Below are positions 1 to 64,000 of a DNA stretch of 64,000 nt, piece by piece. The stretch comes from Christiangramia portivictoriae DSM 23547 (GTDB lineage Bacteria; Bacteroidota; Bacteroidia; Flavobacteriales; Flavobacteriaceae): positions 682,001 through 746,000 of the forward strand of contig NZ_AUHF01000001.1 in assembly GCF_000423045.1 (NCBI RefSeq), in the 5' to 3' direction. Position 1 is the stretch's first letter. Every line of letters begins with the position of its first letter. The position numbers and the translations under genes are program-made. The notes beneath the pieces were generated by a model, which had not been told where the DNA came from, made no database searches, and saw only the letters and a list, made by a program, of their open reading frames with translations.

Positions 1-1224
1 GGAGCAAATGGTCCATCTCCAGCAAGATACACTGGAGCTCAGCCTACAACCGAAGTAAGTAATAAGCTATCAGGGCCTTTCAATAACATGGGTGTGCCTG
101 GAGCTAAATCCTATCACCTTGGAGCGCCAAATTATGGTAGCGTAGCCGGAGTTGCTGCGGGTACTGCAAATCCATACTTTGCAAGATTTTCAAGTTCTGA
201 AAGTGCTACGGTTCTTCAGGATGCTCTTGCTCAGGATCCAACATTTTTTACATTGTGGATAGGAAACAATGATGTATTAGGATATGCGACCTCGGGTGGT
301 GTAGGAGAATACCAGGAAACTGAAACCAATCCTGCACTTTATGCAGATGGGGATATCACAAACCCAGTAATCTTTAATGCAGTATATGGTCAATTAGCGA
401 GCTCTTTAGCTGAAACGGCTGATGGTGTACTCATTAATATACCAGATGTGACTTCAGTTCCATTTTTTACAACAGTGCCTAACAATGCGTTGGCATTAGA
501 CGCTGCAACAGCAACACAATTAACTCAGTATTTCCAGGCTGTATCTGGAGTTTTAACTCAGGTGCTAATTGGTCAGGGTGTTCCTGCTCCACAGGCTCAA
601 GCATTAGCAGGACAGTATGCGATCACTTTCAATGAAGGACCTAACAGATTTTTGATCGATACTCCTGTGACTCAAACAAATCCTTTGGGATTCCGTCAAA
701 TGACTGAAGAAGAATTATTAGTCCTAACCATTGATCAGGGCGCTCTTGCAAGTGGTTATGGATCTGTACAGTTCACTCAGGCTGTAGGTGAAGTAATTGC
801 GGTGCTACAAGCTGGTGGAATGCCAACTGAAGCTCAGGTGAACACATTATTTGGTGCGGTAAGCGGTATCGATGACAAGGATGTGCTGGATAGTGAAGAG
901 CTTGCAAACATTAAGGATGCAACCACTAAATTCAATAACTCGATCCAAACCTACGCAGATCAATTTGGTCTAGGTTATGTAGACGCAAATGCATTGCTAA
1001 CGCAATTGGATAACGGAGGCATTTCTTTCGATGGTGGTAGTGTGAATTCTAATTTTGTAACAGGTGGAGCATTTTCCCTGGATGGTGTGCACCTTACACC
1101 AAGAGGTTATGCGATCATCGCCAATGCAATCATTGATGAAATTAATGCAACTTATGGTTCTAACGTGCCTAAGGCCAATGTTGGAGCTTATGGAACTGTA
1201 ACCCTAAGCCAGGACGTGCAGTAA
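1..1224 (+). CDS. SGNH/GDSL-family hydrolase, 5'-truncated by the window edge
   Basis: The reading frame is open from base 1, so the N-terminus, including the GDS(L) nucleophile block, lies outside the window; the ATG at 88 is internal. The visible part has a WIGNND segment, matching the conserved GxND block III of SGNH hydrolases, and near the C-terminus DGVHLTPRGY, matching the DxxH block V that supplies the catalytic Asp and His. The middle is rich in Ala, Gln and Thr, as in secreted flavobacterial lipases/esterases. Probably an exported or outer-membrane-associated esterase; substrate not deducible. A strong hairpin terminator follows directly. Confidence 0.8.
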   Translation, partial: GANGPSPARYTGAQPTTEVSNKLSGPFNNMGVPGAKSYHLGAPNYGSVAGVAAGTANPYFARFSSSESATVLQDALAQDPTFFTLWIGNNDVLGYATSGGVGEYQETETNPALYADGDITNPVIFNAVYGQLASSLAETADGVLINIPDVTSVPFFTTVPNNALALDAATATQLTQYFQAVSGVLTQVLIGQGVPAPQAQALAGQYAITFNEGPNRFLIDTPVTQTNPLGFRQMTEEELLVLTIDQGALASGYGSVQFTQAVGEVIAVLQAGGMPTEAQVNTLFGAVSGIDDKDVLDSEELANIKDATTKFNNSIQTYADQFGLGYVDANALLTQLDNGGISFDGGSVNSNFVTGGAFSLDGVHLTPRGYAIIANAIIDEINATYGSNVPKANVGAYGTVTLSQDVQ

Positions 1225-1250
1225 TATTAAAATTGACATAAATATTAAAG

Positions 1251-1277
1251 AGACCGGGTTTTGCCCGGTCTTTTTTT
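1251..1277 (+). terminator. Rho-independent terminator after SGNH hydrolase
   Basis: Perfect 8-bp stem AGACCGGG/CCCGGTCT with a short T-rich loop, followed by a run of T. It lies 27 bases after the hydrolase stop. Confidence 0.9.
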
Positions 1278-1310
1278 TGCAATTTTACCAGCAAATCAAT
1301 CAACAAAACC

Positions 1311-1652
1311 ATGAAATTATTATTAAGACTTTTACTTACAGCTGTTGCTGTGGTCATATTGGCCAAGATTTTACCAGGTGTTTCTGTAGATAGTTACTGG
1401 ACGGCAATCATCGTTGCAATAGTCCTTTCTTTGCTTAACTTTATAGTAAAGCCAATCCTGGTGCTTTTTACATTGCCTGTTACCATATTAACTCTGGGCT
1501 TATTTCTTCTAATCATCAATGCGATCATCATATTTATGGCAGATGGATTTATTGACGGCTTTGATGTAAGTGGATGGTTTATGGCGATAATTTTCAGTTT
1601 ATTGCTTTCCCTGTTCCAGTCGGTACTATTTTCTATTCTGAAATCAGATTAG
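1311..1652 (+). CDS. YvlD / phage holin family 4-like membrane protein
   Basis: 113-residue, very hydrophobic protein with about four membrane segments (roughly residues 3-22, 28-48, 54-78, 88-108). The segment NFIVKPILVLFTLPVTILTLG is typical of the YvlD/Phage_holin_4_2 family, small inner-membrane proteins of unknown function that are not usually real holins. ATG start; single gene between two terminated units. Family assignment is firm, role unknown. Confidence 0.85.
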   Translation: MKLLLRLLLTAVAVVILAKILPGVSVDSYWTAIIVAIVLSLLNFIVKPILVLFTLPVTILTLGLFLLIINAIIIFMADGFIDGFDVSGWFMAIIFSLLLSLFQSVLFSILKSD

Positions 1653-1680
1653 ATTTAACTGAATTTCAACAAATTGAAAG

Positions 1681-1711
1681 TTTGCAGACTTTAAGAAAAA
1701 GCGTAATTTTG
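1681..1711 (+). promoter_or_regulatory. Bacteroidota-type promoter for tig
   Basis: TTTG at 1681-1684 and TAATTTTG (fits TAnnTTTG) at 1704-1711, with 19 bases between the TTG and the -7 box. This fits the Bacteroidetes sigma-ABfr consensus and places transcription start near 1718, about 20 bases before the tig ATG. Confidence 0.75.
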
Positions 1712-1737
1712 CACTCCAATTTTTATATAAGATCAAA

Positions 1738-3060
1738 ATGAATATTACCAGAGAGAATATTGATGAATTAAATGCGGTAGTAAAAGTTGATATCGCAAAA
1801 GAAGATTACGCCGGTAAAGTAGATAAGATTTTAAAAGATTACCGTAAGAATGCCAATATTCCCGGTTTTAGAAAAGGTCATGTGCCAATGGGAATGGTCA
1901 AAAAGCAATACGGGCAGGCTGTTTTGGTGGATGAGGTGAACAAACTTCTTCAGGATAGTTTGAATAAATACCTTACGGAAGAAAAGTTGGATGTTCTTGG
2001 AAATCCACTTCCGAAGGAACAGGAGAATTTCGACTGGGATCGTGATAACTATTCTTTTGAGTTCGAATTGGGACTTGCTCCTGAATTTTCAGTAGACCTT
2101 GATCTGAAAGATCCGGTAACAAAGTACAATATTGTTGCTGATGATAAAATGGTGAACGATCAGGTAGAAAATATTCAGAAGCAATATGGTAAGCTTAAAA
2201 CCAAAGATGAAGTAGAGGAAGGGGATACCGTTGCGGGAACCTTTAAAAATGAAGAAGAAGGTATTGAGAATGATACCACTATCGAACTTACAGCTATCAA
2301 AGGAAAAAGAAATCTTGGAAAATTTGTAGGAGCGAAAGTTGGAGATACTCTAAGCCTGAAAACTAAAAATCTATTCGAAGATGAGCATGCTCTTGTAAAC
2401 CATCTTAACATAGACCAGGAAAAAGCGAAGGATCTTGATACCGAAGTGAAATTTACCATTTCAGAAATCAACGAAAGAGAACTTGCAGATCTTGACCAGG
2501 AATTGTTCGACAAACTTTTTGGTAAGGACAAGGTAACTTCAGTGACTGAGTTAAAAGATAAGATCAAGGAAGATGCAGCGAAGCAATTCGAGCAGCAGAG
2601 CGATCAGCAATTAATGAATGACATTACTGAAAAATTGATCGAGAACACGAATTTCGAACTTCCGAAGGAATTTCTTCAGAAATGGATACAGACAGTTGGT
2701 GAGAAACCACTAACAGATGAGGAAGCTGCTGAAGAGTACGAAAAAAGTGAGAAAGGTCTACGTTACCAGTTAATCGAAGGTAAAGTGGTGAACGATAACG
2801 ATCTTAGTGTGGACTTCAATGATCTGAAAGCTTTTGCTACTCAGAAGATCAAAGAGCAAATGGCGCAATTTGGTCAAATGGATCCTTCAGAAAAAGAGCT
2901 CGACGATATCGCTGCAAGAATTCTTTCTAACCAGGATGAGGTTAAAAGACTTTCAGAGCAGTTAATGAACGAGAAACTTCTCAAATTTTATAAGGAAAAC
3001 ATGAAATTTGACGAAAAGGAAGTGACTTACGAAGAATTTGTGAAAGCAATCTATAAGTAA
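1738..3060 (+). CDS. tig: Trigger factor
   Basis: Ribosome-associated chaperone that binds nascent chains at the exit tunnel. At 440 residues it has the usual family length. The N-terminal ribosome-binding domain carries the GFRKGHVP signature (consensus GFRxGxxP) at about residues 43-50. A divergent FKBP-like middle region (about 155-245) and the helical C-terminal chaperone domain follow. It sits upstream of clpP and clpX, the widely conserved tig-clpP-clpX order, but here it has its own promoter and a terminator before clpP, so it is probably a separate transcript. Confidence 0.97.
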   Translation: MNITRENIDELNAVVKVDIAKEDYAGKVDKILKDYRKNANIPGFRKGHVPMGMVKKQYGQAVLVDEVNKLLQDSLNKYLTEEKLDVLGNPLPKEQENFDWDRDNYSFEFELGLAPEFSVDLDLKDPVTKYNIVADDKMVNDQVENIQKQYGKLKTKDEVEEGDTVAGTFKNEEEGIENDTTIELTAIKGKRNLGKFVGAKVGDTLSLKTKNLFEDEHALVNHLNIDQEKAKDLDTEVKFTISEINERELADLDQELFDKLFGKDKVTSVTELKDKIKEDAAKQFEQQSDQQLMNDITEKLIENTNFELPKEFLQKWIQTVGEKPLTDEEAAEEYEKSEKGLRYQLIEGKVVNDNDLSVDFNDLKAFATQKIKEQMAQFGQMDPSEKELDDIAARILSNQDEVKRLSEQLMNEKLLKFYKENMKFDEKEVTYEEFVKAIYK

Positions 3061-3088
3061 GCCTTTTTAGGATATATTAATTATCTTT

Positions 3089-3122
3089 AAGGCGTTAACT
3101 CAACCCGAGTAACGCCTTTTTT
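3089..3122 (+). terminator. Terminator after tig
   Basis: Inverted repeat AAGGCGTTA/TAACGCCTT (with one bulge if extended) followed by TTTTTT. Confidence 0.85.
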
Positions 3123-3170
3123 GGTTTTATACGGGAAATTGTTTAAGATTAGAAAAATTCAAAAAAATTG

Positions 3171-3848
3171 ATGGACTACGGAAAGGAATTTCAGAAATAT
3201 GCTGTTTCAGATCATAACATCAACAGCAATTATTACGATAAAATAGTAAGCAGTATGCTTCCTGTGGGGATGACTCCTAATATCATTGAAGAGCGACAAA
3301 TGAATGCCGTAGCAATGGATGTTTTTTCCAGATTGATGATGGACAGAATTATCTTTTTAGGAACAGGAATCAATGAGCAGGTTGCCAATATTGTACAGGC
3401 CCAGTTGTTGTTTTTGGAGAGTACAGATGCTTCCAAGGATATACAGATATATATTAACTCGCCGGGAGGTAGTGTGTATGCCGGATTGGGGATTTACGAT
3501 ACCATGCAATTTATAAAGCCTGATGTGGCGACGATTTGTACTGGAATGGCTGCGAGTATGGGGGCTGTTCTATTATGTGCAGGTGAGGCTGGCAAGCGAA
3601 GTGGTTTGCCTCACAGCCGGGTGATGATTCACCAGCCTATGGGTGGCGCACAAGGTCAGGCAAGTGATATTGAAATTACAGCACGAGAGATCGTAACCTT
3701 AAAAGAAGAATTATATAAGATCATTGCAAAGCATTCAGGACAATCTTATGAGAAGGTCCACGAGGATAGTGACCGTGATTACTGGATGAAAGCTGAAAGA
3801 GCGAAGGAATACGGGATGATCGACGAAGTACTAAAAAGAGACGCATAA
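3171..3848 (+). CDS. clpP: ATP-dependent Clp protease proteolytic subunit
   Basis: Serine peptidase that forms the double-heptamer degradation chamber working with ClpX. Catalytic Ser is in GMAASMGA (Ser129) and His in MIHQPMGG (His154); the [11 protein letters not shown] block is characteristic. The frame can also open at a TTG at 3168, but the ATG at 3171 is the sensible start and gives 225 residues. The N-terminal extension of about 30 residues before the conserved core (from about VIEERQM) may be a propeptide. clpX follows after 44 bases and is probably co-transcribed. Confidence 0.97.
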
Positions 3849-3892
3849 TTGTGCACAACTTCCTTAGAAGTCAAAATCTGAAAATTTAAATA

Positions 3893-5125
3893 ATGGCGAA
3901 AGAAGATTTAGAATGTTCCTTTTGTGGTAGAAAAAAACCTGAGACCAATCTTTTGATCGCAGGCCTTGATGCGCACATCTGTGACAGATGTATCGAGCAG
4001 GCTCATGGGATCGTAATCGAGGAGTCGAAACAGGGAGAGGCAAAAGAACTTTCTTCAGATCTTATGCTTAGTAAACCTAAGAAGATCAAATCCTTTCTGG
4101 ATGAATATATCATAGGGCAGGAGGAGACGAAGAAGGTGATGTCTGTTGCAGTTTATAATCACTACAAAAGGCTTTTACAACCGGAGAAGAATGATGATGT
4201 AGAGATTCAGAAAAGTAATATAGTAATGGTTGGGGAAACCGGTACAGGTAAAACCCTGATGGCCAGAACTATTGCGAAAATGCTGAATGTGCCGCTGGCC
4301 ATCGTGGATGCTACAGTCCTTACCGAAGCAGGTTATGTAGGGGAGGATGTGGAAGGAATACTTACCAGGCTTTTACAGGCAGCAGATTACAATACAGAGA
4401 AAGCTCAGCGCGGAATCGTGTTTATCGATGAGATAGACAAGATCGCCCGTAAAAGTGATAATCCTTCTATTACCAGAGATGTTTCTGGGGAAGGTGTTCA
4501 ACAGGCGTTACTTAAATTGCTGGAAGGAACAACGGTAAACGTGCCGCCTAAAGGTGGTAGAAAGCATCCAGATCAAAAATTCATCGAGGTAGATACAGAG
4601 AATATCCTTTTTATCGCCGGAGGTGCTTTTGATGGCATCGATAAGATCATTAGCAAGCGTTTGAACATGCAGGCTGTTGGTTTCAGTGCTTCTAAGAGTG
4701 AAGATAAGATCGAGCGCGAGAATCTGTTAAAGTACATTATTCCAAAGGATTTGAAGGAATTTGGTTTGATACCTGAGATCATTGGTAGACTGCCGGCTCT
4801 TACTTATATGAATCCGCTGGATCGTGAAACGCTTAGAGCGATTTTAACGGAACCTAAGAACGCCATTATCAAGCAGTACAAGAAATTGTTCGAGATGGAT
4901 GATATCGAATTTGATGTTACTTCAGATGCTCTTGACTATATCGTGAATAAGGCAGTAGAGTATAAACTGGGTGCTCGTGGACTTCGGTCTTTATGCGAAG
5001 CTATCCTGACCGACGCCATGTTCGAGATGCCGGAAAGTGATCAGGATCATTTTACCGTCACCAGGGAATATGCTGAAGATAAATTGAATAAGTCTACCAT
5101 GAGTAAGCTTAAAGCTGTTTCGTAG
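3893..5125 (+). CDS. clpX: ATP-dependent Clp protease ATP-binding subunit ClpX
   Basis: AAA+ unfoldase that delivers tagged substrates to ClpP. The N-terminal zinc-binding domain has four Cys (Cys8, 11, 30, 33). Walker A GETGTGKT is near residues 113-120 and Walker B is IVFIDEIDK. The family's GYVGEDVE pore-1 region and the C-terminal GARGLRS sensor-2 are present. 410 residues is normal. It ends before a strong bidirectional terminator. Confidence 0.97.
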
Positions 5126-5150
5126 GTAATTTGAAATGATTAGATAAAAT

Positions 5151-5179
5151 AAAAAAACCGCCTGTTTGGCGGTTTTTTT
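5151..5179. terminator. Bidirectional terminator between clpX and pentapeptide gene
   Basis: AAAAAAACCGCC/GGCGGTTTTTTT inverted repeat: T-run on both strands. It serves clpX (+) and the minus-strand envelope operon, whose last stop codon lies at its right edge. Confidence 0.9.
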
Positions 5180-5756
5180 ATTGTTTTATATGTAGGCTGA
5201 ACTTCGTAAGTAAGCCTGGCAGCGCTTCTAAATTTATTCTAGCTTCCTTTATAAGGTTATTCTCAGGATCAAGGCTAAGATTGGTTGTGTTTAAAAAATC
5301 TGCTTTCTGAAGCTCTGTGCGTTCAAAAATTGCATTGCTGAAATCTGAACCATTGAAATTGGCGCTTTTCAGAATGGCTTCAGTAAAATCAACATTTTTG
5401 AAGCTACATTTCTCTCCCTGGAAACCTGGTAGTTTGACCTGGTAGAAACTGGCGTGATCAAAAATACAATCTTGTGCTTTAATATTAAGACCAAACATTT
5501 CACATTGATCGAAAGACAATCCCATCAATTTGCAGGTGATAAATGTACACTCCTGAAAGGACGTTTTAAAAATCCTGCAGTTGCTATGATCAATTTGATC
5601 AAAGTCACATTCAATAAAGCGTACATGAGACAGGTCGCTATCGGGAAAGTTACAGTTTATAAACCGACATTGTTCGAATTCAGCGTCCAGGAGGTCTTTT
5701 TTGTAAAATGTGGCATTCTCGAAAGTCTGCTCAAAAAATATTCGATGTTCCATCAT
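5178..5756 (-). CDS. Pentapeptide repeat protein
   Basis: 192 residues built from A(D/N)Lxx-type pentapeptides (e.g. ILKSANFNGSDFSNAIF, TELQKADFLNT), predicting a right-handed quadrilateral beta-helix. The repeats are looser and Cys/Phe-rich in the first half, as in the McbG/Qnr-like subfamily. Some members protect DNA gyrase by mimicking DNA, but nothing here proves that role. It is last in a minus-strand operon, 6 bases after the YgcG-like gene. Confidence 0.85.
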   Translation of the reverse strand: MMEHRIFFEQTFENATFYKKDLLDAEFEQCRFINCNFPDSDLSHVRFIECDFDQIDHSNCRIFKTSFQECTFITCKLMGLSFDQCEMFGLNIKAQDCIFDHASFYQVKLPGFQGEKCSFKNVDFTEAILKSANFNGSDFSNAIFERTELQKADFLNTTNLSLDPENNLIKEARINLEALPGLLTKFSLHIKQ

Positions 5757-5762
5757 TAAGCT

Positions 5763-6602
5763 TTACCAGCTACCACCAGCACCGCCTCCACCAAATCCAC
5801 CGCCGCCGAAGCCGCCTCCAAATCCGCCACCGCCGAATCCTCCACCAGAGCCACCTCCAAAACTGCCACCGCCACCAAAGCTGCCTCTTCCAAGACTACT
5901 TAGAATGATCGCGTCCCAAAGAAGACTGCCGCCATTTCTGCGCCCGCCGTTGCGTCCACCGCCACGTTTATTGAACATGGAGATGATCACAATCACGAAC
6001 AACACAAGGAAGACGATTGCTCGAATAGGGATGCCGCCACCGTTGTTACTAGTTTGGGGAACACCTTCATAGCTGCCGGCAAGTACCTGAAACATAGCGT
6101 TGGTTCCCTTATCAAGGCCAGCATAGATATTGTTATTTCGAAATTCTGGTAGTATGATTAATTCAACAATTTCCTTGGACTTGGCATCGGTCATATATCC
6201 TTCTACGCCATAGCCCGTAGTGATCCAGATTTTTCGGTCCTGTTCAGCTACCAGTACTAGAAGTCCGTTATCTTTCCCTTTTGTTCCAATACCCCATTCA
6301 TGGGCCCAATCTGCCGCATACGTTCCAATATACTCTCCCTGCAGGCTTTCAATCGTAGCCACTACTATTTGGGTACTTGTGGTATCTGCATAATTGATAA
6401 GCTTCTGCTCAAGGGCTTTTTCTTCAGAAGCATTTAGCATATCAGCTTCATCAAAAACACTGGTTTCCACTGCTGGCTTTGGGGGTATTTCCCGCTGGGC
6501 CTGTATAGTGAATGTGCAAATGAAGCCGAGTAAAAGTAGTAGTTGTTTGATAAGTCTAACCTTTTGAAATTTGATCTGAAAGTTCGTTCGTATCCATCTC
6601 AT
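5763..6602 (-). CDS. TPM domain protein, YgcG family
   Basis: N-terminal hydrophobic signal segment (about residues 18-35, ending TIQAQ), then a TPM domain (about 45-175: ALEQKLINYADTTSTQIVVATI ... WITTGYGVEGYMTD). One transmembrane helix follows at about 195-210, then an extreme glycine-rich tail ending in GGSW. This is the exact YgcG/TPM architecture: a membrane-anchored extracytoplasmic protein of uncertain function. The ATG overlaps the end of the upstream TPM gene by 47 bases; no later ATG precedes the signal peptide, so the overlap is probably real and implies coupled translation. Confidence 0.88.
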   Translation of the reverse strand: MRWIRTNFQIKFQKVRLIKQLLLLLGFICTFTIQAQREIPPKPAVETSVFDEADMLNASEEKALEQKLINYADTTSTQIVVATIESLQGEYIGTYAADWAHEWGIGTKGKDNGLLVLVAEQDRKIWITTGYGVEGYMTDAKSKEIVELIILPEFRNNNIYAGLDKGTNAMFQVLAGSYEGVPQTSNNGGGIPIRAIVFLVLFVIVIISMFNKRGGGRNGGRRNGGSLLWDAIILSSLGRGSFGGGGSFGGGSGGGFGGGGFGGGFGGGGFGGGGAGGSW

Positions 6603-6999
6603 CCCATGGGAAATGTTTTTGTAGTTCTTCGCCGGCCTTTAGAACTCCATCAACGAGACCCTGCTTGAAATCGCCCTTTTTGAATTGAGCAACAATCATA
6701 TCCTTAGTGCTTTCCCAGAATTTATCCGGCACTACATCATTGATTCCCTTATCGCCGTAGATTACAAAATTTCGATCTTCCACTGCCACATAGATGAGGA
6801 CGCCATTCGCCTGTTTGGTGTTATCCATTTTAAGAGCATGAAATACTTCCATTGCCCGGTCGAAGATATCCAGTTTACCAGCGCTTGGTTCGATATGAAC
6901 CCGAATCTCACCACTGGTTTTTCTTTCAGCTTTCCTTATGGCTTCCACGATTTCTTCTTCTTCCCTTTTGCTGAGGAAAGATTCTACATCCTTATTCAT
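6556..6999 (-). CDS. TPM domain protein (soluble form)
   Basis: 147 residues with a single TPM domain: KTSGEIRVHIEPSAG, then NGVLIYVAVEDRNFVIYGDKGIN, and no signal peptide. The frame is open to 7092, but that stretch lies inside lemA in another frame; the ATG at 6999, four bases after the lemA stop, is the credible start. LemA + soluble TPM + YgcG is a recurrent triplet in Bacteroidota. Molecular role unknown. Confidence 0.85.
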   Translation of the reverse strand: MNKDVESFLSKREEEEIVEAIRKAERKTSGEIRVHIEPSAGKLDIFDRAMEVFHALKMDNTKQANGVLIYVAVEDRNFVIYGDKGINDVVPDKFWESTKDMIVAQFKKGDFKQGLVDGVLKAGEELQKHFPWDEMDTNELSDQISKG

Positions 7000-7003
7000 A
7001 GGT

Positions 7004-7597
7004 CTAAAAATCGAATTCCACGTCTGGCGCATTTTCTGCTCCGGCGTCTGCCTGGAAGCGCTCCATTTTCTCAAAACCGAACATTCCGGCAAATAGTGTA
7101 TTTGGGAATGTTCTAATATAGGTGTTAAAGTCAGTCACCGCGGCGTTATAGCGGTCTCTGGCTACATTAATTCGGTTTTCGGTTCCTTCCAGCTGGGATT
7201 GTAGCTGTAAGAAGTTTTGATTCGCTTTTAGTTCAGGGTATCTTTCTACGGTTACAAGTAATCGTGATAAGGCGGAAGTAACTCCCTGTTGCGCCTGCTG
7301 GAATTGTTCAATTTGTGCAGCGCTAAGATTTTCAGCATCTACATTTACTGAAGTTGCTTTGGACCTGGCTTCTATCACATCTTTCAAAGTTCCTCTCTCA
7401 AAGTCTGCTGCGCCTTCCACGGTTTTCACCAGGTTACCAATAAGATCGTTTCTTCTCTGGTAACTGCTTTCAACATTGGACCAGGCTAATTTGGCATTTT
7501 CCTCTTTGGTAACTGCCGTGTTATTAAATCCCGCAGTTACCTGCCACACGATGATTACAAGAATTACTATGATTGCTATCGGAAGCCACTTTTTCAT
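7004..7597 (-). CDS. LemA family protein
   Basis: 197 residues: N-terminal transmembrane anchor (about 5-24), then a long helical domain with the family hallmark YQRRNDLIGNLVKTVEGAA and PELKANQNFLQLQSQLEGTENRI. LemA proteins expose a helical bundle outside the inner membrane; function is unclear. Starts 1 base upstream of the merR-like gene end and is followed after 4 bases by the TPM gene. Confidence 0.92.
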   Translation of the reverse strand: MKKWLPIAIIVILVIIVWQVTAGFNNTAVTKEENAKLAWSNVESSYQRRNDLIGNLVKTVEGAADFERGTLKDVIEARSKATSVNVDAENLSAAQIEQFQQAQQGVTSALSRLLVTVERYPELKANQNFLQLQSQLEGTENRINVARDRYNAAVTDFNTYIRTFPNTLFAGMFGFEKMERFQADAGAENAPDVEFDF

Positions 7598-7598
7598 G

Positions 7599-7928
7599 TT
7601 ATAATTGGTTTTTTAGGTTAACTAGTTCAGCTTTTATGGTTTCTAATTTTCGAATGATATCAAAGTTGCTTAGGGTTTTATTTTTTTCTTCTTTCAGATG
7701 GATTTTGGCACCTTCCAGTGTAAAACCCCTTTCTTTTACCAGGTGGTAGATCAGCTCCAGATTTTTAATGTCTTCAGGGGTAAATTTACGATTTCCCTTG
7801 GCATTTTTCTTAGGTTTAATCGCATCAAATTCTTTTTCCCAAAATCTAATCAGGGAAGTATTGACGTTGAATGCCTTGGCGACCTCACCAATTCCATAAT
7901 AACGTTTTTCAGGAAGTTCGATATGCAT
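7599..7928 (-). CDS. MerR family transcriptional regulator
   Basis: 109 residues. Winged-helix DNA-binding domain YYGIGEVAKAFNVNTSLIRFWEKEF at about residues 9-34, the wing with NRKFTPEDI, then a short coiled coil (KTLSNFDIIRKLETIKAELVNLKN). There is no C-terminal effector domain or Cys ligand set, so not a metal sensor. Its ATG overlaps the stop of the M23 peptidase gene by one base, so the two are translationally coupled; target unknown. Confidence 0.88.
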   Translation of the reverse strand: MHIELPEKRYYGIGEVAKAFNVNTSLIRFWEKEFDAIKPKKNAKGNRKFTPEDIKNLELIYHLVKERGFTLEGAKIHLKEEKNKTLSNFDIIRKLETIKAELVNLKNQL

Positions 7929-8905
7929 TAATCCAGGGATTGGTTTTCGCGTTGAGCTCTTTCCAGTACTTCACCAAATTCTTCAGGAGATAAATTTCCG
8001 TAGTAAAAATTGATGGGATTGATCCTGTCTTCATCTTTAAAGATCTCGTAATGTAAATGTGGCGCTTCAGATCTTCCGGTGCTGCCTACAAATCCAATCA
8101 CATCCCCTCTTTTTACGGTTTGTCCCCGGCGTACATTGTATTTATACAGGTGGGCATAAAGACTGGTATAGCCATAGCCGTGATCTATTCTTATATGATT
8201 TCCATAGCCGGTAGACCTGCTATCTGCTCGTACAACCTTGCCATCACCCGTGGCATACACAGGAGTTCCCCTGGGAGCAGTGAAATCCATGCCATAGTGG
8301 AATTTTCTAACCTTGGTAAATGGATCATTCCTCCAGCCGTATCCGGAAGCGATCCTGCTTAAATCCTGGTTCTTAACTGGTTGAATGGCGGGAATAGCTT
8401 CTAATAACTCCCCTTTTTCTTTTGCCAGTTCAGCGATCTCGTCCAGCGATTTTGATTGAACCACCAGTCTTTTCGTAAGGATATCCATCCTCTTAGTAGT
8501 TTCGGTAATAAGCTTGCTATTGTCAAAGCCTTCCAGGTCTTTATACCTGTTAATACCGCCAAAACCGGCTTTACGCTGTTCTTCAGGAATTGGATTTGCT
8601 TCAAAGTAGAGCCTGTAGATATTGTTATCCCGATCTTCAATATTAGCCATTACATCCTGGATCTGGTCCATCTTTTTATTCAGCAGACCATATTGCAACT
8701 GCATGTTATGCAATTCACGCTTTAAGGCTTTTTCCTTTGGAGTCTCAATTTGAGGAATATTGAGATAAATGATGAGTAAAATAAAACCGGCCAGAAAGGA
8801 TCCGGTAATACTTAGAAGTGCAATACCGAGTCTTTTCCCTTTTTTCTTTTCAATTTTTTGATAAGAAAGGGTCTCGCTATCGTAATAATATTTAACCTTC
8901 GACAT
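7928..8905 (-). CDS. M23 family metallopeptidase (LytM domain), membrane-anchored
   Basis: 325 residues. One transmembrane helix (about 29-49) is followed by a coiled coil (about 60-160) and a C-terminal LytM/peptidase M23 domain with the zinc ligands HYGMD and HLHYEI plus GYGNHIRIDHGYGYTSLYAHL. It is probably a cell-wall endopeptidase or, like NlpD/MepM-type proteins, a division-associated activator at the periplasmic face. First gene of a six-gene minus-strand operon. Confidence 0.9.
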   Translation of the reverse strand: MSKVKYYYDSETLSYQKIEKKKGKRLGIALLSITGSFLAGFILLIIYLNIPQIETPKEKALKRELHNMQLQYGLLNKKMDQIQDVMANIEDRDNNIYRLYFEANPIPEEQRKAGFGGINRYKDLEGFDNSKLITETTKRMDILTKRLVVQSKSLDEIAELAKEKGELLEAIPAIQPVKNQDLSRIASGYGWRNDPFTKVRKFHYGMDFTAPRGTPVYATGDGKVVRADSRSTGYGNHIRIDHGYGYTSLYAHLYKYNVRRGQTVKRGDVIGFVGSTGRSEAPHLHYEIFKDEDRINPINFYYGNLSPEEFGEVLERAQRENQSLD

Positions 8906-9037
8906 GAGTTAAAATTATGCTATTTTTGCCATTCGAAAACGGCTCGAATACCGTGTTATATCGTACGGTAAACGAACAAATATATGAATTGTTTTGCCGT
9001 CTTCATAATTTATTGAAATTTGCAACAAATTAGCCAA

Positions 9038-11656
9038 ATGAAGTCACAGGAGATACGCCAGCAATTTCTGGAATTTTTTAAATCAAAAGCTCATAGTATA
9101 GTTCCCTCTGCACCAATGGTGATCAAGGACGATCCTACCCTTATGTTCACCAATGCAGGAATGAACCAGTTTAAAGAATTTTTCCTGGGAAATTCAGAAC
9201 CAAAGAACAGCAGGCTTACCGATACTCAAAAATGTCTTCGGGTAAGTGGCAAGCATAACGATCTTGAGGAAGTAGGGCATGATACCTACCATCACACCAT
9301 GTTCGAGATGCTGGGTAACTGGAGTTTTGGTGATTATTTTAAAAAGGAGGCGATCAACTGGGCGTGGGAACTACTTACAGAAGTGTATAAGATCGACCCT
9401 GAAATGCTTTATGTTTCAGTTTTTGAAGGAAGTGAGGATGCAGATCAGCTAGGGCTGGATACCGAAGCTTTAGAGCTGTGGAAGAAGATCGTTCCAGAGG
9501 AGCGTATCATCTTCGGAAATAAAAAAGATAATTTCTGGGAAATGGGTGAGCAGGGACCTTGTGGTCCTTGTTCTGAAATTCATATCGATATAAGATCTGA
9601 TGAAGAGAAGGCTCAAACACCGGGTAGAGATCTTGTGAACATGGATCATCCTCAAGTAGTAGAGATCTGGAACCTGGTTTTTATGCAGTATAATCGAAAA
9701 GCCAATGGATCACTGGAAAATCTTCCTGCAAGGCATATTGATACCGGGATGGGCTTCGAACGCTTGTGTATGGTATTGCAGGATAAAAAATCCAATTACG
9801 ATACCGATGTTTTCACTCCGCTGTTAGGTGAAATCGAAAAAATCACAAATTCCAAGTACGGGCCTTCCGAAGAAAAAAATATTGCCATGCGTGTGATTGC
9901 AGATCATGTTAGAGCGGTATCATTTTCAATCGCAGACGGGCAATTACCAAGTAATACCGGAGCAGGTTATGTGATAAGGAGAATTTTGCGAAGAGCAATT
10001 CGTTATGGCTTTACATTTCTGGACACCAAAGAAGCATTTATTTATAAACTGGTGCCGGTTCTAAGTAAACAGATGGGAGCAACTTTTCCTGAAATGACAT
10101 CTCAGCAATCACTTATCGAAAATGTAATTAGAGAAGAAGAGCAATCGTTCCTAAGAACACTTGATCAGGGATTGGTGCTTCTGGAGAATCTAATGCAGGA
10201 TTCAGATTCCAAAACAATTTCCGGAGAAAAGGCATTCGAGTTGTATGATACTTTTGGATTTCCTATCGATCTCACCGGACTTATTTTGCGTGAGAATGGA
10301 TATGAACTGGATGAAAAAGGTTTTGAAGCCGAATTAAAAAAGCAAAAAGACAGATCAAGGGCAGCTACACAAGTAAGTGCTGGAGACTGGACCGAGATCA
10401 AAGCGGTAAATGAGCAAGCTTTTATAGGTTATGATGAGCTTGAATCAAACGCATTTATTTCAAAATATAGAAAAGTAGACTCTAAGAAAAAGGGAGAAAT
10501 GTACCAGCTGGTACTGGATCAAACCCCTTTCTATCCGGAAGGTGGAGGACAGGTTGGAGATAAGGGAGTGTTGATGACCGCCGACGGTGAAGCGATCAAG
10601 GTCCTGGACACCAGGAAAGAAAATAATTTGATCATCCACTTTACGAAAAAATTGCCTGCCAACCCTGAAGCAGAGATCAAAGCCATTGTGAATAGCAGAG
10701 AGCGTGCTAATACTGCCGGAAATCATACGGCAACTCATTTACTGCATCAGGCGCTACGAAGTATTCTTGGTACTCATGTAGAACAGAAGGGATCAATGGT
10801 GAATGGCAGCTACTTAAGATTCGATTTTTCACACTTCAGTAAGCTTACTTCAGAGGAAATTCAAAAGGTTGAAAATTTCGTCAATGCTCGTATTCGTGAA
10901 AACTTGGAGTTGGAAGAACAGCGCAATACCAGTTATGAATCTGCGATAGAGCAGGGAGCTATTGCATTATTCGGAGAGAAATACGGTGACTCAGTTAGAG
11001 CCATCAGGTTTGGTGATTCTATGGAACTTTGTGGCGGAACGCATGTAAGGAATACTTCAGAAATCTGGTATTTTAAAATTACCGGGGAAGCCGCCGTAGC
11101 TTCAGGAATTCGTAGAATCGAGGCAATTACCGGCGAGGCTGCCATGCAGTATTTCCAGGAGCAGGCATCCACACTGGGTGAGATAAAAAATGGCTTGAAG
11201 AATTCAAACGATCCTGTAAAAGCGATCCAGAATCTCCAGGAGGAAAATAATGAGCTTAAGAAACAGGTGGAAAGTCTTTTAAAGGACAAAGCAAAAGCTA
11301 TTAAAGCCGAACTTAGATCTGAGATTGAGACGATCAATGGCATTAACTTTTTATCAAAAAAGCTGGATCTGGACGCAAATGGAATTAAAGATCTGGCATA
11401 CCAGTTGGGCGAGGAGTTTGATGATCTTTATATTCTATTCGGAACAGAGCAAAATGGTAAGGCGCTTTTATCCTGTTATATTTCTAAAGGACTTTTGGAG
11501 AAATCTGATCTGAATGCCGGGCAGATTGTTCGGGAATTAGGCAAGTATATCCAGGGAGGTGGAGGAGGCCAGGCTTTCTTTGCCACCGCCGGAGGTAAAA
11601 AACCGGAAGGGATAGAAGAAGCCCTTCAGCATGCAAAAGACTACTTAAATAAATAG
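9038..11656 (+). CDS. alaS: Alanyl-tRNA synthetase
   Basis: 872 residues. The class II catalytic core starts with [19 protein letters not shown] and [12 protein letters not shown]. The editing domain has the zinc-binding pair HTATH and CGGTH, and the C-terminal glycine-rich C-Ala domain ([14 protein letters not shown]) is present. The frame can open at a TTG at 9020, but the ATG at 9038 matches known N-termini. A hairpin terminator follows. Confidence 0.97.
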
Positions 11657-11661
11657 TAAGG

Positions 11662-11688
11662 ATCCCGGCCTCTCGTCGGGATTTTTTA
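11662..11688 (+). terminator. Terminator after alaS
   Basis: ATCCCG/CGGGAT stem with a 9-base loop, followed by TTTTTT. Confidence 0.8.
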
Positions 11689-11698
11689 TTTTTATAAA

Positions 11699-12649
11699 AT
11701 GCAGTTTAGAACGATTGTACCCATCGAGCCATCTGGCTGGAAAATAGATCATAAGAGCAGGCTCATGTTGATGGGATCCTGCTTTGTTGAAAATATTGGC
11801 AGCAAGTTTCAATACTCTAAGTTTCCGGTCCTTCAGAATCCCTTCGGAATCATCTTTCATCCCATTGCGATGGAAAGACTCTTCCGGCGAATAGTTTCCA
11901 GGAACCTATTTGAAGAAAAAGATCTACTTCTGAAGAATGATCAATATATAAGCCTGGAAACGCATTCCATGATGAATCGGAATAGTGCTGAAGATTGTCT
12001 GCTAGATCTTAACCAGGCGTTGGAAACATCTTATGACTTTCTTGCCAAGGCAGATATCCTGGTGATAAGCCTGGGGACGGCCTGGGGCTATGAACATGAA
12101 AGCCTGAAGGGTATAGTGGCAAACTGCCATAAGATTCCGCAAAAGCAATTTCAGAAAAGATTATCTGGCATCGATGAGATAAGAAATGCATTAAACAGTA
12201 TTGGTAATAACCTCAGGGAACTAAATCCAGACATCAAAATTCTGTATACACTTTCACCCGTGAGGCACTGGAAAGATGGGGTAGTGCCAAACCAGCAGAG
12301 CAAAGCTCATTTGCATACTGCTATTCAGGAGGTTTTAAGGAATGATAAAAACTCATTTTACTTTCCTTCCTATGAAATTTTACTGGACGAGCTGCGAGAT
12401 TATCGGTTCTATGACGGTGATATGTTACATCCAAATGCGCTAGCCATTAACTATATCTGGAATAGATTTTCTGAAACTTATTTTGAGGAAAATACGGTAC
12501 AATTAATTCGTTTGATCGACAAAGTGCAGAAATCGCTTGCTCACCGACCACTAGCAGAAAATTCATCTGATCATAAGAAATTTCTTACGAAATTACAAGC
12601 TAAAATCGAGGAAATTCAACAAAATCACCCTCAAATAGCCTTTTCTTAG
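11699..12649 (+). CDS. GSCFA domain protein
   Basis: 316 residues. The family-defining GSCF motif is seen in RLMLMGSCFVENIG (about residues 21-34), followed by NPFGIIFHP. Later DILVISLGTAWGYE and YTLSPVRHWKDG match the GSCFA (PF08885) core, and YDGDMLHPNALAINYIW resembles the DxxH end of SGNH-like hydrolases. Proposed to be an SGNH-related esterase or acyltransferase; substrate unknown. Stands alone between two terminators. Confidence 0.88.
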   Translation: MQFRTIVPIEPSGWKIDHKSRLMLMGSCFVENIGSKFQYSKFPVLQNPFGIIFHPIAMERLFRRIVSRNLFEEKDLLLKNDQYISLETHSMMNRNSAEDCLLDLNQALETSYDFLAKADILVISLGTAWGYEHESLKGIVANCHKIPQKQFQKRLSGIDEIRNALNSIGNNLRELNPDIKILYTLSPVRHWKDGVVPNQQSKAHLHTAIQEVLRNDKNSFYFPSYEILLDELRDYRFYDGDMLHPNALAINYIWNRFSETYFEENTVQLIRLIDKVQKSLAHRPLAENSSDHKKFLTKLQAKIEEIQQNHPQIAFS

Positions 12650-12739
12650 ACCCTATTCCTATTGGGTTTGCTAATTTTTTAAGGTTTGATAACTGAATTT
12701 TAACGTTTTATTCTAATTAATTTGTAAATTTACAGAGCA

Positions 12740-12880
12740 GGTCCGTTATGATTTACGTCTGTTATTATTTGAGCATCGCTCAGGTAATCAGATAATTATA
12801 AGGATTTGTTTTCTAAAATTTGTTGGGGTAGATTTTAGAGTTTACAAAAGGACGGGTGGGGCCGTCCTTTTGTTTTTTTT
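12740..12880 (+). ncRNA. Candidate small structured RNA
   Basis: Between two protein genes with no ORF: hairpin GAGC-ATC-GCTC (12771-12781), a 7-bp perfect stem CTAAAAT/ATTTTAG around a 12-base loop (12813-12838), then the terminator hairpin at 12845-12880. No convincing TAnnTTTG promoter was found, only partial matches near 12701-12735, so it could also be a 5' leader or simply the far 3' end of the GSCFA transcript. I do not recognise an RNA family. Confidence 0.35.
12845..12880 (+). terminator. Strong terminator in intergenic region
   Basis: AAAAGGACGG/CCGTCCTTTT stem, GGGG-containing loop, then eight T. Confidence 0.9.
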
Positions 12881-12967
12881 CTTCAGAACATTTAACTTTC
12901 TTTAATACACTTCAGGTACCTTCAACAGGCTATTTTTTATACTTTGCTCTATTATAGATCTTAGCTT

Positions 12968-13582
12968 ATGAAAAACATTCTTATAGTAATCCTGTTTGTG
13001 GTCCTGTGTATATTCGGTTATCTATACTGGGACGAGCGCAAAGATGAAAAGGAAAGTCTTCAGCAAAACACTGCACTCATTCAGGAACAGATCAGGAATG
13101 TGGGGAAGCTTGTGGTCACTGAAGGAACATTCTCGCAGGTATTCACCTATAAGAACTCGAAAAGCTTTTATTTCGATGTGCTTTCAGCAAGGAAAAAAGC
13201 GCTCATTATCGTAAATGCTGATGTAAGTGTAGCCTATGATCTCTCCAAACTCGATATTGAGATCGATGAAGAATACAAGCGAGTCATTATTCATAGTATC
13301 CCGGATGAGGAAATCAAGATCAATCCCAATATTAAATACTATGATGTCACTCAGGATTATCTCAATCAATTCGAAGCTGAAGATTATAATAAGATAAAAT
13401 CCAGGGTAGAAAAAGGATTAAGAGAAAAGATCGAACAATCCAGGCTTAAGACGAATGCGAAAAACCGACTCATAAGTGAATTACAGAAGATCTATATCTT
13501 AACCAATTCCATGGGATGGTCGCTGGAATACCAGGATCAGGTGATCGAAAACAACAGGAACCTTGAGAGAATCAAACTCTAA
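12968..13582 (+). CDS. DUF4230 domain protein
   Basis: 204 residues: an N-terminal transmembrane helix (about 3-20), then an extracytoplasmic domain with KLVVTEGTFSQVFTY, ALIIVNADVSVAYDLSKLDIEID and IHSIPDEEIKINP, typical of DUF4230 (PF14014). Function unknown. The last 4 bases overlap the end of the convergent hydroxylase gene. Confidence 0.85.
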   Translation: MKNILIVILFVVLCIFGYLYWDERKDEKESLQQNTALIQEQIRNVGKLVVTEGTFSQVFTYKNSKSFYFDVLSARKKALIIVNADVSVAYDLSKLDIEIDEEYKRVIIHSIPDEEIKINPNIKYYDVTQDYLNQFEAEDYNKIKSRVEKGLREKIEQSRLKTNAKNRLISELQKIYILTNSMGWSLEYQDQVIENNRNLERIKL

Positions 13583-15336
13583 GGACTTACTAGTTTAGTT
13601 TCGGTCATTTCGATACCATCCTCGATAAGATGGGAAACCTCAGGTCTTCTATCTTTTAACGCGCTTAGATAGACTTTCACCTCATCTGCCAGGGTCTGAT
13701 CATTTTCAATTGCCAGTTCATAGATCTCAACCGCAAGCAACCAGTCATTTTCATGATGTTTTTTCAGAATATCAAAGGCAGCGCTCAGAGAAAATTTGGT
13801 GTTCTCTCCATTTCGAATGTTAGAAACCGCTTCGTACAGAGATTCAAGCTCCCTGCGTTCTGGAGTAAGTTCACTTTTTATCGTAGTACTGGATGGGTTA
13901 TGCGTGATAAGATCAAAGGAATGATGATCTGCCGGTCCGGCAAATGCAGAAATGATTTCTTTTCCTACTGCCATATCATATCGTCCCCAATCTGGTTGAA
14001 ATAAGATCTTATCTCCATGTGTCACAGTACAGTCCTCAAAGCTTATAAGTATGATCTTGCCCTGCAGATTTCTGGTTCCAGTGATAATAGAACCCTCTAC
14101 TTTGATTCCACCTTCAAATTCAAGACTTATTCTTTCACCCTCGTAAATCGCATAAGCTCTTAAGTCACGCGGACTCATATCCTCAATGGCGAGATTAATG
14201 CCTTTAAGTTTTCCAATAGGAGATCCAAAACCTTCTGCGTGCGAAGATATTCCATGTCCAACCAGTTCTTTTTCACGATAAGAGAGTGCAGTTTTACCGG
14301 TAGTCTGAACGTAAATAGGCTTATCATCATGTGCCAGAACTTGGCTAAAATTCCCCGATACCTGTATGCCGGTAGTGAACTCAATAGTTCCAAGGTTTTT
14401 GGAATCAATTAATTTTTTTATGCCTTCAAGTCCGCCACGTCTTAGAGCCATTTTATTCGCAAATTCTTCCAGAACAAGACTTAAATGTGCAAAGTCTGGA
14501 GTGACATAAAGTTGTGGCTGGGGTTTGGTGATATCAAATTCCTGTTTCGATGCATCGATGGAATAAGGTATTTTTTTAACCTTACTGGTCATACAGGACT
14601 TACTCTCTCCTATAGAGGAAAGCAAGCCTGCTCCATAGATCTTAGGATCTTCAGGAGTGCCAATCAAACCATATTCTACCGTCCACCAGTGTAAATTTCT
14701 AATTTGCGACATTTCACTAGGATTCACCTTTTTATTTTGAAGTTCCTCCACTCGTTTTTCAACCGCAATAATTTTTTCTTCCGGAGTGTTTTCAGCTTCC
14801 TTTAAGATTGATAATTCACGAATCGCTTCGTAAACATCGAAGTCATGAGAGCTGGAAATCGCTTTACATCCAATTTCTCCAAACCTTCTCAGGTATTCCG
14901 CATACTCAGGGTTTGCGATAATGGGTGCATGTCCTGCTCCTTCATGGATGATGTCTGGCGCAGGCGTATATTCAAGATGTTCGAGCTGGCGAATATCACT
15001 TGCGATCACTAATACATTGTAAGCCTGGAATTCCATAAAAGCTGCCGGAGGAATAAAACCGTCTACCGCAACTGCCGCCCAGCCTATTTCCTCGAGGATC
15101 CTGTTCATGCCGTACATATTCGGAATACTATCTATGGAAATTCCGGTTTTTTTGAGTCCGTCAAGATAGGATTTGTGTGCAACCTTGCTCAGGTAATCCA
15201 CGTTCTTACGCATTACATAACGCCAAACCGCCTGATTAATAGGGGTGTAATCTTCGTAATTTTGAGGTTTTATATATTGCTGAAGATGGGCAGGTAGCCT
15301 GTCCAGGATTTCGTTAGATTGAATATTATCGAGCAT
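13579..15336 (-). CDS. Aromatic amino acid hydroxylase (phenylalanine 4-monooxygenase-like)
   Basis: 585 residues. The N-terminal half is the pterin-dependent hydroxylase core: PDIIHEGAGHAPII supplies the two iron-binding His (consensus HDxxxH), with the Glu ligand further on in the FGEIGC or WTVEYGL region. Expected reaction: phenylalanine to tyrosine with tetrahydropterin and oxygen. The C-terminal about 300 residues form the extra region seen in the long Bacteroidota version, of unknown role, compared with about 270 residues for the classic bacterial PhhA. Not visibly in an operon. Confidence 0.85.
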   Translation of the reverse strand: MLDNIQSNEILDRLPAHLQQYIKPQNYEDYTPINQAVWRYVMRKNVDYLSKVAHKSYLDGLKKTGISIDSIPNMYGMNRILEEIGWAAVAVDGFIPPAAFMEFQAYNVLVIASDIRQLEHLEYTPAPDIIHEGAGHAPIIANPEYAEYLRRFGEIGCKAISSSHDFDVYEAIRELSILKEAENTPEEKIIAVEKRVEELQNKKVNPSEMSQIRNLHWWTVEYGLIGTPEDPKIYGAGLLSSIGESKSCMTSKVKKIPYSIDASKQEFDITKPQPQLYVTPDFAHLSLVLEEFANKMALRRGGLEGIKKLIDSKNLGTIEFTTGIQVSGNFSQVLAHDDKPIYVQTTGKTALSYREKELVGHGISSHAEGFGSPIGKLKGINLAIEDMSPRDLRAYAIYEGERISLEFEGGIKVEGSIITGTRNLQGKIILISFEDCTVTHGDKILFQPDWGRYDMAVGKEIISAFAGPADHHSFDLITHNPSSTTIKSELTPERRELESLYEAVSNIRNGENTKFSLSAAFDILKKHHENDWLLAVEIYELAIENDQTLADEVKVYLSALKDRRPEVSHLIEDGIEMTETKLVSP

Positions 15337-15417
15337 GATCTTCCTTTACTAAAACGTTTGCGTTAAAAGTACGAAATTTGATATAGAATTCTATACTGTA
15401 GGGCTGCCAATGGGCAG

Positions 15418-15440
15418 AAAAAAAGCCCCTATTCGGGGCC
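15418..15440 (-). terminator. Terminator after DUF4136 lipoprotein gene
   Basis: GGCCCCGAATAGGGGC hairpin followed by seven T when read on the minus strand, just after the stop at 15451. Confidence 0.85.
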
Positions 15441-15450
15441 TGGTTTTCTA

Positions 15451-15993
15451 TTACTTCTCCATTCCTGGAGGATATTTTTCCATGATCTTGGCAACGATCT
15501 CGTTGATGCGTTCCTGCTTTTTATTTACTTCCCTGGCCAGTGCGGCAGTTCCCATTCCCTGCCATACCAATTCTTTGTTTTCAGAATCGATCAGGTCAAT
15601 ATAAAGCGTTCCTTCACTGGTTCTATTCACAGTATTGAATCCACTGCCCCAGTACCAAGGATTCCAGCCCCATCCATAACCCCATCCAGCAAAGTTATTC
15701 TGGTAGATATTGATGTTTTCATTTGTTTTAGTGAAAATGCTCACTAGAAGATCTGGATTTTCAGATTTTGTGAAGCCATTCTTTTGCATCTCACTCTCGA
15801 TGGCTCTTAGAATTCTTTTTTTATCAAGATCAGATATATCAGCCTTATCTATTCCAGGTTTAAAGAAAGCGAAGGATTTGTACTGGTTGAAATCGGCTTC
15901 GCGATCATAATCTGAAGCTACGCGCACACTACTGCATGAGCTAAGTACGAGAGCCATTAGCAGCACTAAAGGAGTAATTTTTAAAAATCTCAT
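15451..15993 (-). CDS. DUF4136 lipoprotein
   Basis: 180 residues. Lipoprotein signal with lipobox LSSC at about residues 17-20 (ALVLSSCSS), then the DUF4136 pattern DYDREADFNQYKSFAFF, ILRAIESEMQKNGF and LLVSIFTKTNEN. An aromatic WGYGWGWNPWYWG segment is typical of the family. Outer-membrane-facing lipoprotein of unknown function. Own terminator; monocistronic. Confidence 0.88.
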   Translation of the reverse strand: MRFLKITPLVLLMALVLSSCSSVRVASDYDREADFNQYKSFAFFKPGIDKADISDLDKKRILRAIESEMQKNGFTKSENPDLLVSIFTKTNENINIYQNNFAGWGYGWGWNPWYWGSGFNTVNRTSEGTLYIDLIDSENKELVWQGMGTAALAREVNKKQERINEIVAKIMEKYPPGMEK

Positions 15994-16160
15994 AGGTTAG
16001 AATTTAAATTGTTCGTTGAAATCTGAATCTAAAACTGAAGTTGCCAGCACATAGAACCGGGAAATTTTGAATTCTTCAGTTTTCTAAAAGGCTCAAATAT
16101 CGTGCCGAAGGATTGATTTAAAGGCCGTTGAAGTAGAACGCTTTGTAGAAGTTTTGCGAT

Positions 16161-16331
16161 TTATTCCTGCTGGTTTGTTTTGTTATTGTATCCATAAGGA
16201 CAGTGACGGCAGCCACTTTCACAACAATAGCCACGCTTCAGGTGATATTGTTCAGTAAAACAGCGGTATCCTTCCGGGGTCAGGTAGTAGTCTCCATCCT
16301 CAAGCGGGATTCTTTTTCTCTGAAAATTCAT
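16161..16331 (-). CDS. Small Cys-rich protein, DUF5522-like
   Basis: 56 residues with a compact cysteine cluster RGYCCESGCRHCPYG near the C-terminus, which could bind zinc or an Fe-S cluster. The ATG at 16331 was chosen over an upstream in-frame TTG at 16346. The PEGYRCFTEQYHLKRGYCC pattern is the DUF5522 signature, conserved in Bacteroidota and of unknown function. Confidence 0.75.
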   Translation of the reverse strand: MNFQRKRIPLEDGDYYLTPEGYRCFTEQYHLKRGYCCESGCRHCPYGYNNKTNQQE

Positions 16332-16363
16332 AGCGCTAAAGTACAATTTCTTATATTCATTCT

Positions 16364-16690
16364 ATGATATTGATCGTAAACAAGAGGCTGTTATCAGGGA
16401 GGTTCAAAGGGATTAGCCTCTGGCCTTTCGTGATCCTTGAGAATATGCATTTAAAAAAGGATAAATATTTTATTAACCATGAGCGTATTCATCTAAGGCA
16501 GCAACTCGAATTACTGGTGATCTTTTTCTATATATGGTACGCGCTGGAATTTTTCATTAGATACGCTTCTCTTAAAGATGGGATGCAGGCCTACAGGAAC
16601 ATAAGCTTTGAAAAAGAAGCCTATCGCCGCGAAACCGATCTCAACTATCTTAAAAAGCGTTCTTTCTGGGCATTTATGAATTATATGTAA
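16364..16690 (+). CDS. Small membrane protein with HExxH-like motif
   Basis: 108 residues. INHERIHLRQQLELL (about residues 36-50) contains H-E-R-I-H, an HExxH zinc-protease-like motif, directly before a hydrophobic segment (VIFFYIWYALEFFI). A second acidic helix FEKEAYRRETD could provide a third ligand. It resembles conserved Bacteroidota proteins of unknown function; the M48/M56-like reading is inference. Divergent from the DUF5522 gene. Confidence 0.65.
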   Translation: MILIVNKRLLSGRFKGISLWPFVILENMHLKKDKYFINHERIHLRQQLELLVIFFYIWYALEFFIRYASLKDGMQAYRNISFEKEAYRRETDLNYLKKRSFWAFMNYM

Positions 16691-16739
16691 CAAGCGTGCA
16701 GAATGTCCACCTGAATTCTTTCTTCTGAAGCAGATGCCT

Positions 16740-16747
16740 TAATTTTG
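16740..16747 (+). promoter_or_regulatory. -7 box just before the deaminase start
   Basis: TAATTTTG fits TAnnTTTG and ends 4 bases before the ATG at 16752, so transcription would start at or next to the start codon (near-leaderless mRNA). No good upstream TTG at the expected distance. Confidence 0.35.
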
Positions 16748-16751
16748 CAGT

Positions 16752-17687
16752 ATGAATTCCATTTTTCATACTTCGGAAGTTTTTGTGTCTCAGAATCAAT
16801 TTGTTGCTGAATTTTCTAATTCAGTAATCCTGGATATCAAGCGTGAAGATCTTTTGCATGCTGAAGTTTCCGGCAACAAATTCAGAAAACTGAAGTATTC
16901 GATATTACAAGCTTCAGAATTGAATAGGACCAGCCTGCTTACTTTTGGTGGTGCGCATAGCAATCATATCGCAGCCACGGCAGCAGCTGGAAAACTGCAA
17001 GGTATCCCCACTATTGGTTTTATTAGAGGGGAAGAACTGGAATTTCAGAAAGATGCATGGAGTCCAACCCTGAATTACGCTGCTTCCTGCGGAATGAAGC
17101 TCAAATTTTTAAGCAGAGAAGCATATCGACAAAAAGGAATTTTGTCATTTCTTAATGAGATCAGGTCACAGTTTCCCGATGCGATGATCATTCCGGAAGG
17201 CGGAACTAGTGAGCTGGCCATCAAAGGTTGTGAAGAAATTCTGACTGAAGCAGACAGGGATTATGATTATATATGCACTTCAGTTGGAACCGGAGGCACC
17301 ATGGCGGGGCTGGTCAATGCTTCTTCTGCTCACCAAAACATTCTGGGTTTTTCAGCACTTAAATCTGCCCACCTTTCCGAAGAAATCAAAAGAATGACCC
17401 ACAAGAAAAACTGGAATATCAACAGCGATTATCATTTTGGAGGCTACGCCAGGACTTCTTCAGCTTTAATTGATTTTATGAATGATTTTTTCAGAAAAAC
17501 CAGAATCAAACTAGATCCTGTTTACACAGGGAAATTACTTTTTGGTATTTTTGAACTCGCGCAAAAAAATTTCTTTCCGAAGGATTCAAAGATCCTGGCG
17601 ATTCATACCGGGGGCCTGCAGGGAATAGATGGGATGAATGAAAGATTAAGAAAAAAAGCGCAGCCACAAATTATAACCGAACTATGA
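16752..17687 (+). CDS. PLP-dependent ACC deaminase / D-cysteine desulfhydrase family protein
   Basis: 311 residues of the fold-type II PLP family. The Schiff-base Lys lies in VSGNKFRKLKY, followed by FGGAHSNHIAATAAAG and the phosphate-binding SVGTGGTMAGL. It is shorter than classic ACC deaminases (about 340), as usual for Bacteroidota members. Substrate (D-cysteine, ACC or another amino acid) cannot be decided from sequence. Its stop overlaps the ATG of the next gene by 4 bases (ATGA), so the two are coupled. Confidence 0.88.
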   Translation: MNSIFHTSEVFVSQNQFVAEFSNSVILDIKREDLLHAEVSGNKFRKLKYSILQASELNRTSLLTFGGAHSNHIAATAAAGKLQGIPTIGFIRGEELEFQKDAWSPTLNYAASCGMKLKFLSREAYRQKGILSFLNEIRSQFPDAMIIPEGGTSELAIKGCEEILTEADRDYDYICTSVGTGGTMAGLVNASSAHQNILGFSALKSAHLSEEIKRMTHKKNWNINSDYHFGGYARTSSALIDFMNDFFRKTRIKLDPVYTGKLLFGIFELAQKNFFPKDSKILAIHTGGLQGIDGMNERLRKKAQPQIITEL

Positions 17688-18493
17688 AATTGAACAGAGT
17701 TTTTGTTTTGCTTATCGTAGGTATCCTCGCTGCTTCCTGCGGAAGTCGAAAGAAAGTAGACACCAGAAAAGATGATGTTGTAAAAACCGACAGGCGGGAC
17801 GAAAACAAGGATTCTCCAGCAGAGATCGTGGATGATGTGCGGGAGGAAATGCCTCGTAATTCTTACCATTATCGTATTGAAGATTATATTCGGGATTATG
17901 CTGAAATCGCCCAGGAAGAAATGAGATTATATAAAATTCCGGCAAGTATCACGCTTGCACAGGGAATTCTGGAGTCTGGAGCTGGGAATGGACAATTAAC
18001 CAGGCAGGCTAATAATCATTTTGGGATCAAATGTCATGACTGGAATGGTGAAAAAGTATACCATGATGATGATAGAAAGGGAGAGTGCTTTAGAAAATAC
18101 AAACATGCAAAATATTCTTACAGGGATCACAGCCTGTTCCTTTCCGGTCGAGGACGATATTCAGAACTTTTTGAACTGGATGCAGATGATTATGAAGGTT
18201 GGGCGAAAGGTTTGAGAAAGGCCGGTTATGCCACAGACAGGAAATATCCAGATAAATTAATCGATCTTATTGAACGTTACGAGTTGTATAAATTTGATGA
18301 GAACATTAGTGGAAAGTCTACTCGTAGCTATGCTGCACAACCTAAAACTACAAGCGAAAGTCATGTGGTTCAAAAAGGAGATACCTTGTATTCGATCTCC
18401 AAAAAATACGATACTACTGTAGAAGATATTAAAAGAAGGAACGGCCTGAACGGGAATAACATTTCCATTGGCCAGATCCTGAATGTAAAATAG
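17684..18493 (+). CDS. Glucosaminidase-LysM lipoprotein (peptidoglycan hydrolase)
   Basis: 269 residues. A lipoprotein signal (LAASCGS) is followed by a charged linker, then a glucosaminidase/FlgJ-like domain (about 75-205) with SITLAQGILESGAGNGQLT carrying the likely catalytic Glu and NNHFGIKCHDW. A single C-terminal LysM (about 224-268, HVVQKGDTLYSISKKY) gives peptidoglycan binding. It likely cleaves glycan strands on the periplasmic side of the outer membrane. Confidence 0.92.
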   Translation: MKLNRVFVLLIVGILAASCGSRKKVDTRKDDVVKTDRRDENKDSPAEIVDDVREEMPRNSYHYRIEDYIRDYAEIAQEEMRLYKIPASITLAQGILESGAGNGQLTRQANNHFGIKCHDWNGEKVYHDDDRKGECFRKYKHAKYSYRDHSLFLSGRGRYSELFELDADDYEGWAKGLRKAGYATDRKYPDKLIDLIERYELYKFDENISGKSTRSYAAQPKTTSESHVVQKGDTLYSISKKYDTTVEDIKRRNGLNGNNISIGQILNVK

Positions 18494-18505
18494 AGGAATA
18501 GAGTT

Positions 18506-19795
18506 ATGATTTATAAGAGAAGTAGTGCCTTGTTCGCAGATGCCAAAAAAGTAATTCCAGGCGGAGTGAATTCACCAGTTAGGGCCTTTAAAGCTGTGGG
18601 TGGAGATCCTGTTTTTGTAAAAAGAGCGGAGGGAGCCTATTTGTATGATGAGGATGATAATCAATTGATAGACTATATTAATTCCTGGGGTCCGCTAATT
18701 CTGGGACACGCACATAAGCCGGTAGTAGATGCTGTAGTTGAAAAGGCCAGGATGGGAACATCTTTTGGAACGCCTACTGAAATTGAAACCAGGATCGCGG
18801 AGCTGTCGGTAAAGATGGTGCCCAATATCGATAAGATTAGAATGGTGAATTCCGGGACTGAAGCCTGTATGAGCGCTGTGCGACTGGCCAGAGGTTTTAC
18901 CGGAAAGGAAAAGATCATCAAATTTGCCGGTTGTTATCATGGGCATAGTGATTCTTTCCTGATTCAGGCGGGTAGCGGTGCAGTGACCTTTGGTTCGCCA
19001 AACAGCCCGGGAGTGACCCAGGGAACGGCTAAAGATACCTTGCTTGCAAATTACAATGACCTTGAGAATGTCAAAGATTTAGTGGTAGCAAATAAGGAGC
19101 AGGTCGCCTGTATCATCCTGGAGCCGGTTGCAGGGAATATGGGTTGTATCCCACCAGCTGAAGGCTTTTTGCAAAGCTTACGAGAATTATGCGATGAAAA
19201 CGGAATCTTACTGGTTTTCGATGAGGTAATGACTGGTTTCAGACTGGCAGCAGGAGGGGTGCAGCAGCGGGAAAATGTTGTTGCTGATATTGTTTGCTTT
19301 GGAAAAGTAATTGGAGGAGGATTACCTGTTGGTGCTTTCGCAGCAAGAGATGAGATCATGGATCACCTTGCTCCTATAGGACCCGTTTACCAGGCCGGTA
19401 CTTTAAGTGGAAATCCTCTGGCGATGGCAGCTGGTTTAGCGATGCTTACAGAATTGGATTCGAATCCGGAAATCTTTGCTAGCATCGACAAAAAAACCGC
19501 CTACCTGCACGAGGGTATGGAAAAAGTATTAAAAGAGAATAAAATTGATTTTACGATCAATCGATATGGTTCGATGATCTCGGTGCATTTTGGACTGGAC
19601 GCTGTGACAGATTTTGCTTCCGCGGCAAAGTCGGCGAACCTGGGGACATTTAATAAATTCTTCCACGGAATGCTGGAAAACGGAATTTATATTGCGCCAA
19701 GTGCCTATGAAACATGGTTTATAAGTGATGCACTTAGTTACCAAGATCTTGATCGTACGATCGAGGTAGTAGATAAAGTAGCTAAAACACTTTAG
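18506..19795 (+). CDS. hemL: Glutamate-1-semialdehyde 2,1-aminomutase
   Basis: 429 residues. Converts glutamate-1-semialdehyde to 5-aminolevulinate in the C5 haem pathway. PLP-Lys is in [33 protein letters not shown] and [13 protein letters not shown] are family hallmarks. Only 12 bases after the glucosaminidase stop, so possibly co-transcribed; terminator follows. Confidence 0.96.
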
Positions 19796-19803
19796 AAATA
19801 TCA

Positions 19804-19835
19804 GATCCGGCGGTAATTACCGTCGGATTTTTTTT
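19804..19835 (+). terminator. Terminator after hemL
   Basis: ATCCGGCGGTAA/TTACCGTCGGAT stem (one G-U pair) followed by eight T. Confidence 0.88.
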
Positions 19836-20428
19836 AAAATCTTCTGTCCTTAAAGTAGAAGTCTTCGGCAGTTTTAGTGATCTGCCTTATCACTTTACAG
19901 GGATTTCCTGCGGCGATCACATTGGAAGGGATGTCGCGTGTGACCACACTTCCAGATCCAACCACCGTGTTATCACCAATTTTTACTCCAGGATTTATTA
20001 CTGAATTCCCACCAATCCAGACATTATTACCAATTGTTACAGGAATGCATATTGCATTCTTCATTTTTCTTTTGCGCATTTTATAGGATGCCCGGCGGTA
20101 AAAATACTTACGTTTAGAGCGATCATCCCATGATCACCGATCCTGACTTAAGCGCAATCCAGGATGGTGAGATTATAATTCGAGTAAAAGTGGTTTCCAA
20201 GATGGATAGTATAGCCATAATCACATTGAAATAGCGGCTGTATATAAATCCCGAAGAAACTGAACCCAGGATCCCGCGAATAAGATTAAGGCTCTCAGTA
20301 ATTAATTCAGGCGATATATTATTGAAATCAAAACAAGTTTTCTGAGCATGCAGACGTTCTTCGAATAACTGCTTATCTGAAGCTTTATAGGCCTGCTCAC
20401 TCAGCATTTTTTCTTTTTCACCTGGCAT
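19834..20428 (-). pseudogene. Broken maltose/galactoside O-acetyltransferase (maa-like)
   Basis: The N-terminal piece (MLSEQAYKASDKQLFEERLHA, from 20428) and C-terminal left-handed beta-helix piece ([17 protein letters not shown], to 19834) of one acetyltransferase are in different frames. Joining them needs a one-base loss near the GSVSSGF codons (about 20250). In the next frame YIQPLFQCDYG and ILDCA are followed by an in-frame TAA where a Lys codon is expected. A second frame change comes near 20070-20080. Two frameshifts plus a nonsense codon make sequencing error alone unlikely. Starts 3 bases after the GH3 gene stop. Confidence 0.85.
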
Positions 20429-20431
20429 TCG

Positions 20432-21946
20432 CTAGTTACTTAATTCCAGTAATTCCTCGAGATAAGTTCTGCTGTTTGAAAGTCTTGGTACTTTGTGCTG
20501 TCCACCTACTTTATCGTGCATTTTCAACCAGTCATAAAAAAGATCGGGACGCGCCTGGTGTATAAGTGGCGCATTGAGGGTCATGTTATTATATCTCTTT
20601 GCCTCGTAATCGCTATTCACTTCCTGTAAAGCAAGATCAAGCTGTATCTTGAAGTTCTCGAAATCCTTGGGCTGATTTTTAAATTCGATCATCCACTCAT
20701 GGGCACCTTTCTCACGGCCTTCCATAAAAATAGGAGCAACCGTGTAGTCTTTGATCTCACAATTGGTTAAAAGACATACTTTTTTAAGTGCAGATTCGGC
20801 ATTTTCAATGATAAGTTCTTCTCCAAAAACATTGATATGGTGTTTGGTCCTTCCGGTTACTTTAATGCGATAAGGCTTGGTATTGGTAAACTTGATGGTG
20901 TCACCAATCTTGTATCTCCATAAACCAGCGTTGGTAGTGATCACCACAGCGTAGTTGACCCCAATTACTACCTGATCAAGAGGAATTGCATGTTCCAGAG
21001 CAGAGCCGTAGCTGTCCATTGGAATGAACTCATAAAAAATTCCATAATCCAGCATAAGCAGCATTTCTTTGGAATCATTAAGATCCTGGCAGGCGAAAAA
21101 CCCTTCAGAGGCATTGTAGATCTCATAATATCTGAAATCTTCCTTTGGTAAAATCTTCTGGTACTGGGATGCATAAGGTTCAAAACTTACTCCTCCATGA
21201 AAATAAGCTTCCAGGTGAGGCCAGACTTCGAACATATTCTCCTTGCCGGTACTTTGCAACACATTGTTCAGCAGAACAAGCATCCAGCTGGGAACTCCGG
21301 CGAGACTGGTCACCCGCTCTTTAATGGTTTCGTTTACGATTGCCTGCATTTTAGTTTCCCAGTCGTGCATCAACGAAACTTCATTACTGGGAGTGCTGCT
21401 AAACTCTGCCCAGAAAGGCATATTGTCTATCAGGATGGCAGAAAGATCTCCGTAGCTGGTTCCGTTTTCCTGGTAAAGTTCCTTACTTCCTCCCAGGCGC
21501 AGACTTTTACCGGTAAACATCTGTGAACCGGGATTGTTATTCAGGTAAATGCAGATAAGATCCTTCCCGGCTGCATAGTGACAGGCTTCCAGCGAATCCT
21601 GGCTAACCGGGATGAATTTGCTTTTTGCATTGGTGGTTCCACTTGATTTTGCGAACCAACGAATAGCTCCCGGCCAGAATATATTATGTTCACCTTTACG
21701 GCTGCGCTCAATATCACTTTCAATATCTTCATATTTCTGAATGGGAACCCGTTCTCTGAATTTCTCGTAATTATTGATTTCAGAAAAATGGTATCGCTTT
21801 CCAACTTCAGTATTCTTTGCTTTGGAAATAAGGTTTCGAAGCAACTCCTGCTGCACCTCGTGGGGATACTTAATGAACAATTCCATTTGATGAATTCTCT
21901 TCTTCAGGAACCAGGAAGCAATGGAGTTGACTAATGGAATTGGCAT
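20432..21946 (-). CDS. GH3 family protein (acyl-adenylate/amide synthetase-like)
   Basis: 504 residues of the GH3 auxin-responsive promoter family fold (ANL-type adenylating enzymes). Seen: FAKSSGTTNAKSKFIPVS (ATP/phosphate loop), YNASEGFFACQD, and YKIGDTIKFTNTKPYRIKVTGR with the hinge region. In plants these conjugate amino acids to hormones; the bacterial Bacteroidota members have unknown acyl and amine substrates. Confidence 0.88.
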   Translation of the reverse strand: MPIPLVNSIASWFLKKRIHQMELFIKYPHEVQQELLRNLISKAKNTEVGKRYHFSEINNYEKFRERVPIQKYEDIESDIERSRKGEHNIFWPGAIRWFAKSSGTTNAKSKFIPVSQDSLEACHYAAGKDLICIYLNNNPGSQMFTGKSLRLGGSKELYQENGTSYGDLSAILIDNMPFWAEFSSTPSNEVSLMHDWETKMQAIVNETIKERVTSLAGVPSWMLVLLNNVLQSTGKENMFEVWPHLEAYFHGGVSFEPYASQYQKILPKEDFRYYEIYNASEGFFACQDLNDSKEMLLMLDYGIFYEFIPMDSYGSALEHAIPLDQVVIGVNYAVVITTNAGLWRYKIGDTIKFTNTKPYRIKVTGRTKHHINVFGEELIIENAESALKKVCLLTNCEIKDYTVAPIFMEGREKGAHEWMIEFKNQPKDFENFKIQLDLALQEVNSDYEAKRYNNMTLNAPLIHQARPDLFYDWLKMHDKVGGQHKVPRLSNSRTYLEELLELSN

Positions 21947-22056
21947 TATTTATTTCTATCTTTAAGCCTTGCTTTGCAGGCATAACGTTATCTGGTTAAA
22001 AATAACGCAAACTTCGAAGCCTGCAAAAAAATAGTTTATTCTTAAAACAAAATTCA

Positions 22057-22854
22057 ATGATCTATAGCGGTGTGCTTACCAAAATGAGAACCGAACTTAG
22101 TGATACAGTCCAGTATTATTTAGTCTGGAAGGATGATTTTCTTCACATGAATCAATTGATTGGCAAGAAAATAAGCATCAATTTTTTGAAATACGAATGT
22201 TTGAATTGCAGCCTTCAGAAGAAGATATTCAGGCAGGGCCTGTGTTATGATTGTTTTAGCTCTATACCACAGGCCGGGGAATGGGTGATTAGTCCCGAGA
22301 AAAGTAAAGCGCATCTGGACGAGGAAGATCGTGATCTTGAATATGAAAAGAGGTCGCAACTGCAGCCACATATCGTTTATCTTGCTAATTCCAGCGATGT
22401 AAAAGTTGGGGTAACCCGTAAGACTCAGGTGCCTACAAGATGGATCGATCAGGGTGCGCATGAGGCGATCGAAATCGTGGAAGTCCCTAACCGGTATCTT
22501 GCCGGTATTACTGAAGTTGCATTGAAAAGCCATGTGGCAGATAAGACGAACTGGAGAAAAATGCTTACCAACGATGTGCTTGACCTCGATCTTCATGTGG
22601 AAAGAGATAAGCTGAAGCAATTCATCCCTGATGAAGCACGCGATTATTATCTAGCCAATAACAAGGAGACTGAAATCAAATTCCCAGTAGAAAAATATCC
22701 TGAAAAGGTCAAAACTTTAAATTTGGGCAAAACCCCCTTTTACGAAGGATTACTGCGCGGTATCAAAGGGCAGTACCTCATCTTCGACGATGGAACAGCT
22801 TTTAATGTAAGAGGACATGAAGGTCACGTAGTCGAAATAAATATAGTACTGTAA
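22057..22854 (+). CDS. DUF2797 domain protein
   Basis: 265 residues. N-terminal treble-clef-like Cys cluster CLNCSLQKKIFRQGLCYDCF (about 49-68), then PHIVYLANSSDVKVGVTRKTQVPTRWIDQGA, which resembles a GIY-YIG-like core as noted for DUF2797 (PF10977). C-terminal small beta domain. Function unknown; nucleic-acid binding is plausible but inferred. Confidence 0.85.
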   Translation: MIYSGVLTKMRTELSDTVQYYLVWKDDFLHMNQLIGKKISINFLKYECLNCSLQKKIFRQGLCYDCFSSIPQAGEWVISPEKSKAHLDEEDRDLEYEKRSQLQPHIVYLANSSDVKVGVTRKTQVPTRWIDQGAHEAIEIVEVPNRYLAGITEVALKSHVADKTNWRKMLTNDVLDLDLHVERDKLKQFIPDEARDYYLANNKETEIKFPVEKYPEKVKTLNLGKTPFYEGLLRGIKGQYLIFDDGTAFNVRGHEGHVVEINIVL

Positions 22855-22863
22855 ACTTCGAAT

Positions 22864-22895
22864 AAAAAAAAGCAGAACTTTCAGTTCTGCTTTTG
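22864..22895. terminator. Bidirectional terminator between DUF2797 and asmA genes
   Basis: AAAAGCAGAACT/AGTTCTGCTTTT 12-bp perfect stem with TTC loop and T-tracts on both strands. Confidence 0.9.
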
Positions 22896-22900
22896 TGTTT

Positions 22901-25603
22901 CTAATTGTTACTGGTAGTGGTATCAGTTTTTTTCTTATTGTTCTTTAGAATACCACCCAGTATATTCTTCGCGGCATTCTGAACCTGCTCTTTCTGTGAT
23001 TTCTGAATACTATCAGATTTAGTCGTTTTGCCTTGAGCAGTGCTGTCCTGTTTTACAGCTGTCGTATCGTTTTTACTGAACGGCTTTTTGGGATCACGTT
23101 TCCCCTGAAGGATATCGTTAATAGCGTCTACAGCCTTGTCTTCCAGTTTGCCTTTTTGCTTTTCAACCACCTTCTGGGTAAGACTGTTCACTGCCTGCTG
23201 CATATTTAAATTGATCTTTGGATTCTGGAAATTTCCTGTGATTCCAACAGGTAGTGCTACCATCATATTAGAAAAGTCTTCACCGCTAAGTTTCCCAAGT
23301 GTCCCGCCTACCTCATTCCCAAGATATTTTGCGGGAATGTCCAGTTTGAGATCATAATTCATATTCATATCGAATCCATGAGTACCGCTAACCTGAAATT
23401 TTACACCTTTAATATCAAAATCGAATGGAGCAATCGCTACCTGGCCATCATTAAACGAGAGTTTGGTTTTAAGGTTGTAGAGATCGATCTTATCGAAATT
23501 GATAAAGCCAAGCTGACTATCAAGTTTGGATAGCAAGGCAGCTTTTTGTGGATCCAGTTCTGCAGTTAACAACTGCGCCAGTGCATCACCTACCAGGCTG
23601 TTAAGCTGCGGGGTAAGATCTTCGTTCAAATTACCTTTGAGGTTTACCTTGGACTGTACTTTTCCTTTCATGGCTTTTGCCAGTGGAGCAAGATTCTGCA
23701 TCAACTCAAGATCATTAAATGAAGAGGCGATATCCAGAGAATTAAGATCCAGGTTCATCTCGAAAGTTGGTGTGGTATTTTTTGTAGAAACAAAACCATT
23801 AGCACCTATACTCCCGTTAAAAATATTGGTAGAAACATTCTGTAAACGGGCAGCTTCATCTTTAATGATCAATAAACCCGTTACATTCTTTAATTCTAGA
23901 TTATCGTAAAAAACTGTATTCGCATCAAATTGTAACTGAATGTCCAGAAAAGAAGGAATTTTTACGGCTTCCTTGCCGGTGGATTTACTTTCTTTTTTTT
24001 GCTCTCCATCTTCAGTAGTTGTGGTAACCTCTTCGACTTCAGCTACCATAAAATCATTTACAGAAAACACATTCGATCTGGCTTTGAAGTTTCCCTTTAG
24101 CTGTTGATCTGTAAACAGGAAACCAATCAAATTCTGGATGGTTCCATTCGCGGTTAGATCTGTCTTTCCAGTAGTAAGCTTCAATTCAGGAACACTTACA
24201 TTTCCCTGGTTAAAACTCATGTTTGCATTGGAGATATTGATCTTATTAGGGATTTCGGGAGAAGCATAACTAAAGTTAGATATGGATGCCGTTCCTTTGC
24301 TTTGCACATTTTGATACTGTTCTTTTTCAATAGAATTCATATCGAAACTGGTCTGCACATCTGCGGTTAGCCTTCCATTGAGATCCTGTTCAAGCTCCAG
24401 CGGGTAAGCTTTGTTGAGATTGGCCAGATTGATGCTTCCCTTTAAGGCTAGACTTACCAACATATTTTCTGTGAGATTACTCACTTTCCCATTAGCAGAA
24501 AATTGATCTTCATCTATTCTGAAAGTAGCTGTATTAATATCGATATAAGTATCTTCAGCGATGCCTGTATCATTTAAGATCACCATGTCCAGGTTAATAT
24601 CCTGAACGCTTTTGGGAAGCTCAGGGTATTTGAAGGATGCGTTGCTGGAAGATATTTTTACGTTCATCTTCGGGATATAGGTATCGTCTGCTTTTCCGAA
24701 GATTCTACCATCAACGATAAAATCCCCGTTGGTCTCTACATTTTCGATGTTCTGCGCATAGGTTTGTGGAATCACGCCCAGGAAATTCTTGAAATCTGAA
24801 GATGGAGTTTTAAAACTCAGATCCATCTCTGTATCATTTTCATTTACCTGCACATAACCGTCGAAAGTTAATGGAAGTTGATTCACCATAGCTTCGTTTT
24901 CCATGAAAGTGTAGCGCATGTTCTCCAGATCCATTTCAAGAACAGCGTCCAGGCTAACCGAATTTTTATTTAGATAATTCACACCATCATAATCCAGACT
25001 TACCAGTGCTTCTGAGTAGGTCTCCAGTTCAGATGTAGCAAGAGAGAAATCTCCGTTTCCTTCATGATTCAGATTTTCCACATCCAATGCGATTTTCGCC
25101 GACTCATCCACGTATTTGATTCTGGTATTATTGATCTCATAGTGCTTCAGGTCCAGGCTAAAACCGGTAGCGGTGGAGTCTCCTGCAGTTGACGTGGTAT
25201 CTTCAATAGCAATATCATAATTGGCCTGTCCCAGTGAATCCACTTTGATGTTGAGATAGGCATTATTGATCTTTACCTGATCGACTCTTTTGGGCTCAGA
25301 GCTGCTTTTAAAAAGTTCTTTTACAGACATTTCCAGGATGATCTCTTCACTCAAAACCAGCGTATCACCCTTAAAAGGTTCATTGTTAATGATGCTAAGG
25401 TCCTCGATCACCAGTGTGGCATCGGGGAAATTTCTAAACATGCTAAGGTTGATATCCTCAAAATCTACCTGAGCATTCAGGTTCTCATTGAGTGTTTTTC
25501 TCACGAGATCCTTCAGCTGAGATTCAAATACAAATGGCGCGATCACCAACAAGATGATAATCGTAAGTAGCGTAAAACCAATGATTTTAAATGCTTTTTT
25601 CAT
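22901..25603 (-). CDS. AsmA family protein
   Basis: 900 residues. One N-terminal transmembrane helix (about 5-27, IIGFTLLTIIILLVIAPFVF), then a long beta-rich body. It ends in the AsmA-like C-terminal region (LSFNDGQVAIAPFDFDIKGVKFQVSGTHGFDMNMNYDL read in parts) and a charged tail. AsmA/TamB-like proteins bridge inner and outer membranes and take part in lipid transport and outer-membrane assembly. Single gene. Confidence 0.88.
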   Translation of the reverse strand: MKKAFKIIGFTLLTIIILLVIAPFVFESQLKDLVRKTLNENLNAQVDFEDINLSMFRNFPDATLVIEDLSIINNEPFKGDTLVLSEEIILEMSVKELFKSSSEPKRVDQVKINNAYLNIKVDSLGQANYDIAIEDTTSTAGDSTATGFSLDLKHYEINNTRIKYVDESAKIALDVENLNHEGNGDFSLATSELETYSEALVSLDYDGVNYLNKNSVSLDAVLEMDLENMRYTFMENEAMVNQLPLTFDGYVQVNENDTEMDLSFKTPSSDFKNFLGVIPQTYAQNIENVETNGDFIVDGRIFGKADDTYIPKMNVKISSSNASFKYPELPKSVQDINLDMVILNDTGIAEDTYIDINTATFRIDEDQFSANGKVSNLTENMLVSLALKGSINLANLNKAYPLELEQDLNGRLTADVQTSFDMNSIEKEQYQNVQSKGTASISNFSYASPEIPNKINISNANMSFNQGNVSVPELKLTTGKTDLTANGTIQNLIGFLFTDQQLKGNFKARSNVFSVNDFMVAEVEEVTTTTEDGEQKKESKSTGKEAVKIPSFLDIQLQFDANTVFYDNLELKNVTGLLIIKDEAARLQNVSTNIFNGSIGANGFVSTKNTTPTFEMNLDLNSLDIASSFNDLELMQNLAPLAKAMKGKVQSKVNLKGNLNEDLTPQLNSLVGDALAQLLTAELDPQKAALLSKLDSQLGFINFDKIDLYNLKTKLSFNDGQVAIAPFDFDIKGVKFQVSGTHGFDMNMNYDLKLDIPAKYLGNEVGGTLGKLSGEDFSNMMVALPVGITGNFQNPKINLNMQQAVNSLTQKVVEKQKGKLEDKAVDAINDILQGKRDPKKPFSKNDTTAVKQDSTAQGKTTKSDSIQKSQKEQVQNAAKNILGGILKNNKKKTDTTTSNN

Positions 25604-25643
25604 AATTCTATAGTTTAGAATAAACAGGAAATTTCAGAGTAGA

Positions 25644-26342
25644 TTAATTAAATTGTAATTCTTCCGCAGGTTTCAGTTTAAAATACTTTCTGAAGCCATA
25701 GACCGCAGCATACAAAAACGGCGTATCTACCGCAGCTATTATCACTTTAAAAAGAAATCCGCTGAATAATAATCCGGCAAAAAGTTCCCAGGAAATTTTA
25801 TTGAAAGTACATAGCAAGAACAGGACCGAGAATGTATCTACGAACTGGGAAAGAAAAGTGGAGCAATTATTTCTTAGCCAGAGATGTTTCCCTCGTGTAA
25901 GTTTCTTCCAGAAATGAAATAGCTGAATGTCTACATACTGAGCGAGCAAATAAGCTACCATACTGGCAAAGACCGCAATGGCAGTAGCACCAAATACCCT
26001 TCCAAAAATTTCGTTGTTAATGGGAGACCAGCTGGTAGCAGGTACCGCATCTGCGACGTAAATGATCAAAAAAGAAAAGAACGAAGCAAAGATCCCGGTG
26101 GTAACGACCTGATTAGCTTTTCTTTTTCCATAAATCTCGCTGATGATATCTGTGATCAAAAAAGTGACTGGGTAAGGCAAAATTCCTACGGAAATCTCAA
26201 AAGTGTACATTCCGAAGAAATCCCAGTAAAAAAACTTTTGAAAGATCAGGTTAGAGACTACCAGAGAGGCAATGAACAACGCACTCAGGATCATATAAAT
26301 TTGTAAAGCCCTGTGCTTCTTTTTCCGGGAAAGTATACTCAA
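25644..26342 (-). CDS. Queuosine precursor transporter (YhhQ/VUT family)
   Basis: 232 residues with about six membrane helices. Family signature: ASLVVSNLIFQK, YPVTFLITDIISEIYGKRKANQVV and YLLAQYVDIQLFHFWKKLT. Imports queuine or preQ precursors for tRNA modification. The only upstream start in frame is a TTG at 26342; a TAnnTTTG box at 26365-26372 on this strand puts transcription start about 15 bases upstream, which supports it over the internal ATG (residue 17). Confidence 0.9.
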   Translation of the reverse strand: MSILSRKKKHRALQIYMILSALFIASLVVSNLIFQKFFYWDFFGMYTFEISVGILPYPVTFLITDIISEIYGKRKANQVVTTGIFASFFSFLIIYVADAVPATSWSPINNEIFGRVFGATAIAVFASMVAYLLAQYVDIQLFHFWKKLTRGKHLWLRNNCSTFLSQFVDTFSVLFLLCTFNKISWELFAGLLFSGFLFKVIIAAVDTPFLYAAVYGFRKYFKLKPAEELQFN

Positions 26343-26364
26343 ATTTTTTTATTAAGTCTTGTCG

Positions 26365-26372
26365 CAAAATTA
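26365..26372 (-). promoter_or_regulatory. -7 box for the queuosine precursor transporter
   Basis: Reads TAATTTTG on the minus strand (TAnnTTTG). No clear TTG at the -33 distance. Confidence 0.4.
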
Positions 26373-26448
26373 AGAGTATGTGCATTTGTTTTGCTTAATT
26401 TGCTGTGAAATTATTTGAAGCTACCTATTAAAATTTTCTTAATCCGTT

Positions 26449-27585
26449 TTGAATTCCCCTAAAACAGTACTATTAGCCTTAGGTAGTAACCTTGGCGACC
26501 GGCGAGGTTATCTGCAATTTGCACTTGAACAGATTCATAGAGAGATAGGTTGGGTTCGGGAAGTTTCCAGTATTTATGAAACGCCTGCCTGGGGATTTGA
26601 CGGAAATTCATTTCTGAATGCCTGTGCCAGGATCGAAACAAGACTCGATGCTCAGCAAACCTTGAAAGCTTTGCAGGCAATCGAAAAGGCGCTGGGAAGA
26701 GAAACCAATCATACTGGAGCTTATCAAAACCGTGTGATCGATTTGGATTTGCTGGTTTTTGAAACAGAGATCATTGAGGTCGAGAACTTACAGATCCCGC
26801 ATCCCGGAATACCAGATAGAAAATTTGTTTTACTACCGCTTCAGGATATTTCAGCAAAGGAACTGCATCCCGTACTTAAAAAAACGTACAGGGATCTTTT
26901 GACTGCTACCAGTGACAATTCAGAAATTAGCAGGATTTCAGAAGAATTAAAGGTTCCAGGTAATCATTACACCTTTCCTTCCTGCAATTATATCGCTGTG
27001 GAAGGCAATATTGGCGCCGGGAAAACCAGTTTTTCAACGATGGTTTCTGAAGATTTTAATGCTAAACTAATCCTCGAACGTTTTAAGGATAATCCATTTC
27101 TACCTAAATTCTACGAGGATAAGGATAGGTATGCATTTTCATTAGAAATGTCTTTTCTGGCCGACAGGTATCAGCAACTTTCAGATGATCTTGCGCAGTA
27201 CGATCTATTCAAGGATTTTATCATTTCAGATTATGATGTGTTCAAGTCATTAATATTTGCCAGGATCACGCTTCATGAAGATGAATATTCGCTGTATCAC
27301 AAGCTATTTCATCTAATGTATAAAGAGCTGGTAAAGCCAGAACTTTATATCTATTTGTATCAAAATACCGACAGGCTGCTTCAGAATATCAAAAAACGAG
27401 GCAGAGATTATGAGCAGAACATTCAGCCAGAATATTTGATCGAGATCAACAGGAGTTACCTCAATTTTATTAAATCTCAAAGCAATATGAAGGTGCAGAT
27501 CATCGATATTTCAGACCTGGATTTTGTGGCGAACCGGCAGGATTACTTAAAACTTCTGGCCGAAATCGATACAGCTGTAAACTAG
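26449..27585 (+). CDS. Fused HPPK (FolK) and deoxynucleoside kinase
   Basis: 378 residues, two enzymes. Residues 1 to about 140 are 6-hydroxymethyl-7,8-dihydropterin pyrophosphokinase (LALGSNLGDR, NRVIDLDLLVF, HPGIPDRKFVLLPL) of folate synthesis. About 180-378 is a deoxynucleoside kinase with P-loop VEGNIGAGKTSF, the DRYQQLSDDL region and a lid Arg cluster (KKRGRDYEQ). The start is a TTG; no nearby in-frame ATG precedes the GSN motif. This fusion recurs in Bacteroidota and links folate and nucleotide salvage. Confidence 0.9.
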   Translation: MNSPKTVLLALGSNLGDRRGYLQFALEQIHREIGWVREVSSIYETPAWGFDGNSFLNACARIETRLDAQQTLKALQAIEKALGRETNHTGAYQNRVIDLDLLVFETEIIEVENLQIPHPGIPDRKFVLLPLQDISAKELHPVLKKTYRDLLTATSDNSEISRISEELKVPGNHYTFPSCNYIAVEGNIGAGKTSFSTMVSEDFNAKLILERFKDNPFLPKFYEDKDRYAFSLEMSFLADRYQQLSDDLAQYDLFKDFIISDYDVFKSLIFARITLHEDEYSLYHKLFHLMYKELVKPELYIYLYQNTDRLLQNIKKRGRDYEQNIQPEYLIEINRSYLNFIKSQSNMKVQIIDISDLDFVANRQDYLKLLAEIDTAVN

Positions 27586-27586
27586 T

Positions 27587-28123
27587 TTATCGCTGTAGTT
27601 TTGAGAAAAGATCCCAAACTACAACCCCGGTACTTACTGATACATTGAGAGAGTGTTTGCTGCCCAGCTGAGGTATTTCGATCACGGCATCACTTGCAGA
27701 TACCACGTCCTGTTGTACCCCTTTCACTTCATTCCCGAATATTACTGCGGAAGTGTGGTCATTTGAAGGTTCAAATTGATCAAGCATTACAGCATTTTCT
27801 GCCTGCTCGATGGCGTACACTTTAATTCCTTCCTGCTGAAGTTTTGTGACCAGCTCAAGAGTATCTTCGACATGTTCCCAGGCGACGGTTTCTGTGGCAC
27901 CCAAAGCGGTTTTTTGAATATCCTTATGCGGCGGTCTGGCAGTGATGCCACACAAATAGATCTTTTCGATCAAAAACGCATCGGCAGTCCTGAACACCGA
28001 TCCAATATTGTTGAGACTTCTAATATTGTCCAGAATGATGATAATTGGAGTCTTGGTTGCCTCTTTAAATTCTGAAACCGTTTTGCGGTCCAGTTCTGCA
28101 TTTTTAAGTTTCCTGTTCGCCAT
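27587..28123 (-). CDS. SpoU/TrmH-family RNA 2'-O-methyltransferase
   Basis: 178 residues. SPOUT motifs: LDNIRSLNNIGSVFRTADAF (motif 1), VIFGNEVKGVQQDVV (motif 2) and IEIPQLGSKHSLNVSVSTGVV (motif 3), giving the trefoil-knot SAM site. The ATG at 28123 fits the family; the frame extends to a TTG at 28186 without conserved sequence. Target is probably a ribose in tRNA (TrmH/TrmL-like), not determinable here. Convergent with the HPPK fusion, 1 base apart. Confidence 0.9.
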   Translation of the reverse strand: MANRKLKNAELDRKTVSEFKEATKTPIIIILDNIRSLNNIGSVFRTADAFLIEKIYLCGITARPPHKDIQKTALGATETVAWEHVEDTLELVTKLQQEGIKVYAIEQAENAVMLDQFEPSNDHTSAVIFGNEVKGVQQDVVSASDAVIEIPQLGSKHSLNVSVSTGVVVWDLFSKLQR

Positions 28124-28272
28124 GCCGGCAAAAATAACAAAACTTCGGAAGCAAAAAGGGAGAGCTAATTTTCGCAGCTTGTACAAATGTTAGGATTAAG
28201 TTGTAATTACGACCGAAGTGTCTCAATTTTTAGCGCTTTCGCTTAAATTGCGATGTATCCAAAAATTCAAAT

Positions 28273-30111
28273 TTGCCAAGAAGAAAAAAGACCTTAGAAG
28301 CCAACAAGATCAATTTCAGAGAGAGTTTTGCTTCGCTGAAATTCGTTCCCAGATTTTTCAAGGAAATCAGGAAGGTAAACCCTATGCTTTTCTATGCCAA
28401 TATCATTGGTCGTATTCTTAACGCCGTTTTGCCGGTTATCATGCTGTTACTAGGGAAACTCATCATAGATGAAGTGATCCTGCAAATAGGGAGTGAAATT
28501 AAGGACCTGGACAGATTATGGTTGCTGGTGGCGGCTGAATTTGGCCTCGCTATACTTTCTGATCTTTTGAGTCGAGGAATTAGTTTGACAGACGCATTGC
28601 TGGGCGATCAATATTCCATCGATACCTCTGTGAGAATTATAAAAAAAACTTCAGAACTTAATCTTGACCAGCTTGAAGACTCTGAGTTTTATGACAAACT
28701 TGAAAGAGCACGACAGCAAACTACGGGTAGAGTAGGATTAATGTCCAATATTTTAACGCAGGGAGAGGATGTCATCGTAATCATCTCCTTACTTGCCGGG
28801 GTCGTTGCTTTTGAGCCATGGCTCATTATTCTCTTGATTGTTTCGATCATCCCAACCATCATCAATGAGATCAAATTTAGTGGTACAAGCTATTCTCTGG
28901 CCAGAAGCTGGACCCAGGAAAGACGGGAACTTGATTATTTACGCTATGCCGGCGCCAGTGATGTGACCGCGAAAGAGGTAAAGTTGTTCGGACTCTCAAA
29001 TTATCTTGCGGGAAGATTTCAGAATTTATCGGCTAAATATTACAAACAAAGTAAGAGCCTGGCGAAGCAGCGAGCTGGTTGGGGTTCAGTTTTCAATATG
29101 GTGGGAACAGGAGCCTATTATGGCGCTTATGTTTTTATCATTTTTAGAACTGTTGCCGGGATCTTCAGCATTGGAGACCTGACATTCTTATCTGGATCCT
29201 TCAACAGGCTGCGATCAAAATTGCAGGGCTTTTTCACACGTTTTACGCAAATCACGGAGAGTGCGCTCTATCTTCAGGATTATTTTGAATTTCTGGATAT
29301 GTCCTTCAGCAGTGAAAGTGAAAATTCAGAAGAAAAGCTTGAGTTACCAAAAGAGATCCAGTATGGTTTCGAGTTTAAAAATGTTGGTTTTAAATATCCG
29401 AAGTCTGATAAATGGGTGGTTAGAAATATCAATTTTCACTTAAGAGCCGGAGAAAAGCTGGCCTTTGTAGGAGAAAACGGGGCGGGAAAAACAACCTTGA
29501 TCAAATTGCTTTTACAATTTTACGAACCTACGGAAGGGGAGATCTTGCTAGATCATATTCCCATCCAGCGCTATAACCAGGCAGCATATCAACAATATTT
29601 TGGCGTGATCTTTCAGGATTTTGTGAAATTTGAATTGACGCTGCGGGAAAATATCGCCATGGGTGAAATTGAAGAAATAGGTAATCAATCCCGAATAGAC
29701 AGCGCTGCCCAGAAAAGTCTGGCCCAGGAAGTAGTTTCAGAATTACCACTGGGATACGCACAGCAGCTTGGGAAAAGATTTAAAAACGGGAAGGATCTTT
29801 CTGGCGGCCAGTGGCAAAAGATCGCGATCGCACGAGCTTATATGAAAGATGCAGAGGTGCTGATTCTTGATGAACCAACCTCGGCTCTTGATGCCCGTGC
29901 AGAAACCGAAGCTTTTCAGCGCTTTATTCAATTAACTCAGGGTAAAACTGCGGTGATCATTTCGCATAGGTTTAGTACGGTGCGTATTGCAGACAGAATT
30001 ATGGTGTTAAAAGACGGACAGGTAGAAGAAATTGGAACTCACCAGGAATTGATGATGAATGATAAATTATATGCCGAGTTGTTCAATTTACAGGCTGCGG
30101 GTTATCAATAA
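28273..30111 (+). CDS. ABC transporter, fused permease and ATPase
   Basis: 612 residues. An N-terminal exporter-type membrane domain (about 40-330, six helices) is followed by a nucleotide-binding domain: Walker A VGENGAGKTT (about 401-410), signature LSGGQWQK, Walker B VLILDEPTSALD, H-loop IISHR. Works as a homo- or heterodimer; cargo (lipid, peptide or drug) unknown. Start is a TTG; the frame upstream is open to 28234 but has no ATG. Confidence 0.9.
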   Translation: MPRRKKTLEANKINFRESFASLKFVPRFFKEIRKVNPMLFYANIIGRILNAVLPVIMLLLGKLIIDEVILQIGSEIKDLDRLWLLVAAEFGLAILSDLLSRGISLTDALLGDQYSIDTSVRIIKKTSELNLDQLEDSEFYDKLERARQQTTGRVGLMSNILTQGEDVIVIISLLAGVVAFEPWLIILLIVSIIPTIINEIKFSGTSYSLARSWTQERRELDYLRYAGASDVTAKEVKLFGLSNYLAGRFQNLSAKYYKQSKSLAKQRAGWGSVFNMVGTGAYYGAYVFIIFRTVAGIFSIGDLTFLSGSFNRLRSKLQGFFTRFTQITESALYLQDYFEFLDMSFSSESENSEEKLELPKEIQYGFEFKNVGFKYPKSDKWVVRNINFHLRAGEKLAFVGENGAGKTTLIKLLLQFYEPTEGEILLDHIPIQRYNQAAYQQYFGVIFQDFVKFELTLRENIAMGEIEEIGNQSRIDSAAQKSLAQEVVSELPLGYAQQLGKRFKNGKDLSGGQWQKIAIARAYMKDAEVLILDEPTSALDARAETEAFQRFIQLTQGKTAVIISHRFSTVRIADRIMVLKDGQVEEIGTHQELMMNDKLYAELFNLQAAGYQ

Positions 30112-30129
30112 TCTAAAACTAGAGGCTGA

Positions 30130-30546
30130 ATGGATTTAATTACGATCAGACTTTTACTGGATTTCGGACTTATGGTCCTTATCTGGATCGTGCAACTGGT
30201 GATCTATCCCGGGCTTTGCCATTACGGGCAGAATGAACTTGCAGACTGGCATCAAAAATATACTGGCAGAATAGGCACGGTGGTGGGACCACTAATGATC
30301 CTGCAATTGATCGCGGCGATTTGGCAGGTATTCATGTATCAGGGTATTTACGAGATTATAAGCCTGCTTTTTATATTAGTTTTATGGCTGCTTACCTTTT
30401 TTATTTTTGTGCCTTTACACAATTCGATCAAACCTTTTGAAAGTTGCGAGCATATCACCAAGAGCCTTGTCCTTAAAAACTGGTCTAGAACGATCTTATG
30501 GTCGGTACTGTTCATCATGACACTTCTTGTGGAAATTTTAGATTAA
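30130..30546 (+). CDS. Uncharacterised four-helix membrane protein
   Basis: 138 residues with about four hydrophobic helices (roughly 8-28, 52-70, 74-98, 115-135). Contains IVQLVIYPGLCHYG and WHQKYTGRIGTVVGPLMILQL, a pattern I associate with conserved Bacteroidota membrane proteins but cannot name. 18 bases after the ABC transporter, probably co-transcribed. Confidence 0.75.
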   Translation: MDLITIRLLLDFGLMVLIWIVQLVIYPGLCHYGQNELADWHQKYTGRIGTVVGPLMILQLIAAIWQVFMYQGIYEIISLLFILVLWLLTFFIFVPLHNSIKPFESCEHITKSLVLKNWSRTILWSVLFIMTLLVEILD

Positions 30547-30601
30547 ATTTTCGGGCAAAGTCCTGAATCTTTACATTAGCATTCCATAAAATCCCGAAAC
30601 A

Positions 30602-33208
30602 TTGGCAGCAAAAAAACCTCAGAAGGTCACCCCTTTAATGAAACAGTATAACAGCATCAAGCTGAAGTATCCTGATGCAATGCTGCTTTTTAGGGTTGGA
30701 GATTTTTATGAAACTTTCGGGGAGGACGCGGTTAAAGCTGCTAGAATTTTAAATATCGTCCTAACTAATCGTAATAATGGTGGTGAGCGCACCGAGCTGG
30801 CAGGTTTTCCACACCATTCCCTCAATACGTACCTTCCAAAATTAGTAAAGGCGGGACAGCGTGTTGCCATTTGCGATCAACTGGAAGATCCTAAAATGAC
30901 GAAGACGATCGTGAAAAGAGGCGTGACCGAGCTGGTTACTCCAGGGGTTGCCTTTAATGACGATATTTTAAGCAGTAAATCAAATAATTTTCTTTGTGCA
31001 GTTCACTTCGGAAAGAAAAGCCTTGGAATTTCCTTTCTGGATATTTCTACCGGCGAATTTTTGTGCGCAGAGGGAAATCAGGAATATATAGACAAACTAC
31101 TACAGAATTTTTCTCCCAGTGAAATCCTGGTTCAGAAAAAATACAAGAAGGAATTTACTTCAGCGTTCGGAAAGGAGCACCACTGTTTTTTCCTGGACGA
31201 CTGGATCTTTAAAAGCGATTATGCTCATGAAACGCTTAACACGCACTTCGGAACAAAATCTTTGAAGGGATTTGGCGTGGATCATCTGGAGGAGGGTATT
31301 GTGGCTTCTGGCGCGGTACTGTATTATCTGGGGGAAACCAGGCATCACAGGCTTCAACATATTGTTTCTTTAAACCGAATTGCGGAAGAACAGTATGTTT
31401 GGATGGACAGGTTTACGATCAGGAACCTGGAATTGTATCAATCCAATGCCGCCAATGCAGTGATGCTGCTGGATGTGATCGACAAAACGATCTCACCCAT
31501 GGGTGGCCGACTTTTAAAACGTTGGCTGGCTTTACCGCTTAAAGATGCGAACCTTATTGAACAGAGACTGGAAGTAGTGGATTTTCTGCTGAAGAATCCG
31601 GACAGGTTAGAAAGGATTCAGGAGCAATTAAGAGAAATGAGCGATCTGGAACGTCTAATTTCCAAGGTCGCCACTCAGAAGATTAGTCCGCGTGAAGTCA
31701 ATCAATTAAAGCATTCGCTGAATGCTATTATCCCAATTAAAGAACTTGCCCTGCAATGTGATAACGAGGCGATCAGGGTTATTGGAGATACGTTGAATAG
31801 CTGCGACCTGTTACGTAGCAAAATTTCTGAAAGTATTACCGAGGAGGCACCGGTGAATGTTCAGAAAGGAAATGTGATCGCGAAAGGTTTCTCTTCAGAA
31901 TTAGATAATCTGCGAGATATCGCTTTTTCCGGCAAAGATTATCTCGATAATATGATCAAACGAGAGACCCAGGAAACGGGAATTACATCTTTAAAGATCG
32001 GTAAAAATAACGTATACGGTTACTATATCGAAGTTCGGAATACGCATAAGGATAAGGTGCCGGAAAGCTGGAATAGGAAGCAAACACTGGTGAATGCTGA
32101 ACGTTACATTACTGAAGAACTCAAGGAATACGAGTCCAAAATTCTGGGAGCAGAGGAGAAGATCCTGCAACTTGAACAGGAATTATTCGGAAAATTGATT
32201 TCCTGGATGGCTGAATATATTGATCCTGTACAGCGAAATGCAAAGTTGATCGCAAGATTGGATTGTCTGGCGTCTTTTGCACAGCTGGCGAAACTGGAAA
32301 ATTACTCGCGGCCATCTATTACCGATAGCCATGCTTTGGCGATCGAAGAAGGTAGGCACCCGGTGATCGAAAAACAATTACCTACAGGGGAAGTCTACGT
32401 AACCAATAATGTTCAACTGGATCGGGAGGAACAGCAAATCATAATGATTACGGGACCAAATATGAGTGGTAAGTCGGCCATATTGCGACAAACTGCATTG
32501 ATCGTTCTTATGGCCCAAATGGGAAGTTTTGTGCCGGCCAAAGCTGCGGAAATAGGGATGGTGGACAAAATTTTTACCAGAGTAGGAGCTAGTGACAATA
32601 TTTCTATGGGCGAATCTACTTTTATGGTAGAAATGAACGAAACGGCGAGTATTCTGAATAATATTTCTGAAAGAAGTTTGGTGCTGCTTGATGAAATTGG
32701 TCGAGGAACCAGTACTTATGACGGGATAAGTATTGCCTGGGCGATCAGTGAATATTTGCACGAACATCCGGCGCGACCAAAAACACTATTCGCTACACAT
32801 TACCATGAGTTGAATGAGATGTGTGAAACATTTAGCAGGATTAAGAATTTTAATGTTTCGGTCAAGGAACTCAAAGACAACGTATTGTTTCTACGGAAGC
32901 TGGTGCCAGGAGGTAGTGAACATAGTTTCGGGATACATGTCGCAAAGATGGCAGGAATGCCGCAAATGATGTTACATCGAGCAAACAAAATTCTTGCGAA
33001 ACTGGAAGCTTCTCACTCGATGGAAGACTCTGGAGCTTTAATGAAAAGTTCTGCGGAAGAGGAAATGCAACTTAGTTTTTTCAATTTGGATGATCCATTA
33101 CTGGAAGATTTAAAGCAGGAACTACTGGGAATCGATATTGATACCCTAACTCCGGTGGAAGCGCTAATGAAGTTGAATGAGATCAAGAGAATGCTCAGTA
33201 AACAATAG
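30602..33208 (+). CDS. mutS: DNA mismatch repair protein MutS
   Basis: 868 residues. Mismatch-recognition domain with the [14 protein letters not shown] motif (Phe-x-Glu reading head, about residues 31-44), clamp and lever domains, then the ABC-type ATPase with Walker A GPNMSGKS (about 618-625), [16 protein letters not shown], and LFATHYHEL. Starts with TTG, the only start fitting the conserved N-terminus [15 protein letters not shown]. Confidence 0.97.
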
Positions 33209-33361
33209 TATTGTTCATTTAAGGTAAATATAGGTTGAGATTGCTTTTAGTGGATCAAGCGATTATAAGTGGTTGATTAATTCCTAAATACTGACAATGA
33301 AGTAATAAGCTTTAGGGCTGATAAATATTGAATTCACATTGTCTTTTTTCTTAAATAATTC

Positions 33362-33391
33362 TTTGCTGTTATAAGATTTGTATTAAATTTG
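33362..33391 (+). promoter_or_regulatory. Promoter of the tRNA pair
   Basis: TTG at 33363-33365, 18 bases, then TAAATTTG (TAnnTTTG) at 33384-33391. Start expected near 33398, about 40 bases before tRNA-Gly. Confidence 0.75.
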
Positions 33392-33438
33392 CCTCCGCAA
33401 TAAACGCTAAGAAAAGTGGCGTTTTGTTCTTTAAAATC

Positions 33439-33511
33439 GCGAAAATAGCTCAGTTGGTAGAGCGCCACCTTGCCAAGGTGGAGGTCGCGGGTTCGAATCC
33501 CGTTTTTCGCT
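33439..33511 (+). tRNA. tRNA-Gly (anticodon GCC)
   Basis: 73 bases; acceptor stem GCGAAAA/TTTTCGC with T discriminator. D-arm AGCTCAGTTGGTAGAGC, anticodon stem-loop CACCTTGCCAAGGTG and T-arm GCGGGTTCGAATCCCGT. No encoded CCA. Confidence 0.97.
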
Positions 33512-33526
33512 CAATTATAATTTTAA

Positions 33527-33610
33527 GCTCGGGTGGTGGAATTGGTAGACACGTTGGACTTAAAATCCAATGACCATTAGGTCGTACGGGTTCAAGTCCC
33601 GTCCCGAGTA
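33527..33610 (+). tRNA. tRNA-Leu (anticodon TAA)
   Basis: 84 bases with a class II variable arm (TGACCATTAGGTCGT). Acceptor GCTCGGG/CCCGAGT (one G-U), anticodon loop CTTAAAA, T-arm ACGGGTTCAAGTCCCGT. Its 3' end forms the first attachment core of two islands. Confidence 0.97.
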
Positions 33611-33616
33611 CTGAAA
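33597..33616 (+). repeat. Attachment core, copy 1 (att, tRNA side)
   Basis: 20-base core: TCCC then GTCCCGAGTACTGAAA; 14 bases lie in tRNA-Leu. Identical to copy 2 at 42306-42325; 18 of 20 match copy 3 at 63848-63867. Confidence 0.88.
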
Positions 33617-33660
33617 AAACCTGTATTTGTCTTGTTATCAAGGCGTTGCAGGTTTTTTTT
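33614..33660 (+). terminator. Terminator of tRNA transcript (island 1 left end)
   Basis: AAAAAACCTG/CAGGTTTTTT stem with a 25-base loop and eight T. It lies inside the island, so the element supplies its own terminator to the tRNA operon. Confidence 0.75.
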
Positions 33661-33668
33661 ATGTCTTT

Positions 33669-33687
33669 TTCCAAACATCTTCCAAAC
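33669..33687 (+). repeat. Candidate integrase arm site, left
   Basis: TTCCAAACATCTTCCAAAC, itself two half-repeats of TTCCAAAC; an exact second copy lies at 42147-42165 near the right end of island 1. Confidence 0.55.
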
Positions 33688-33748
33688 TTTTCCCGATTTA
33701 AGGCTTATTTATATCGATTCTAAATAAAAATATTGCTTATCTAGATTC

Positions 33749-34249
33749 TCAGGGTTTTATACAGTTCAGTACATTTTGGATTGCATCTCCGCGTTTTTTC
33801 TTTATATCGAATTCTATGAATGAGTCTCTAGTTTCAATCCTTGCATGTTTTACAACTAGATTTTGCAAATCTGAAAATTCACCAATATATCGAGTAAGAA
33901 TATTAGCCGTCCAATAAGTCCCCATTGATGTATTTGAACCGTCAGCAATTCCTTCTGACTGTATTTCGAAAGTATAGACATTCTCTTTTTCATCCAAAAA
34001 CATAATATTATCACCTTTGGAATAACTGAAGATTCCAGAATTCATTATGTGAAAGTTAAATGCGATATGATTACCATCTGTAATACCTTGAACTAATATT
34101 GCAGAACTAAGACCACTTTTTAAATTTTGCTTTTTAGTAATTTTTACAGCCTTTTTCGTGTAAGGATCTTTTTCGTTTGTTTCATACTTACAGTCTTGAG
34201 CAATTAGGTAAGATGGAATTAGTAGAATAAATAAAAGAATACGGTTCAT
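33749..34249 (-). CDS. Secreted protein of unknown function
   Basis: 166 residues with an N-terminal signal peptide (LLFILLIPSYLIAQ, cleavage near residue 18). The mature part looks beta-rich, with LSSAILVQGITDGNHIAFNFHI. I recognise no family. First gene on the left arm of island 1; faces the tRNA genes. Confidence 0.6.
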   Translation of the reverse strand: MNRILLFILLIPSYLIAQDCKYETNEKDPYTKKAVKITKKQNLKSGLSSAILVQGITDGNHIAFNFHIMNSGIFSYSKGDNIMFLDEKENVYTFEIQSEGIADGSNTSMGTYWTANILTRYIGEFSDLQNLVVKHARIETRDSFIEFDIKKKRGDAIQNVLNCIKP

Positions 34250-34616
34250 AACTTTGATTTTAGTTGGTTAGGCATTCAATTTAATTCTTTTTTTTAAATG
34301 CAACCGTTTTCTTTACCTGCGCGTATAGACTGTAAAAAACTTGGTTTGTTTCGCGTACGCGTAATGACTTCGGGAAAACCTTTGCAGTATTAATAGGTAC
34401 TTACTGCCTTCGCGCACGTAATGGTCGGAAAGTGTTGTTGTGAATTGTAAGGAAATACTCGATAATACTCGACCTTTTGAAAAAGTTTGATTATTCAAAT
34501 ACTAAGTTTTACTAAGTTCAGGTTCTCTTAGGTTCTTTACATACAGGTTAAAAAATATACTCTACTTCTGGAAATAACTCTTTTTAGTGTTGGAATATCA
34601 ATAGAGTAGGATAGGG
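34250..34616. other. Non-coding gap with two imperfect repeats
   Basis: No credible gene. Two related segments stand out: CGCGTACGCGTAATGACTTCGGG (34351 region, read in part) and CGCGCACGTAATGGTCGG (34410 region). Both hold a short G/C-rich patch and GTAATG followed by (T)CGG in otherwise A/T-rich DNA. Role unknown. Confidence 0.4.
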
Positions 34617-35039
34617 TTAATTGATATGTAATCGGTGGGTTTGTAGTGTTTGAGTATCATCTAAAAAGATAGGTGTTTGCCATTCAATTATTTCAACCTT
34701 ATCCTCAGTATTCCTATAAAAAACAAATACTGAAGGATTCTCAAATTCTAGTTCTGAGTTCTTTGCGTAAGTGTAATACAATTTTAAATTAAAGTCTTTA
34801 GTTCTACTAGAGTCAATTTTAGAAACAGTCCAGGCTTGTATATCTGTTGCCTGTTTACCAAACGTCTTAACTATAACCTCATCATCACTTAAATAGATAG
34901 TTCGATCTATCCATTCAAATTTGGAATTACTTCCAGTCTCTAAATTGTATTCTGTTAGTTTAGATTCATATTTTACTTGAGAAAATGCTATGCCGGTAAA
35001 AAGCATTGATAGTGAAAGTAAAACTATGTTTCGAATCAT
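34617..35039 (-). CDS. Secreted protein of unknown function
   Basis: 140 residues: signal peptide (IVLLSLSMLFTGIAFSQ, cleavage near 20), then a beta-rich mature region (YLSDDEVIVKTFGKQ, PSVFVFYRNTEDKVEIIEW). No family recognised. Its ATG overlaps the upstream gene's stop by 4 bases, so the pair is translationally coupled. Confidence 0.6.
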   Translation of the reverse strand: MIRNIVLLSLSMLFTGIAFSQVKYESKLTEYNLETGSNSKFEWIDRTIYLSDDEVIVKTFGKQATDIQAWTVSKIDSSRTKDFNLKLYYTYAKNSELEFENPSVFVFYRNTEDKVEIIEWQTPIFLDDTQTLQTHRLHIN

Positions 35040-35461
35040 TTTAGAAAACTGAATTTGTCTTTTCTGATATATAAATCTGTAGATCCATCGATCCCGATAT
35101 TATTACCTAATCTTCTGGTATCTATTGCGATAATATGACCTTCTTTTTTTATCTCAATATCTCTTACCATTCTTCTAACTTGCAGGCTGTCAATATTTAA
35201 CTTGTTCAAATGGCTTTCAATTCTAGATAATAGTAATTCTTTCCAGGGTTTATAGTTTCCAATATGCCTCGTTCTAAGACCGTAAACAAAACCTTCATAG
35301 TCAACTACTACAGTCCAAACAATCATACTAACTTCAGTCTTACTATCTGCAAATAGACTTGCAGTAAAATAATAATCCACTTCCACACCGTGCAAAGGGT
35401 TTAATATTTTCGGGCGTTCGTTCTTTTCTACTGTATTACCGTAAGTATTTAATAAACTCAT
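35036..35461 (-). CDS. Hypothetical protein, first of a coupled pair
   Basis: 141 residues from the ATG at 35461 (an in-frame TTG lies 18 bases upstream). Contains DYYFTASLFADSKTEVSMIVW and KIL-NPLHG but no motif I can name; no signal peptide. Coupled with the secreted protein gene that follows. Confidence 0.55.
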   Translation of the reverse strand: MSLLNTYGNTVEKNERPKILNPLHGVEVDYYFTASLFADSKTEVSMIVWTVVVDYEGFVYGLRTRHIGNYKPWKELLLSRIESHLNKLNIDSLQVRRMVRDIEIKKEGHIIAIDTRRLGNNIGIDGSTDLYIRKDKFSFLK

Positions 35462-36089
35462 AACTTGGATATTTTCCAATTCAAAACTAGGAATAAATCC
35501 ATATCAAACATTATTGGATTTTCTATTATTTTGACATATATGATTTTAAATCTTCTTACGCGCGTATTGTTTTGATTCTAGATAATGGTTTTTTGTAGTT
35601 TATCAACCTCTCTTATGATTCCCAAAAACTCTTTTTATGTTAATAAGGTTTTCTCCTTTTTTATGGTTTCGGAAAATTCTTTTATCGTGCGAAAAACTTG
35701 CTTCTTTTTTATCGTGTTAAAAACATAGTTCCCTTTTTTATAGTGTAAGAGAACTCTTCTTTTACCCATGACGCAATCTTGACGTTTTTCTGTTTTAATA
35801 CACGTGCGAACAGATAGTACAGAAGTCTTAATTAGATAGTTAGTTTTAAAACTTGACGGTTAGGTATTGTTAGGTTTTAGAGGTTCCGTTTAGTTATGGT
35901 CTAAATGTCAAGTTTTGACAAGTTCTGAAGGTTACAATGGTATGCTCTGGTTAGCCTGCATTATCATTCTTTATCTAGAACATAGAATTTCTATCTAATG
36001 ATAAGCAATTTGTTCATAGGTCTTTCCAAGGATGTTATATCCGTGCTTTATTCATTCTTATTATTATATTTAAAAAATTTAAGTTTCTA
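35462..36089. other. A/T-rich regulatory-looking gap
   Basis: 628 bases with no gene. It separates the divergent hypothetical operon (-) and the HipA-like pair (+), and holds a phased repeat array at about 35631-35775 (separate entry). No clear TAnnTTTG box before 36090. Confidence 0.5.
35631..35775 (+). repeat. Phased A/T-rich repeat array (iteron-like)
   Basis: At least five, probably six imperfect units resembling CTTTTTTATNGTGTNAAAAAC begin at 35631, 35656, 35679, 35704, 35733 and about 35759. The spacing is 23-29 bases, mean about 26. The last unit is the weakest. Such phased direct repeats occur as replication iterons, operators or partition sites. Confidence 0.5.
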
Positions 36090-37088
36090 ATGCTATCAAA
36101 ACTAACCCAGGAAAAAATAATTAACTATTCAGGTATTCAATTAACGCATGGACAAGTAAAACCAGTAAAAAGAAAAAACTACAATATTCTAACTGAATCT
36201 GTTGGGGGAGATGCGCCAAAGGATGTCATCAAACTATATGAGTATGAAAGGGGCAAAGTTAGAAGAGATAAGCAAAATCTATGGAAGAAGTACATAGCAA
36301 AAATAGGTCACAAATGGTATCCCAATGAGTCGATAACGGAACACTTTTTTACTAGTATAGGTCAATCTTTTGGTATTGATATTGCTAATTCCAAGATTAT
36401 TTATGCTGAGAATTACATTAGATTTTTAAGTGAGCATTTTCATAATTCTGAACAATCTTTGATTCATGGCGCTAATATTTTATCACGCTACATGCTCGAA
36501 TCTGATACTAAATGGCTGGATGAACTAGATCAACAAAGACATTTAAAAGGCGAAATTAACATTAAGGATGTGCTTATTGCTTTAGAGCATGTTTTTCCAC
36601 AAGTAGATATTTTAAATGCTTTTATTGATATGCTTATTTTTGATTGTTTAATTGGCAATAATGACCGCCATTACTACAATTGGGGCGTTGTTACTCACAT
36701 TCGTAGTAGACATGAACCTTACTTTTCTCCTATCTACGATACCGCTAGAGGATTATATTGGAATAGAAGTGAAGAATTTATACTATCTTTGCAAAATGAA
36801 AAAGGAGATAGACAAGATGAGAAGATTGAGAAATACATAAACAATTCAGTCCCTAAGATAAGTATACCAAACAACAAAAAATGTAATCATTTCCAATTGA
36901 TTGCATATTTAAAACAAAATGGTTATATTAATACGGATCACATTAATAGATGGACGTGTACGAACAGTCTAGAGAAAACACTACAAATTCTAGATATTAG
37001 TTTTGGGAAACTTTTCACAACAGAGAGAAGAGAAATAATTAAAAAAGTACTTAATTTAAGGTTTCAAACGCTTAAAAACATTTTATAA
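36090..37088 (+). CDS. HipA-like kinase core protein (HipT-like)
   Basis: 332 residues. The HipA C-terminal kinase signatures are present: DCLIGNNDRHYYNWGV (about 185-200; catalytic D, N and R as in the HipA NxDRH loop) and SPIYDTARGL (about 213-222; metal-binding Asp). The upstream KKYIAKIG may hold the ATP-contacting Lys. It lacks the N-terminal HipA domain 1, which is instead encoded by the next gene. Known relatives phosphorylate proteins such as aminoacyl-tRNA synthetases or act as toxins; the target here is unknown. No HipB-like DNA-binding gene is adjacent. Confidence 0.75.
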   Translation: MLSKLTQEKIINYSGIQLTHGQVKPVKRKNYNILTESVGGDAPKDVIKLYEYERGKVRRDKQNLWKKYIAKIGHKWYPNESITEHFFTSIGQSFGIDIANSKIIYAENYIRFLSEHFHNSEQSLIHGANILSRYMLESDTKWLDELDQQRHLKGEINIKDVLIALEHVFPQVDILNAFIDMLIFDCLIGNNDRHYYNWGVVTHIRSRHEPYFSPIYDTARGLYWNRSEEFILSLQNEKGDRQDEKIEKYINNSVPKISIPNNKKCNHFQLIAYLKQNGYINTDHINRWTCTNSLEKTLQILDISFGKLFTTERREIIKKVLNLRFQTLKNIL

Positions 37089-37090
37089 TT

Positions 37091-37501
37091 ATGTTGAAGC
37101 AATTTAAGAAATATATCAAATCACAAGCAAAGACTCAAGATACAAAGGATTTACCTTGTATATATGAGCAGATCAATCGTAATCCTAAATTCCAATTAAA
37201 ACATCAAGAAAATATAATTGGTTATTTAAATTATGAGAATTCTTCATGGAATTTTTATTATTCAGATTGGTTTAAAAATCAGAACGATTTAAAGCCTCTT
37301 TTCGAATTTCCATTGAAGGAGAAGAATTACACATCTAAGGAGTTATGGCCATTTTTTGAAAGTCGAATTCCATCCTTAAAACAGCCTAGAATTCAAAATT
37401 ATCTTGAATCTCATCCTATGGATTCTAATGATAAGGTTAAATTATTACAGGTTTTTGGCATTACCTCTATAAACAATCCATACAAACTGTTGAGTTTATA
37501 G
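37091..37501 (+). CDS. HipA N1-domain-like protein (HipS-like partner)
   Basis: 136 residues. The order GYLNYENSSWNFYYSDW, PLFEFPLKEKNYTS, LWPFFESRIP, and GITSINNPYKLL follows the layout of the HipA N-terminal subdomain 1 (GxL..., F.Y...W, PLSxSLPL, FFxxLLP, final DLL). Separated from the kinase gene by 2 bases, so coupled. In HipBST systems the free N1-like protein HipS neutralises the HipT kinase; here the gene order is kinase first. Assignment rests on motif order by eye. Confidence 0.6.
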   Translation: MLKQFKKYIKSQAKTQDTKDLPCIYEQINRNPKFQLKHQENIIGYLNYENSSWNFYYSDWFKNQNDLKPLFEFPLKEKNYTSKELWPFFESRIPSLKQPRIQNYLESHPMDSNDKVKLLQVFGITSINNPYKLLSL

Positions 37502-37521
37502 AATAAACAATTTAGAATGAG

Positions 37522-37555
37522 ATAGTCCTAACTTAAACGTTAGGACTATTTTTTT
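37522..37555 (+). terminator. Terminator after HipA-like pair
   Basis: ATAGTCCTAAC/GTTAGGACTAT perfect 11-bp stem, 6-base loop, seven T; overlaps the tail of the convergent replication gene. Confidence 0.9.
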
Positions 37556-38828
37556 GATGTAAAGTGAAAATTCTAAATTGATTGGTAGGGTACAGTTTAT
37601 CTTGCTTTAGTTTCAAATTAGAAGATTTGTTTCTAATGTTATGCGCAATCTCTTTAATTTGAGTTTGGTAATCATCATCTTTCCATACTGAAGATAAGAA
37701 CTTACGTTTGACCTCATCAAATACCTTCTTATCAGTTTTGAAATAGTACTTGAGTCCTGTATGACTGAGTAAAATACTATCCTCTTTTTGCATTGAAATA
37801 TTCATTCCTGTTATCGGACAGATATTAACTTCTGAATTAGTGCAGTTTCGTTCTTTATATATAGTCGAAATTGCACCAATATTATCATCTTGCTGAGGTG
37901 TCGAAATTGCACCATTTAGACAAAGTTTAAGTTTGTCCTGGATCAATTGTAGTACTTCCTTATGGATATTTTGACCTACTTTATCCAGTAGTTTGTAATA
38001 CTTTTTCTTTTCGAGATTGTATTTATTTCTATTATTGTTTTGAAGAGTTTTGAACCAAAAGTGATTACTTAAATACTTCATGATTTTACTAGAATCTTGA
38101 TCATTAATAAGTTCAAAATTTACATTATGGTACAAGATTAAGACCGATTTAAATTCTTTAATTACCTCTTCAGCAAGCCGATTATAGATTTTAAAATTCA
38201 TAAGATCAGATAGGCTATAAATTCCGAATCGATTAAAGTAAGCGCCTTGTTTGCTTTTTACTTCGAATCTAAATGTATTCTTATCGGTATAGTTAGGAAA
38301 GTGCAAACCCTTGGCATACGCTTTAATAATCTTATAACTATTCATTTTACCGTTCCGTCTAGCCTTATAAGCCTTTTTACTATATAACAATCCCGGATCA
38401 GTTCTAAATTCGTTCTTTTCATGGTAGGAAAGGAATGATACAAAATCTTCAATTGGTTCTTTGATAATAACGTTTACTCCAAATTCGATATTAACAATCT
38501 TACATTCCTCTGGATCTAAATGGAAAATATTTATAAACTCATTGAGTACTTTCAGACAATCTACGATCGTAAAGTCATTAGCATTATGCAAATTATTATT
38601 GAAAAAATAATGCGGTTTAAACAGAATTTCCAACTTGTCAGGATAAAAGCAAAATAAAATTCCTTTGTAATATTTAATTTCCTTAGTTAATATCTCTTCC
38701 GAATTTTCGAAATTTCTATTATCGATTTTCAAATAGTCCTTTTTGGTAATCCAGATTAGTAGATCATTGTTTTTAAAGGATTCAATTATTTGAGGATTTA
38801 AAATCCATATTTTAAGAAAGTCTAACAT
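37533..38828 (-). CDS. Probable replication initiation protein of island 1
   Basis: 431 residues from the ATG at 38828 (a second in-frame ATG lies at 38879). Segments ECKIVNIEFGVNVIIKE, YSKKAYKARRNGKMNSYKIIKAYAKG and NTFRFEVKSKQGAYFNRFGI resemble the gene II/X-type and Rep_trans replication proteins, where a Tyr/Lys-rich strand follows an RxE motif. The C-terminal part has CPITGMNIS and looks like a zinc-knuckle or HTH region. Often found beside int/xis in small flavobacterial elements; not proven. Confidence 0.5.
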   Translation of the reverse strand: MLDFLKIWILNPQIIESFKNNDLLIWITKKDYLKIDNRNFENSEEILTKEIKYYKGILFCFYPDKLEILFKPHYFFNNNLHNANDFTIVDCLKVLNEFINIFHLDPEECKIVNIEFGVNVIIKEPIEDFVSFLSYHEKNEFRTDPGLLYSKKAYKARRNGKMNSYKIIKAYAKGLHFPNYTDKNTFRFEVKSKQGAYFNRFGIYSLSDLMNFKIYNRLAEEVIKEFKSVLILYHNVNFELINDQDSSKIMKYLSNHFWFKTLQNNNRNKYNLEKKKYYKLLDKVGQNIHKEVLQLIQDKLKLCLNGAISTPQQDDNIGAISTIYKERNCTNSEVNICPITGMNISMQKEDSILLSHTGLKYYFKTDKKVFDEVKRKFLSSVWKDDDYQTQIKEIAHNIRNKSSNLKLKQDKLYPTNQFRIFTLHQKNSPNV

Positions 38829-38837
38829 GATTTTTCT

Positions 38838-38918
38838 TATATTTGGGTGTAGGGTATGCGTTGCCACGTTGCCTAACATTTGAACAACATTTAGAGGGGT
38901 TATGCGCCCCTCTTTTTT
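38838..38918 (+). ncRNA. Candidate antisense RNA opposite the rep leader
   Basis: On the plus strand TATATTTG (TAnnTTTG, 38838-38845) is followed about 48 bases later by a terminator hairpin (38894-38918), with no plus-strand gene. The predicted RNA of about 65-70 bases would be antisense to the leader of the minus-strand rep gene, as countertranscribed RNAs in plasmid copy control are. No good TTG was seen at the -33 distance. Confidence 0.4.
38894..38918 (+). terminator. Plus-strand terminator in the rep leader
   Basis: GAGGGG/CCCCTC stem with TTATGCG loop and a TCTTTTTT tail in the plus direction only, between two minus-strand genes. Confidence 0.7.
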
Positions 38919-38957
38919 GTTTTATTAGTTAGCCTTTAGCAGTTCGTAAAAGAATAT

Positions 38958-39365
38958 TTACTTCGATTTTAAAGCAAATAGATATGCATCAAGAATCAAT
39001 GCATTACGGTTGCGGGTATAAAAGTCTTTATAATAAAAAATAGTTACCTCATCTTGATTATGTGAAAAGTGAACAATAAGAAGATGTTTCTTATAATTAC
39101 TGTCACCGAAATAAATATTTTTTCTTTCAGTTTGAAAAAGTCCTGTTATAGGTTTACTCCATTTTTTATCAATCCGCTTCTTAAGCCAGTATTCTGGCAT
39201 TGACTTAGCGAACTGCCTATCTTTTTGAATATTTAGTGCCTCCGATAGTTGATTTTCACCACCGTTGAGGTTCTTTATTTCATAGTGTTTTACACTACGA
39301 TACTTTCCAGGGTTAATTTCCCTATAGGTGTGAATTATTGGTTTTGGATATTCTGTTGCCATCAT
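38958..39365 (-). CDS. Hypothetical protein of island 1
   Basis: 135 residues from the double ATG at 39365/39362. The frame reads on upstream into the HTH gene but the ATG 7 bases after that gene's stop is the natural start. Basic, with MPEYWLKKRIDKKWSKPITGLFQTERKNIYFGD; no family recognised. Coupled behind the excisionase-like gene. Confidence 0.6.
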   Translation of the reverse strand: MMATEYPKPIIHTYREINPGKYRSVKHYEIKNLNGGENQLSEALNIQKDRQFAKSMPEYWLKKRIDKKWSKPITGLFQTERKNIYFGDSNYKKHLLIVHFSHNQDEVTIFYYKDFYTRNRNALILDAYLFALKSK

Positions 39366-39372
39366 TCGTAGT

Positions 39373-39645
39373 TTAAAGTTGAACAATAGCACGTTCCACT
39401 TCAGAACGTTTGTAGTAAACTCTATTTCCAATACCAAACCGTTTCAGTCTGCCCGACTTACTCCAATTATGCACAGTAGAAATATCTACTTTAAGCATTT
39501 TGGCGACCTCAGCACGACTTAAATACTCTTCGGGTTCTTTGGGTTGGTATTGTTTCTTTAGTTCGTCTAATTGGTTTTTTACGCCTTTTAAAATTGATTC
39601 CTGAAGTTGTTCAGGCGTAGTCTGAATAAATTGTACTTGTGACAT
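39373..39645 (-). CDS. Excisionase-like helix-turn-helix protein
   Basis: 90 residues. N-terminal helix with LQESILKGVKNQLDELKKQ, then a HTH_17/MerR-type domain EYLSRAEVAKMLKVDISTVHNWSKSG and the wing RFGIGNRVYYKRSEVERA. This is the usual small DNA-binding protein beside tyrosine recombinases in Bacteroidota elements, likely a recombination directionality factor or regulator. Confidence 0.8.
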   Translation of the reverse strand: MSQVQFIQTTPEQLQESILKGVKNQLDELKKQYQPKEPEEYLSRAEVAKMLKVDISTVHNWSKSGRLKRFGIGNRVYYKRSEVERAIVQL

Positions 39646-39750
39646 GATCTGTATTATTGATTACGTCACAAATGAATGGAATTGGGTATCGTATCGTACT
39701 CATAGTACGGGTACAGTATTGATTAAATTTAACTATAGATTACATCTAAT

Positions 39751-40584
39751 TCAATTATTTATCCAGTTTTCTAATGCAATTGTAAGTCTATTTAGAAATG
39801 GTGTTTTGTCTATAGTTCTACCTTTTATAGTTTGTAACTTTTCTCTTTTGTCTACTTTCAAATTCAATGCTTTGCTAAAATGTTGAAAGACTTCCTTTTC
39901 GCTTTTATAGGAATGAATAACCTTTGCCTGTATTAAAGATTTTATTATTTCAGTCAGATCAATTTCAGACAAGTCTATCTGAAATGGTAAATCTTTGTAT
40001 CCTGTTGTATGCGAGTCATTATTACTCTCCTTTCTAGTTTGGGTATATAAATTTCTACCTAATTGTGCCTGAGACTTATCAATTTGTATATGAGCCAACT
40101 CAGAATCAATAACGTCTTGTGGTAATTTTTCCTTTAGAAAGATTATATTCTTTTTTACGGAATAGTATATTTTACTTTTATGCTGACTATTTAGATACTG
40201 ATAAAATAAGAACATTTTAGTATAACCATTTAGGTCATTGATTTCTTTAAGGATAAAATCAATTTCGTCTGCATCGATAAAATTTTCGAGAAACTCCTTT
40301 TTTAAACTATTGTAATGTTTTTTATAAATCTTTAAAGGACAGCAATAGAAATAAATATTATCAGAAACTAGCCATTTATATTCAATAGCAAAAGTATCTT
40401 GTAGATTTTCGTAGTAAGTAGAATTATTCTCAAAGAGTGTAAACTCGAACATGAAATGCTTAAGTCCTTCAAAAGGGTCACCCTGAGAAGGAGGACTATG
40501 ACTTTTCAAAGTAGGTTGTTCACTTTCAAATTGTTTCATTATCCGCATACATTTCGGAAAATTTTCTACAATGCTTTTTTTCAT
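39751..40584 (-). CDS. RteC-like mobile-element protein
   Basis: 277 residues from the ATG at 40584; a TTG at 40605 is an alternative. Helical throughout; the C-terminal LTEIIKSLIQAKVIHSYKSEKEVFQHFSKALNLKVDK followed by FLNRLTIALENWI fits the RteC pattern of Bacteroidota conjugative and integrative elements, where RteC controls excision genes. Weak match by eye; a structural or replication-associated role is possible. Confidence 0.45.
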   Translation of the reverse strand: MKKSIVENFPKCMRIMKQFESEQPTLKSHSPPSQGDPFEGLKHFMFEFTLFENNSTYYENLQDTFAIEYKWLVSDNIYFYCCPLKIYKKHYNSLKKEFLENFIDADEIDFILKEINDLNGYTKMFLFYQYLNSQHKSKIYYSVKKNIIFLKEKLPQDVIDSELAHIQIDKSQAQLGRNLYTQTRKESNNDSHTTGYKDLPFQIDLSEIDLTEIIKSLIQAKVIHSYKSEKEVFQHFSKALNLKVDKREKLQTIKGRTIDKTPFLNRLTIALENWINN

Positions 40585-40606
40585 CTTATTTATATACGTT
40601 GCCAAA

Positions 40607-40640
40607 TGTAAAACCCTCTTAAATTGATTTAAAAGGGTTC
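40607..40640 (-). terminator. Terminator after integrase gene
   Basis: GAACCCTTTTAA hairpin with AGAGGGTT and a TTTT tail on the minus strand, 140 bases after the integrase stop and just before the RteC-like start. Confidence 0.5.
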
Positions 40641-40780
40641 TAAAGTTACTAATTTATTATTTCCAGATCCGAATCAATTCGCATCCGAACTTTTGGACTG
40701 ATGAGGTTTCGGTTCAATTTTCCGCGCGTTACTTTTAATTCTTGTTTGGTTTTCTCTAAGCGTTTTAATCAGATCCTCTG

Positions 40781-42094
40781 TTATTGATTAGTACCATTTT
40801 TAAATACTTTCATTTCTGGTTCTTTCTTCTGGTGTATTTCTTCATAGAACTTCATAAACAAGTTCGCATTATCGTCTTTATCTTCTCTTCGGTTAATATA
40901 TTCTAGGAAAAGACTTTCTTTAGAATGCCCTGTAATATTGATTAGAATGGCTGTGGGAATTTTTTTATAATAATTGGTAGCAAAAGACCTTCTGAAACTA
41001 TGAGACGTTATAAGGTCGCATTTACGATAATAGTCTAGTTTCTTGCGTCTAGTTTTCTTGTCATATTTTTTGCCTTTGATCATTTCAGTAAGTCCGGCAT
41101 CGTCGCATAAATCTTTAATATGCTTATTCAATTTCTGAGTAGATATAGCATAAGGAAAGCCGTTTTCTATAATATCAATTACGTGCGGTGCAATTATACC
41201 AACCGTTACATTCTTACCTGTCTTTTGCTGAAGAATATCTATATAATAACTCCCTTTAGTATATCTAACATCGTCTGGAGTTAATTTAAGCAAATCACTT
41301 GCTCTTTGTCCTATTTCACAACCTAATAGAAGCCATTTGCGCGCATTTATCAATGCTTCTTTCTCAATGTCAGCCTTCCTTATTTCTTCCAGTTCTGAGA
41401 AGGACAAGGTTACTATATATCGATCCTCGTCACGCTCTCTAAAACCTTCAATTTTATCAGTGTACGGGTGGCAATCAATATCAATTGCCTGAGCATCCTT
41501 GCAAACCGTTTTCAAATTGTCCAGGATCTTTCCGGCATAGTTAACTGCGTAGTTCTTTTCATTGAGCATCCAATTCGTGAACTTATCTACAAACCGTTTA
41601 TTAATATCTAAGAAGTGAATTTTCTTCTTAATGACTTTCTCGTATTCTTCAGTTAGTTTCAAAAAGGATTTGTAACCTGCTATCCTTCGATCCGATAAGC
41701 CTATTTTATTACTCCCTTTTATTTTTCGGGTTTGGGCATTATCGATTATGAACTGTATATGATTGGTTAATAAAGTTTGATCTGTCTTTTTAACCCGGTT
41801 AAAACATTCACTAATTTTTGACCTTAGCCAGTGAGCATCTATAAGTTCACCTTTCGCATTTGAGGTATTAACCTCGTCATACACGAACTTTTCTAGTTTA
41901 TTGAGATCACTGAAGGTTTGACGGTTTATTTCTGAGTTCTGTTTTGGTTTGTTGTTTGTAGTACTCCAGTCTTTTGGGTTTACTGAGAAGCCAGAAGCAA
42001 CCTCAACGAAATTACCGCGTCCTGTAGACAGGTAAATGTAGATAGAAGTGTTTTGTTTGGATTTACCGCGAATCCTGTATTTAACCGTTGCCAT
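40781..42094 (-). CDS. Tyrosine recombinase (integrase) of island 1
   Basis: 437 residues. N-terminal Arm-DNA-binding-like region, a SAM-like core-binding domain (about 110-220), then the catalytic domain. Seen in the latter: GQRASDLLKL (first Arg), QQKTGKNVT (Lys), TSHSFRRSFATNYYKK (His and second Arg), NITGHSKES (His) and EYINR (nucleophile Tyr). It lies about 210 bases from the right att core, facing inward. Integrates at tRNA-Leu. Confidence 0.93.
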   Translation of the reverse strand: MATVKYRIRGKSKQNTSIYIYLSTGRGNFVEVASGFSVNPKDWSTTNNKPKQNSEINRQTFSDLNKLEKFVYDEVNTSNAKGELIDAHWLRSKISECFNRVKKTDQTLLTNHIQFIIDNAQTRKIKGSNKIGLSDRRIAGYKSFLKLTEEYEKVIKKKIHFLDINKRFVDKFTNWMLNEKNYAVNYAGKILDNLKTVCKDAQAIDIDCHPYTDKIEGFRERDEDRYIVTLSFSELEEIRKADIEKEALINARKWLLLGCEIGQRASDLLKLTPDDVRYTKGSYYIDILQQKTGKNVTVGIIAPHVIDIIENGFPYAISTQKLNKHIKDLCDDAGLTEMIKGKKYDKKTRRKKLDYYRKCDLITSHSFRRSFATNYYKKIPTAILINITGHSKESLFLEYINRREDKDDNANLFMKFYEEIHQKKEPEMKVFKNGTNQ

Positions 42095-42146
42095 AATAAG
42101 TAATTGAACATTTGAACAGTACTAAATTAGACTATTCTTAAACAGT

Positions 42147-42165
42147 TTCCAAACATCTTCCAAAC
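42147..42165 (+). repeat. Candidate integrase arm site, right
   Basis: Exact copy of the 19-base TTCCAAACATCTTCCAAAC at 33669-33687, placed 140 bases before att core copy 2. Confidence 0.55.
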
Positions 42166-42305
42166 ATATACTCTATGTTATTCGATCTGTTTAGATTTAC
42201 TTAAATAATCGTAAAACTCTGTAAACTGGCTATATGGTTGAAAATAAGATTCGAAACTTAGGATTACTTAGGTTGAGATTAATCACCAAAATTAGGGGTT
42301 TCTTC

Positions 42306-42325
42306 TCCCGTCCCGAGTACTGAAA
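42306..42325 (+). repeat. Attachment core, copy 2 (island junction)
   Basis: Identical over 20 bases to copy 1 at the tRNA-Leu 3' end. No tRNA upstream of it, so this is a true duplicated core. Confidence 0.88.
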
Positions 42326-42365
42326 GCCTTGTTAATCTGTTGATTTACAAGGCTTTTCTGTTTTT
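42323..42365 (+). terminator. Terminator beside att core copy 2
   Basis: AAAGCCTTGT/ACAAGGCTTT 10-bp stem, 14-base loop, T-rich tail. Parallels the hairpins after cores 1 and 3. Confidence 0.75.
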
Positions 42366-42375
42366 AGACCCTTGC

Positions 42376-42398
42376 TTTCCCCACATCTTCCCGACATT
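42376..42398 (+). repeat. Arm-like repeat at island 2 left end
   Basis: TTTCCCCACATCTTCCCGACAT resembles the island 1 arm site (TTCC..ACATCTTCC..AC conserved) and lies about 52 bases after its att core, the same distance as in island 1. Confidence 0.45.
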
Positions 42399-42799
42399 TT
42401 AAATTTTAGCCAACTTTTAGATAAATCATCCCATATCATCTAAAGTTTCCTTTTGGCTAAATTTTTTCCTCAATAGCAGATTTACTTCCAGGCTTTTCAA
42501 AAAAATCTAAGGTACTCTCAAGAGACATTTCCCAACCATCATTTACGTAAATGATATTTCATGATGCTTTGTATTATCACTTTATACTAGAAGGCATTAA
42601 TCCAGCTGGAATAAATATTATAGCGGAATTATTAGATAGATGATCTGCGTACGGAAATCCGTAAGGTGATTGAGAATAGGTGATTTAAGTTTGCCGGTGA
42701 AACGTTAATTACAATTCAGCTTCTGTTCTTCTAATTACAATCTCACGTTTCATAACAAATAACCGCATTTTCGGGATTGAAATGTAAAACCTAACCAAT

Positions 42800-43525
42800 A
42801 TGAAAAAACAAATTACCTTACTTGTGCTGGCTATCTCATTTTTCACAATCTCCTGTAGTAGCGAAGATGATGGTTTCGAAGAGGCCAACGAAAATGCTGC
42901 AAAAAGATATGTAACAAAAATCATAACCACAGGTGAAGGTGAATCCACCGTTTCAGAAATTAATTATGACAGCCAGGGTAGAGTTATTTCGGCTTCTTCA
43001 GACAATGAAACAAAATTTTTCTCCTATAATGATAATGGCGATGGGAGTCTGAGCAAAGTTTCAGGTGGTGGAGATAACATAATGACCGACGAAATTATTG
43101 GTGAAATACAAGAGGCCTATGAAATTGGAGATGTATTGCAATATGACAAAAATGGCAATCCTTCAGTATTAGAATTATACGATGAAGATTATGAAGGTAA
43201 TCAAATTATCAGTATAGCAACAATCACATATGATGATAAACCTTTTACATTCTATTATACTCTTGATGCTGCAGGAATAATAGACGTTTTATATGATGTC
43301 AGGTTGCAGTTTTATGCTCCACAAGAAATTGTGATGGCTAAAAAGTTATTGCCTGTTAATAATCCAGTAAGAGCAATAATTACAGATGAATCAAATCAGG
43401 AGATAGGTAGTATTACCGTGGATTACAATTATGATGAATTTAATTATCCTGAAACTACTACGGTAGTAGCTATTGATGACGAAGGTTACGCAGAATCATA
43501 TAATGTAATTTATCAGTATAGATAA
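42800..43525 (+). CDS. Lipoprotein of unknown function with YD-like segments
   Basis: 241 residues. Lipobox TISCSSEDD (Cys19) is followed by an acidic stretch as common in Bacteroidota surface lipoproteins. INYDSQGRVISASS and YDKNGNPSVLEL resemble single Rhs/YD repeats, and the C-terminus repeats the pattern (VDYNYDEFNYPET). Probably a surface-exposed beta protein; no family named. Terminator follows. Confidence 0.65.
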   Translation: MKKQITLLVLAISFFTISCSSEDDGFEEANENAAKRYVTKIITTGEGESTVSEINYDSQGRVISASSDNETKFFSYNDNGDGSLSKVSGGGDNIMTDEIIGEIQEAYEIGDVLQYDKNGNPSVLELYDEDYEGNQIISIATITYDDKPFTFYYTLDAAGIIDVLYDVRLQFYAPQEIVMAKKLLPVNNPVRAIITDESNQEIGSITVDYNYDEFNYPETTTVVAIDDEGYAESYNVIYQYR

Positions 43526-43582
43526 AAGGCTTATTTATTGAGGGGGTTTTAGAAATAAGCTATCCCATTTAGAAAAACTATA

Positions 43583-43613
43583 AGACCCCGGAAAAATGAT
43601 TTCGGGGTTTTTT
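43583..43613 (+). terminator. Terminator after lipoprotein gene
   Basis: ACCCCG/CGGGGT stem with A-rich loop and TTTTTT tail. Confidence 0.8.
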
Positions 43614-43681
43614 ATACATACCCTTGAACGACATCATCTGGCGCTCTCAATCTCTAACCTTGTATTGAAACAAAATTCAAT

Positions 43682-43894
43682 ATGAGAAGAATTGAAATAA
43701 AACTTTCTGAAGAACAATACCAGCATATAATAGCAGAACGTCGTTACGGTAACAGGATCAATCTGCAAGAAGAAACTTTTGGGGGTTATGAATTGTGTTT
43801 ACATGTAGCTAGCCCGGATGTTATTCCGGCTACGCTTGAAATGAAAATGCTAAATACCATAGACCTGGGAGAAGTAGAATGGAAACTTCAATAG
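43682..43894 (+). CDS. Small hypothetical protein
   Basis: 70 residues (IEIKLSEEQYQHIIAERR at the start). No family recognised. Overlaps the next gene by 16 bases, which suggests a coupled operon. Confidence 0.5.
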   Translation: MRRIEIKLSEEQYQHIIAERRYGNRINLQEETFGGYELCLHVASPDVIPATLEMKMLNTIDLGEVEWKLQ

Positions 43895-44466
43895 AGCAAT
43901 TACATAACTTTAAATTTCGAGACTTTAAATTTCGGGGCAGGAGAGGGAAACGAAATTTATTGGTCATCGGACTATATGCCGTAGATTATGATGATTTCCT
44001 TTCGCGAGTAGCATTACAAAATATGGATGCTATTGCTAAAAATGAGGGCTACGATGGTTGGATCAGGGCGAGTCTTTGTCCTTTTATAGATGCCAGGAAA
44101 CTAAACTCCAATAATCCATTTTACGAATATATGGTTCACTATAATTCGATCCTGATTAGCAATCTGCTGGAAGAAAATAATATCAATATTGCTGATGTCT
44201 GGCTTATGTGGGGAGACGGAGTGGAAGATAAAAATCGTCTATACCTTAAAAAAGCAATTGGCTATTTATATGGCAACTTACTGAAATACGATTTGAGATA
44301 TTGGTGTATTTGGAGAACCAGGCTGGCTAACCCTAAGGATTGTTCTCCGGAATCTTTAAATGGCATCATCCCCGAAGTAGAAGCGCCAAATTTTATAAAA
44401 TTCGATTTTCAGCATTATGTGCAGTATCGAAATTTAGCATTAAAGCTGGAGCTATCTATTAAATAA
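43879..44466 (+). CDS. DUF1643-like protein
   Basis: 195 residues. NLLVIGLYAVDYDD, a GYDG turn, ASLCPFIDARKLN, and ADVWLMWGDGVED follow the layout of DUF1643 (short hydrophobic strand, GYGG, NLFPxRAxxPxxL, AWG). Function unknown; some relatives sit in defence or nucleotide-metabolism neighbourhoods. Match is by pattern only. Confidence 0.5.
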   Translation: METSIEQLHNFKFRDFKFRGRRGKRNLLVIGLYAVDYDDFLSRVALQNMDAIAKNEGYDGWIRASLCPFIDARKLNSNNPFYEYMVHYNSILISNLLEENNINIADVWLMWGDGVEDKNRLYLKKAIGYLYGNLLKYDLRYWCIWRTRLANPKDCSPESLNGIIPEVEAPNFIKFDFQHYVQYRNLALKLELSIK

Positions 44467-44477
44467 GCCTATGAAGA

Positions 44478-44903
44478 ATGAGATATGAAACGGCGTATTT
44501 TGATGGGCTTACCCAGATACAGGGACTGGAAAAGCTATTGAAGGTTAGTTTTGTTAAAGAGGCGTTCCTAAAGACCATTCTGGATAACGATAGTGAAGGC
44601 TGGTTTAGATTGGTAAACCATAGAGAATATTGTTTAACCTTGTCAAACGAAAAATATGTTATTTTCATTTTAATTGAACTAAATGAATTTATCCTGAAGG
44701 AGATCAGGGAAGCTATGGAGAATATGGATCAATATATTCCAGTAGTGGTGAAACTGGAGGTAGAATCTCGTACTTATGGATTTCCCTGGGAAGTAGATCT
44801 CAAAGCCGAAGATATTTGTTCAACCGCGAAAAAAGACGGGGTGGCTCATAATAATCTGTTTTTGATATTTCTACGGCTACTTTTTGGTCATAAACCCTAT
44901 TGA
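44478..44903 (+). CDS. Hypothetical protein
   Basis: 141 residues, no signal peptide; FVKEAFLKTILDNDSEGWFRLVNHREYCLTLSNEKYVIFILIELNEF read as mixed alpha/beta. Follows the DUF1643-like gene by 11 bases, so the three small genes look like one operon just upstream of hsdM. Confidence 0.5.
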   Translation: MRYETAYFDGLTQIQGLEKLLKVSFVKEAFLKTILDNDSEGWFRLVNHREYCLTLSNEKYVIFILIELNEFILKEIREAMENMDQYIPVVVKLEVESRTYGFPWEVDLKAEDICSTAKKDGVAHNNLFLIFLRLLFGHKPY

Positions 44904-45062
44904 TTCTTTTTAGAGCATTAAATTTCTTGGTTCTAATACGGGAAAACCTTTTAAAGATTTAAGAAAATCTTTAGATTTACTGCGCTGTCATTATAAATCC
45001 AGATACCCTACTTCCCGGATTCACATGCAGCACTCAAATTCTATCATAACTTATCTACATAA

Positions 45063-47432
45063 ATGACTCAACAAGTACACAATAAACTGGTTTCTTTTAT
45101 CTGGTCTATTGCAGACGATTGCCTGCGCGATGTTTACGTGCGTGGAAAATACCGTGATGTGATCCTGCCAATGGTGGTTTTACGTCGCCTCGATGCTTTA
45201 CTGGAACCCACCAAAGATGCCGTTATGGAAGAACTGGCTTTCCAAAGAGACGAAGCCGGCTTTACTGAATGGGATGAAGGCGGACTGCGCGAAGCTTCCG
45301 GATATGTGTTCTATAACATCAGCGATTTTACGCTTCAGAAATTACATGACACCGCGACCAATTCCCAGCAGATCCTGCAGGCGAATTTCGAAGATTACCT
45401 GAATGGTTTCAGCCCTAACGTAAAGGAGATCATCGACAAGTTTAAGCTGAAGAGCCAGATAAGGCATATGGCCAACAAGGATGTATTATTGGATGTGCTG
45501 GAAAAATTTACTTCTCCGCATATCAATTTGACGCCTTTTGAAAAGGAAGATCCCGATGGCAGAAAACTACCCGCACTTTCCAACCTGGGAATGGGTTATG
45601 TTTTTGAAGAGCTCATCAGGAAATTCAATGAAGAGAATAACGAAGAGGCCGGGGAACATTTCACTCCGCGTGAGGTTATCGAGTTGATGACGCACCTGGT
45701 ATTCGAACCTATTAAAGATAAACTTCCTCCTGTAATGACCATTTACGATCCTGCCTGCGGGAGTGGAGGAATGCTTACCGAAGCTCAGAACTTTATCAAG
45801 GATGAGGAAGGCGCGATCAAGGCTTTGGGCGATGTGTATCTCTACGGGAAAGAGATCAACGACGAGACCTATGCTATCTGTAAGAGTGATATGATGATCA
45901 AGGGGAACAACCCCGAAAATATCCGTGTGGGTTCTACGCTTTCTACAGATGAATTCGCCGGCACTAGTTTCGATTTTATGCTTTCCAATCCGCCTTATGA
46001 TAAATCCTGGAGCAGTGAGCAGAAATATATCAAGGATGGAAAGGAAGTTATAGATCCGCGTTTTAAGATCCATCTGAAAGACTACTGGGGCAATGAAGAA
46101 GAGGCCGATGCCATTCCGCGTTCCTCAGACGGGCAGTTGCTGTTCCTTATGGAGATGGTGAATAAGATGAAGCCGAAACAGCAAAGTCCTTCCGGTTCCC
46201 GGATCGCTTCGGTGCATAATGGTTCCAGTTTGTTTACCGGTGATGCCGGTGGCGGGGAGAGCAACATCAGGCGATATATTATTGAAAATGATCTTCTGGA
46301 GGCGATTATCCAGATGCCGAATAACCTATTTTATAATACCGGTATTACCACTTATATCTGGCTGCTGAGCAATAATAAAGCCGATCACAGGAAAGGAAAA
46401 GTGCAGCTGATCGATGCCGGACAGTTGTATCAAAAACTTCGGAAAAATCTCGGGAACAAGAACTGCGAATTCTCTCCGGAGCATATAAATAAAATCGTTA
46501 AGAATTATACCGAAATGCAGCCGGTTAGCCGGAAGATAGATCCTGAAACCAACGCGGAGATCGAAGGTCTGGCTTCACAGGTATTCGATAATGAGGATTT
46601 CGGGTACTACAAAGTGACCATTGAAAGGCCAAAACGGCTGAAGGCTCAATTCACTTCGGAAAGGATCGGAGAACTTCGGTTTGATAAACAACTGAAGGAG
46701 CCTATGCAATGGGCCTGGAATGAGTTTGGAGAGGAAGTTTATACTAAGCTGAAGGAACACGAAAAAGAGATACTGGCCTGGTGTGAGGAAAATGATCTGA
46801 ACCTGAGCAGCAAGAACCGTAAAAAACTGCTGAGTTCCAAAACCTGGAAAAAGCAGAAGGACTTGTTTGAACTTGCAGAGAAACTGCAGAAGGCGATCGG
46901 GGAAAAAGAGTATCCTGACTTTAATATGTTTAAGAAAGAAGTAGATGCGAAACTCAAGGAATTAAAACTGAAACCCGGGGCTTCCGAAAAGAATTCAGTT
47001 TTTAGTGCTGTAAGCTGGTATGATGTCGAAGCCGAAAAAGTGATCAAGAAAAAAGAAAAGCTGGGCGGTGAAAAACTGAGTAACCTACTGGCTCATTTGA
47101 ACTGTAAGCAAGAAGACCTGGCAGACTTTGGGTATTTCCCATCCGAAAAACCGGGGGAATATCTGGTATATGAAACCGAAAGCGACCTTAGGGATTATGA
47201 AAACGTGCCTTTAAAAGAGCAAATTCACCAGTACTTTTTAGACGAGGTAAAACCGCACGTGTCGGAAGCCTGGATAGACCTTGACAAGACCAAAATTGGC
47301 TACGAGATAAGCTTTAATAAATATTTCTACCGCCATACGCCTTTACGTTCATTGGATACCGTAGCCAGGGAGATCCTGGAGCTGGAAGAGCAGAATGAAG
47401 GTTTGATTATGGATATCTTAAACCTGGTTTAG
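45063..47432 (+). CDS. hsdM: Type I restriction-modification methyltransferase subunit
   Basis: 789 residues, adenine-N6 methyltransferase. N-terminal HsdM_N helical region; SAM-binding motif IYDPACGSGGML (about 228-239); catalytic NPPY in FMLSNPPYDKSW (about 307-318). Standard HsdM proteins are about 500-540 residues. Here about 250 extra residues follow, Lys/Glu-rich and likely coiled coil (ELAEKLQKAIGEKEYPDF), then a distinct end domain. The stop abuts the hsdS ATG (TAGATG). Confidence 0.95.
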   Translation: MTQQVHNKLVSFIWSIADDCLRDVYVRGKYRDVILPMVVLRRLDALLEPTKDAVMEELAFQRDEAGFTEWDEGGLREASGYVFYNISDFTLQKLHDTATNSQQILQANFEDYLNGFSPNVKEIIDKFKLKSQIRHMANKDVLLDVLEKFTSPHINLTPFEKEDPDGRKLPALSNLGMGYVFEELIRKFNEENNEEAGEHFTPREVIELMTHLVFEPIKDKLPPVMTIYDPACGSGGMLTEAQNFIKDEEGAIKALGDVYLYGKEINDETYAICKSDMMIKGNNPENIRVGSTLSTDEFAGTSFDFMLSNPPYDKSWSSEQKYIKDGKEVIDPRFKIHLKDYWGNEEEADAIPRSSDGQLLFLMEMVNKMKPKQQSPSGSRIASVHNGSSLFTGDAGGGESNIRRYIIENDLLEAIIQMPNNLFYNTGITTYIWLLSNNKADHRKGKVQLIDAGQLYQKLRKNLGNKNCEFSPEHINKIVKNYTEMQPVSRKIDPETNAEIEGLASQVFDNEDFGYYKVTIERPKRLKAQFTSERIGELRFDKQLKEPMQWAWNEFGEEVYTKLKEHEKEILAWCEENDLNLSSKNRKKLLSSKTWKKQKDLFELAEKLQKAIGEKEYPDFNMFKKEVDAKLKELKLKPGASEKNSVFSAVSWYDVEAEKVIKKKEKLGGEKLSNLLAHLNCKQEDLADFGYFPSEKPGEYLVYETESDLRDYENVPLKEQIHQYFLDEVKPHVSEAWIDLDKTKIGYEISFNKYFYRHTPLRSLDTVAREILELEEQNEGLIMDILNLV

Positions 47433-48752
47433 ATGGAAGTTGTAAAAGAAAAAGTAGAGTTCCAGAAATATCCGGCTTATAAAGATTCGGGAGTGGAATG
47501 GTTAGGCGAAATTCCTGCACAATGGGAAGCGTTGTCAAATAAATTCATTTTTGAGTTGAAGAAGAATCAGGTAGGTAAAAGATCTTCTGAATATGACCTT
47601 CTATCTCTTACCTTAAAAGGAATTATCAAAAGGGATATGGAAAATCCAGAAGGTAAATTCCCTGCTGAGTTTGATACATATCAAGAGGTTAAAAATGGGG
47701 ATTTTGTCTTTTGCTTATTTGATGTTGAAGAAACACCCAGAACTGTTGGTTTATCTCCTTTCGATGGAATGATAACCGGGGCTTATACGGTAATGCAGCC
47801 AAGAAATACCTTTAATAAATCATTTCTTTATTATTTCTATTTGAATCTTGATAGCAAAAAGAGAATGAGGCCCCTTTACAAAGGCTTACGAAATACGATT
47901 CCAAAAGATTCATTTTTCTCTTTTAAAACTTTTGTGCCTCCAATTAAAGAACAAACCGCCATCTCCAGTTTCCTTGATGGAAAATGCGGCAAGATCGATG
48001 CTGCCATCGAGCAAAAACAAAAATTGATCGAGCTTTTAAAAGAGCGCAAACAGATCATCATTCAGAATGCAGTTACCAAAGGCCTGGATCCGGATGTTAA
48101 AATGAAGGATTCAGGAGTGGAATGGATTGGGGAGATTCCGGAGCATTGGAAGGTTAAGAAAATTAAACATTTAGTCAAGAATTCGTTTAGTGGCGGTACG
48201 CCATCTACAGATAGGCTAGATTTTTGGAATGGAGGGATTCCATGGATTTCATCAGTTGATGTTAAATTGGAATACCTCGAAAATACAGCAAGGGAAATTT
48301 CTTTTAAAGGTCTCTCTAATTCGTCTGCAAAGTTAGCACCTGAAGGAGCGGTAGTTTTCGTTACCAGATCAGGAATTCTTCAGCACACATTTCCTATATC
48401 GATATTGCGAAGAGAGATGGCAATTAATCAGGACATAAAATGTTTGATTTTAAAGGAAATAATTCTTTCTGAATATTTCAAACAATTAGTAAAAGGGAAT
48501 AACAGTAAAATTTTAGCGGAAGTCAGACAACAAGCGGCAACTGTAGAAAGTATTGATATGGAAGCCTTTTTTAATCTGCGTATCGCTGTTCCTCCAATAA
48601 TTGAACAAGAGGAAGTCTTGGAATTAATCTATGGGACTTCTGAAAAAGTTGAAAAAGCTATTGAATTACAACAAAAGCAAATCGAAAAATTAAGGGAATA
48701 TAAGAGCAGTTTAATAGACGCGGCGGTGACGGGGAAGATAAAGGTTAGTTAA
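47433..48752 (+). CDS. hsdS: Type I restriction-modification specificity subunit
   Basis: 439 residues with two target recognition domains. Each is preceded by the same entry motif (YKDSGVEWLGEIPAQW at about 10, MKDSGVEWIGEIPEHW at about 224). Each is followed by a conserved coiled-coil helix (AISSFLDGKCGKIDAAIEQKQ at about 173; QKQIEKLREYKSSLIDAAVTG at the end). It sets the bipartite recognition sequence for HsdM and HsdR. Starts directly at the hsdM stop. Confidence 0.95.
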   Translation: MEVVKEKVEFQKYPAYKDSGVEWLGEIPAQWEALSNKFIFELKKNQVGKRSSEYDLLSLTLKGIIKRDMENPEGKFPAEFDTYQEVKNGDFVFCLFDVEETPRTVGLSPFDGMITGAYTVMQPRNTFNKSFLYYFYLNLDSKKRMRPLYKGLRNTIPKDSFFSFKTFVPPIKEQTAISSFLDGKCGKIDAAIEQKQKLIELLKERKQIIIQNAVTKGLDPDVKMKDSGVEWIGEIPEHWKVKKIKHLVKNSFSGGTPSTDRLDFWNGGIPWISSVDVKLEYLENTAREISFKGLSNSSAKLAPEGAVVFVTRSGILQHTFPISILRREMAINQDIKCLILKEIILSEYFKQLVKGNNSKILAEVRQQAATVESIDMEAFFNLRIAVPPIIEQEEVLELIYGTSEKVEKAIELQQKQIEKLREYKSSLIDAAVTGKIKVS

Positions 48753-48764
48753 CCAAACAGTTAT

Positions 48765-49966
48765 ATGAATTACCAAATCATAGAGGATTACATCAGTCAG
48801 TATAAAAATCGCTTTCCAGAGATCAATCAGATGGAAATTTACAAATGGAAAGCGGTAAAACATTTTCAGGATCACTGGGATATAGAGGCAGATGATTTTG
48901 CGGGGATGCTCAAGGAAAGTCTGGATAAAACTAAAAACCTTCTAGGTTCCGGTAGTTACTATCCCAGAAGAATGGTTAAAACATTCGCCGAAAAAGATCC
49001 TGAAGAAGTTAGAAGACTTTTTAGAAACCTCTTCAATGAAGCGCTGGATCTCGAAACTAGATATGATAGTTTTAAGGCAGGTTTCGATAAACTTGCTTCT
49101 CAAATAGAAACTGATAAAGACAATCATTACCAGGATCACAGGGCTGCCATAGTGTATCTGGCTCTTAGATATCCGCAGGAATATTATCTATATAAATATA
49201 GAATGCTAAAGGATTTCTGTGAGCTGATTGATTATCCCTATGAAGCCAAAATAGGAGATTTTACTAATGTTCTTGAGTTCCAATCGATTTGTAGCCTAAT
49301 TAAAGCCGAACTTTTACAGGATGATGAATTGTTGAATTTGCATCATAAAAGGTTATTGGATTCCGATCAATATTACCAGGATCCTTCATATAAGATTCTA
49401 ACCCAGGATTTTATTTATGCCTGTGTGAATCATCTGGATCAGGCAGATCCTACAAAGAGTATTCCGGTAGAATATGATATTGAAGAGATTGAGGTTAATG
49501 ATTATCTCGTAGGTAATTCAATTCCCAAATTAAATGGGAATGTTGTTGATTTTGAAAAAAAACAGAAAGCAAACAGCAGATTAGGAAAAGCCGGAGAACA
49601 TTTTATCCTGGACCGTGAGCGAGAAAAGCTCCAAAATTTAGGTGTAAAAAGGATTAATAAGAAACTGGAACATTCTTCGGTGATAAAAGGAGACGGGATT
49701 GGTTATGATATAACTTCAAGGGACGATAATGGTAAAGAGATATTCATTGAGGTTAAGGCTACAATGGGAGATTTAAAACACCATTCTTTATTACGAGAAA
49801 CGAATTGTATTGCAGTCAGCAACATCCTGAGAAATACAGACTATATAGACTTTATGATTTTGACGAGAAAGCTAAGAAAGGAAAAGTAAAGGTCTTTAAG
49901 GGAGATCTTTCTGGTTTATGTGTACAGCCGATGAATTATCAAATTACTTTAACCAATAAAAATTAA
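48765..49966 (+). CDS. DUF3883-domain protein, split by a -1 frame change
   Basis: The plain frame stops at 49889 (374 residues), but the family sequence continues in the -1 frame to 49966. After GDLK the new frame reads TPFFITRNEL, then RLYRLYDFDEKAKKG and a proper C-terminus (PMNYQITL). The switch lies at T TTA AAA (49772-49778), a classical -1 slippery heptamer. The DUF3883 core (RLGKAGEHFILDRERE, GIGYDITS, IFIEVKATMG) is PD-(D/E)XK-like, with E-V-K as candidate catalytic residues. Either programmed frameshifting, a real mutation, or a missing A in a homopolymer. Lies between hsdS and hsdR. Confidence 0.8.
49772..49778 (+). promoter_or_regulatory. Slippery heptamer T TTA AAA
   Basis: In the zero frame the codons are GAT TTA AAA; slipping back one base gives ACA CCA TTC and restores the DUF3883 family sequence. 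No downstream pseudoknot was worked out. Confidence 0.5.
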
Positions 49967-49975
49967 CCAACCAAT

Positions 49976-50560
49976 ATGACCAAAGAAGAAGTTTTAATTG
50001 AAATGGATGAATGTCTGGACAGTGCCAGTGTTTCCGGTTTTGAAGAACTGGTAGAAAATCTACTAGAAATATATAGTGAAGAAGAAACCAGTCTGATAAT
50101 TGCCCAGTATTTTATGGGGAAGTATTCAGCGTTCAAAGCTGATGCTCTGGCTACCTACTTAGAAGCTGCCATTCGTAAACAACCTACCTTGGCATTAATA
50201 AAGCATCCTGAAAATCCATTTTTCAAACTGGCAGTGATTAGAGGTTCAAAAGATTTGTATGATTGTTATATGGAAGAAGCTATATATCCTTATATGAAGT
50301 CAAAAAGTGAAAATGAGAGAACAGATTTTTACTATGAATTACTCTCCTTAGCAGAAAAGATGGACGAAATGATATTTCAGAATTATGAACCTCGCATAAA
50401 AGGTCTGCATTATAACGGAGCTATTCCTGCCCAGGAATCTCATCTTGTAAAGATCAATAAAGATGATTTTGGAGTAATAGAAGATGTAGTAGAACAGTAT
50501 AACGGGATAATTGGAAGAAGGGAGATTTTGAAGGATTTAAATAGTAGAATTAATAACTAA
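49976..50560 (+). CDS. Hypothetical protein within the restriction locus
   Basis: 194 residues, acidic and helical (EELVENLLEIYSEEETSLIIAQ, ELLSLAEKMDEMIFQNYEPR). No motif or family recognised. 9 bases after the true end of the DUF3883 frame and 12 bases before the nuclease gene; probably one operon, possibly a partner or immunity-like protein. Confidence 0.55.
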   Translation: MTKEEVLIEMDECLDSASVSGFEELVENLLEIYSEEETSLIIAQYFMGKYSAFKADALATYLEAAIRKQPTLALIKHPENPFFKLAVIRGSKDLYDCYMEEAIYPYMKSKSENERTDFYYELLSLAEKMDEMIFQNYEPRIKGLHYNGAIPAQESHLVKINKDDFGVIEDVVEQYNGIIGRREILKDLNSRINN

Positions 50561-50572
50561 TAAATTTGAATA

Positions 50573-51586
50573 ATGAGTTCAGTACACTACTTTCAAAGGT
50601 ATTCCCAAAAAGAAAATGTAGTAACCAATAACACACTTTTGTTGTTTTCAAGATTGTACAATGCATCTCCAATTAAATTTAAGGTCCTTTTAAATGGTTT
50701 GTCCGAAGATGTAGATGTTAATGTGGGAGTAGATTTTGAGCAACAATTAAAAGCAAAAAATAGTATTCCAGATGGAATTATAAAACAGGAAAGCTTCAAA
50801 ATTGCGATTGAAACGAAACTTACCCAGAATTTTGATTTAGATCAATTAGAGCAGCATTGTTCAACATTCAAGGATGAAACCATACAAGTGCTATTAGCAT
50901 TGGGTCCAAAACTTCCTAAGAAGAAGGATAGAGAACTTGTTGAGGAAAAAATTAAGAATTACAATAAGCTTCAGGATACCAATATAAACTTCGCCGCCAT
51001 TACCTTTAAGGAGATTATTAAAAAGTTTAGAGATATTATTGATGATTACGATTATGAACTTTTGGATATTATCGATGATTTTGAAGATTTCTGTATTTCA
51101 TCACAAGTTATTTGGAATTCATCACACCGTATGCTGGCAGTAGCTTGCGGAGCTACATTAAAAGATAATTTTAAGAATAAAGTTTATTATAATCCTGCAG
51201 ATAGAGGTTATTCATACTGTAGTCATTTAGGTATCTATAATCAAAAATCGGTTAGAGGAGTCGGTAAGATTGAGAATGTAATTACAGCCGATCTGAACGA
51301 TAAAAATGAGCTTAATATAAAGGAATCAACGAAAGATGTAACCCCTGAGCAGAAACAGAATATTATTAATATGATCCATGATGCTAAGGAAAATCTGGGG
51401 TGGAACATTAGAAAGAACCAAAAATTCTTTTGCGTGGATAATTTTCACGAAACTGATTTTAAAAAGAAAAGTAAAAATGGTCTTTTCGGTAAGAAGTATT
51501 TTAACCTTGAAAAAGAATTAAAAAAGGATTCATTTAAGGACACGGCTGAAATTGCTGAACTACTTAAGAATATAACTTGGAGCTAA
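50573..51586 (+). CDS. PD-(D/E)XK nuclease-like protein
   Basis: 337 residues. The block IPDGIIKQESFKIAIETKL (about 65-83) has the spacing of the PD-(D/E)XK core: Asp in PDG, then E-T-K on the next strand. It is followed by a helix with Gln (LDQLEQHC). The C-terminal two thirds are not recognised. Likely a DNA nuclease acting with the neighbouring DUF262 and type I system; the catalytic call is inferred from this one block. Confidence 0.65.
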   Translation: MSSVHYFQRYSQKENVVTNNTLLLFSRLYNASPIKFKVLLNGLSEDVDVNVGVDFEQQLKAKNSIPDGIIKQESFKIAIETKLTQNFDLDQLEQHCSTFKDETIQVLLALGPKLPKKKDRELVEEKIKNYNKLQDTNINFAAITFKEIIKKFRDIIDDYDYELLDIIDDFEDFCISSQVIWNSSHRMLAVACGATLKDNFKNKVYYNPADRGYSYCSHLGIYNQKSVRGVGKIENVITADLNDKNELNIKESTKDVTPEQKQNIINMIHDAKENLGWNIRKNQKFFCVDNFHETDFKKKSKNGLFGKKYFNLEKELKKDSFKDTAEIAELLKNITWS

Positions 51587-51619
51587 TTAAGAATAGTTTA
51601 ATAGAACCAAAATAAAGAC

Positions 51620-53461
51620 ATGAGTAAGATCGAAAATAAGATTGAAGCGTCTGACAAGAATATCAATGATCTTTTAAAAGACAAAAAGTTTTTTATAGAT
51701 TATTTTCAGAGAGAATACCGATGGGAGGAAAAACATATGGTAACTCTGGTAGAAGATTTGACTTCCGCATTCCTAAAATCCTATGATCCGGCTCATAAAA
51801 GGTCTGAGGTGGCTAATTACCAAAGCTACTATCTTGGACCTGTTGTTTTTAGTATTTCAGAGGATGGGAAAAATTCAATTATTGATGGACAACAAAGAAT
51901 AACATCAATCACCCTATTTTTAATTTATTTGAATAATCTCCAGAAAGAAAGAGAAAGTCAGGTACAAATTTCAAATCTTATCTTTTCAGAAAAGTATGGT
52001 GAAAAGTCATTTAATATGACAGATGAAGATAGGCAGGAGGTATTGAAAGCGCTCTACGAGAAGGGTGAATTTGATACAAATGGGGTAGAGGATGAAACCT
52101 CTATAAATATTTCAGAGAGATATCAGGACATTGATGCCGTTTTTCCCGAATCTCTATTAGATGAAGCATTGCCTTTTTTCATCGATTGGTTTATCGGCAA
52201 TGTGGTCATTGTAAAAATAACCGCCTATTCAGATGAAAATGCTTATACGATATTCGAAACGATGAATGATAGGGGGATGAACCTCACGTCTACAGAAATG
52301 CTTAAAGGCTATGTATTATCCCGCATCAGGGACAAGAAAAGACGCAGTGAAATTAATGAACTATGGAAGGAAAAAATTCAACAGCTTCATGAATTTGAAG
52401 CCAATGCAGATTTGACTTTTTTCCAGGCTTGGTTCAGAGCCAAATATGCTTCGAGTATGCGTCCCACAAAGGCTGGTGCTGAAAATCAGGACTTTGAATT
52501 AATAGGGACCAGATTTCATAATTGGTTTAAAGACAACCATGAGGAATTATTTGATCTTAAATCTTCCGATGATTTCTACGATTTCTTCAAAAAAGAGTTT
52601 GTTTTCATGGCTAATTGGTACATGAGAAATTGGGAGTCAATGATAAAATTAAATGAAAAATGTCCTCACGTTTTTTACATTTCTCGTTGGGGTATTGCTC
52701 CATCTCTACAGGATGCTCTCTTACTTGCGACCATTAATCCGGGTGAACAGGAGGATGAATCCTACGAGAAAATAAATAGGGTAGCACGATTTATTGAAAC
52801 TTATACAGTAAGGCGTGCTGTAAATTATAGAAAGTTTGGTGCATCAGCAATTAGGTATACTTTTTTCAATATCATTAAAGCTGTTAGAAATCAAGATCTT
52901 GAAAATCTGAATGGAATACTGTTAGAGGAAGTAAATTCTTTAGATGAGACTTTTTCAGCGATCCCTAATTTCTCGATGCATCAACAAAATAAACGATTTG
53001 TAAAACACCTTTTGAGCAGGATTTCCGCATTTGTAGATCAAGAGATGGGAAAACCTACGAATTACGTGTCGTATCATGAACCTACGGGAAAGAAATTTGA
53101 GATTGAACATTTGTGGAGTAATAAATTTGAAGATCATAAGGATGAATTTGAACAGGAACATGATTTTGTTCATTGGAGAAATTCGGTTGGGGCATTAGTG
53201 CTACTACCAAATGGAACAAACCAATCTTTTAGCAGCGACAAATATGAAGATAAGTTAGGGCACTATTTAAAGGAAAACACCTATGCGCAAACTCTACATC
53301 CTGATTTTTACAAAAAGAATCCAAACTTCTTTAATTCTTCTAAATTAGCCCAAGTACCTTTTCGACCTCATGAAGAACTGAAAAAAGATGATATTGCTGA
53401 AAGAGCCGAGACTGTTCAAAAGTTGTGCGAGACCATTTGGTCTCCGGAATATTATGTTTAA
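51620..53461 (+). CDS. DUF262/DUF1524 protein (GmrSD-like)
   Basis: 613 residues. N-terminal DUF262 (ParB-like) domain: FIDYFQREYRWEEKHM (about 25-40), GPVVFSI and the nucleotide-sensing IIDGQQRITSITL (about 86-98). C-terminal DUF1524 HNH nuclease domain: FEIEHLWSNKF (about 492) and the Asn block WRNSVGALVLLPNGTNQSFS. This is the GmrS+GmrD fused layout of modification-dependent or general defence nucleases, and such genes often sit in type I loci. Confidence 0.9.
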   Translation: MSKIENKIEASDKNINDLLKDKKFFIDYFQREYRWEEKHMVTLVEDLTSAFLKSYDPAHKRSEVANYQSYYLGPVVFSISEDGKNSIIDGQQRITSITLFLIYLNNLQKERESQVQISNLIFSEKYGEKSFNMTDEDRQEVLKALYEKGEFDTNGVEDETSINISERYQDIDAVFPESLLDEALPFFIDWFIGNVVIVKITAYSDENAYTIFETMNDRGMNLTSTEMLKGYVLSRIRDKKRRSEINELWKEKIQQLHEFEANADLTFFQAWFRAKYASSMRPTKAGAENQDFELIGTRFHNWFKDNHEELFDLKSSDDFYDFFKKEFVFMANWYMRNWESMIKLNEKCPHVFYISRWGIAPSLQDALLLATINPGEQEDESYEKINRVARFIETYTVRRAVNYRKFGASAIRYTFFNIIKAVRNQDLENLNGILLEEVNSLDETFSAIPNFSMHQQNKRFVKHLLSRISAFVDQEMGKPTNYVSYHEPTGKKFEIEHLWSNKFEDHKDEFEQEHDFVHWRNSVGALVLLPNGTNQSFSSDKYEDKLGHYLKENTYAQTLHPDFYKKNPNFFNSSKLAQVPFRPHEELKKDDIAERAETVQKLCETIWSPEYYV

Positions 53462-53471
53462 AATCTAACCT

Positions 53472-56400
53472 ATGCCTAGCCAAACCAACGAGCAAGCCTT
53501 AGAAGCCGCTATCCAGGAAACGCTTTCCGGTACAACCATCGAAAAGATCAAAGAGCAGGATCCCAATGCAAATATTGCGGAGGAGTCTGAGCAATATCTT
53601 TCAGGGAATGGATATTACATTGGTGATCCAGATGATTTTGATGCAAAATATGCTATCGATAAAAGAAGGTTCTGGAGTTTTCTGGAAGAGACCCAGAATG
53701 AAGAATTGGAAAAACTTCAAAGGCATGGGGATTGGAAATTAAAGATCCTGGAGCGCCTGGACAGGATGATCAATAAGTATGGCGTGCTTCAGCTTCTTAA
53801 AAAAGGATTGGCGGTCGATGATGCTCATTTTACCTTATTTTACCAGTTACCGTTAGCTAGCAGCAGCGATCGTGTTAGAAAACTTTTTCAGAATAATCAG
53901 TTCAGTGCCACCCGGCAGTTAAGATATTCGGTAGAGAACCTTCGAGAGGAAATCGACATGGTTTTGTTTATAAATGGGCTGCCAATTATCACCGCGGAAC
54001 TAAAGAACCACTGGACCGGGCAGAATGCAAAAGTACACGCGCAGAAGCAGTATAAGTACGATCGTGATGTACGTCAAACGCTGCTTAATTTCGGTAGATG
54101 CCTGGTGCATTTCGCAGTAGATACCGATGAGGTTTATATGACAACCAAACTTAACGGTGGCAATACCTACTTTTTACCTTTCAATAAAGGGAATGATAAT
54201 GGGAAAGGAAATCCCGTAAATCCTGACGGGCATAAAACAGCTTATCTCTGGGAGGAGGTTTTAACGAGAAAAAGTCTTGCGAACCTCATACAGCATTTTG
54301 TCAGGCTGGATGGAAAAGCTAAGGATCCCTTGAATACCAGAACCCTGTTCTTTCCGCGATATCATCAGATGGATGTAGTCCGTGAGATTATAGATCATGC
54401 AGGGAAAAATGGAGTAGGGCAAACCTATCTCATTCAACATTCGGCAGGTTCCGGGAAATCGAATTCCATTACCTGGGCGGCCTTTCAACTTATTGAGACC
54501 TATCCGCAAATAGAAGGTGGTCACGGCAGTAAAGGAATGGAAAAACCTTTATTTGATTCTGTCATAGTCGTTACCGATAGGCGATTACTGGACAAGCAGA
54601 TCAGGGAAAATATTAAAGATTTTTCCGAAGTTAAAAATATAGTGGCTCCTGCTTATTCTTCCCGGGAATTAAGGGAGAGCCTGGAGAGCGGAAAAAAGAT
54701 TATCATTACTACCATCCAGAAGTTTCCATTCATTATTGAGGGAATTTCTGATCTTAGTGATAAGCGTTTTGCAGTGGTCATAGATGAAGCCCACAGTTCC
54801 CAAAGTGGGTCTGCTCACGATAAGATGAACCAGTCCATGGGTCAGCAGGCACAGGAAGAAGAGGAGGAAGATGTACAGGATAAGATCATCAAAGCCATGC
54901 AGGCGAGAAAGATGCGCGGAAATGCCTCTTATCTGGCTTTTACGGCAACGCCAAAGAATAATACTTTGGAAAAATTCGGGGTAAAACAAGAGGATGATTC
55001 CTTCAGGCCATTTCATTTGTATTCCATGAAACAAGCCATTGAAGAAGGCTTTATCCTGGATGTGCTGGCTAATTATACCACCTACAAAAGCTATTATGAG
55101 ATAGAGAAATCTATAGAGGAAAACCCTTTATTCGATTCACAGAAAGCGCAGAAAAAATTAAAGGCTTATGTAGAGAGCCACCAGCAAACTATAGACACCA
55201 AAGCTGAGGTGATCCTGGATCATTTCATTCCTAATATCGTCAATAAGAAAAAGCTGAAGGGTAAAGCCAAGGCCATGGTGGTCACCCAAAGCATCGTTTC
55301 TGCCATTCGATATTACAAGGCTTTAAGCAGGATTTTGGAACAAAAAGGAAATCCATTCAAAATCCTGATCGCTTTTTCAGGTTCTAAAACTGTAGACGGA
55401 ATTGAATATACCGAAGCCGATATGAACGGATTCGGAGAGAAGGATACTAAAGATAATTTCGATACCGATGAGTATAGAATCCTCGTGGTAGCCAATAAAT
55501 ACCTTACCGGTTTTGATCAGCCTAAACTTACTGCCAATTATGTGGACAAAAAGCTACAGGGAGTATTAGCCGTACAGGCGCTATCAAGATTAAACAGATC
55601 TGCAGATAAGCTCGGAAAGAAAACAGAAGATATTTTTATCCTGGATTTCTTTAACTCTACAGATGATATCAAGAATTCCTTTGATCCTTTCTACACAGCA
55701 ACTTCTTTAAGCGGTGCCACAGATATTAATGTACTGCATGAGATCAAAGAAACTTTAGACGAAACAGGTGTCTACGAACAGGAAGAAGTGGAGCTTTTCT
55801 GTGAGAAATTCTTTATGAAAGAAGATGCTCAAAAATTGAGCCCCATCATTGACGCGGCTGCTCATCGTTTTAATACTGAACTGGAACTGGAAGATGAAGA
55901 CAAAGCCGACTTTAAGATAAAAGCTAAGCAGTTCGTTAAGATCTATGGGCAAATGGCGGCGATCATGCCTTATGAAATGGTCACCTGGGAAAAACTATTC
56001 TGGTTCCTGAAATTTCTTATCCCGAAACTGATCGTAAAAGATAAGGATACAGATAATCTGGATGAATTGCTGGAGTCGGTAGATCTTTCCACCTATGGAT
56101 TGGAACGAACTAAACTGAATGACTCCATTGGTCTGGATGCATCTGAGACAGATTTGGATCCACAAAATCCGAATCCGCGTGGGGCACATGGGGAAAAGGA
56201 AGAGGATATCCTTGAAAATATCATAAGGAACTTCAATGAAAGATGGTTCCAGGGATGGGAAGCCACGCCAGATGAACAGCGAACAAAATTTATACAATTA
56301 GGAAAACATGTCCAGGCACATCCTGATTTTCAAACGAAAGTAGCCGATAATGCCGATAAGCAAAACAGTGATCTGGCCTTAGAAAAGATCATTGACGAGG

Positions 56401-56528
56401 TAATGCGTAAACAACGTAAAAACGAACTGGATCTTTACAGATTATACGCCAAAGATGAAGGTTTCTACCAGGCCTTTTTTGATACAATGAAGAGGGTGGT
56501 TAGCGGAAGTAGACAGAAGCCGATATAA
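53472..56528 (+). CDS. hsdR: Type I restriction endonuclease/translocase subunit
   Basis: 1018 residues. N-terminal HSDR_N nuclease domain with FINGLPIITAELKN (E-x-K catalytic strand, about 167-180). The SF2 translocase has Walker A HSAGSGKSNSI (about 325), DEAH in VVIDEAHSSQSG, TAT in LAFTATPK and motif VI QALSRLNR. The C-terminal helical part contacts HsdM. Completes a HsdM-HsdS-HsdR set, but four genes lie between hsdS and hsdR. Confidence 0.95.
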   Translation: MPSQTNEQALEAAIQETLSGTTIEKIKEQDPNANIAEESEQYLSGNGYYIGDPDDFDAKYAIDKRRFWSFLEETQNEELEKLQRHGDWKLKILERLDRMINKYGVLQLLKKGLAVDDAHFTLFYQLPLASSSDRVRKLFQNNQFSATRQLRYSVENLREEIDMVLFINGLPIITAELKNHWTGQNAKVHAQKQYKYDRDVRQTLLNFGRCLVHFAVDTDEVYMTTKLNGGNTYFLPFNKGNDNGKGNPVNPDGHKTAYLWEEVLTRKSLANLIQHFVRLDGKAKDPLNTRTLFFPRYHQMDVVREIIDHAGKNGVGQTYLIQHSAGSGKSNSITWAAFQLIETYPQIEGGHGSKGMEKPLFDSVIVVTDRRLLDKQIRENIKDFSEVKNIVAPAYSSRELRESLESGKKIIITTIQKFPFIIEGISDLSDKRFAVVIDEAHSSQSGSAHDKMNQSMGQQAQEEEEEDVQDKIIKAMQARKMRGNASYLAFTATPKNNTLEKFGVKQEDDSFRPFHLYSMKQAIEEGFILDVLANYTTYKSYYEIEKSIEENPLFDSQKAQKKLKAYVESHQQTIDTKAEVILDHFIPNIVNKKKLKGKAKAMVVTQSIVSAIRYYKALSRILEQKGNPFKILIAFSGSKTVDGIEYTEADMNGFGEKDTKDNFDTDEYRILVVANKYLTGFDQPKLTANYVDKKLQGVLAVQALSRLNRSADKLGKKTEDIFILDFFNSTDDIKNSFDPFYTATSLSGATDINVLHEIKETLDETGVYEQEEVELFCEKFFMKEDAQKLSPIIDAAAHRFNTELELEDEDKADFKIKAKQFVKIYGQMAAIMPYEMVTWEKLFWFLKFLIPKLIVKDKDTDNLDELLESVDLSTYGLERTKLNDSIGLDASETDLDPQNPNPRGAHGEKEEDILENIIRNFNERWFQGWEATPDEQRTKFIQLGKHVQAHPDFQTKVADNADKQNSDLALEKIIDEVMRKQRKNELDLYRLYAKDEGFYQAFFDTMKRVVSGSRQKPI

Positions 56529-56537
56529 ATTTTTAGT

Positions 56538-57323
56538 ATGGAAATTTCTAATCATGAAATAAAGAAGGCACTTAAAATTAAGAATGCTGTCCAGTATTAT
56601 CTTGATATGACTAAAGAGGTTAATATTAGATCAACAGATGTTTTTCCGTATTTGGTGAGAAAAGGCATTTTTGTTCAGGATAAAAATAATGGACTTTTCT
56701 TCAGAAGATTTCTGAAAAGGTTATATAAGGCTAATATGCTCAAATCGCTTATACCTCAATGCACATATGTACCTGGAATTAATGGTGAAATTTTCGGAGA
56801 ATGGTATTTCAATATTAACTCTTCGAGATCTCCAACGAAAAATGCTGAATGTTCAGAAGCGAAGAATGATGAACCCATCATAATTACAATTGAAGATGCT
56901 AGAAAGACTTTGTATGATTTAATAGAGGGAAGAAATCCAGATACCGGAAAATTAATTGATAGACTTGAAGATCCGAATCTCTATAAAATTAGCCAATCAC
57001 TGAAAATTTTCACCGAAATAGAGGATAATGTTGATGAATTTAAAAACAAGCCGGTTAAGGATATCCAAAGTAGATCTAATAGAGATAAAACCTTAAATTC
57101 TCTTCAGGTTGATCCAGAAGTTGAGAATAACCCTGTGTATTCAGTTGACGAGATTAGAAAATCTCATGAAAATGCATATAAACCATGGACATCAGAAGAG
57201 GAAACTCATTTAACCGAATTGTTTGAACAAGGTTTTACAATAAAAGAAATTGCCCGAAAAATGAAAAGACAGAATGGTGGGATAAAATCTAGACTAAGAA
57301 AGTTAGGGTTAAAGGTTAAATAA
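56538..57323 (+). CDS. Putative DNA-binding protein with C-terminal SANT/Myb-like helix-turn-helix
   Basis: 261 residues. Middle contains EDARKTLYDLIEGRNPDTGKLIDRLEDP; the end (about 215-261) is PWTSEEETHLTELFEQGFTIKEIARKMKRQNGGIKSRLRKLG, an SANT/Myb-like or sigma-4-like HTH. The N-terminal 90 residues look like a helical winged domain (FFRRFLKRLYKANML). Starts 9 bases after hsdR, so probably the last gene of the operon. Family not recognised. Confidence 0.6.
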   Translation: MEISNHEIKKALKIKNAVQYYLDMTKEVNIRSTDVFPYLVRKGIFVQDKNNGLFFRRFLKRLYKANMLKSLIPQCTYVPGINGEIFGEWYFNINSSRSPTKNAECSEAKNDEPIIITIEDARKTLYDLIEGRNPDTGKLIDRLEDPNLYKISQSLKIFTEIEDNVDEFKNKPVKDIQSRSNRDKTLNSLQVDPEVENNPVYSVDEIRKSHENAYKPWTSEEETHLTELFEQGFTIKEIARKMKRQNGGIKSRLRKLGLKVK

Positions 57324-57357
57324 TATTTTCTTATACATTTTTACAAACCTCATTTGA

Positions 57358-57636
57358 ATGAGCCTAAACATTACGCTTCAACAAGGCGGCATGCGTGAAT
57401 TCGAAAGAACTGGAATCTATCCTGAGTATTTACTTTTCAACCTGTCCGGCACTCGACAAAGCTGGAGAGTAAAAGTTAAGAAGAAACCTCAAAGAGGAGT
57501 TCTTAGAAGTAAAGGAGTGGTCGTTTACGAATATGAGTTTGATGGCTATTTTTGTAAATTTAGGGAAGTTTATAAAGTTGGGAGTTTTTCTAAATGGAAA
57601 GAACCAGAGTTTATGATTACAGAAATGCTAGACTGA
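57358..57636 (+). CDS. Small hypothetical protein
   Basis: 92 residues, basic; SWRVKVKKKPQRGVLRSKGVVVYEYEFDGYF suggests a small beta-barrel. ATG start; follows the SANT-like gene. No family recognised. Confidence 0.45.
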   Translation: MSLNITLQQGGMREFERTGIYPEYLLFNLSGTRQSWRVKVKKKPQRGVLRSKGVVVYEYEFDGYFCKFREVYKVGSFSKWKEPEFMITEMLD

Positions 57637-57835
57637 AAATAGGAAATATTTTACTGGTCACTAATAATCAAAACCCGGTTTAGATTAGTATTAGCATGTC
57701 CAAAAAAGCTTTATTACACACTCCAAAGTGAATAGGCTCAGCATCAAATGGAAGATACTTTCTTACAGACCAGATACAAACAGACGAGGTATTCTACTAG
57801 ACGGTTGTGAGAGGAGGTAATAAATAATCAAATTA

Positions 57836-57862
57836 AAAATGCCCGCTCTAGCGGGCATTTTC
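57836..57862. terminator. Bidirectional terminator
   Basis: AAAATGCCCGCT/AGCGGGCATTTT stem with tight CT loop and T-tracts on both strands, between the restriction locus (+) and the EcsC/HNH cluster (-). Confidence 0.85.
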
Positions 57863-57871
57863 ATAAGCAGT

Positions 57872-58561
57872 TTACTGTCCGGTGATTATGGGCATCAATT
57901 CTGACTTCAATTCTTCATATTCTTCTTCCTCTATAATACCCAGATCTAGCAACTCTTTCGATTCTTTCAGTTTAGCTATTGCTTCATCACGGGTTAGTGG
58001 TGCATTAGTGCTTTTAATCTCACCAGCCAAGACTGCTTTTTCATAATCTGTTACAGACATGTATTTGTTTATTCCAAAAGCTCGACCGTTCGGTTCGCCT
58101 AGCAAAATTTGAACTGCAAGAGGCTTTTTCTTACTTCCTTTGTGGAATAGCGAGATTTCAGAAATTAAAACTACTTCACCTTGCATGTTTTGCCCTGCAT
58201 TTGAAGGGCCTTCTCCTCCTAGAGCATTCATAACGTTTCCAAAGCCTGCTGGTTTTCCCATAATGATATTGGAAAAGGAACTTGCGGTTTTTGATTTGGC
58301 TTTGGCTGCGCCAAAAGTACTGCCAGCACCAACGGCTGTTGTATTCGTTGTGCTTCCAGAAGGGGTTCCTATCATTAGGGTATCACCCACTTTCAATTCA
58401 CTGCCATCCGCAGCGGTGTAAGTGGAAACGGTTGTGCGGTTTTTTATATTTCTAAAAAATTCTGAAGTCTGGGTCTCCTCAAATGTGATCGCTTCAAGGT
58501 GATTTTGACATACTACGTTTAGAGATGCCAATAGAAATAATGTGAGTAAAAATTGTTTCAT
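57872..58561 (-). CDS. Secreted protein with C-terminal SHOCT domain
   Basis: 229 residues from the ATG at 58561 (the frame opens further upstream without a sensible start). Signal peptide QFLLTLFLLASLNVVCQ, then a Gly/Ser/Ala/Thr-rich low-complexity stretch (VGAGSTFGAAKAKSKTASSF). The C-terminal SHOCT-like hairpin is TRDEAIAKLKESKELLDLGIIEEEEYEELKSELM. SHOCT domains mediate oligomerisation of small membrane or secreted proteins. Role unknown; last gene of the cluster. Confidence 0.7.
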   Translation of the reverse strand: MKQFLLTLFLLASLNVVCQNHLEAITFEETQTSEFFRNIKNRTTVSTYTAADGSELKVGDTLMIGTPSGSTTNTTAVGAGSTFGAAKAKSKTASSFSNIIMGKPAGFGNVMNALGGEGPSNAGQNMQGEVVLISEISLFHKGSKKKPLAVQILLGEPNGRAFGINKYMSVTDYEKAVLAGEIKSTNAPLTRDEAIAKLKESKELLDLGIIEEEEYEELKSELMPIITGQ

Positions 58562-58613
58562 TAAATAAAAATTTGGTTGATTATGCTTATTAATTTGATT
58601 TGTTAATTCAAAT

Positions 58614-59063
58614 CTATTTAAATCTTTTTGATAATATTTCTTGGACTTTTTGATCAATACCTTTATCTGCAGCTATAGCGGCCTTTTTCGCAAGTTCTAA
58701 ATCAATTTTGTGCTTGGTGGTATTTACCCTATTAGATAGCCAATCCTCCAATCTCATTTTTCCTTTTGACTGATTAATGCTACGCAAAGTAACTGCTACA
58801 TTCTCAGAACAATTCACTACTTCTGCGATCTCAAAATTTGTCAATCGATCGCGATATGCCATGAACACGTATTCTGAAGAACGAATATGTTCATAATCAT
58901 AGCGGTCGCCACCACGTAGAGTTTCCCCGGTGTAGCAATCGGTATAAAGTGCTCTCCCATCACCACCTCTTTCTAGAGCTTTCTGATGTAATTGAGCTTT
59001 CACTTTTGCAAAGAGTAAATCTATTTCATGTCGGTGGTAGGGGCGGGTTGGATCGGAATTCAT
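58614..59063 (-). CDS. Putative HNH nuclease
   Basis: 149 residues. YTDCYTGETLRGGDRYDYEHIRSSE (about 40-64) has the C..(T)G turn and a D-Y-E-H motif, and VVNCSENVAVTLRSINQSKGKM (about 83-104) has the Asn and N-x-SKG ending of HNH/McrA-type nucleases. The helix after it is LEDWLSNR. No signal peptide. It could be a defence nuclease or toxin; the call is by motif and the metal-binding set is not proven. Confidence 0.55.
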   Translation of the reverse strand: MNSDPTRPYHRHEIDLLFAKVKAQLHQKALERGGDGRALYTDCYTGETLRGGDRYDYEHIRSSEYVFMAYRDRLTNFEIAEVVNCSENVAVTLRSINQSKGKMRLEDWLSNRVNTTKHKIDLELAKKAAIAADKGIDQKVQEILSKRFK

Positions 59064-59103
59064 TAGTTCTAGCAGAGAATAAACTTCAGATTAAAATAGT
59101 GTA

Positions 59104-59745
59104 CTATTTAGCATTAATAAAGGTTCTTCTAGCAGTATTACCTATTAAGTTAGTTGTTACCCCATCAAATGTTCCACCTATCAAACCTCCGATAAGTGGT
59201 ACAGCTTTACCCAAATTAATTGCGCCTCTTTGCCCAAACTTAGTTAAGAGCCTGAATCCAATTGCTTGATTTATTCTTGTAATAGTTTTACCAGAAATAT
59301 TAGCAATCATTTTTTGAGATACTTTCTGACCCACTACAATTCCTATATCTTTTAGAATATCCTTTGCTGTATTTCCGGCCATACAGACATAAACCAATGA
59401 CTTAACTCTATCATCTCTCAAATCATGCCCTCCCATATGAGCTATTGCGGCAATCATTCTAATTTGTACATAAATAACGCTTGCTAAATTTGCTGGTATA
59501 GCAACTGGCATCGTCAATAGTCCACCTAAACCGGTGACAAATCCACTTGTTGTCGCTTTGGTGTTTTGCCATCTTATGAGGGAATTACAATTTTCTACTT
59601 TTGTTTTTCCATTACCTTTATAACTTTCAGCCATTTCTTGAGCAGAATCGAAGCCGGGCATGCCATTAATAGCTTTTTCATAAGAATAGTCTAAAGCTTT
59701 CAAAATCATTCCTTGGTTTAACTTTGACTTAGTTTTTTGTTGCAT
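59104..59745 (-). CDS. EcsC family protein 2
   Basis: 213 residues. Core of the EcsC family (PF12787): ATTSGFVTGLGGLLTMPVAIPANLASVIYVQIRMIAAIAHMGGHDL read in parts, then a C-terminal VPLIGGLIGGTFDGVTTNLIGNTARRTF. Amphipathic/hydrophobic Gly-rich helices suggest membrane association. EcsC was named in Bacillus beside an ABC exporter, but its molecular role is unknown. 20 bases from the first EcsC gene. Confidence 0.8.
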   Translation of the reverse strand: MQQKTKSKLNQGMILKALDYSYEKAINGMPGFDSAQEMAESYKGNGKTKVENCNSLIRWQNTKATTSGFVTGLGGLLTMPVAIPANLASVIYVQIRMIAAIAHMGGHDLRDDRVKSLVYVCMAGNTAKDILKDIGIVVGQKVSQKMIANISGKTITRINQAIGFRLLTKFGQRGAINLGKAVPLIGGLIGGTFDGVTTNLIGNTARRTFINAK

Positions 59746-59765
59746 AATTTTAAATTAGAAGTTTA

Positions 59766-60545
59766 TTATAGTGATGCGTATTCTTTTTCGATGAATTCAG
59801 GCGAATATTTCTTTTCGAGTCTTTTCACAATAAAATGACCTCTGGCCATATCTTGAAAATGATCAATAAAGAGAAGATTTAAAGCTGCACCTGTAGCTGC
59901 TCCAATTACAGGAACAGCTTGTGCAGCAGCCTTTTCTGTAACTTGTATTCCAAATCTACTGGCAACAGTAGTAAAAAACTTAACTAGGGCCGGTGCTCCT
60001 TCTTTGGTTAATCCATTTTTCGCAATGTGCTCCGCAGCCATAGTCAGTTGTTGAGCAAGTAGGGCCCTAGTTATATAATAGCCACTTTCGGTACCATCGT
60101 CACTTTCAGATTTACCTCCTAAAGCTAAGACTTCGACACATGCAAGCTTTGTTTCTGCATTATCCAGATTTTGGTTTTCAGATCTTGCTATGTCTGCGAT
60201 AGATCGCATCATAATTGTGGTTGAAACAGGTAATTCAACAGCTAAGCCTGCAAATCCAAAAAATCCACCTGCACCCCCAGATATTGCTACCGTTGCTTTA
60301 TGCCAGATATTTGAGGATTTTTCACCTGGCTTATTTTTCATTGTAAATAATGCTGCATCGGTCGATTTAGTAATAGCTTTGTGAGTAAGTTCTACAATTT
60401 TACTATTCCAATTCTTCGGTAACAATTCAAATCCTTTTTCCAAAGGCATTCCAATGTAATTTGTGATTTTTGCTGCCAAACCTGGATTCTCAAGTAAATC
60501 TTTGGCTTTCTTTAAATCTGTTAGTTCAGGTTCTGTAAGTTTCAT
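59766..60545 (-). CDS. EcsC family protein 1
   Basis: 259 residues. Same architecture as its neighbour: helical N-terminus, Gly-rich core ISGGAGGFFGFAGLAVELPVSTTIMMRSIADIARSENQNL (read in parts), and C-terminal VPVIGAATGAALNLLFIDHFQDMARGHFIVKRLEKKY, the EcsC end signature. Likely membrane-associated. Two EcsC paralogues in tandem suggest a heteromeric complex. Confidence 0.82.
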   Translation of the reverse strand: MKLTEPELTDLKKAKDLLENPGLAAKITNYIGMPLEKGFELLPKNWNSKIVELTHKAITKSTDAALFTMKNKPGEKSSNIWHKATVAISGGAGGFFGFAGLAVELPVSTTIMMRSIADIARSENQNLDNAETKLACVEVLALGGKSESDDGTESGYYITRALLAQQLTMAAEHIAKNGLTKEGAPALVKFFTTVASRFGIQVTEKAAAQAVPVIGAATGAALNLLFIDHFQDMARGHFIVKRLEKKYSPEFIEKEYASL

Positions 60546-60726
60546 ATTTTTAGAGTAGTTAATAAGTTTGAGAAAGCATTAAAACTTAGTATATGTTTTT
60601 AATGCTTTCTTTTATTTTTAGTAAAGATTTTCAGGTACAATTACTATGGATACCTGATATTATAAAAAGATAATTCAGGGAATAGTTATCCACGTAGTTC
60701 TATTCTTATATTATGGTGATGAATTA

Positions 60727-61047
60727 TTATAAAAGCTTTGCTTTTCTTAGTTGAAATTCGTCATCAGTTATAACTCCCTTGACCTTTAATCCATGCAATC
60801 TTTCTAGTTCATCCGCTGTATTTATACCTGAATTATTAATCTTACCCCTATTGTATTTGTCATTAAATGCGTTTTCATTCATAGTGAGAAAAATAATAAA
60901 ATCGATAAAGGATATTACAAGAGGAATGAATGTCCAACAGAATAGTAGATACATTATACCAAAGCCACCTTGTCCAAGATAGAATCGATGTACACCGATA
61001 CCTCCTAAAAGAAATGCTAGAATTGCAGCTGTAGTTTTGTTTTTCAT
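60727..61047 (-). CDS. TM2 domain protein with SHOCT tail
   Basis: 106 residues. TM2 domain: AILAFLLGGIGVHRFYLGQGGFGIMYLLFCW and WTFIPLVISFIDFIIFL (two membrane helices joined by the G-x-H-R-F-Y turn). The C-terminal SHOCT-like motif is ADELERLHGLKVKGVITDDEFQLRKAKLL. Small membrane protein of unknown function; 181 bases upstream of the EcsC pair on the same strand. Confidence 0.85.
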   Translation of the reverse strand: MKNKTTAAILAFLLGGIGVHRFYLGQGGFGIMYLLFCWTFIPLVISFIDFIIFLTMNENAFNDKYNRGKINNSGINTADELERLHGLKVKGVITDDEFQLRKAKLL

Positions 61048-61533
61048 TTGTTAATAGATTTAGTAGTTAGTATTAATCGGAGCATATAAATCACTTCGTC
61101 TCAATTGATGCGTTTAATTAATGTTTATGAAGGTTCCTTTCTAAACATAGCCTCAGCAAGATCTTCGTTATTGTATGACTAAGCAACAGCAACATAGCGA
61201 CAAGAGCCGACGCTTTTAGATGAACTTTAATGCAATCATTATTATTAAGACAAATTCATCTAGTGCATATAGATGATTAGTTGCTAAAACTAAATCTTTT
61301 GTTAAACCAATAAGACCTCGATTAGTAAACGTAGGGGTTACGCTGATAACCGTTTTCAATATCACCTTAAATTAAGAATTAAGCAGAATAAGCCACAAAA
61401 AATTTGAGAGCTTAGTGAACTTGTAGTTACCTCTACCGGAGTTGTAAAAAATTGAAATACTTTAAATATGGTTATTGCTAACGTCACCTTTTGTCCATCT
61501 CAATTTCTATTCTTGTAGAAATTAATTACAAAA
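61048..61533. other. Non-coding gap
   Basis: 486 bases, no credible gene. A short frame near 61400-61450 reads ELSELVVTSTGVVKN between stops, which resembles a TonB-receptor beginning, but it is too short to call. Otherwise A/T-rich with no clear repeats. Confidence 0.4.
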
Positions 61534-61995
61534 TTGAACATTTTTTTAAAATTGATTTCAAAGGAATTCTGGACTTCTTTGCTTAGGAAAAGTTTGGAAA
61601 TATTAAAATTACAACCACTATCGAAAAGAAAGCAATTGTCGGAATTCAAAATCAAAAATAAGAAAACATTATTATGGCTCGATGACATGCGAGATCCAAA
61701 TGATATCAGGATGGATTGGCTAGCTTACAGCCCTATTGGGCGTGAGGTTGAAGTTGTGTGGTTAAAGGATCATTACAAGTTTAGAAACTGGATTCAAGTG
61801 CATGGATTGCCAGATGGTATTTGTTTTGATCATGATCTGGGAAAGGATACTCCGACTGGATATGACTGCGCTAAGTGGCTGGTAAACTATTGCCTGGATA
61901 ACAAATTATCACTGCCATTGTGGAGCTCACAAAGTGCTAATCCTGTAGGGAAAGCTAATATCAATAGGCTCCTGAGGAATTTTATAAAGAATTAG
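61534..61995 (+). CDS. cREC (cyclic-phosphate-processing receiver-like) domain protein
   Basis: Up to 153 residues; start uncertain (TTG at 61534, no ATG before the domain). The domain runs from LLWLDDMRDPNDI through ICFDHDLG and GYDCAKWL to SSQSANPVGKANINRLL, the cREC receiver layout with DD and FDHDLG acidic sites. The usual His in (I)HSANPxG is Gln here (SQSANPVG). Family function is unproven; receiver-like nucleotide or phosphate signalling has been suggested. Confidence 0.72.
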   Translation: MNIFLKLISKEFWTSLLRKSLEILKLQPLSKRKQLSEFKIKNKKTLLWLDDMRDPNDIRMDWLAYSPIGREVEVVWLKDHYKFRNWIQVHGLPDGICFDHDLGKDTPTGYDCAKWLVNYCLDNKLSLPLWSSQSANPVGKANINRLLRNFIKN

Positions 61996-62003
61996 GAGAG
62001 TAA

Positions 62004-62903
62004 CTAAATATCATATTGTGCTAAAGTAGATTGAAGATCTTCAATTATATCTCTTTGAAAATTCACTGGTTCGATAATCTTGACCTTATTGCCATAGGAT
62101 AGAATTTCCATTTTAAAATCGAAAGTAGGGCGTATGTAGTAGCTAAAAGTAATCTCTTCCTTAGTTTTATTGATCAGGGTTTGGCTATGATGCAGGGGAA
62201 GGGATTCTACATACCTACCTTGTTCGGGAGTAAATGAGAGAATGATTTCAGTAGCTTTTTCATCGGTGCCATTAATGATTCCAAAGCTTTCTTTGAATTC
62301 CTTGTGAACATTATAAGGGACTGGTTGAAATTTAATGGGACTTATGTTTAATTCCTTAATACGATCTAAGGAGAAATTTTTGATCCTGGAATCCCTTTGA
62401 TCTTGCCCAATGAGATACCAGCGGTTCTGCGCTTCTTTAAGAGCAATTGGTTTAACCTTTCGTTGTGTTTCAGAACTATCCCAAAACTTGGTGTAATTAA
62501 ATTCGGTAACTAATCTATTCTGAATGGCATGGATCAGGCCGGCCATATGTTCTGTGCCCAGGTGTCTTCTCTCTTCAAAAACAAGGCAGTCCGCGAAACC
62601 TCTAGAAAGTTTGATTGCATTTACAATCTCGAAATTTTCGCGCAGTCGTCGGGTTTGTAGATCTTCTGTATCTTCTTTGATGTAATACTTATTACAACTT
62701 TTATCTGAAGCAATTTCTATTTCAAAGTTAGACGCGATCCCTTTTAGATCTCTTTGCAGAGTCCTTTGAGAAGTGAGTAGGTTATCTTCAATGGCATCTG
62801 GGTCTAAAGATATCTCATCCTGTAACTCCTGGTAGCTCATAGGTCTTCTTCTCAACAAAGAGATGATCTTGGTGTATCTTTTCATGGTTTGGTTTACAGA
62901 CAT
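62004..62903 (-). CDS. WYL-domain transcriptional regulator (YafY family)
   Basis: 299 residues. N-terminal winged HTH (TKIISLLRRRPMSYQELQDEI), linker, then WYL domain (about 135-215) with KPIALKEAQNRWYLIGQDQ and FSLDRIKEL, and a C-terminal WCX-like extension. WYL regulators sense nucleotides or DNA damage-linked ligands and are common in defence islands. Its ATG is 10 bases from the esterase stop on the same strand. Confidence 0.9.
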   Translation of the reverse strand: MSVNQTMKRYTKIISLLRRRPMSYQELQDEISLDPDAIEDNLLTSQRTLQRDLKGIASNFEIEIASDKSCNKYYIKEDTEDLQTRRLRENFEIVNAIKLSRGFADCLVFEERRHLGTEHMAGLIHAIQNRLVTEFNYTKFWDSSETQRKVKPIALKEAQNRWYLIGQDQRDSRIKNFSLDRIKELNISPIKFQPVPYNVHKEFKESFGIINGTDEKATEIILSFTPEQGRYVESLPLHHSQTLINKTKEEITFSYYIRPTFDFKMEILSYGNKVKIIEPVNFQRDIIEDLQSTLAQYDI

Positions 62904-62913
62904 AGGTTAAATT

Positions 62914-63402
62914 TTAATGGCATATTTTAGAAAAGAAGGTATCCAATTGTTTCTCAAATACCGAAACCGGTATTCTATGACCTAACATTGGATCTGTATT
63001 TATATTCAATTCAGAAGTCGTTAGATGTTTACCAAGAAATGTCATTGTTTCCAATGGATCTACAACGTCATCATTTCCACCTAAAAGGATCTGTTTACAA
63101 GCTAACCCTTTTAAATAAAAACTTTTAAAATTAGTAAGTCGATAATTGGATAACGGGGGGTTGAAAATCAAAGCTGGTCTGCCAATATTTTCGGAAATGA
63201 TGTAGGCATTCAATCCGCCCATGCTACTACCAATTACTACATTGAATTCGGTATCCAGATAATGCTCTAAAATTTCTACTGGTTGAATATGCTGATGGTT
63301 GTAATTAATATCAGGTGCGTATACATTACCATATTGCTCTAAGATCTTTCTTTTTTCCTTACTGAGTTTGCTTTTCAGTCCGTGGAGATATAAAATATTC
63401 AT
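62914..63402 (-). CDS. YqiA-like alpha/beta hydrolase
   Basis: 162 residues. ILYLHGLKS at the start, nucleophile elbow VIGSSMGGLNAY (Ser about 61), Asp in GGNDDVVDPLET and His in MLGHRIPVS, the layout of the YqiA/UPF0227 small esterase family. Substrate unknown. First gene of a two-gene operon with the WYL regulator. Confidence 0.85.
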   Translation of the reverse strand: MNILYLHGLKSKLSKEKRKILEQYGNVYAPDINYNHQHIQPVEILEHYLDTEFNVVIGSSMGGLNAYIISENIGRPALIFNPPLSNYRLTNFKSFYLKGLACKQILLGGNDDVVDPLETMTFLGKHLTTSELNINTDPMLGHRIPVSVFEKQLDTFFSKICH

Positions 63403-63655
63403 TCGGTTAAATTAAATGTTCAATACAAATTAAACAACAGTACGCGACAAATAATGTCGTTTGGTTAGAAAAGTAAGCTTTTGCTTACTTTAAGGCGCAG
63501 CCATTGATCAGCCATTAGTTCCAGGCAAAAAGCTAAACGATAATTTACTTCTGATATCAGTTGATCAGGCGAGCTATGAGTAGTAATGAAAACGATGTAA
63601 AAAGGAGAAAAATTTAGAGATTTTAATCTTGCGATGCTTCCATTTCAAGATTGGT

Positions 63656-63870
63656 TTACCTCACCGGTAAATATAATACTGTCTTCTGGACCATATCATA
63701 GAAAGGCATGGTGCCACCAGATTTAGGCCTCATATTCCTAACCGGCTGATACCTTTCTTGAAATTTTAATATCAAGTTTTCTATATCTTTCCTGGTAGCG
63801 GGCTTATTTTCAGCCTTGGTAAATACTGCTTGTACACCGTTAGCTAGTCCAGTCCCGAGTACTAAAAACC
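63656..63870 (-). pseudogene. Truncated gene remnant at the island edge
   Basis: A start-less open frame of about 70 codons reading FTKAENKPATRKDIENLIL and MRPKSGGTMPFYDMVQ, ending at a TAA at 63656-63658. It runs through att core 3 to a stop just beyond, so the 5' part is missing. Coding-like composition; no family recognised. Confidence 0.45.
63848..63867 (+). repeat. Attachment core, copy 3 (right end of island 2)
   Basis: 18 of 20 bases match the tRNA-Leu core, including GTCCCGAGTACT without change; mismatches at positions 4 and 17. Followed by a terminator hairpin like the other two cores. Confidence 0.75.
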
Positions 63871-63908
63871 CTCTTAATCAATATGATTTTGAGGGTTTTT
63901 TGTTTTTT
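63864..63908 (+). terminator. Terminator beside att core copy 3
   Basis: AAAAACCCTC/GAGGGTTTTT 10-bp stem, 17-base loop, T-rich tail. In the uninserted chromosome this would be the native tRNA-Leu terminator. Confidence 0.75.
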
Positions 63909-64000
63909 CATTGCTTACTACGTCAATTCTTGATGTAAATCTTTTCATAGTTAAATCTTAAATAACATTAGGAATTTCTGTTACTATTTTCTTAATTAGT

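Follow-up and report, generated by a model that had tools for sequence, protein, structure and literature searches.

The stretch of the Christiangramia portivictoriae DSM 23547 genome analysed here, 64,000 nucleotides in length (the window), contains a tRNA-Leu(UAA) gene (taa; 33527..33611, forward strand; ARAGORN), the integration target, adjoined by a tRNA-Gly gene (33439-33512). Behind tRNA-Leu lie two segments delimited by three copies of a short core, all on the forward strand. Core 1 (33597..33616) is composed of the 3′ end of tRNA-Leu and a few further bases. Core 2 (42306..42325), an exact copy of this 20-mer, is shared by the two segments, closing segment 1 on its right and opening segment 2 on its left, and core 3 (63848..63867) differs from the tRNA-Leu end at two positions. 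The earlier note on this DNA had reported both of these repeats, and they were found as described.

A search of the window with the last 19 bases of the 20-mer, allowing up to three mismatches, returned exactly these three places. With 0.02 expected and none of 100 shuffled sequences reaching three, recurrence of the cores by chance was ruled out. A small shift of the frame towards the tRNA interior brings the agreement of core 3 with tRNA-Leu to 16 of 17 bases. The sequence left of the tRNA has a GC content of 40.7%, against 31.3% for segment 1 and 37.0% for segment 2. The two blocks behind the tRNA gene of this marine bacterium, which appear to be inserted foreign DNA, are rich in virus-defence genes.

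The comparison set consisted of 21 other Christiangramia genomes. tRNA-Leu and a metal-ATPase gene share a contig in 20 of 24 genus genomes, and the locus is variable since the spacing between them ranges from 6 to 80 kb. An unoccupied site is present in the near relative G022, in which a single core lies between tRNA-Leu and the ATPase gene and is followed by a terminator of the core 3 type. G012 agrees with this arrangement, its contig stopping approximately 5 kb further on. When the flanks in the window are joined and compared with the contiguous G022 site, 166 of 179 columns match, although these are mostly tRNA; terminator and core alone give 87.5% over 56 bp. An empty site had been predicted to join tRNA-Leu directly to the sequence after 63867. 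This holds up to the terminator but not beyond, because approximately 5 kb of other genes intervene in G022 before the gene that comes next after core 3 in the DSM 23547 genome.

Gene content and ends of the two segments

Segment 1 (33617..42305) is 8.7 kb in length. An arm-site-like pair of two TTCCAAAC units, 11 bp apart, lies near its left end (33669..33687, forward strand), and an identical 19 bp recurs near its right end (42147..42165, forward strand). The cargo is a split HipA pair (36090..37501, forward strand; Pfam; PADLOC PDC-M03A), a C-terminal kinase-like part followed by an N-terminal part. The remaining genes described are on the reverse strand. A conserved gene of 448 aa (37533..38879), with related genes in five other genus elements, could be assigned to no family: no convincing Pfam or NCBIfam family, PDB-sequence match or viral-contig relative was found, and a single-sequence structure model was unusable (mean pLDDT 33.5). 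It is followed by a conserved small gene (38958..39437) with related genes in four other elements, and by an excisionase-like HTH_17 protein (39373..39645), present in all eight genus elements found. Between the HTH and integrase genes is a slot whose content varies from element to element, occupied here by an RteC-like protein (39751..40605; Pfam).

The tyrosine integrase (40781..42094; Pfam) is located at the tRNA-distal end. Residues R264, K291, H365, R368, H390 and Y399 are invariant in seven aligned sequences, and we take them to be catalytic on the basis of known motifs. Segment 1 has an intact tRNA at one end and a repeat of the 3′ tRNA fragment at the other, an integrase gene with these residues and an unoccupied site in relatives, which are the features of a tRNA island. 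It is not classed as an IME or ICE, for which a relaxase and oriT, or conjugation genes, are needed; no relaxase or conjugation family was found by Pfam on 10 of its proteins or NCBIfam on eight of these. The integrase had no match in plasmid records at E 1e-20. For a second integrase relative encoded in the same genome (C5, 36%), the 9 kb of sequence covered contained neither a tRNA gene nor a convincing tRNA-Leu core.

Segment 1 fits the Flavobacteriaceae tRNA-Leu integrase family as defined here, in which the integrase lies approximately 200 bp from the distal tRNA-Leu core and faces the tRNA, paired repeats are present and a terminator follows each core. Its right end is 73% identical over 323 columns to that of an element in G010, and the two integrases are 80% identical. 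The repeat pairs are found at L+65..76 and R-147..167, with uncorrected p values below 0.05 in 15 of the 17 elements. Scores averaged 16.2 for an element's own pair, 7.3 for comparisons across elements and 6.0 for shifted windows, the scoring windows having been chosen after the pair positions had been seen. The pairs, regarded here as putative arm sites, may bind the integrase. Judged from its sequence, segment 1 is a complete compact element with the layout common to its integrase family.

Segment 2 (42326..63847; 21.5 kb) is a defence island without an integrase. Its left end carries an arm-site-like pair, TTCCCCAC / TTCCCGAC, approximately 65 bp from the core (42377..42395, forward strand); a near-identical pair is found in an island of G001, and the two left ends are 84% identical over 119 columns. 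The repeat types of segments 1 and 2 differ; the TTCCCCAC kind is also seen in the G176 and G275 elements, and a D-type island with its integrase would be expected to carry it. A type I restriction-modification cluster (45063..56528, forward strand) contains HsdM, HsdS, a protein with a NO VEIN C-terminal domain, two unknowns, a GmrSD-like protein and HsdR. The right-hand module (58614..63402) comprises a small conserved gene, two EcsC proteins, a TM2/SHOCT protein, a cREC receiver, a WYL regulator and a small esterase-like protein. A 64-codon fragment of a small protein family with weak zinc-finger similarity (63659..63850, reverse strand) is cut at core 3.

The left half of the family attachment site, composed of core, terminator and repeat pair, is thus present in segment 2. 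At the right end there is no right repeat pair and no integrase beside the distal core. Pfam detected no tyrosine integrase among its 20 proteins, and the earlier statement that only the first segment has one is upheld. Sixteen family queries found no integrase or HTH relic in segment 2, the best matches being weak (integrase, E = 0.067; HTH, E = 0.011 over 51 aa). With cores present, an integrase absent and a right site without arms, segment 2 is CIME-like and probably a decayed relative, its right boundary being uncertain. The description of all sequence between the outer cores as accessory agrees with the gene content, except that relatives share the right-hand module (58.6-63.4 kb), some copies lying at this locus and others at different places. 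Relatives that lack a third core also carry part of segment 2. In G001 and G005, where the WYL-esterase module is at this locus, no core was found to its right in two scans of a kind that can miss weak hairpins.

Predicted terminators behind the cores

A strong hairpin with a T-run follows cores 1, 2 and 3 (-22.5, -18.4 and -17.2 kcal/mol; z = -8.1, -6.8 and -5.2, respectively), and these hairpins are predicted to terminate transcription. The three differ from each other. Type C, brought by segment 1, is at 33612..33660; type D, at the left end of segment 2, is at 42321..42366 and is 94% like the terminator at core 2 of G001; type A, after core 3, is at 63863..63907 and is read as the displaced native terminator (all on the forward strand). 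Type A is the terminator type behind the unoccupied tRNA-Leu of G022 and G012. The left stretch of segment 1 (33590-33692) and the corresponding position in G010 are 76% identical over 105 columns; for the type C terminator alone the value is 62%, a narrow margin over the next nearest at 60%.

Across the genus, a hairpin with a T-run was present at 31 of 31 cores found by a search without a hairpin filter, and at 34 of 35 after four additions: the G011 core and the first and middle G010 cores, which were hairpin-filtered, and the tRNA-side core of G001, located by blastn. The one miss is the G001 tRNA-side terminator, owing to a stem substitution. Background rates were 524 in 9600 for random places and 29 in 386 for ORF ends. 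Among 17 elements of 16 genomes, integrase identity correlates with the tRNA-side terminator (r = 0.65, p = 0.0002) and shows no correlation with the displaced terminator (r = -0.006, p = 0.49).

The view that type A is always the native terminator was ruled out, as other types stand behind the tRNA in genomes without a second core and type A occurs at element ends. In the 13 genomes without a second core in the stretch compared, type A is behind the tRNA in six and another type in seven (type D in G009; type E in G002, G003, G006, G013 and G018; a type of its own in G008). Type A at element ends is seen in G001, G007 and element 2 of G010. The 45 bp past the core 3 terminator show no significant likeness to those past other type A terminators, the best of 15 comparisons giving an uncorrected p = 0.036.

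Proposed order of insertion

The cores, hairpins, repeat pairs, integrase position and unoccupied sites are best explained by two tyrosine-recombinase islands that quite probably integrated in succession at the 3′ end of a single tRNA-Leu(UAA) gene, each bringing a terminator. The first arrival would have been an element with the TTCCCCAC-type arm site and a type D terminator. Inserting behind the tRNA, it would have displaced the prior terminator (type A, native in the clade) to its own far end. It may have carried, or later gathered, the type I restriction cluster and the WYL-cREC-esterase module, and would then have lost its integrase and right arms. The second arrival, the compact 8.7-kb element with the TTCCAAAC-type arm site and type C terminator, would have entered on the tRNA side of the resident. 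For its attachment site, the presumed layout is integrase, arm pair, tRNA 3′ end, terminator, arm pair; because the tRNA 3′ end is followed by the terminator, integration would rebuild both.

We infer that the 21.5-kb block preceded the 8.7-kb element because the type C terminator lies in sequence that can be aligned to an orthologous G010 element, the type D terminator resembles the start of the G001 island and the type A terminator is of the kind at the unoccupied sites of G022 and G012. Two insertions at one tRNA-Leu site, and a terminator renewed with each, had been proposed in the earlier note. Terminators, element ends and unoccupied sites in genus genomes agree with the former; the hairpin and T-run after every core, together with the genus comparison, support the latter. 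Either segment, or both together, may still be able to excise.

The proposed array of 8.7 kb plus 21.5 kb stands for segment 1 as a complete element. A single 21.5-kb island is in doubt because core 3 has a truncated mobile-element-like gene beside it and segment 2 is without right arms and an integrase. It is possible, at somewhat less than even odds, that two or more older insertions were fused to give segment 2, the left part being D-type and core 3 the far end of another element, with the middle deleted and only the outer cores surviving. A repeat pair and terminator at the left end with none at the right, the cut of the small-protein fragment exactly at core 3, and WYL-esterase pairs at other places in five relatives are consistent with this; in L162, a relative of the cut protein also lies at a distance of one gene from an integrase-like ORF, whose Pfam score of 25.2 bits falls short of the 27.1 cut-off. 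However, core, type D terminator, right-hand module and type A terminator follow the order of a single island, and G001 pairs a type D terminator with the same module at the same locus.

It is unlikely that segment 2 is ordinary variable chromosome beside which segment 1 alone inserted, core 3 being an unrelated relic. Many relatives are indeed variable right of the last core, with module genes there and no third core found, but all parts of the left half-site (core, terminator and a repeat pair at the family distance) stand at the left end of segment 2, as they do in G001, and a type A terminator also follows the distal core in G017, G007, G023 and G005. Joint arrival as a 30.2-kb composite already stacked elsewhere, which the outer cores would permit and for which the excerpted text of PMC5704250 records movement of stacked composites, is improbable, as the segments differ in GC content and C-type and D-type parts combine independently, the D-type island lying under a different element in G001 and the C-type element before another resident in G010.

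Successive insertion is also the pattern suggested by the relatives. G010 holds an independent stack of two elements at the site, each with an integrase. G001 holds an island without an integrase that has the same left-end layout as segment 2 (core, terminator, repeat pair). This D-type island is capped by another element, whose integrase is 38% identical to that of the window.

Comparison with known elements and implications

NBU1 of Bacteroides has one tyrosine integrase (IntN1), a tRNA-Leu target and paired arm repeats. Segment 1 is similar in these three features, the likeness being one of layout. Excision of NBU1 requires further genes and an oriT, according to the excerpts of PMC5704250, whereas no relaxase or primase was recognised in the window element. 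The 10K genomic island of Riemerella anatipestifer, with PCR-proven excision and reintegration, is 10 kb in length, lies in a tRNA gene and also has one integrase, with an intN1-like domain; it differs in its Arg-tRNA target and 53-bp repeat (PMC6764341, in the part available).

In CIME-IME/ICE accretion of the ICESt1-related type, a decayed element without integration genes keeps its attachment sites, and a newcomer reuses the site and stacks (PMC5704250, excerpts). The window locus would likewise combine a decayed resident with a new site-specific integration. As far as that account extends, it differs in its tRNA-Leu target, in its Flavobacteriaceae host, in the damaged right site of the resident and in the terminator supplied by each element; no conjugation gene or relaxase was recognised here among the proteins tested. 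The collection table of Islander gives 3919 islands and 125 tandems with two or more members (PMC4383910, excerpts). As in these tandems, the tRNA is restored at one end with a displaced 3′ fragment at the other. Islander, as excerpted, demands an integrase in each array member, so segment 2 would escape calling; the G010 stack would count as a tandem array and the window locus, with no integrase in segment 2, would not.

As in ICEKp1, the native tRNA terminator appears to have moved to the far end on integration. In ICEKp1, int lies beside the tRNA and is driven by its promoter, the leader stem-loops being described only as an attenuator (PMC13023037, excerpts). Here, a full replacement terminator stands behind the tRNA, and int is at the far end, facing the tRNA.

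Stacking of tRNA islands is already known, and what is newer here is a replacement terminator carried by the element itself; among the papers retrieved on the subject, judged mostly by title, none dealt with it. On balance, we favour a joint reading in which the compact Flavobacteriaceae tRNA-Leu family has the tRNA 3′ end and its own terminator within the attachment site, with lineage-specific arm-repeat pairs at near-fixed distances. Since the site holds both, each insertion would renew the tRNA terminator, shut tRNA transcription out of the element, and record the insertion order and the delivering integrase lineage. If true, the family does the opposite of elements in which the terminator is displaced and the tRNA promoter drives the integrase, such as ICEKp1, which in the excerpted account moves the terminator away and exploits read-through.

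It is usually difficult to tell in what order stacked islands arrived and where blocks without an integrase came from. If the joint reading is true, the terminator and repeat pair would serve as tags, their types revealing the insertion order and the integrase lineage behind an integrase-less island. With an element-borne terminator, repeated insertion need not damage the transcription unit of an essential tRNA.

The three cores and segment 1

The tRNA-Leu(UAA) gene lies at 33527-33611. Its 3′ end, with a few downstream bases, forms core 1 (from 33597) and recurs exactly at 42306-42325 (core 2) and with two mismatches at 63848-63867 (core 3). The earlier note had placed the cores at these coordinates, which are correct, and had read the site as two islands stacked at one tRNA-Leu gene. 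That reading of a three-core site holds: searching the 64 kb with 19 bases of the core, three mismatches allowed, gave exactly three places against 0.02 expected, and a hairpin with a T-run stands behind each.

At the far end of segment 1 (33617-42305, 31% GC) a tyrosine integrase is encoded. Next, in the direction of the tRNA, come genes for an RteC-like protein and an excisionase-like HTH_17 protein, then two conserved genes whose family is unknown, and then the cargo. The cargo includes a split HipA pair (36090-37501), in which the kinase-like part comes first. A conserved 448-aa element protein (37533-38879) could not be matched convincingly to Pfam, NCBIfam, PHROGs or PDB sequences, and is possibly the product of a replication or transfer gene. 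The closest relative of segment 1 is an element in G010, another Christiangramia genome, with an integrase 80% identical.

A 19 bp arm-like repeat, composed of two TTCCAAAC units 11 bp apart, lies at 33669-33687, with an identical copy at 42147-42165. When the two ends of each of 17 integrase-bearing elements are compared, their best common repeat is located 65-76 bp inward of the tRNA-side core and 147-167 bp inward of the distal core. Compared with shuffles, it reached an uncorrected p < 0.05 in 15 of the 17, of which those of G007, G001 and L175 only reached 0.03-0.05 (uncorrected). The second G010 element (0.09) and L172 (0.84) exceeded 0.05, with their repeats nonetheless at the same positions. 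In windows placed at the positions found by this search, the mean repeat score of an element's own pair was 16.2 (8 for L172), whereas pairs taken from different elements averaged 7.3, and windows moved by 400 bp averaged 6.0 and never exceeded 8. The own right window was best or tied for 11 elements; for the remaining six a different member of the set matched better, and by eye its repeat type was similar. These paired repeats look like arm-type sites, to which the integrase would bind.

Terminators as a property of the elements

The tRNA-Leu locus is a variable hotspot, since the distance from the tRNA to a metal-ATPase gene ranges from 6 to 80 kb in the 20 of 24 Christiangramia genomes that carry both on one contig. 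In the remaining four the two are on different contigs or incomplete. The intervening stretch was taken from 22 of the 24 genomes, including that of the window (G012 and G004 partial; G019 and G020 left out). The integrase family of segment 1 is present at this site in eight elements from seven of the 22, the integrase being tRNA-distal in each. The gene between integrase and HTH (39751-40605 in the window) occupies the same slot in all eight and is nearly unalignable among them. At the same site, G017 carries a different, larger insert of 41 kb with a phage-type integrase adjoining the tRNA. Some 60 bp of the tRNA are duplicated in its distal core, and the tRNA and the adjacent integrase remain separated by a hairpin.

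Integrase relatives (E <= 1e-60) were found in 31 of 299 sampled Flavobacteriaceae genomes, that of the window included. Among 30 loci fetched, a tRNA-Leu-type core followed by a terminator lies by the integrase start in the window and in 15 of the 29 others, and is absent in the other 14. Extension of these fifteen reached a tRNA in nine (UAA in six, CAA in three). The elements so delimited are 4.5 to 10 kb long, and all nine have a terminator behind each of their two cores; the other six extensions ran to a contig end or to 20 kb with no tRNA met. One Christiangramia locus (L014, from G014) has four tRNA-Leu cores spaced 155-164 bp apart at 1268-1815 of its oriented tRNA-side region, with two alternating terminator types and nearly identical spacers; it is a mini-array of attachment-site ends without elements. 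A further locus of the family-wide sample (L147, from G235) has two tandem tRNA-Leu-type cores about 172 bp apart, with different terminators, adjoining the integrase. The window genome has a second integrase relative (G000:C5:93625-94908, 36% identity), near which neither a tRNA nor a convincing tRNA-Leu core was found.

A hairpin with a T-run follows 31 of 31 genus cores found without regard to hairpins, and 34 of 35 once four from other searches are added. The background rate was 524 of 9600 for random places and 29 of 386 for ORF ends. Over the 17 elements, integrase identity correlated with the identity of the tRNA-side terminator (r = 0.65, p = 0.0002). For the distal terminator, which served as the control for host relatedness, there was no correlation (r = -0.006, p = 0.49). 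The middle core of G010 was entered twice, as the distal end of the first element and the tRNA side of the second. The sole exception among the 17 is L179 (G275), whose two terminators are nearly alike (95%). The tRNA-side terminator therefore arrives with the element, and the displaced one is that of whatever preceded the element.

The integrase would recombine the chromosomal tRNA end with the copy in the element's own site. As a terminator stands behind this copy, the tRNA gene would be rebuilt in full, stop signal included, and the previous terminator would be shifted to the far end. A later element would do likewise at the same place. Because the integrase of segment 1 reads towards the tRNA, the tRNA-side terminator would also block antisense transcription from the tRNA into the element.

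Segment 2 and the probable order of insertion

Segment 2 (42326-63847) holds a type I restriction cluster that includes a GmrSD-like and a NO VEIN-domain gene. The right part of the segment has EcsC, TM2/SHOCT, cREC, WYL and esterase-like genes. The cREC-WYL-esterase genes are also at this locus in G001 and G005, behind different cargo. The WYL-esterase pair, at 61534-63402 in the window, is also found away from tRNA-Leu in G007, G008, G014, G016 and G021 (L125-L129), with cREC seen in three of the five; the G007 pair lies within 3 kb of a tmRNA gene. That defence islands can have WYL regulators is known (PMC9122601).

The left repeat pair of segment 2 (42377-42395) lies at the element family's distance from the core. 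It differs in type from the repeats of segment 1, so the segment 1 integrase may or may not be able to move segment 2. The left pair is closest to elements in G176 and G275 (L182, L179), and the G001 island has nearly the same pair. No corresponding pair was found at the right end of segment 2, and a search for an integrase relic within it found none. A 64-codon small-protein fragment (63659-63850) ends at core 3. In L164 a member of its family weakly resembles a zinc finger, and the member in L162 lies one gene away from an integrase-like ORF; both the zinc-finger and the integrase match are below Pfam's cut-offs. The fragment has relatives in 31 of 299 genomes, that of the window included; several of these carry two copies on the same contig, about 20-50 kb from each other, which perhaps mark element ends. 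From the left repeats, the missing right pair and integrase relic, and the gene fragment, segment 2 appears to be a decayed element of the same family as segment 1, its right end perhaps joined to another insertion.

The classes of terminator differ among the three cores. The tRNA is now backed by type C; the region 33590-33692 and its counterpart in G010 align at 76% over 105 columns, the terminators alone at only 62% (next best 60%). Core 2 is backed by type D. This terminator is 94% like the one that begins an integrase-less island at core 2 of G001, and the 119 bp spanning the junction match G001 at 84%. Core 3 is backed by type A. In thirteen genomes the fetched stretch has no second core; the tRNA of six of them (G022, G012, G011, G021, G015 and G004) is followed by type A. 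Type A as the only native terminator is ruled out by the other seven, with D in G009, E in five and another type in G008. Three near relatives, each with 82% ATPase identity to the window, carry type A: G022 and G012 have it behind the tRNA, G017 behind the distal core. Type A also backs distal cores in G007, G023 and G005. The window's tRNA joined to the sequence after core 3 matches the contiguous G022 site in 166 of 179 columns, mostly tRNA. The simplest reading is that the D island inserted first and the C element second, between the tRNA and the resident.

Relation to known tRNA islands

In ICEKp1 (PMC13023037), the tRNA terminator is displaced, the integrase is driven from the tRNA promoter and leader stem-loops figure in attenuation only. 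Segment 1 would be the opposite, with a tRNA terminator supplied by the element; the G017 insert is a mixed case, its integrase beside the tRNA yet with a hairpin in between. Earlier work already describes a new element stacked on a decayed one (PMC5704250), tandem tRNA islands (PMC4383910) and, in Riemerella, the excision of a tRNA island (PMC6764341). What is added to known stacking is an element-borne terminator with statistical support, together with terminator and repeat types that are usable as tags of the order and origin of insertions.
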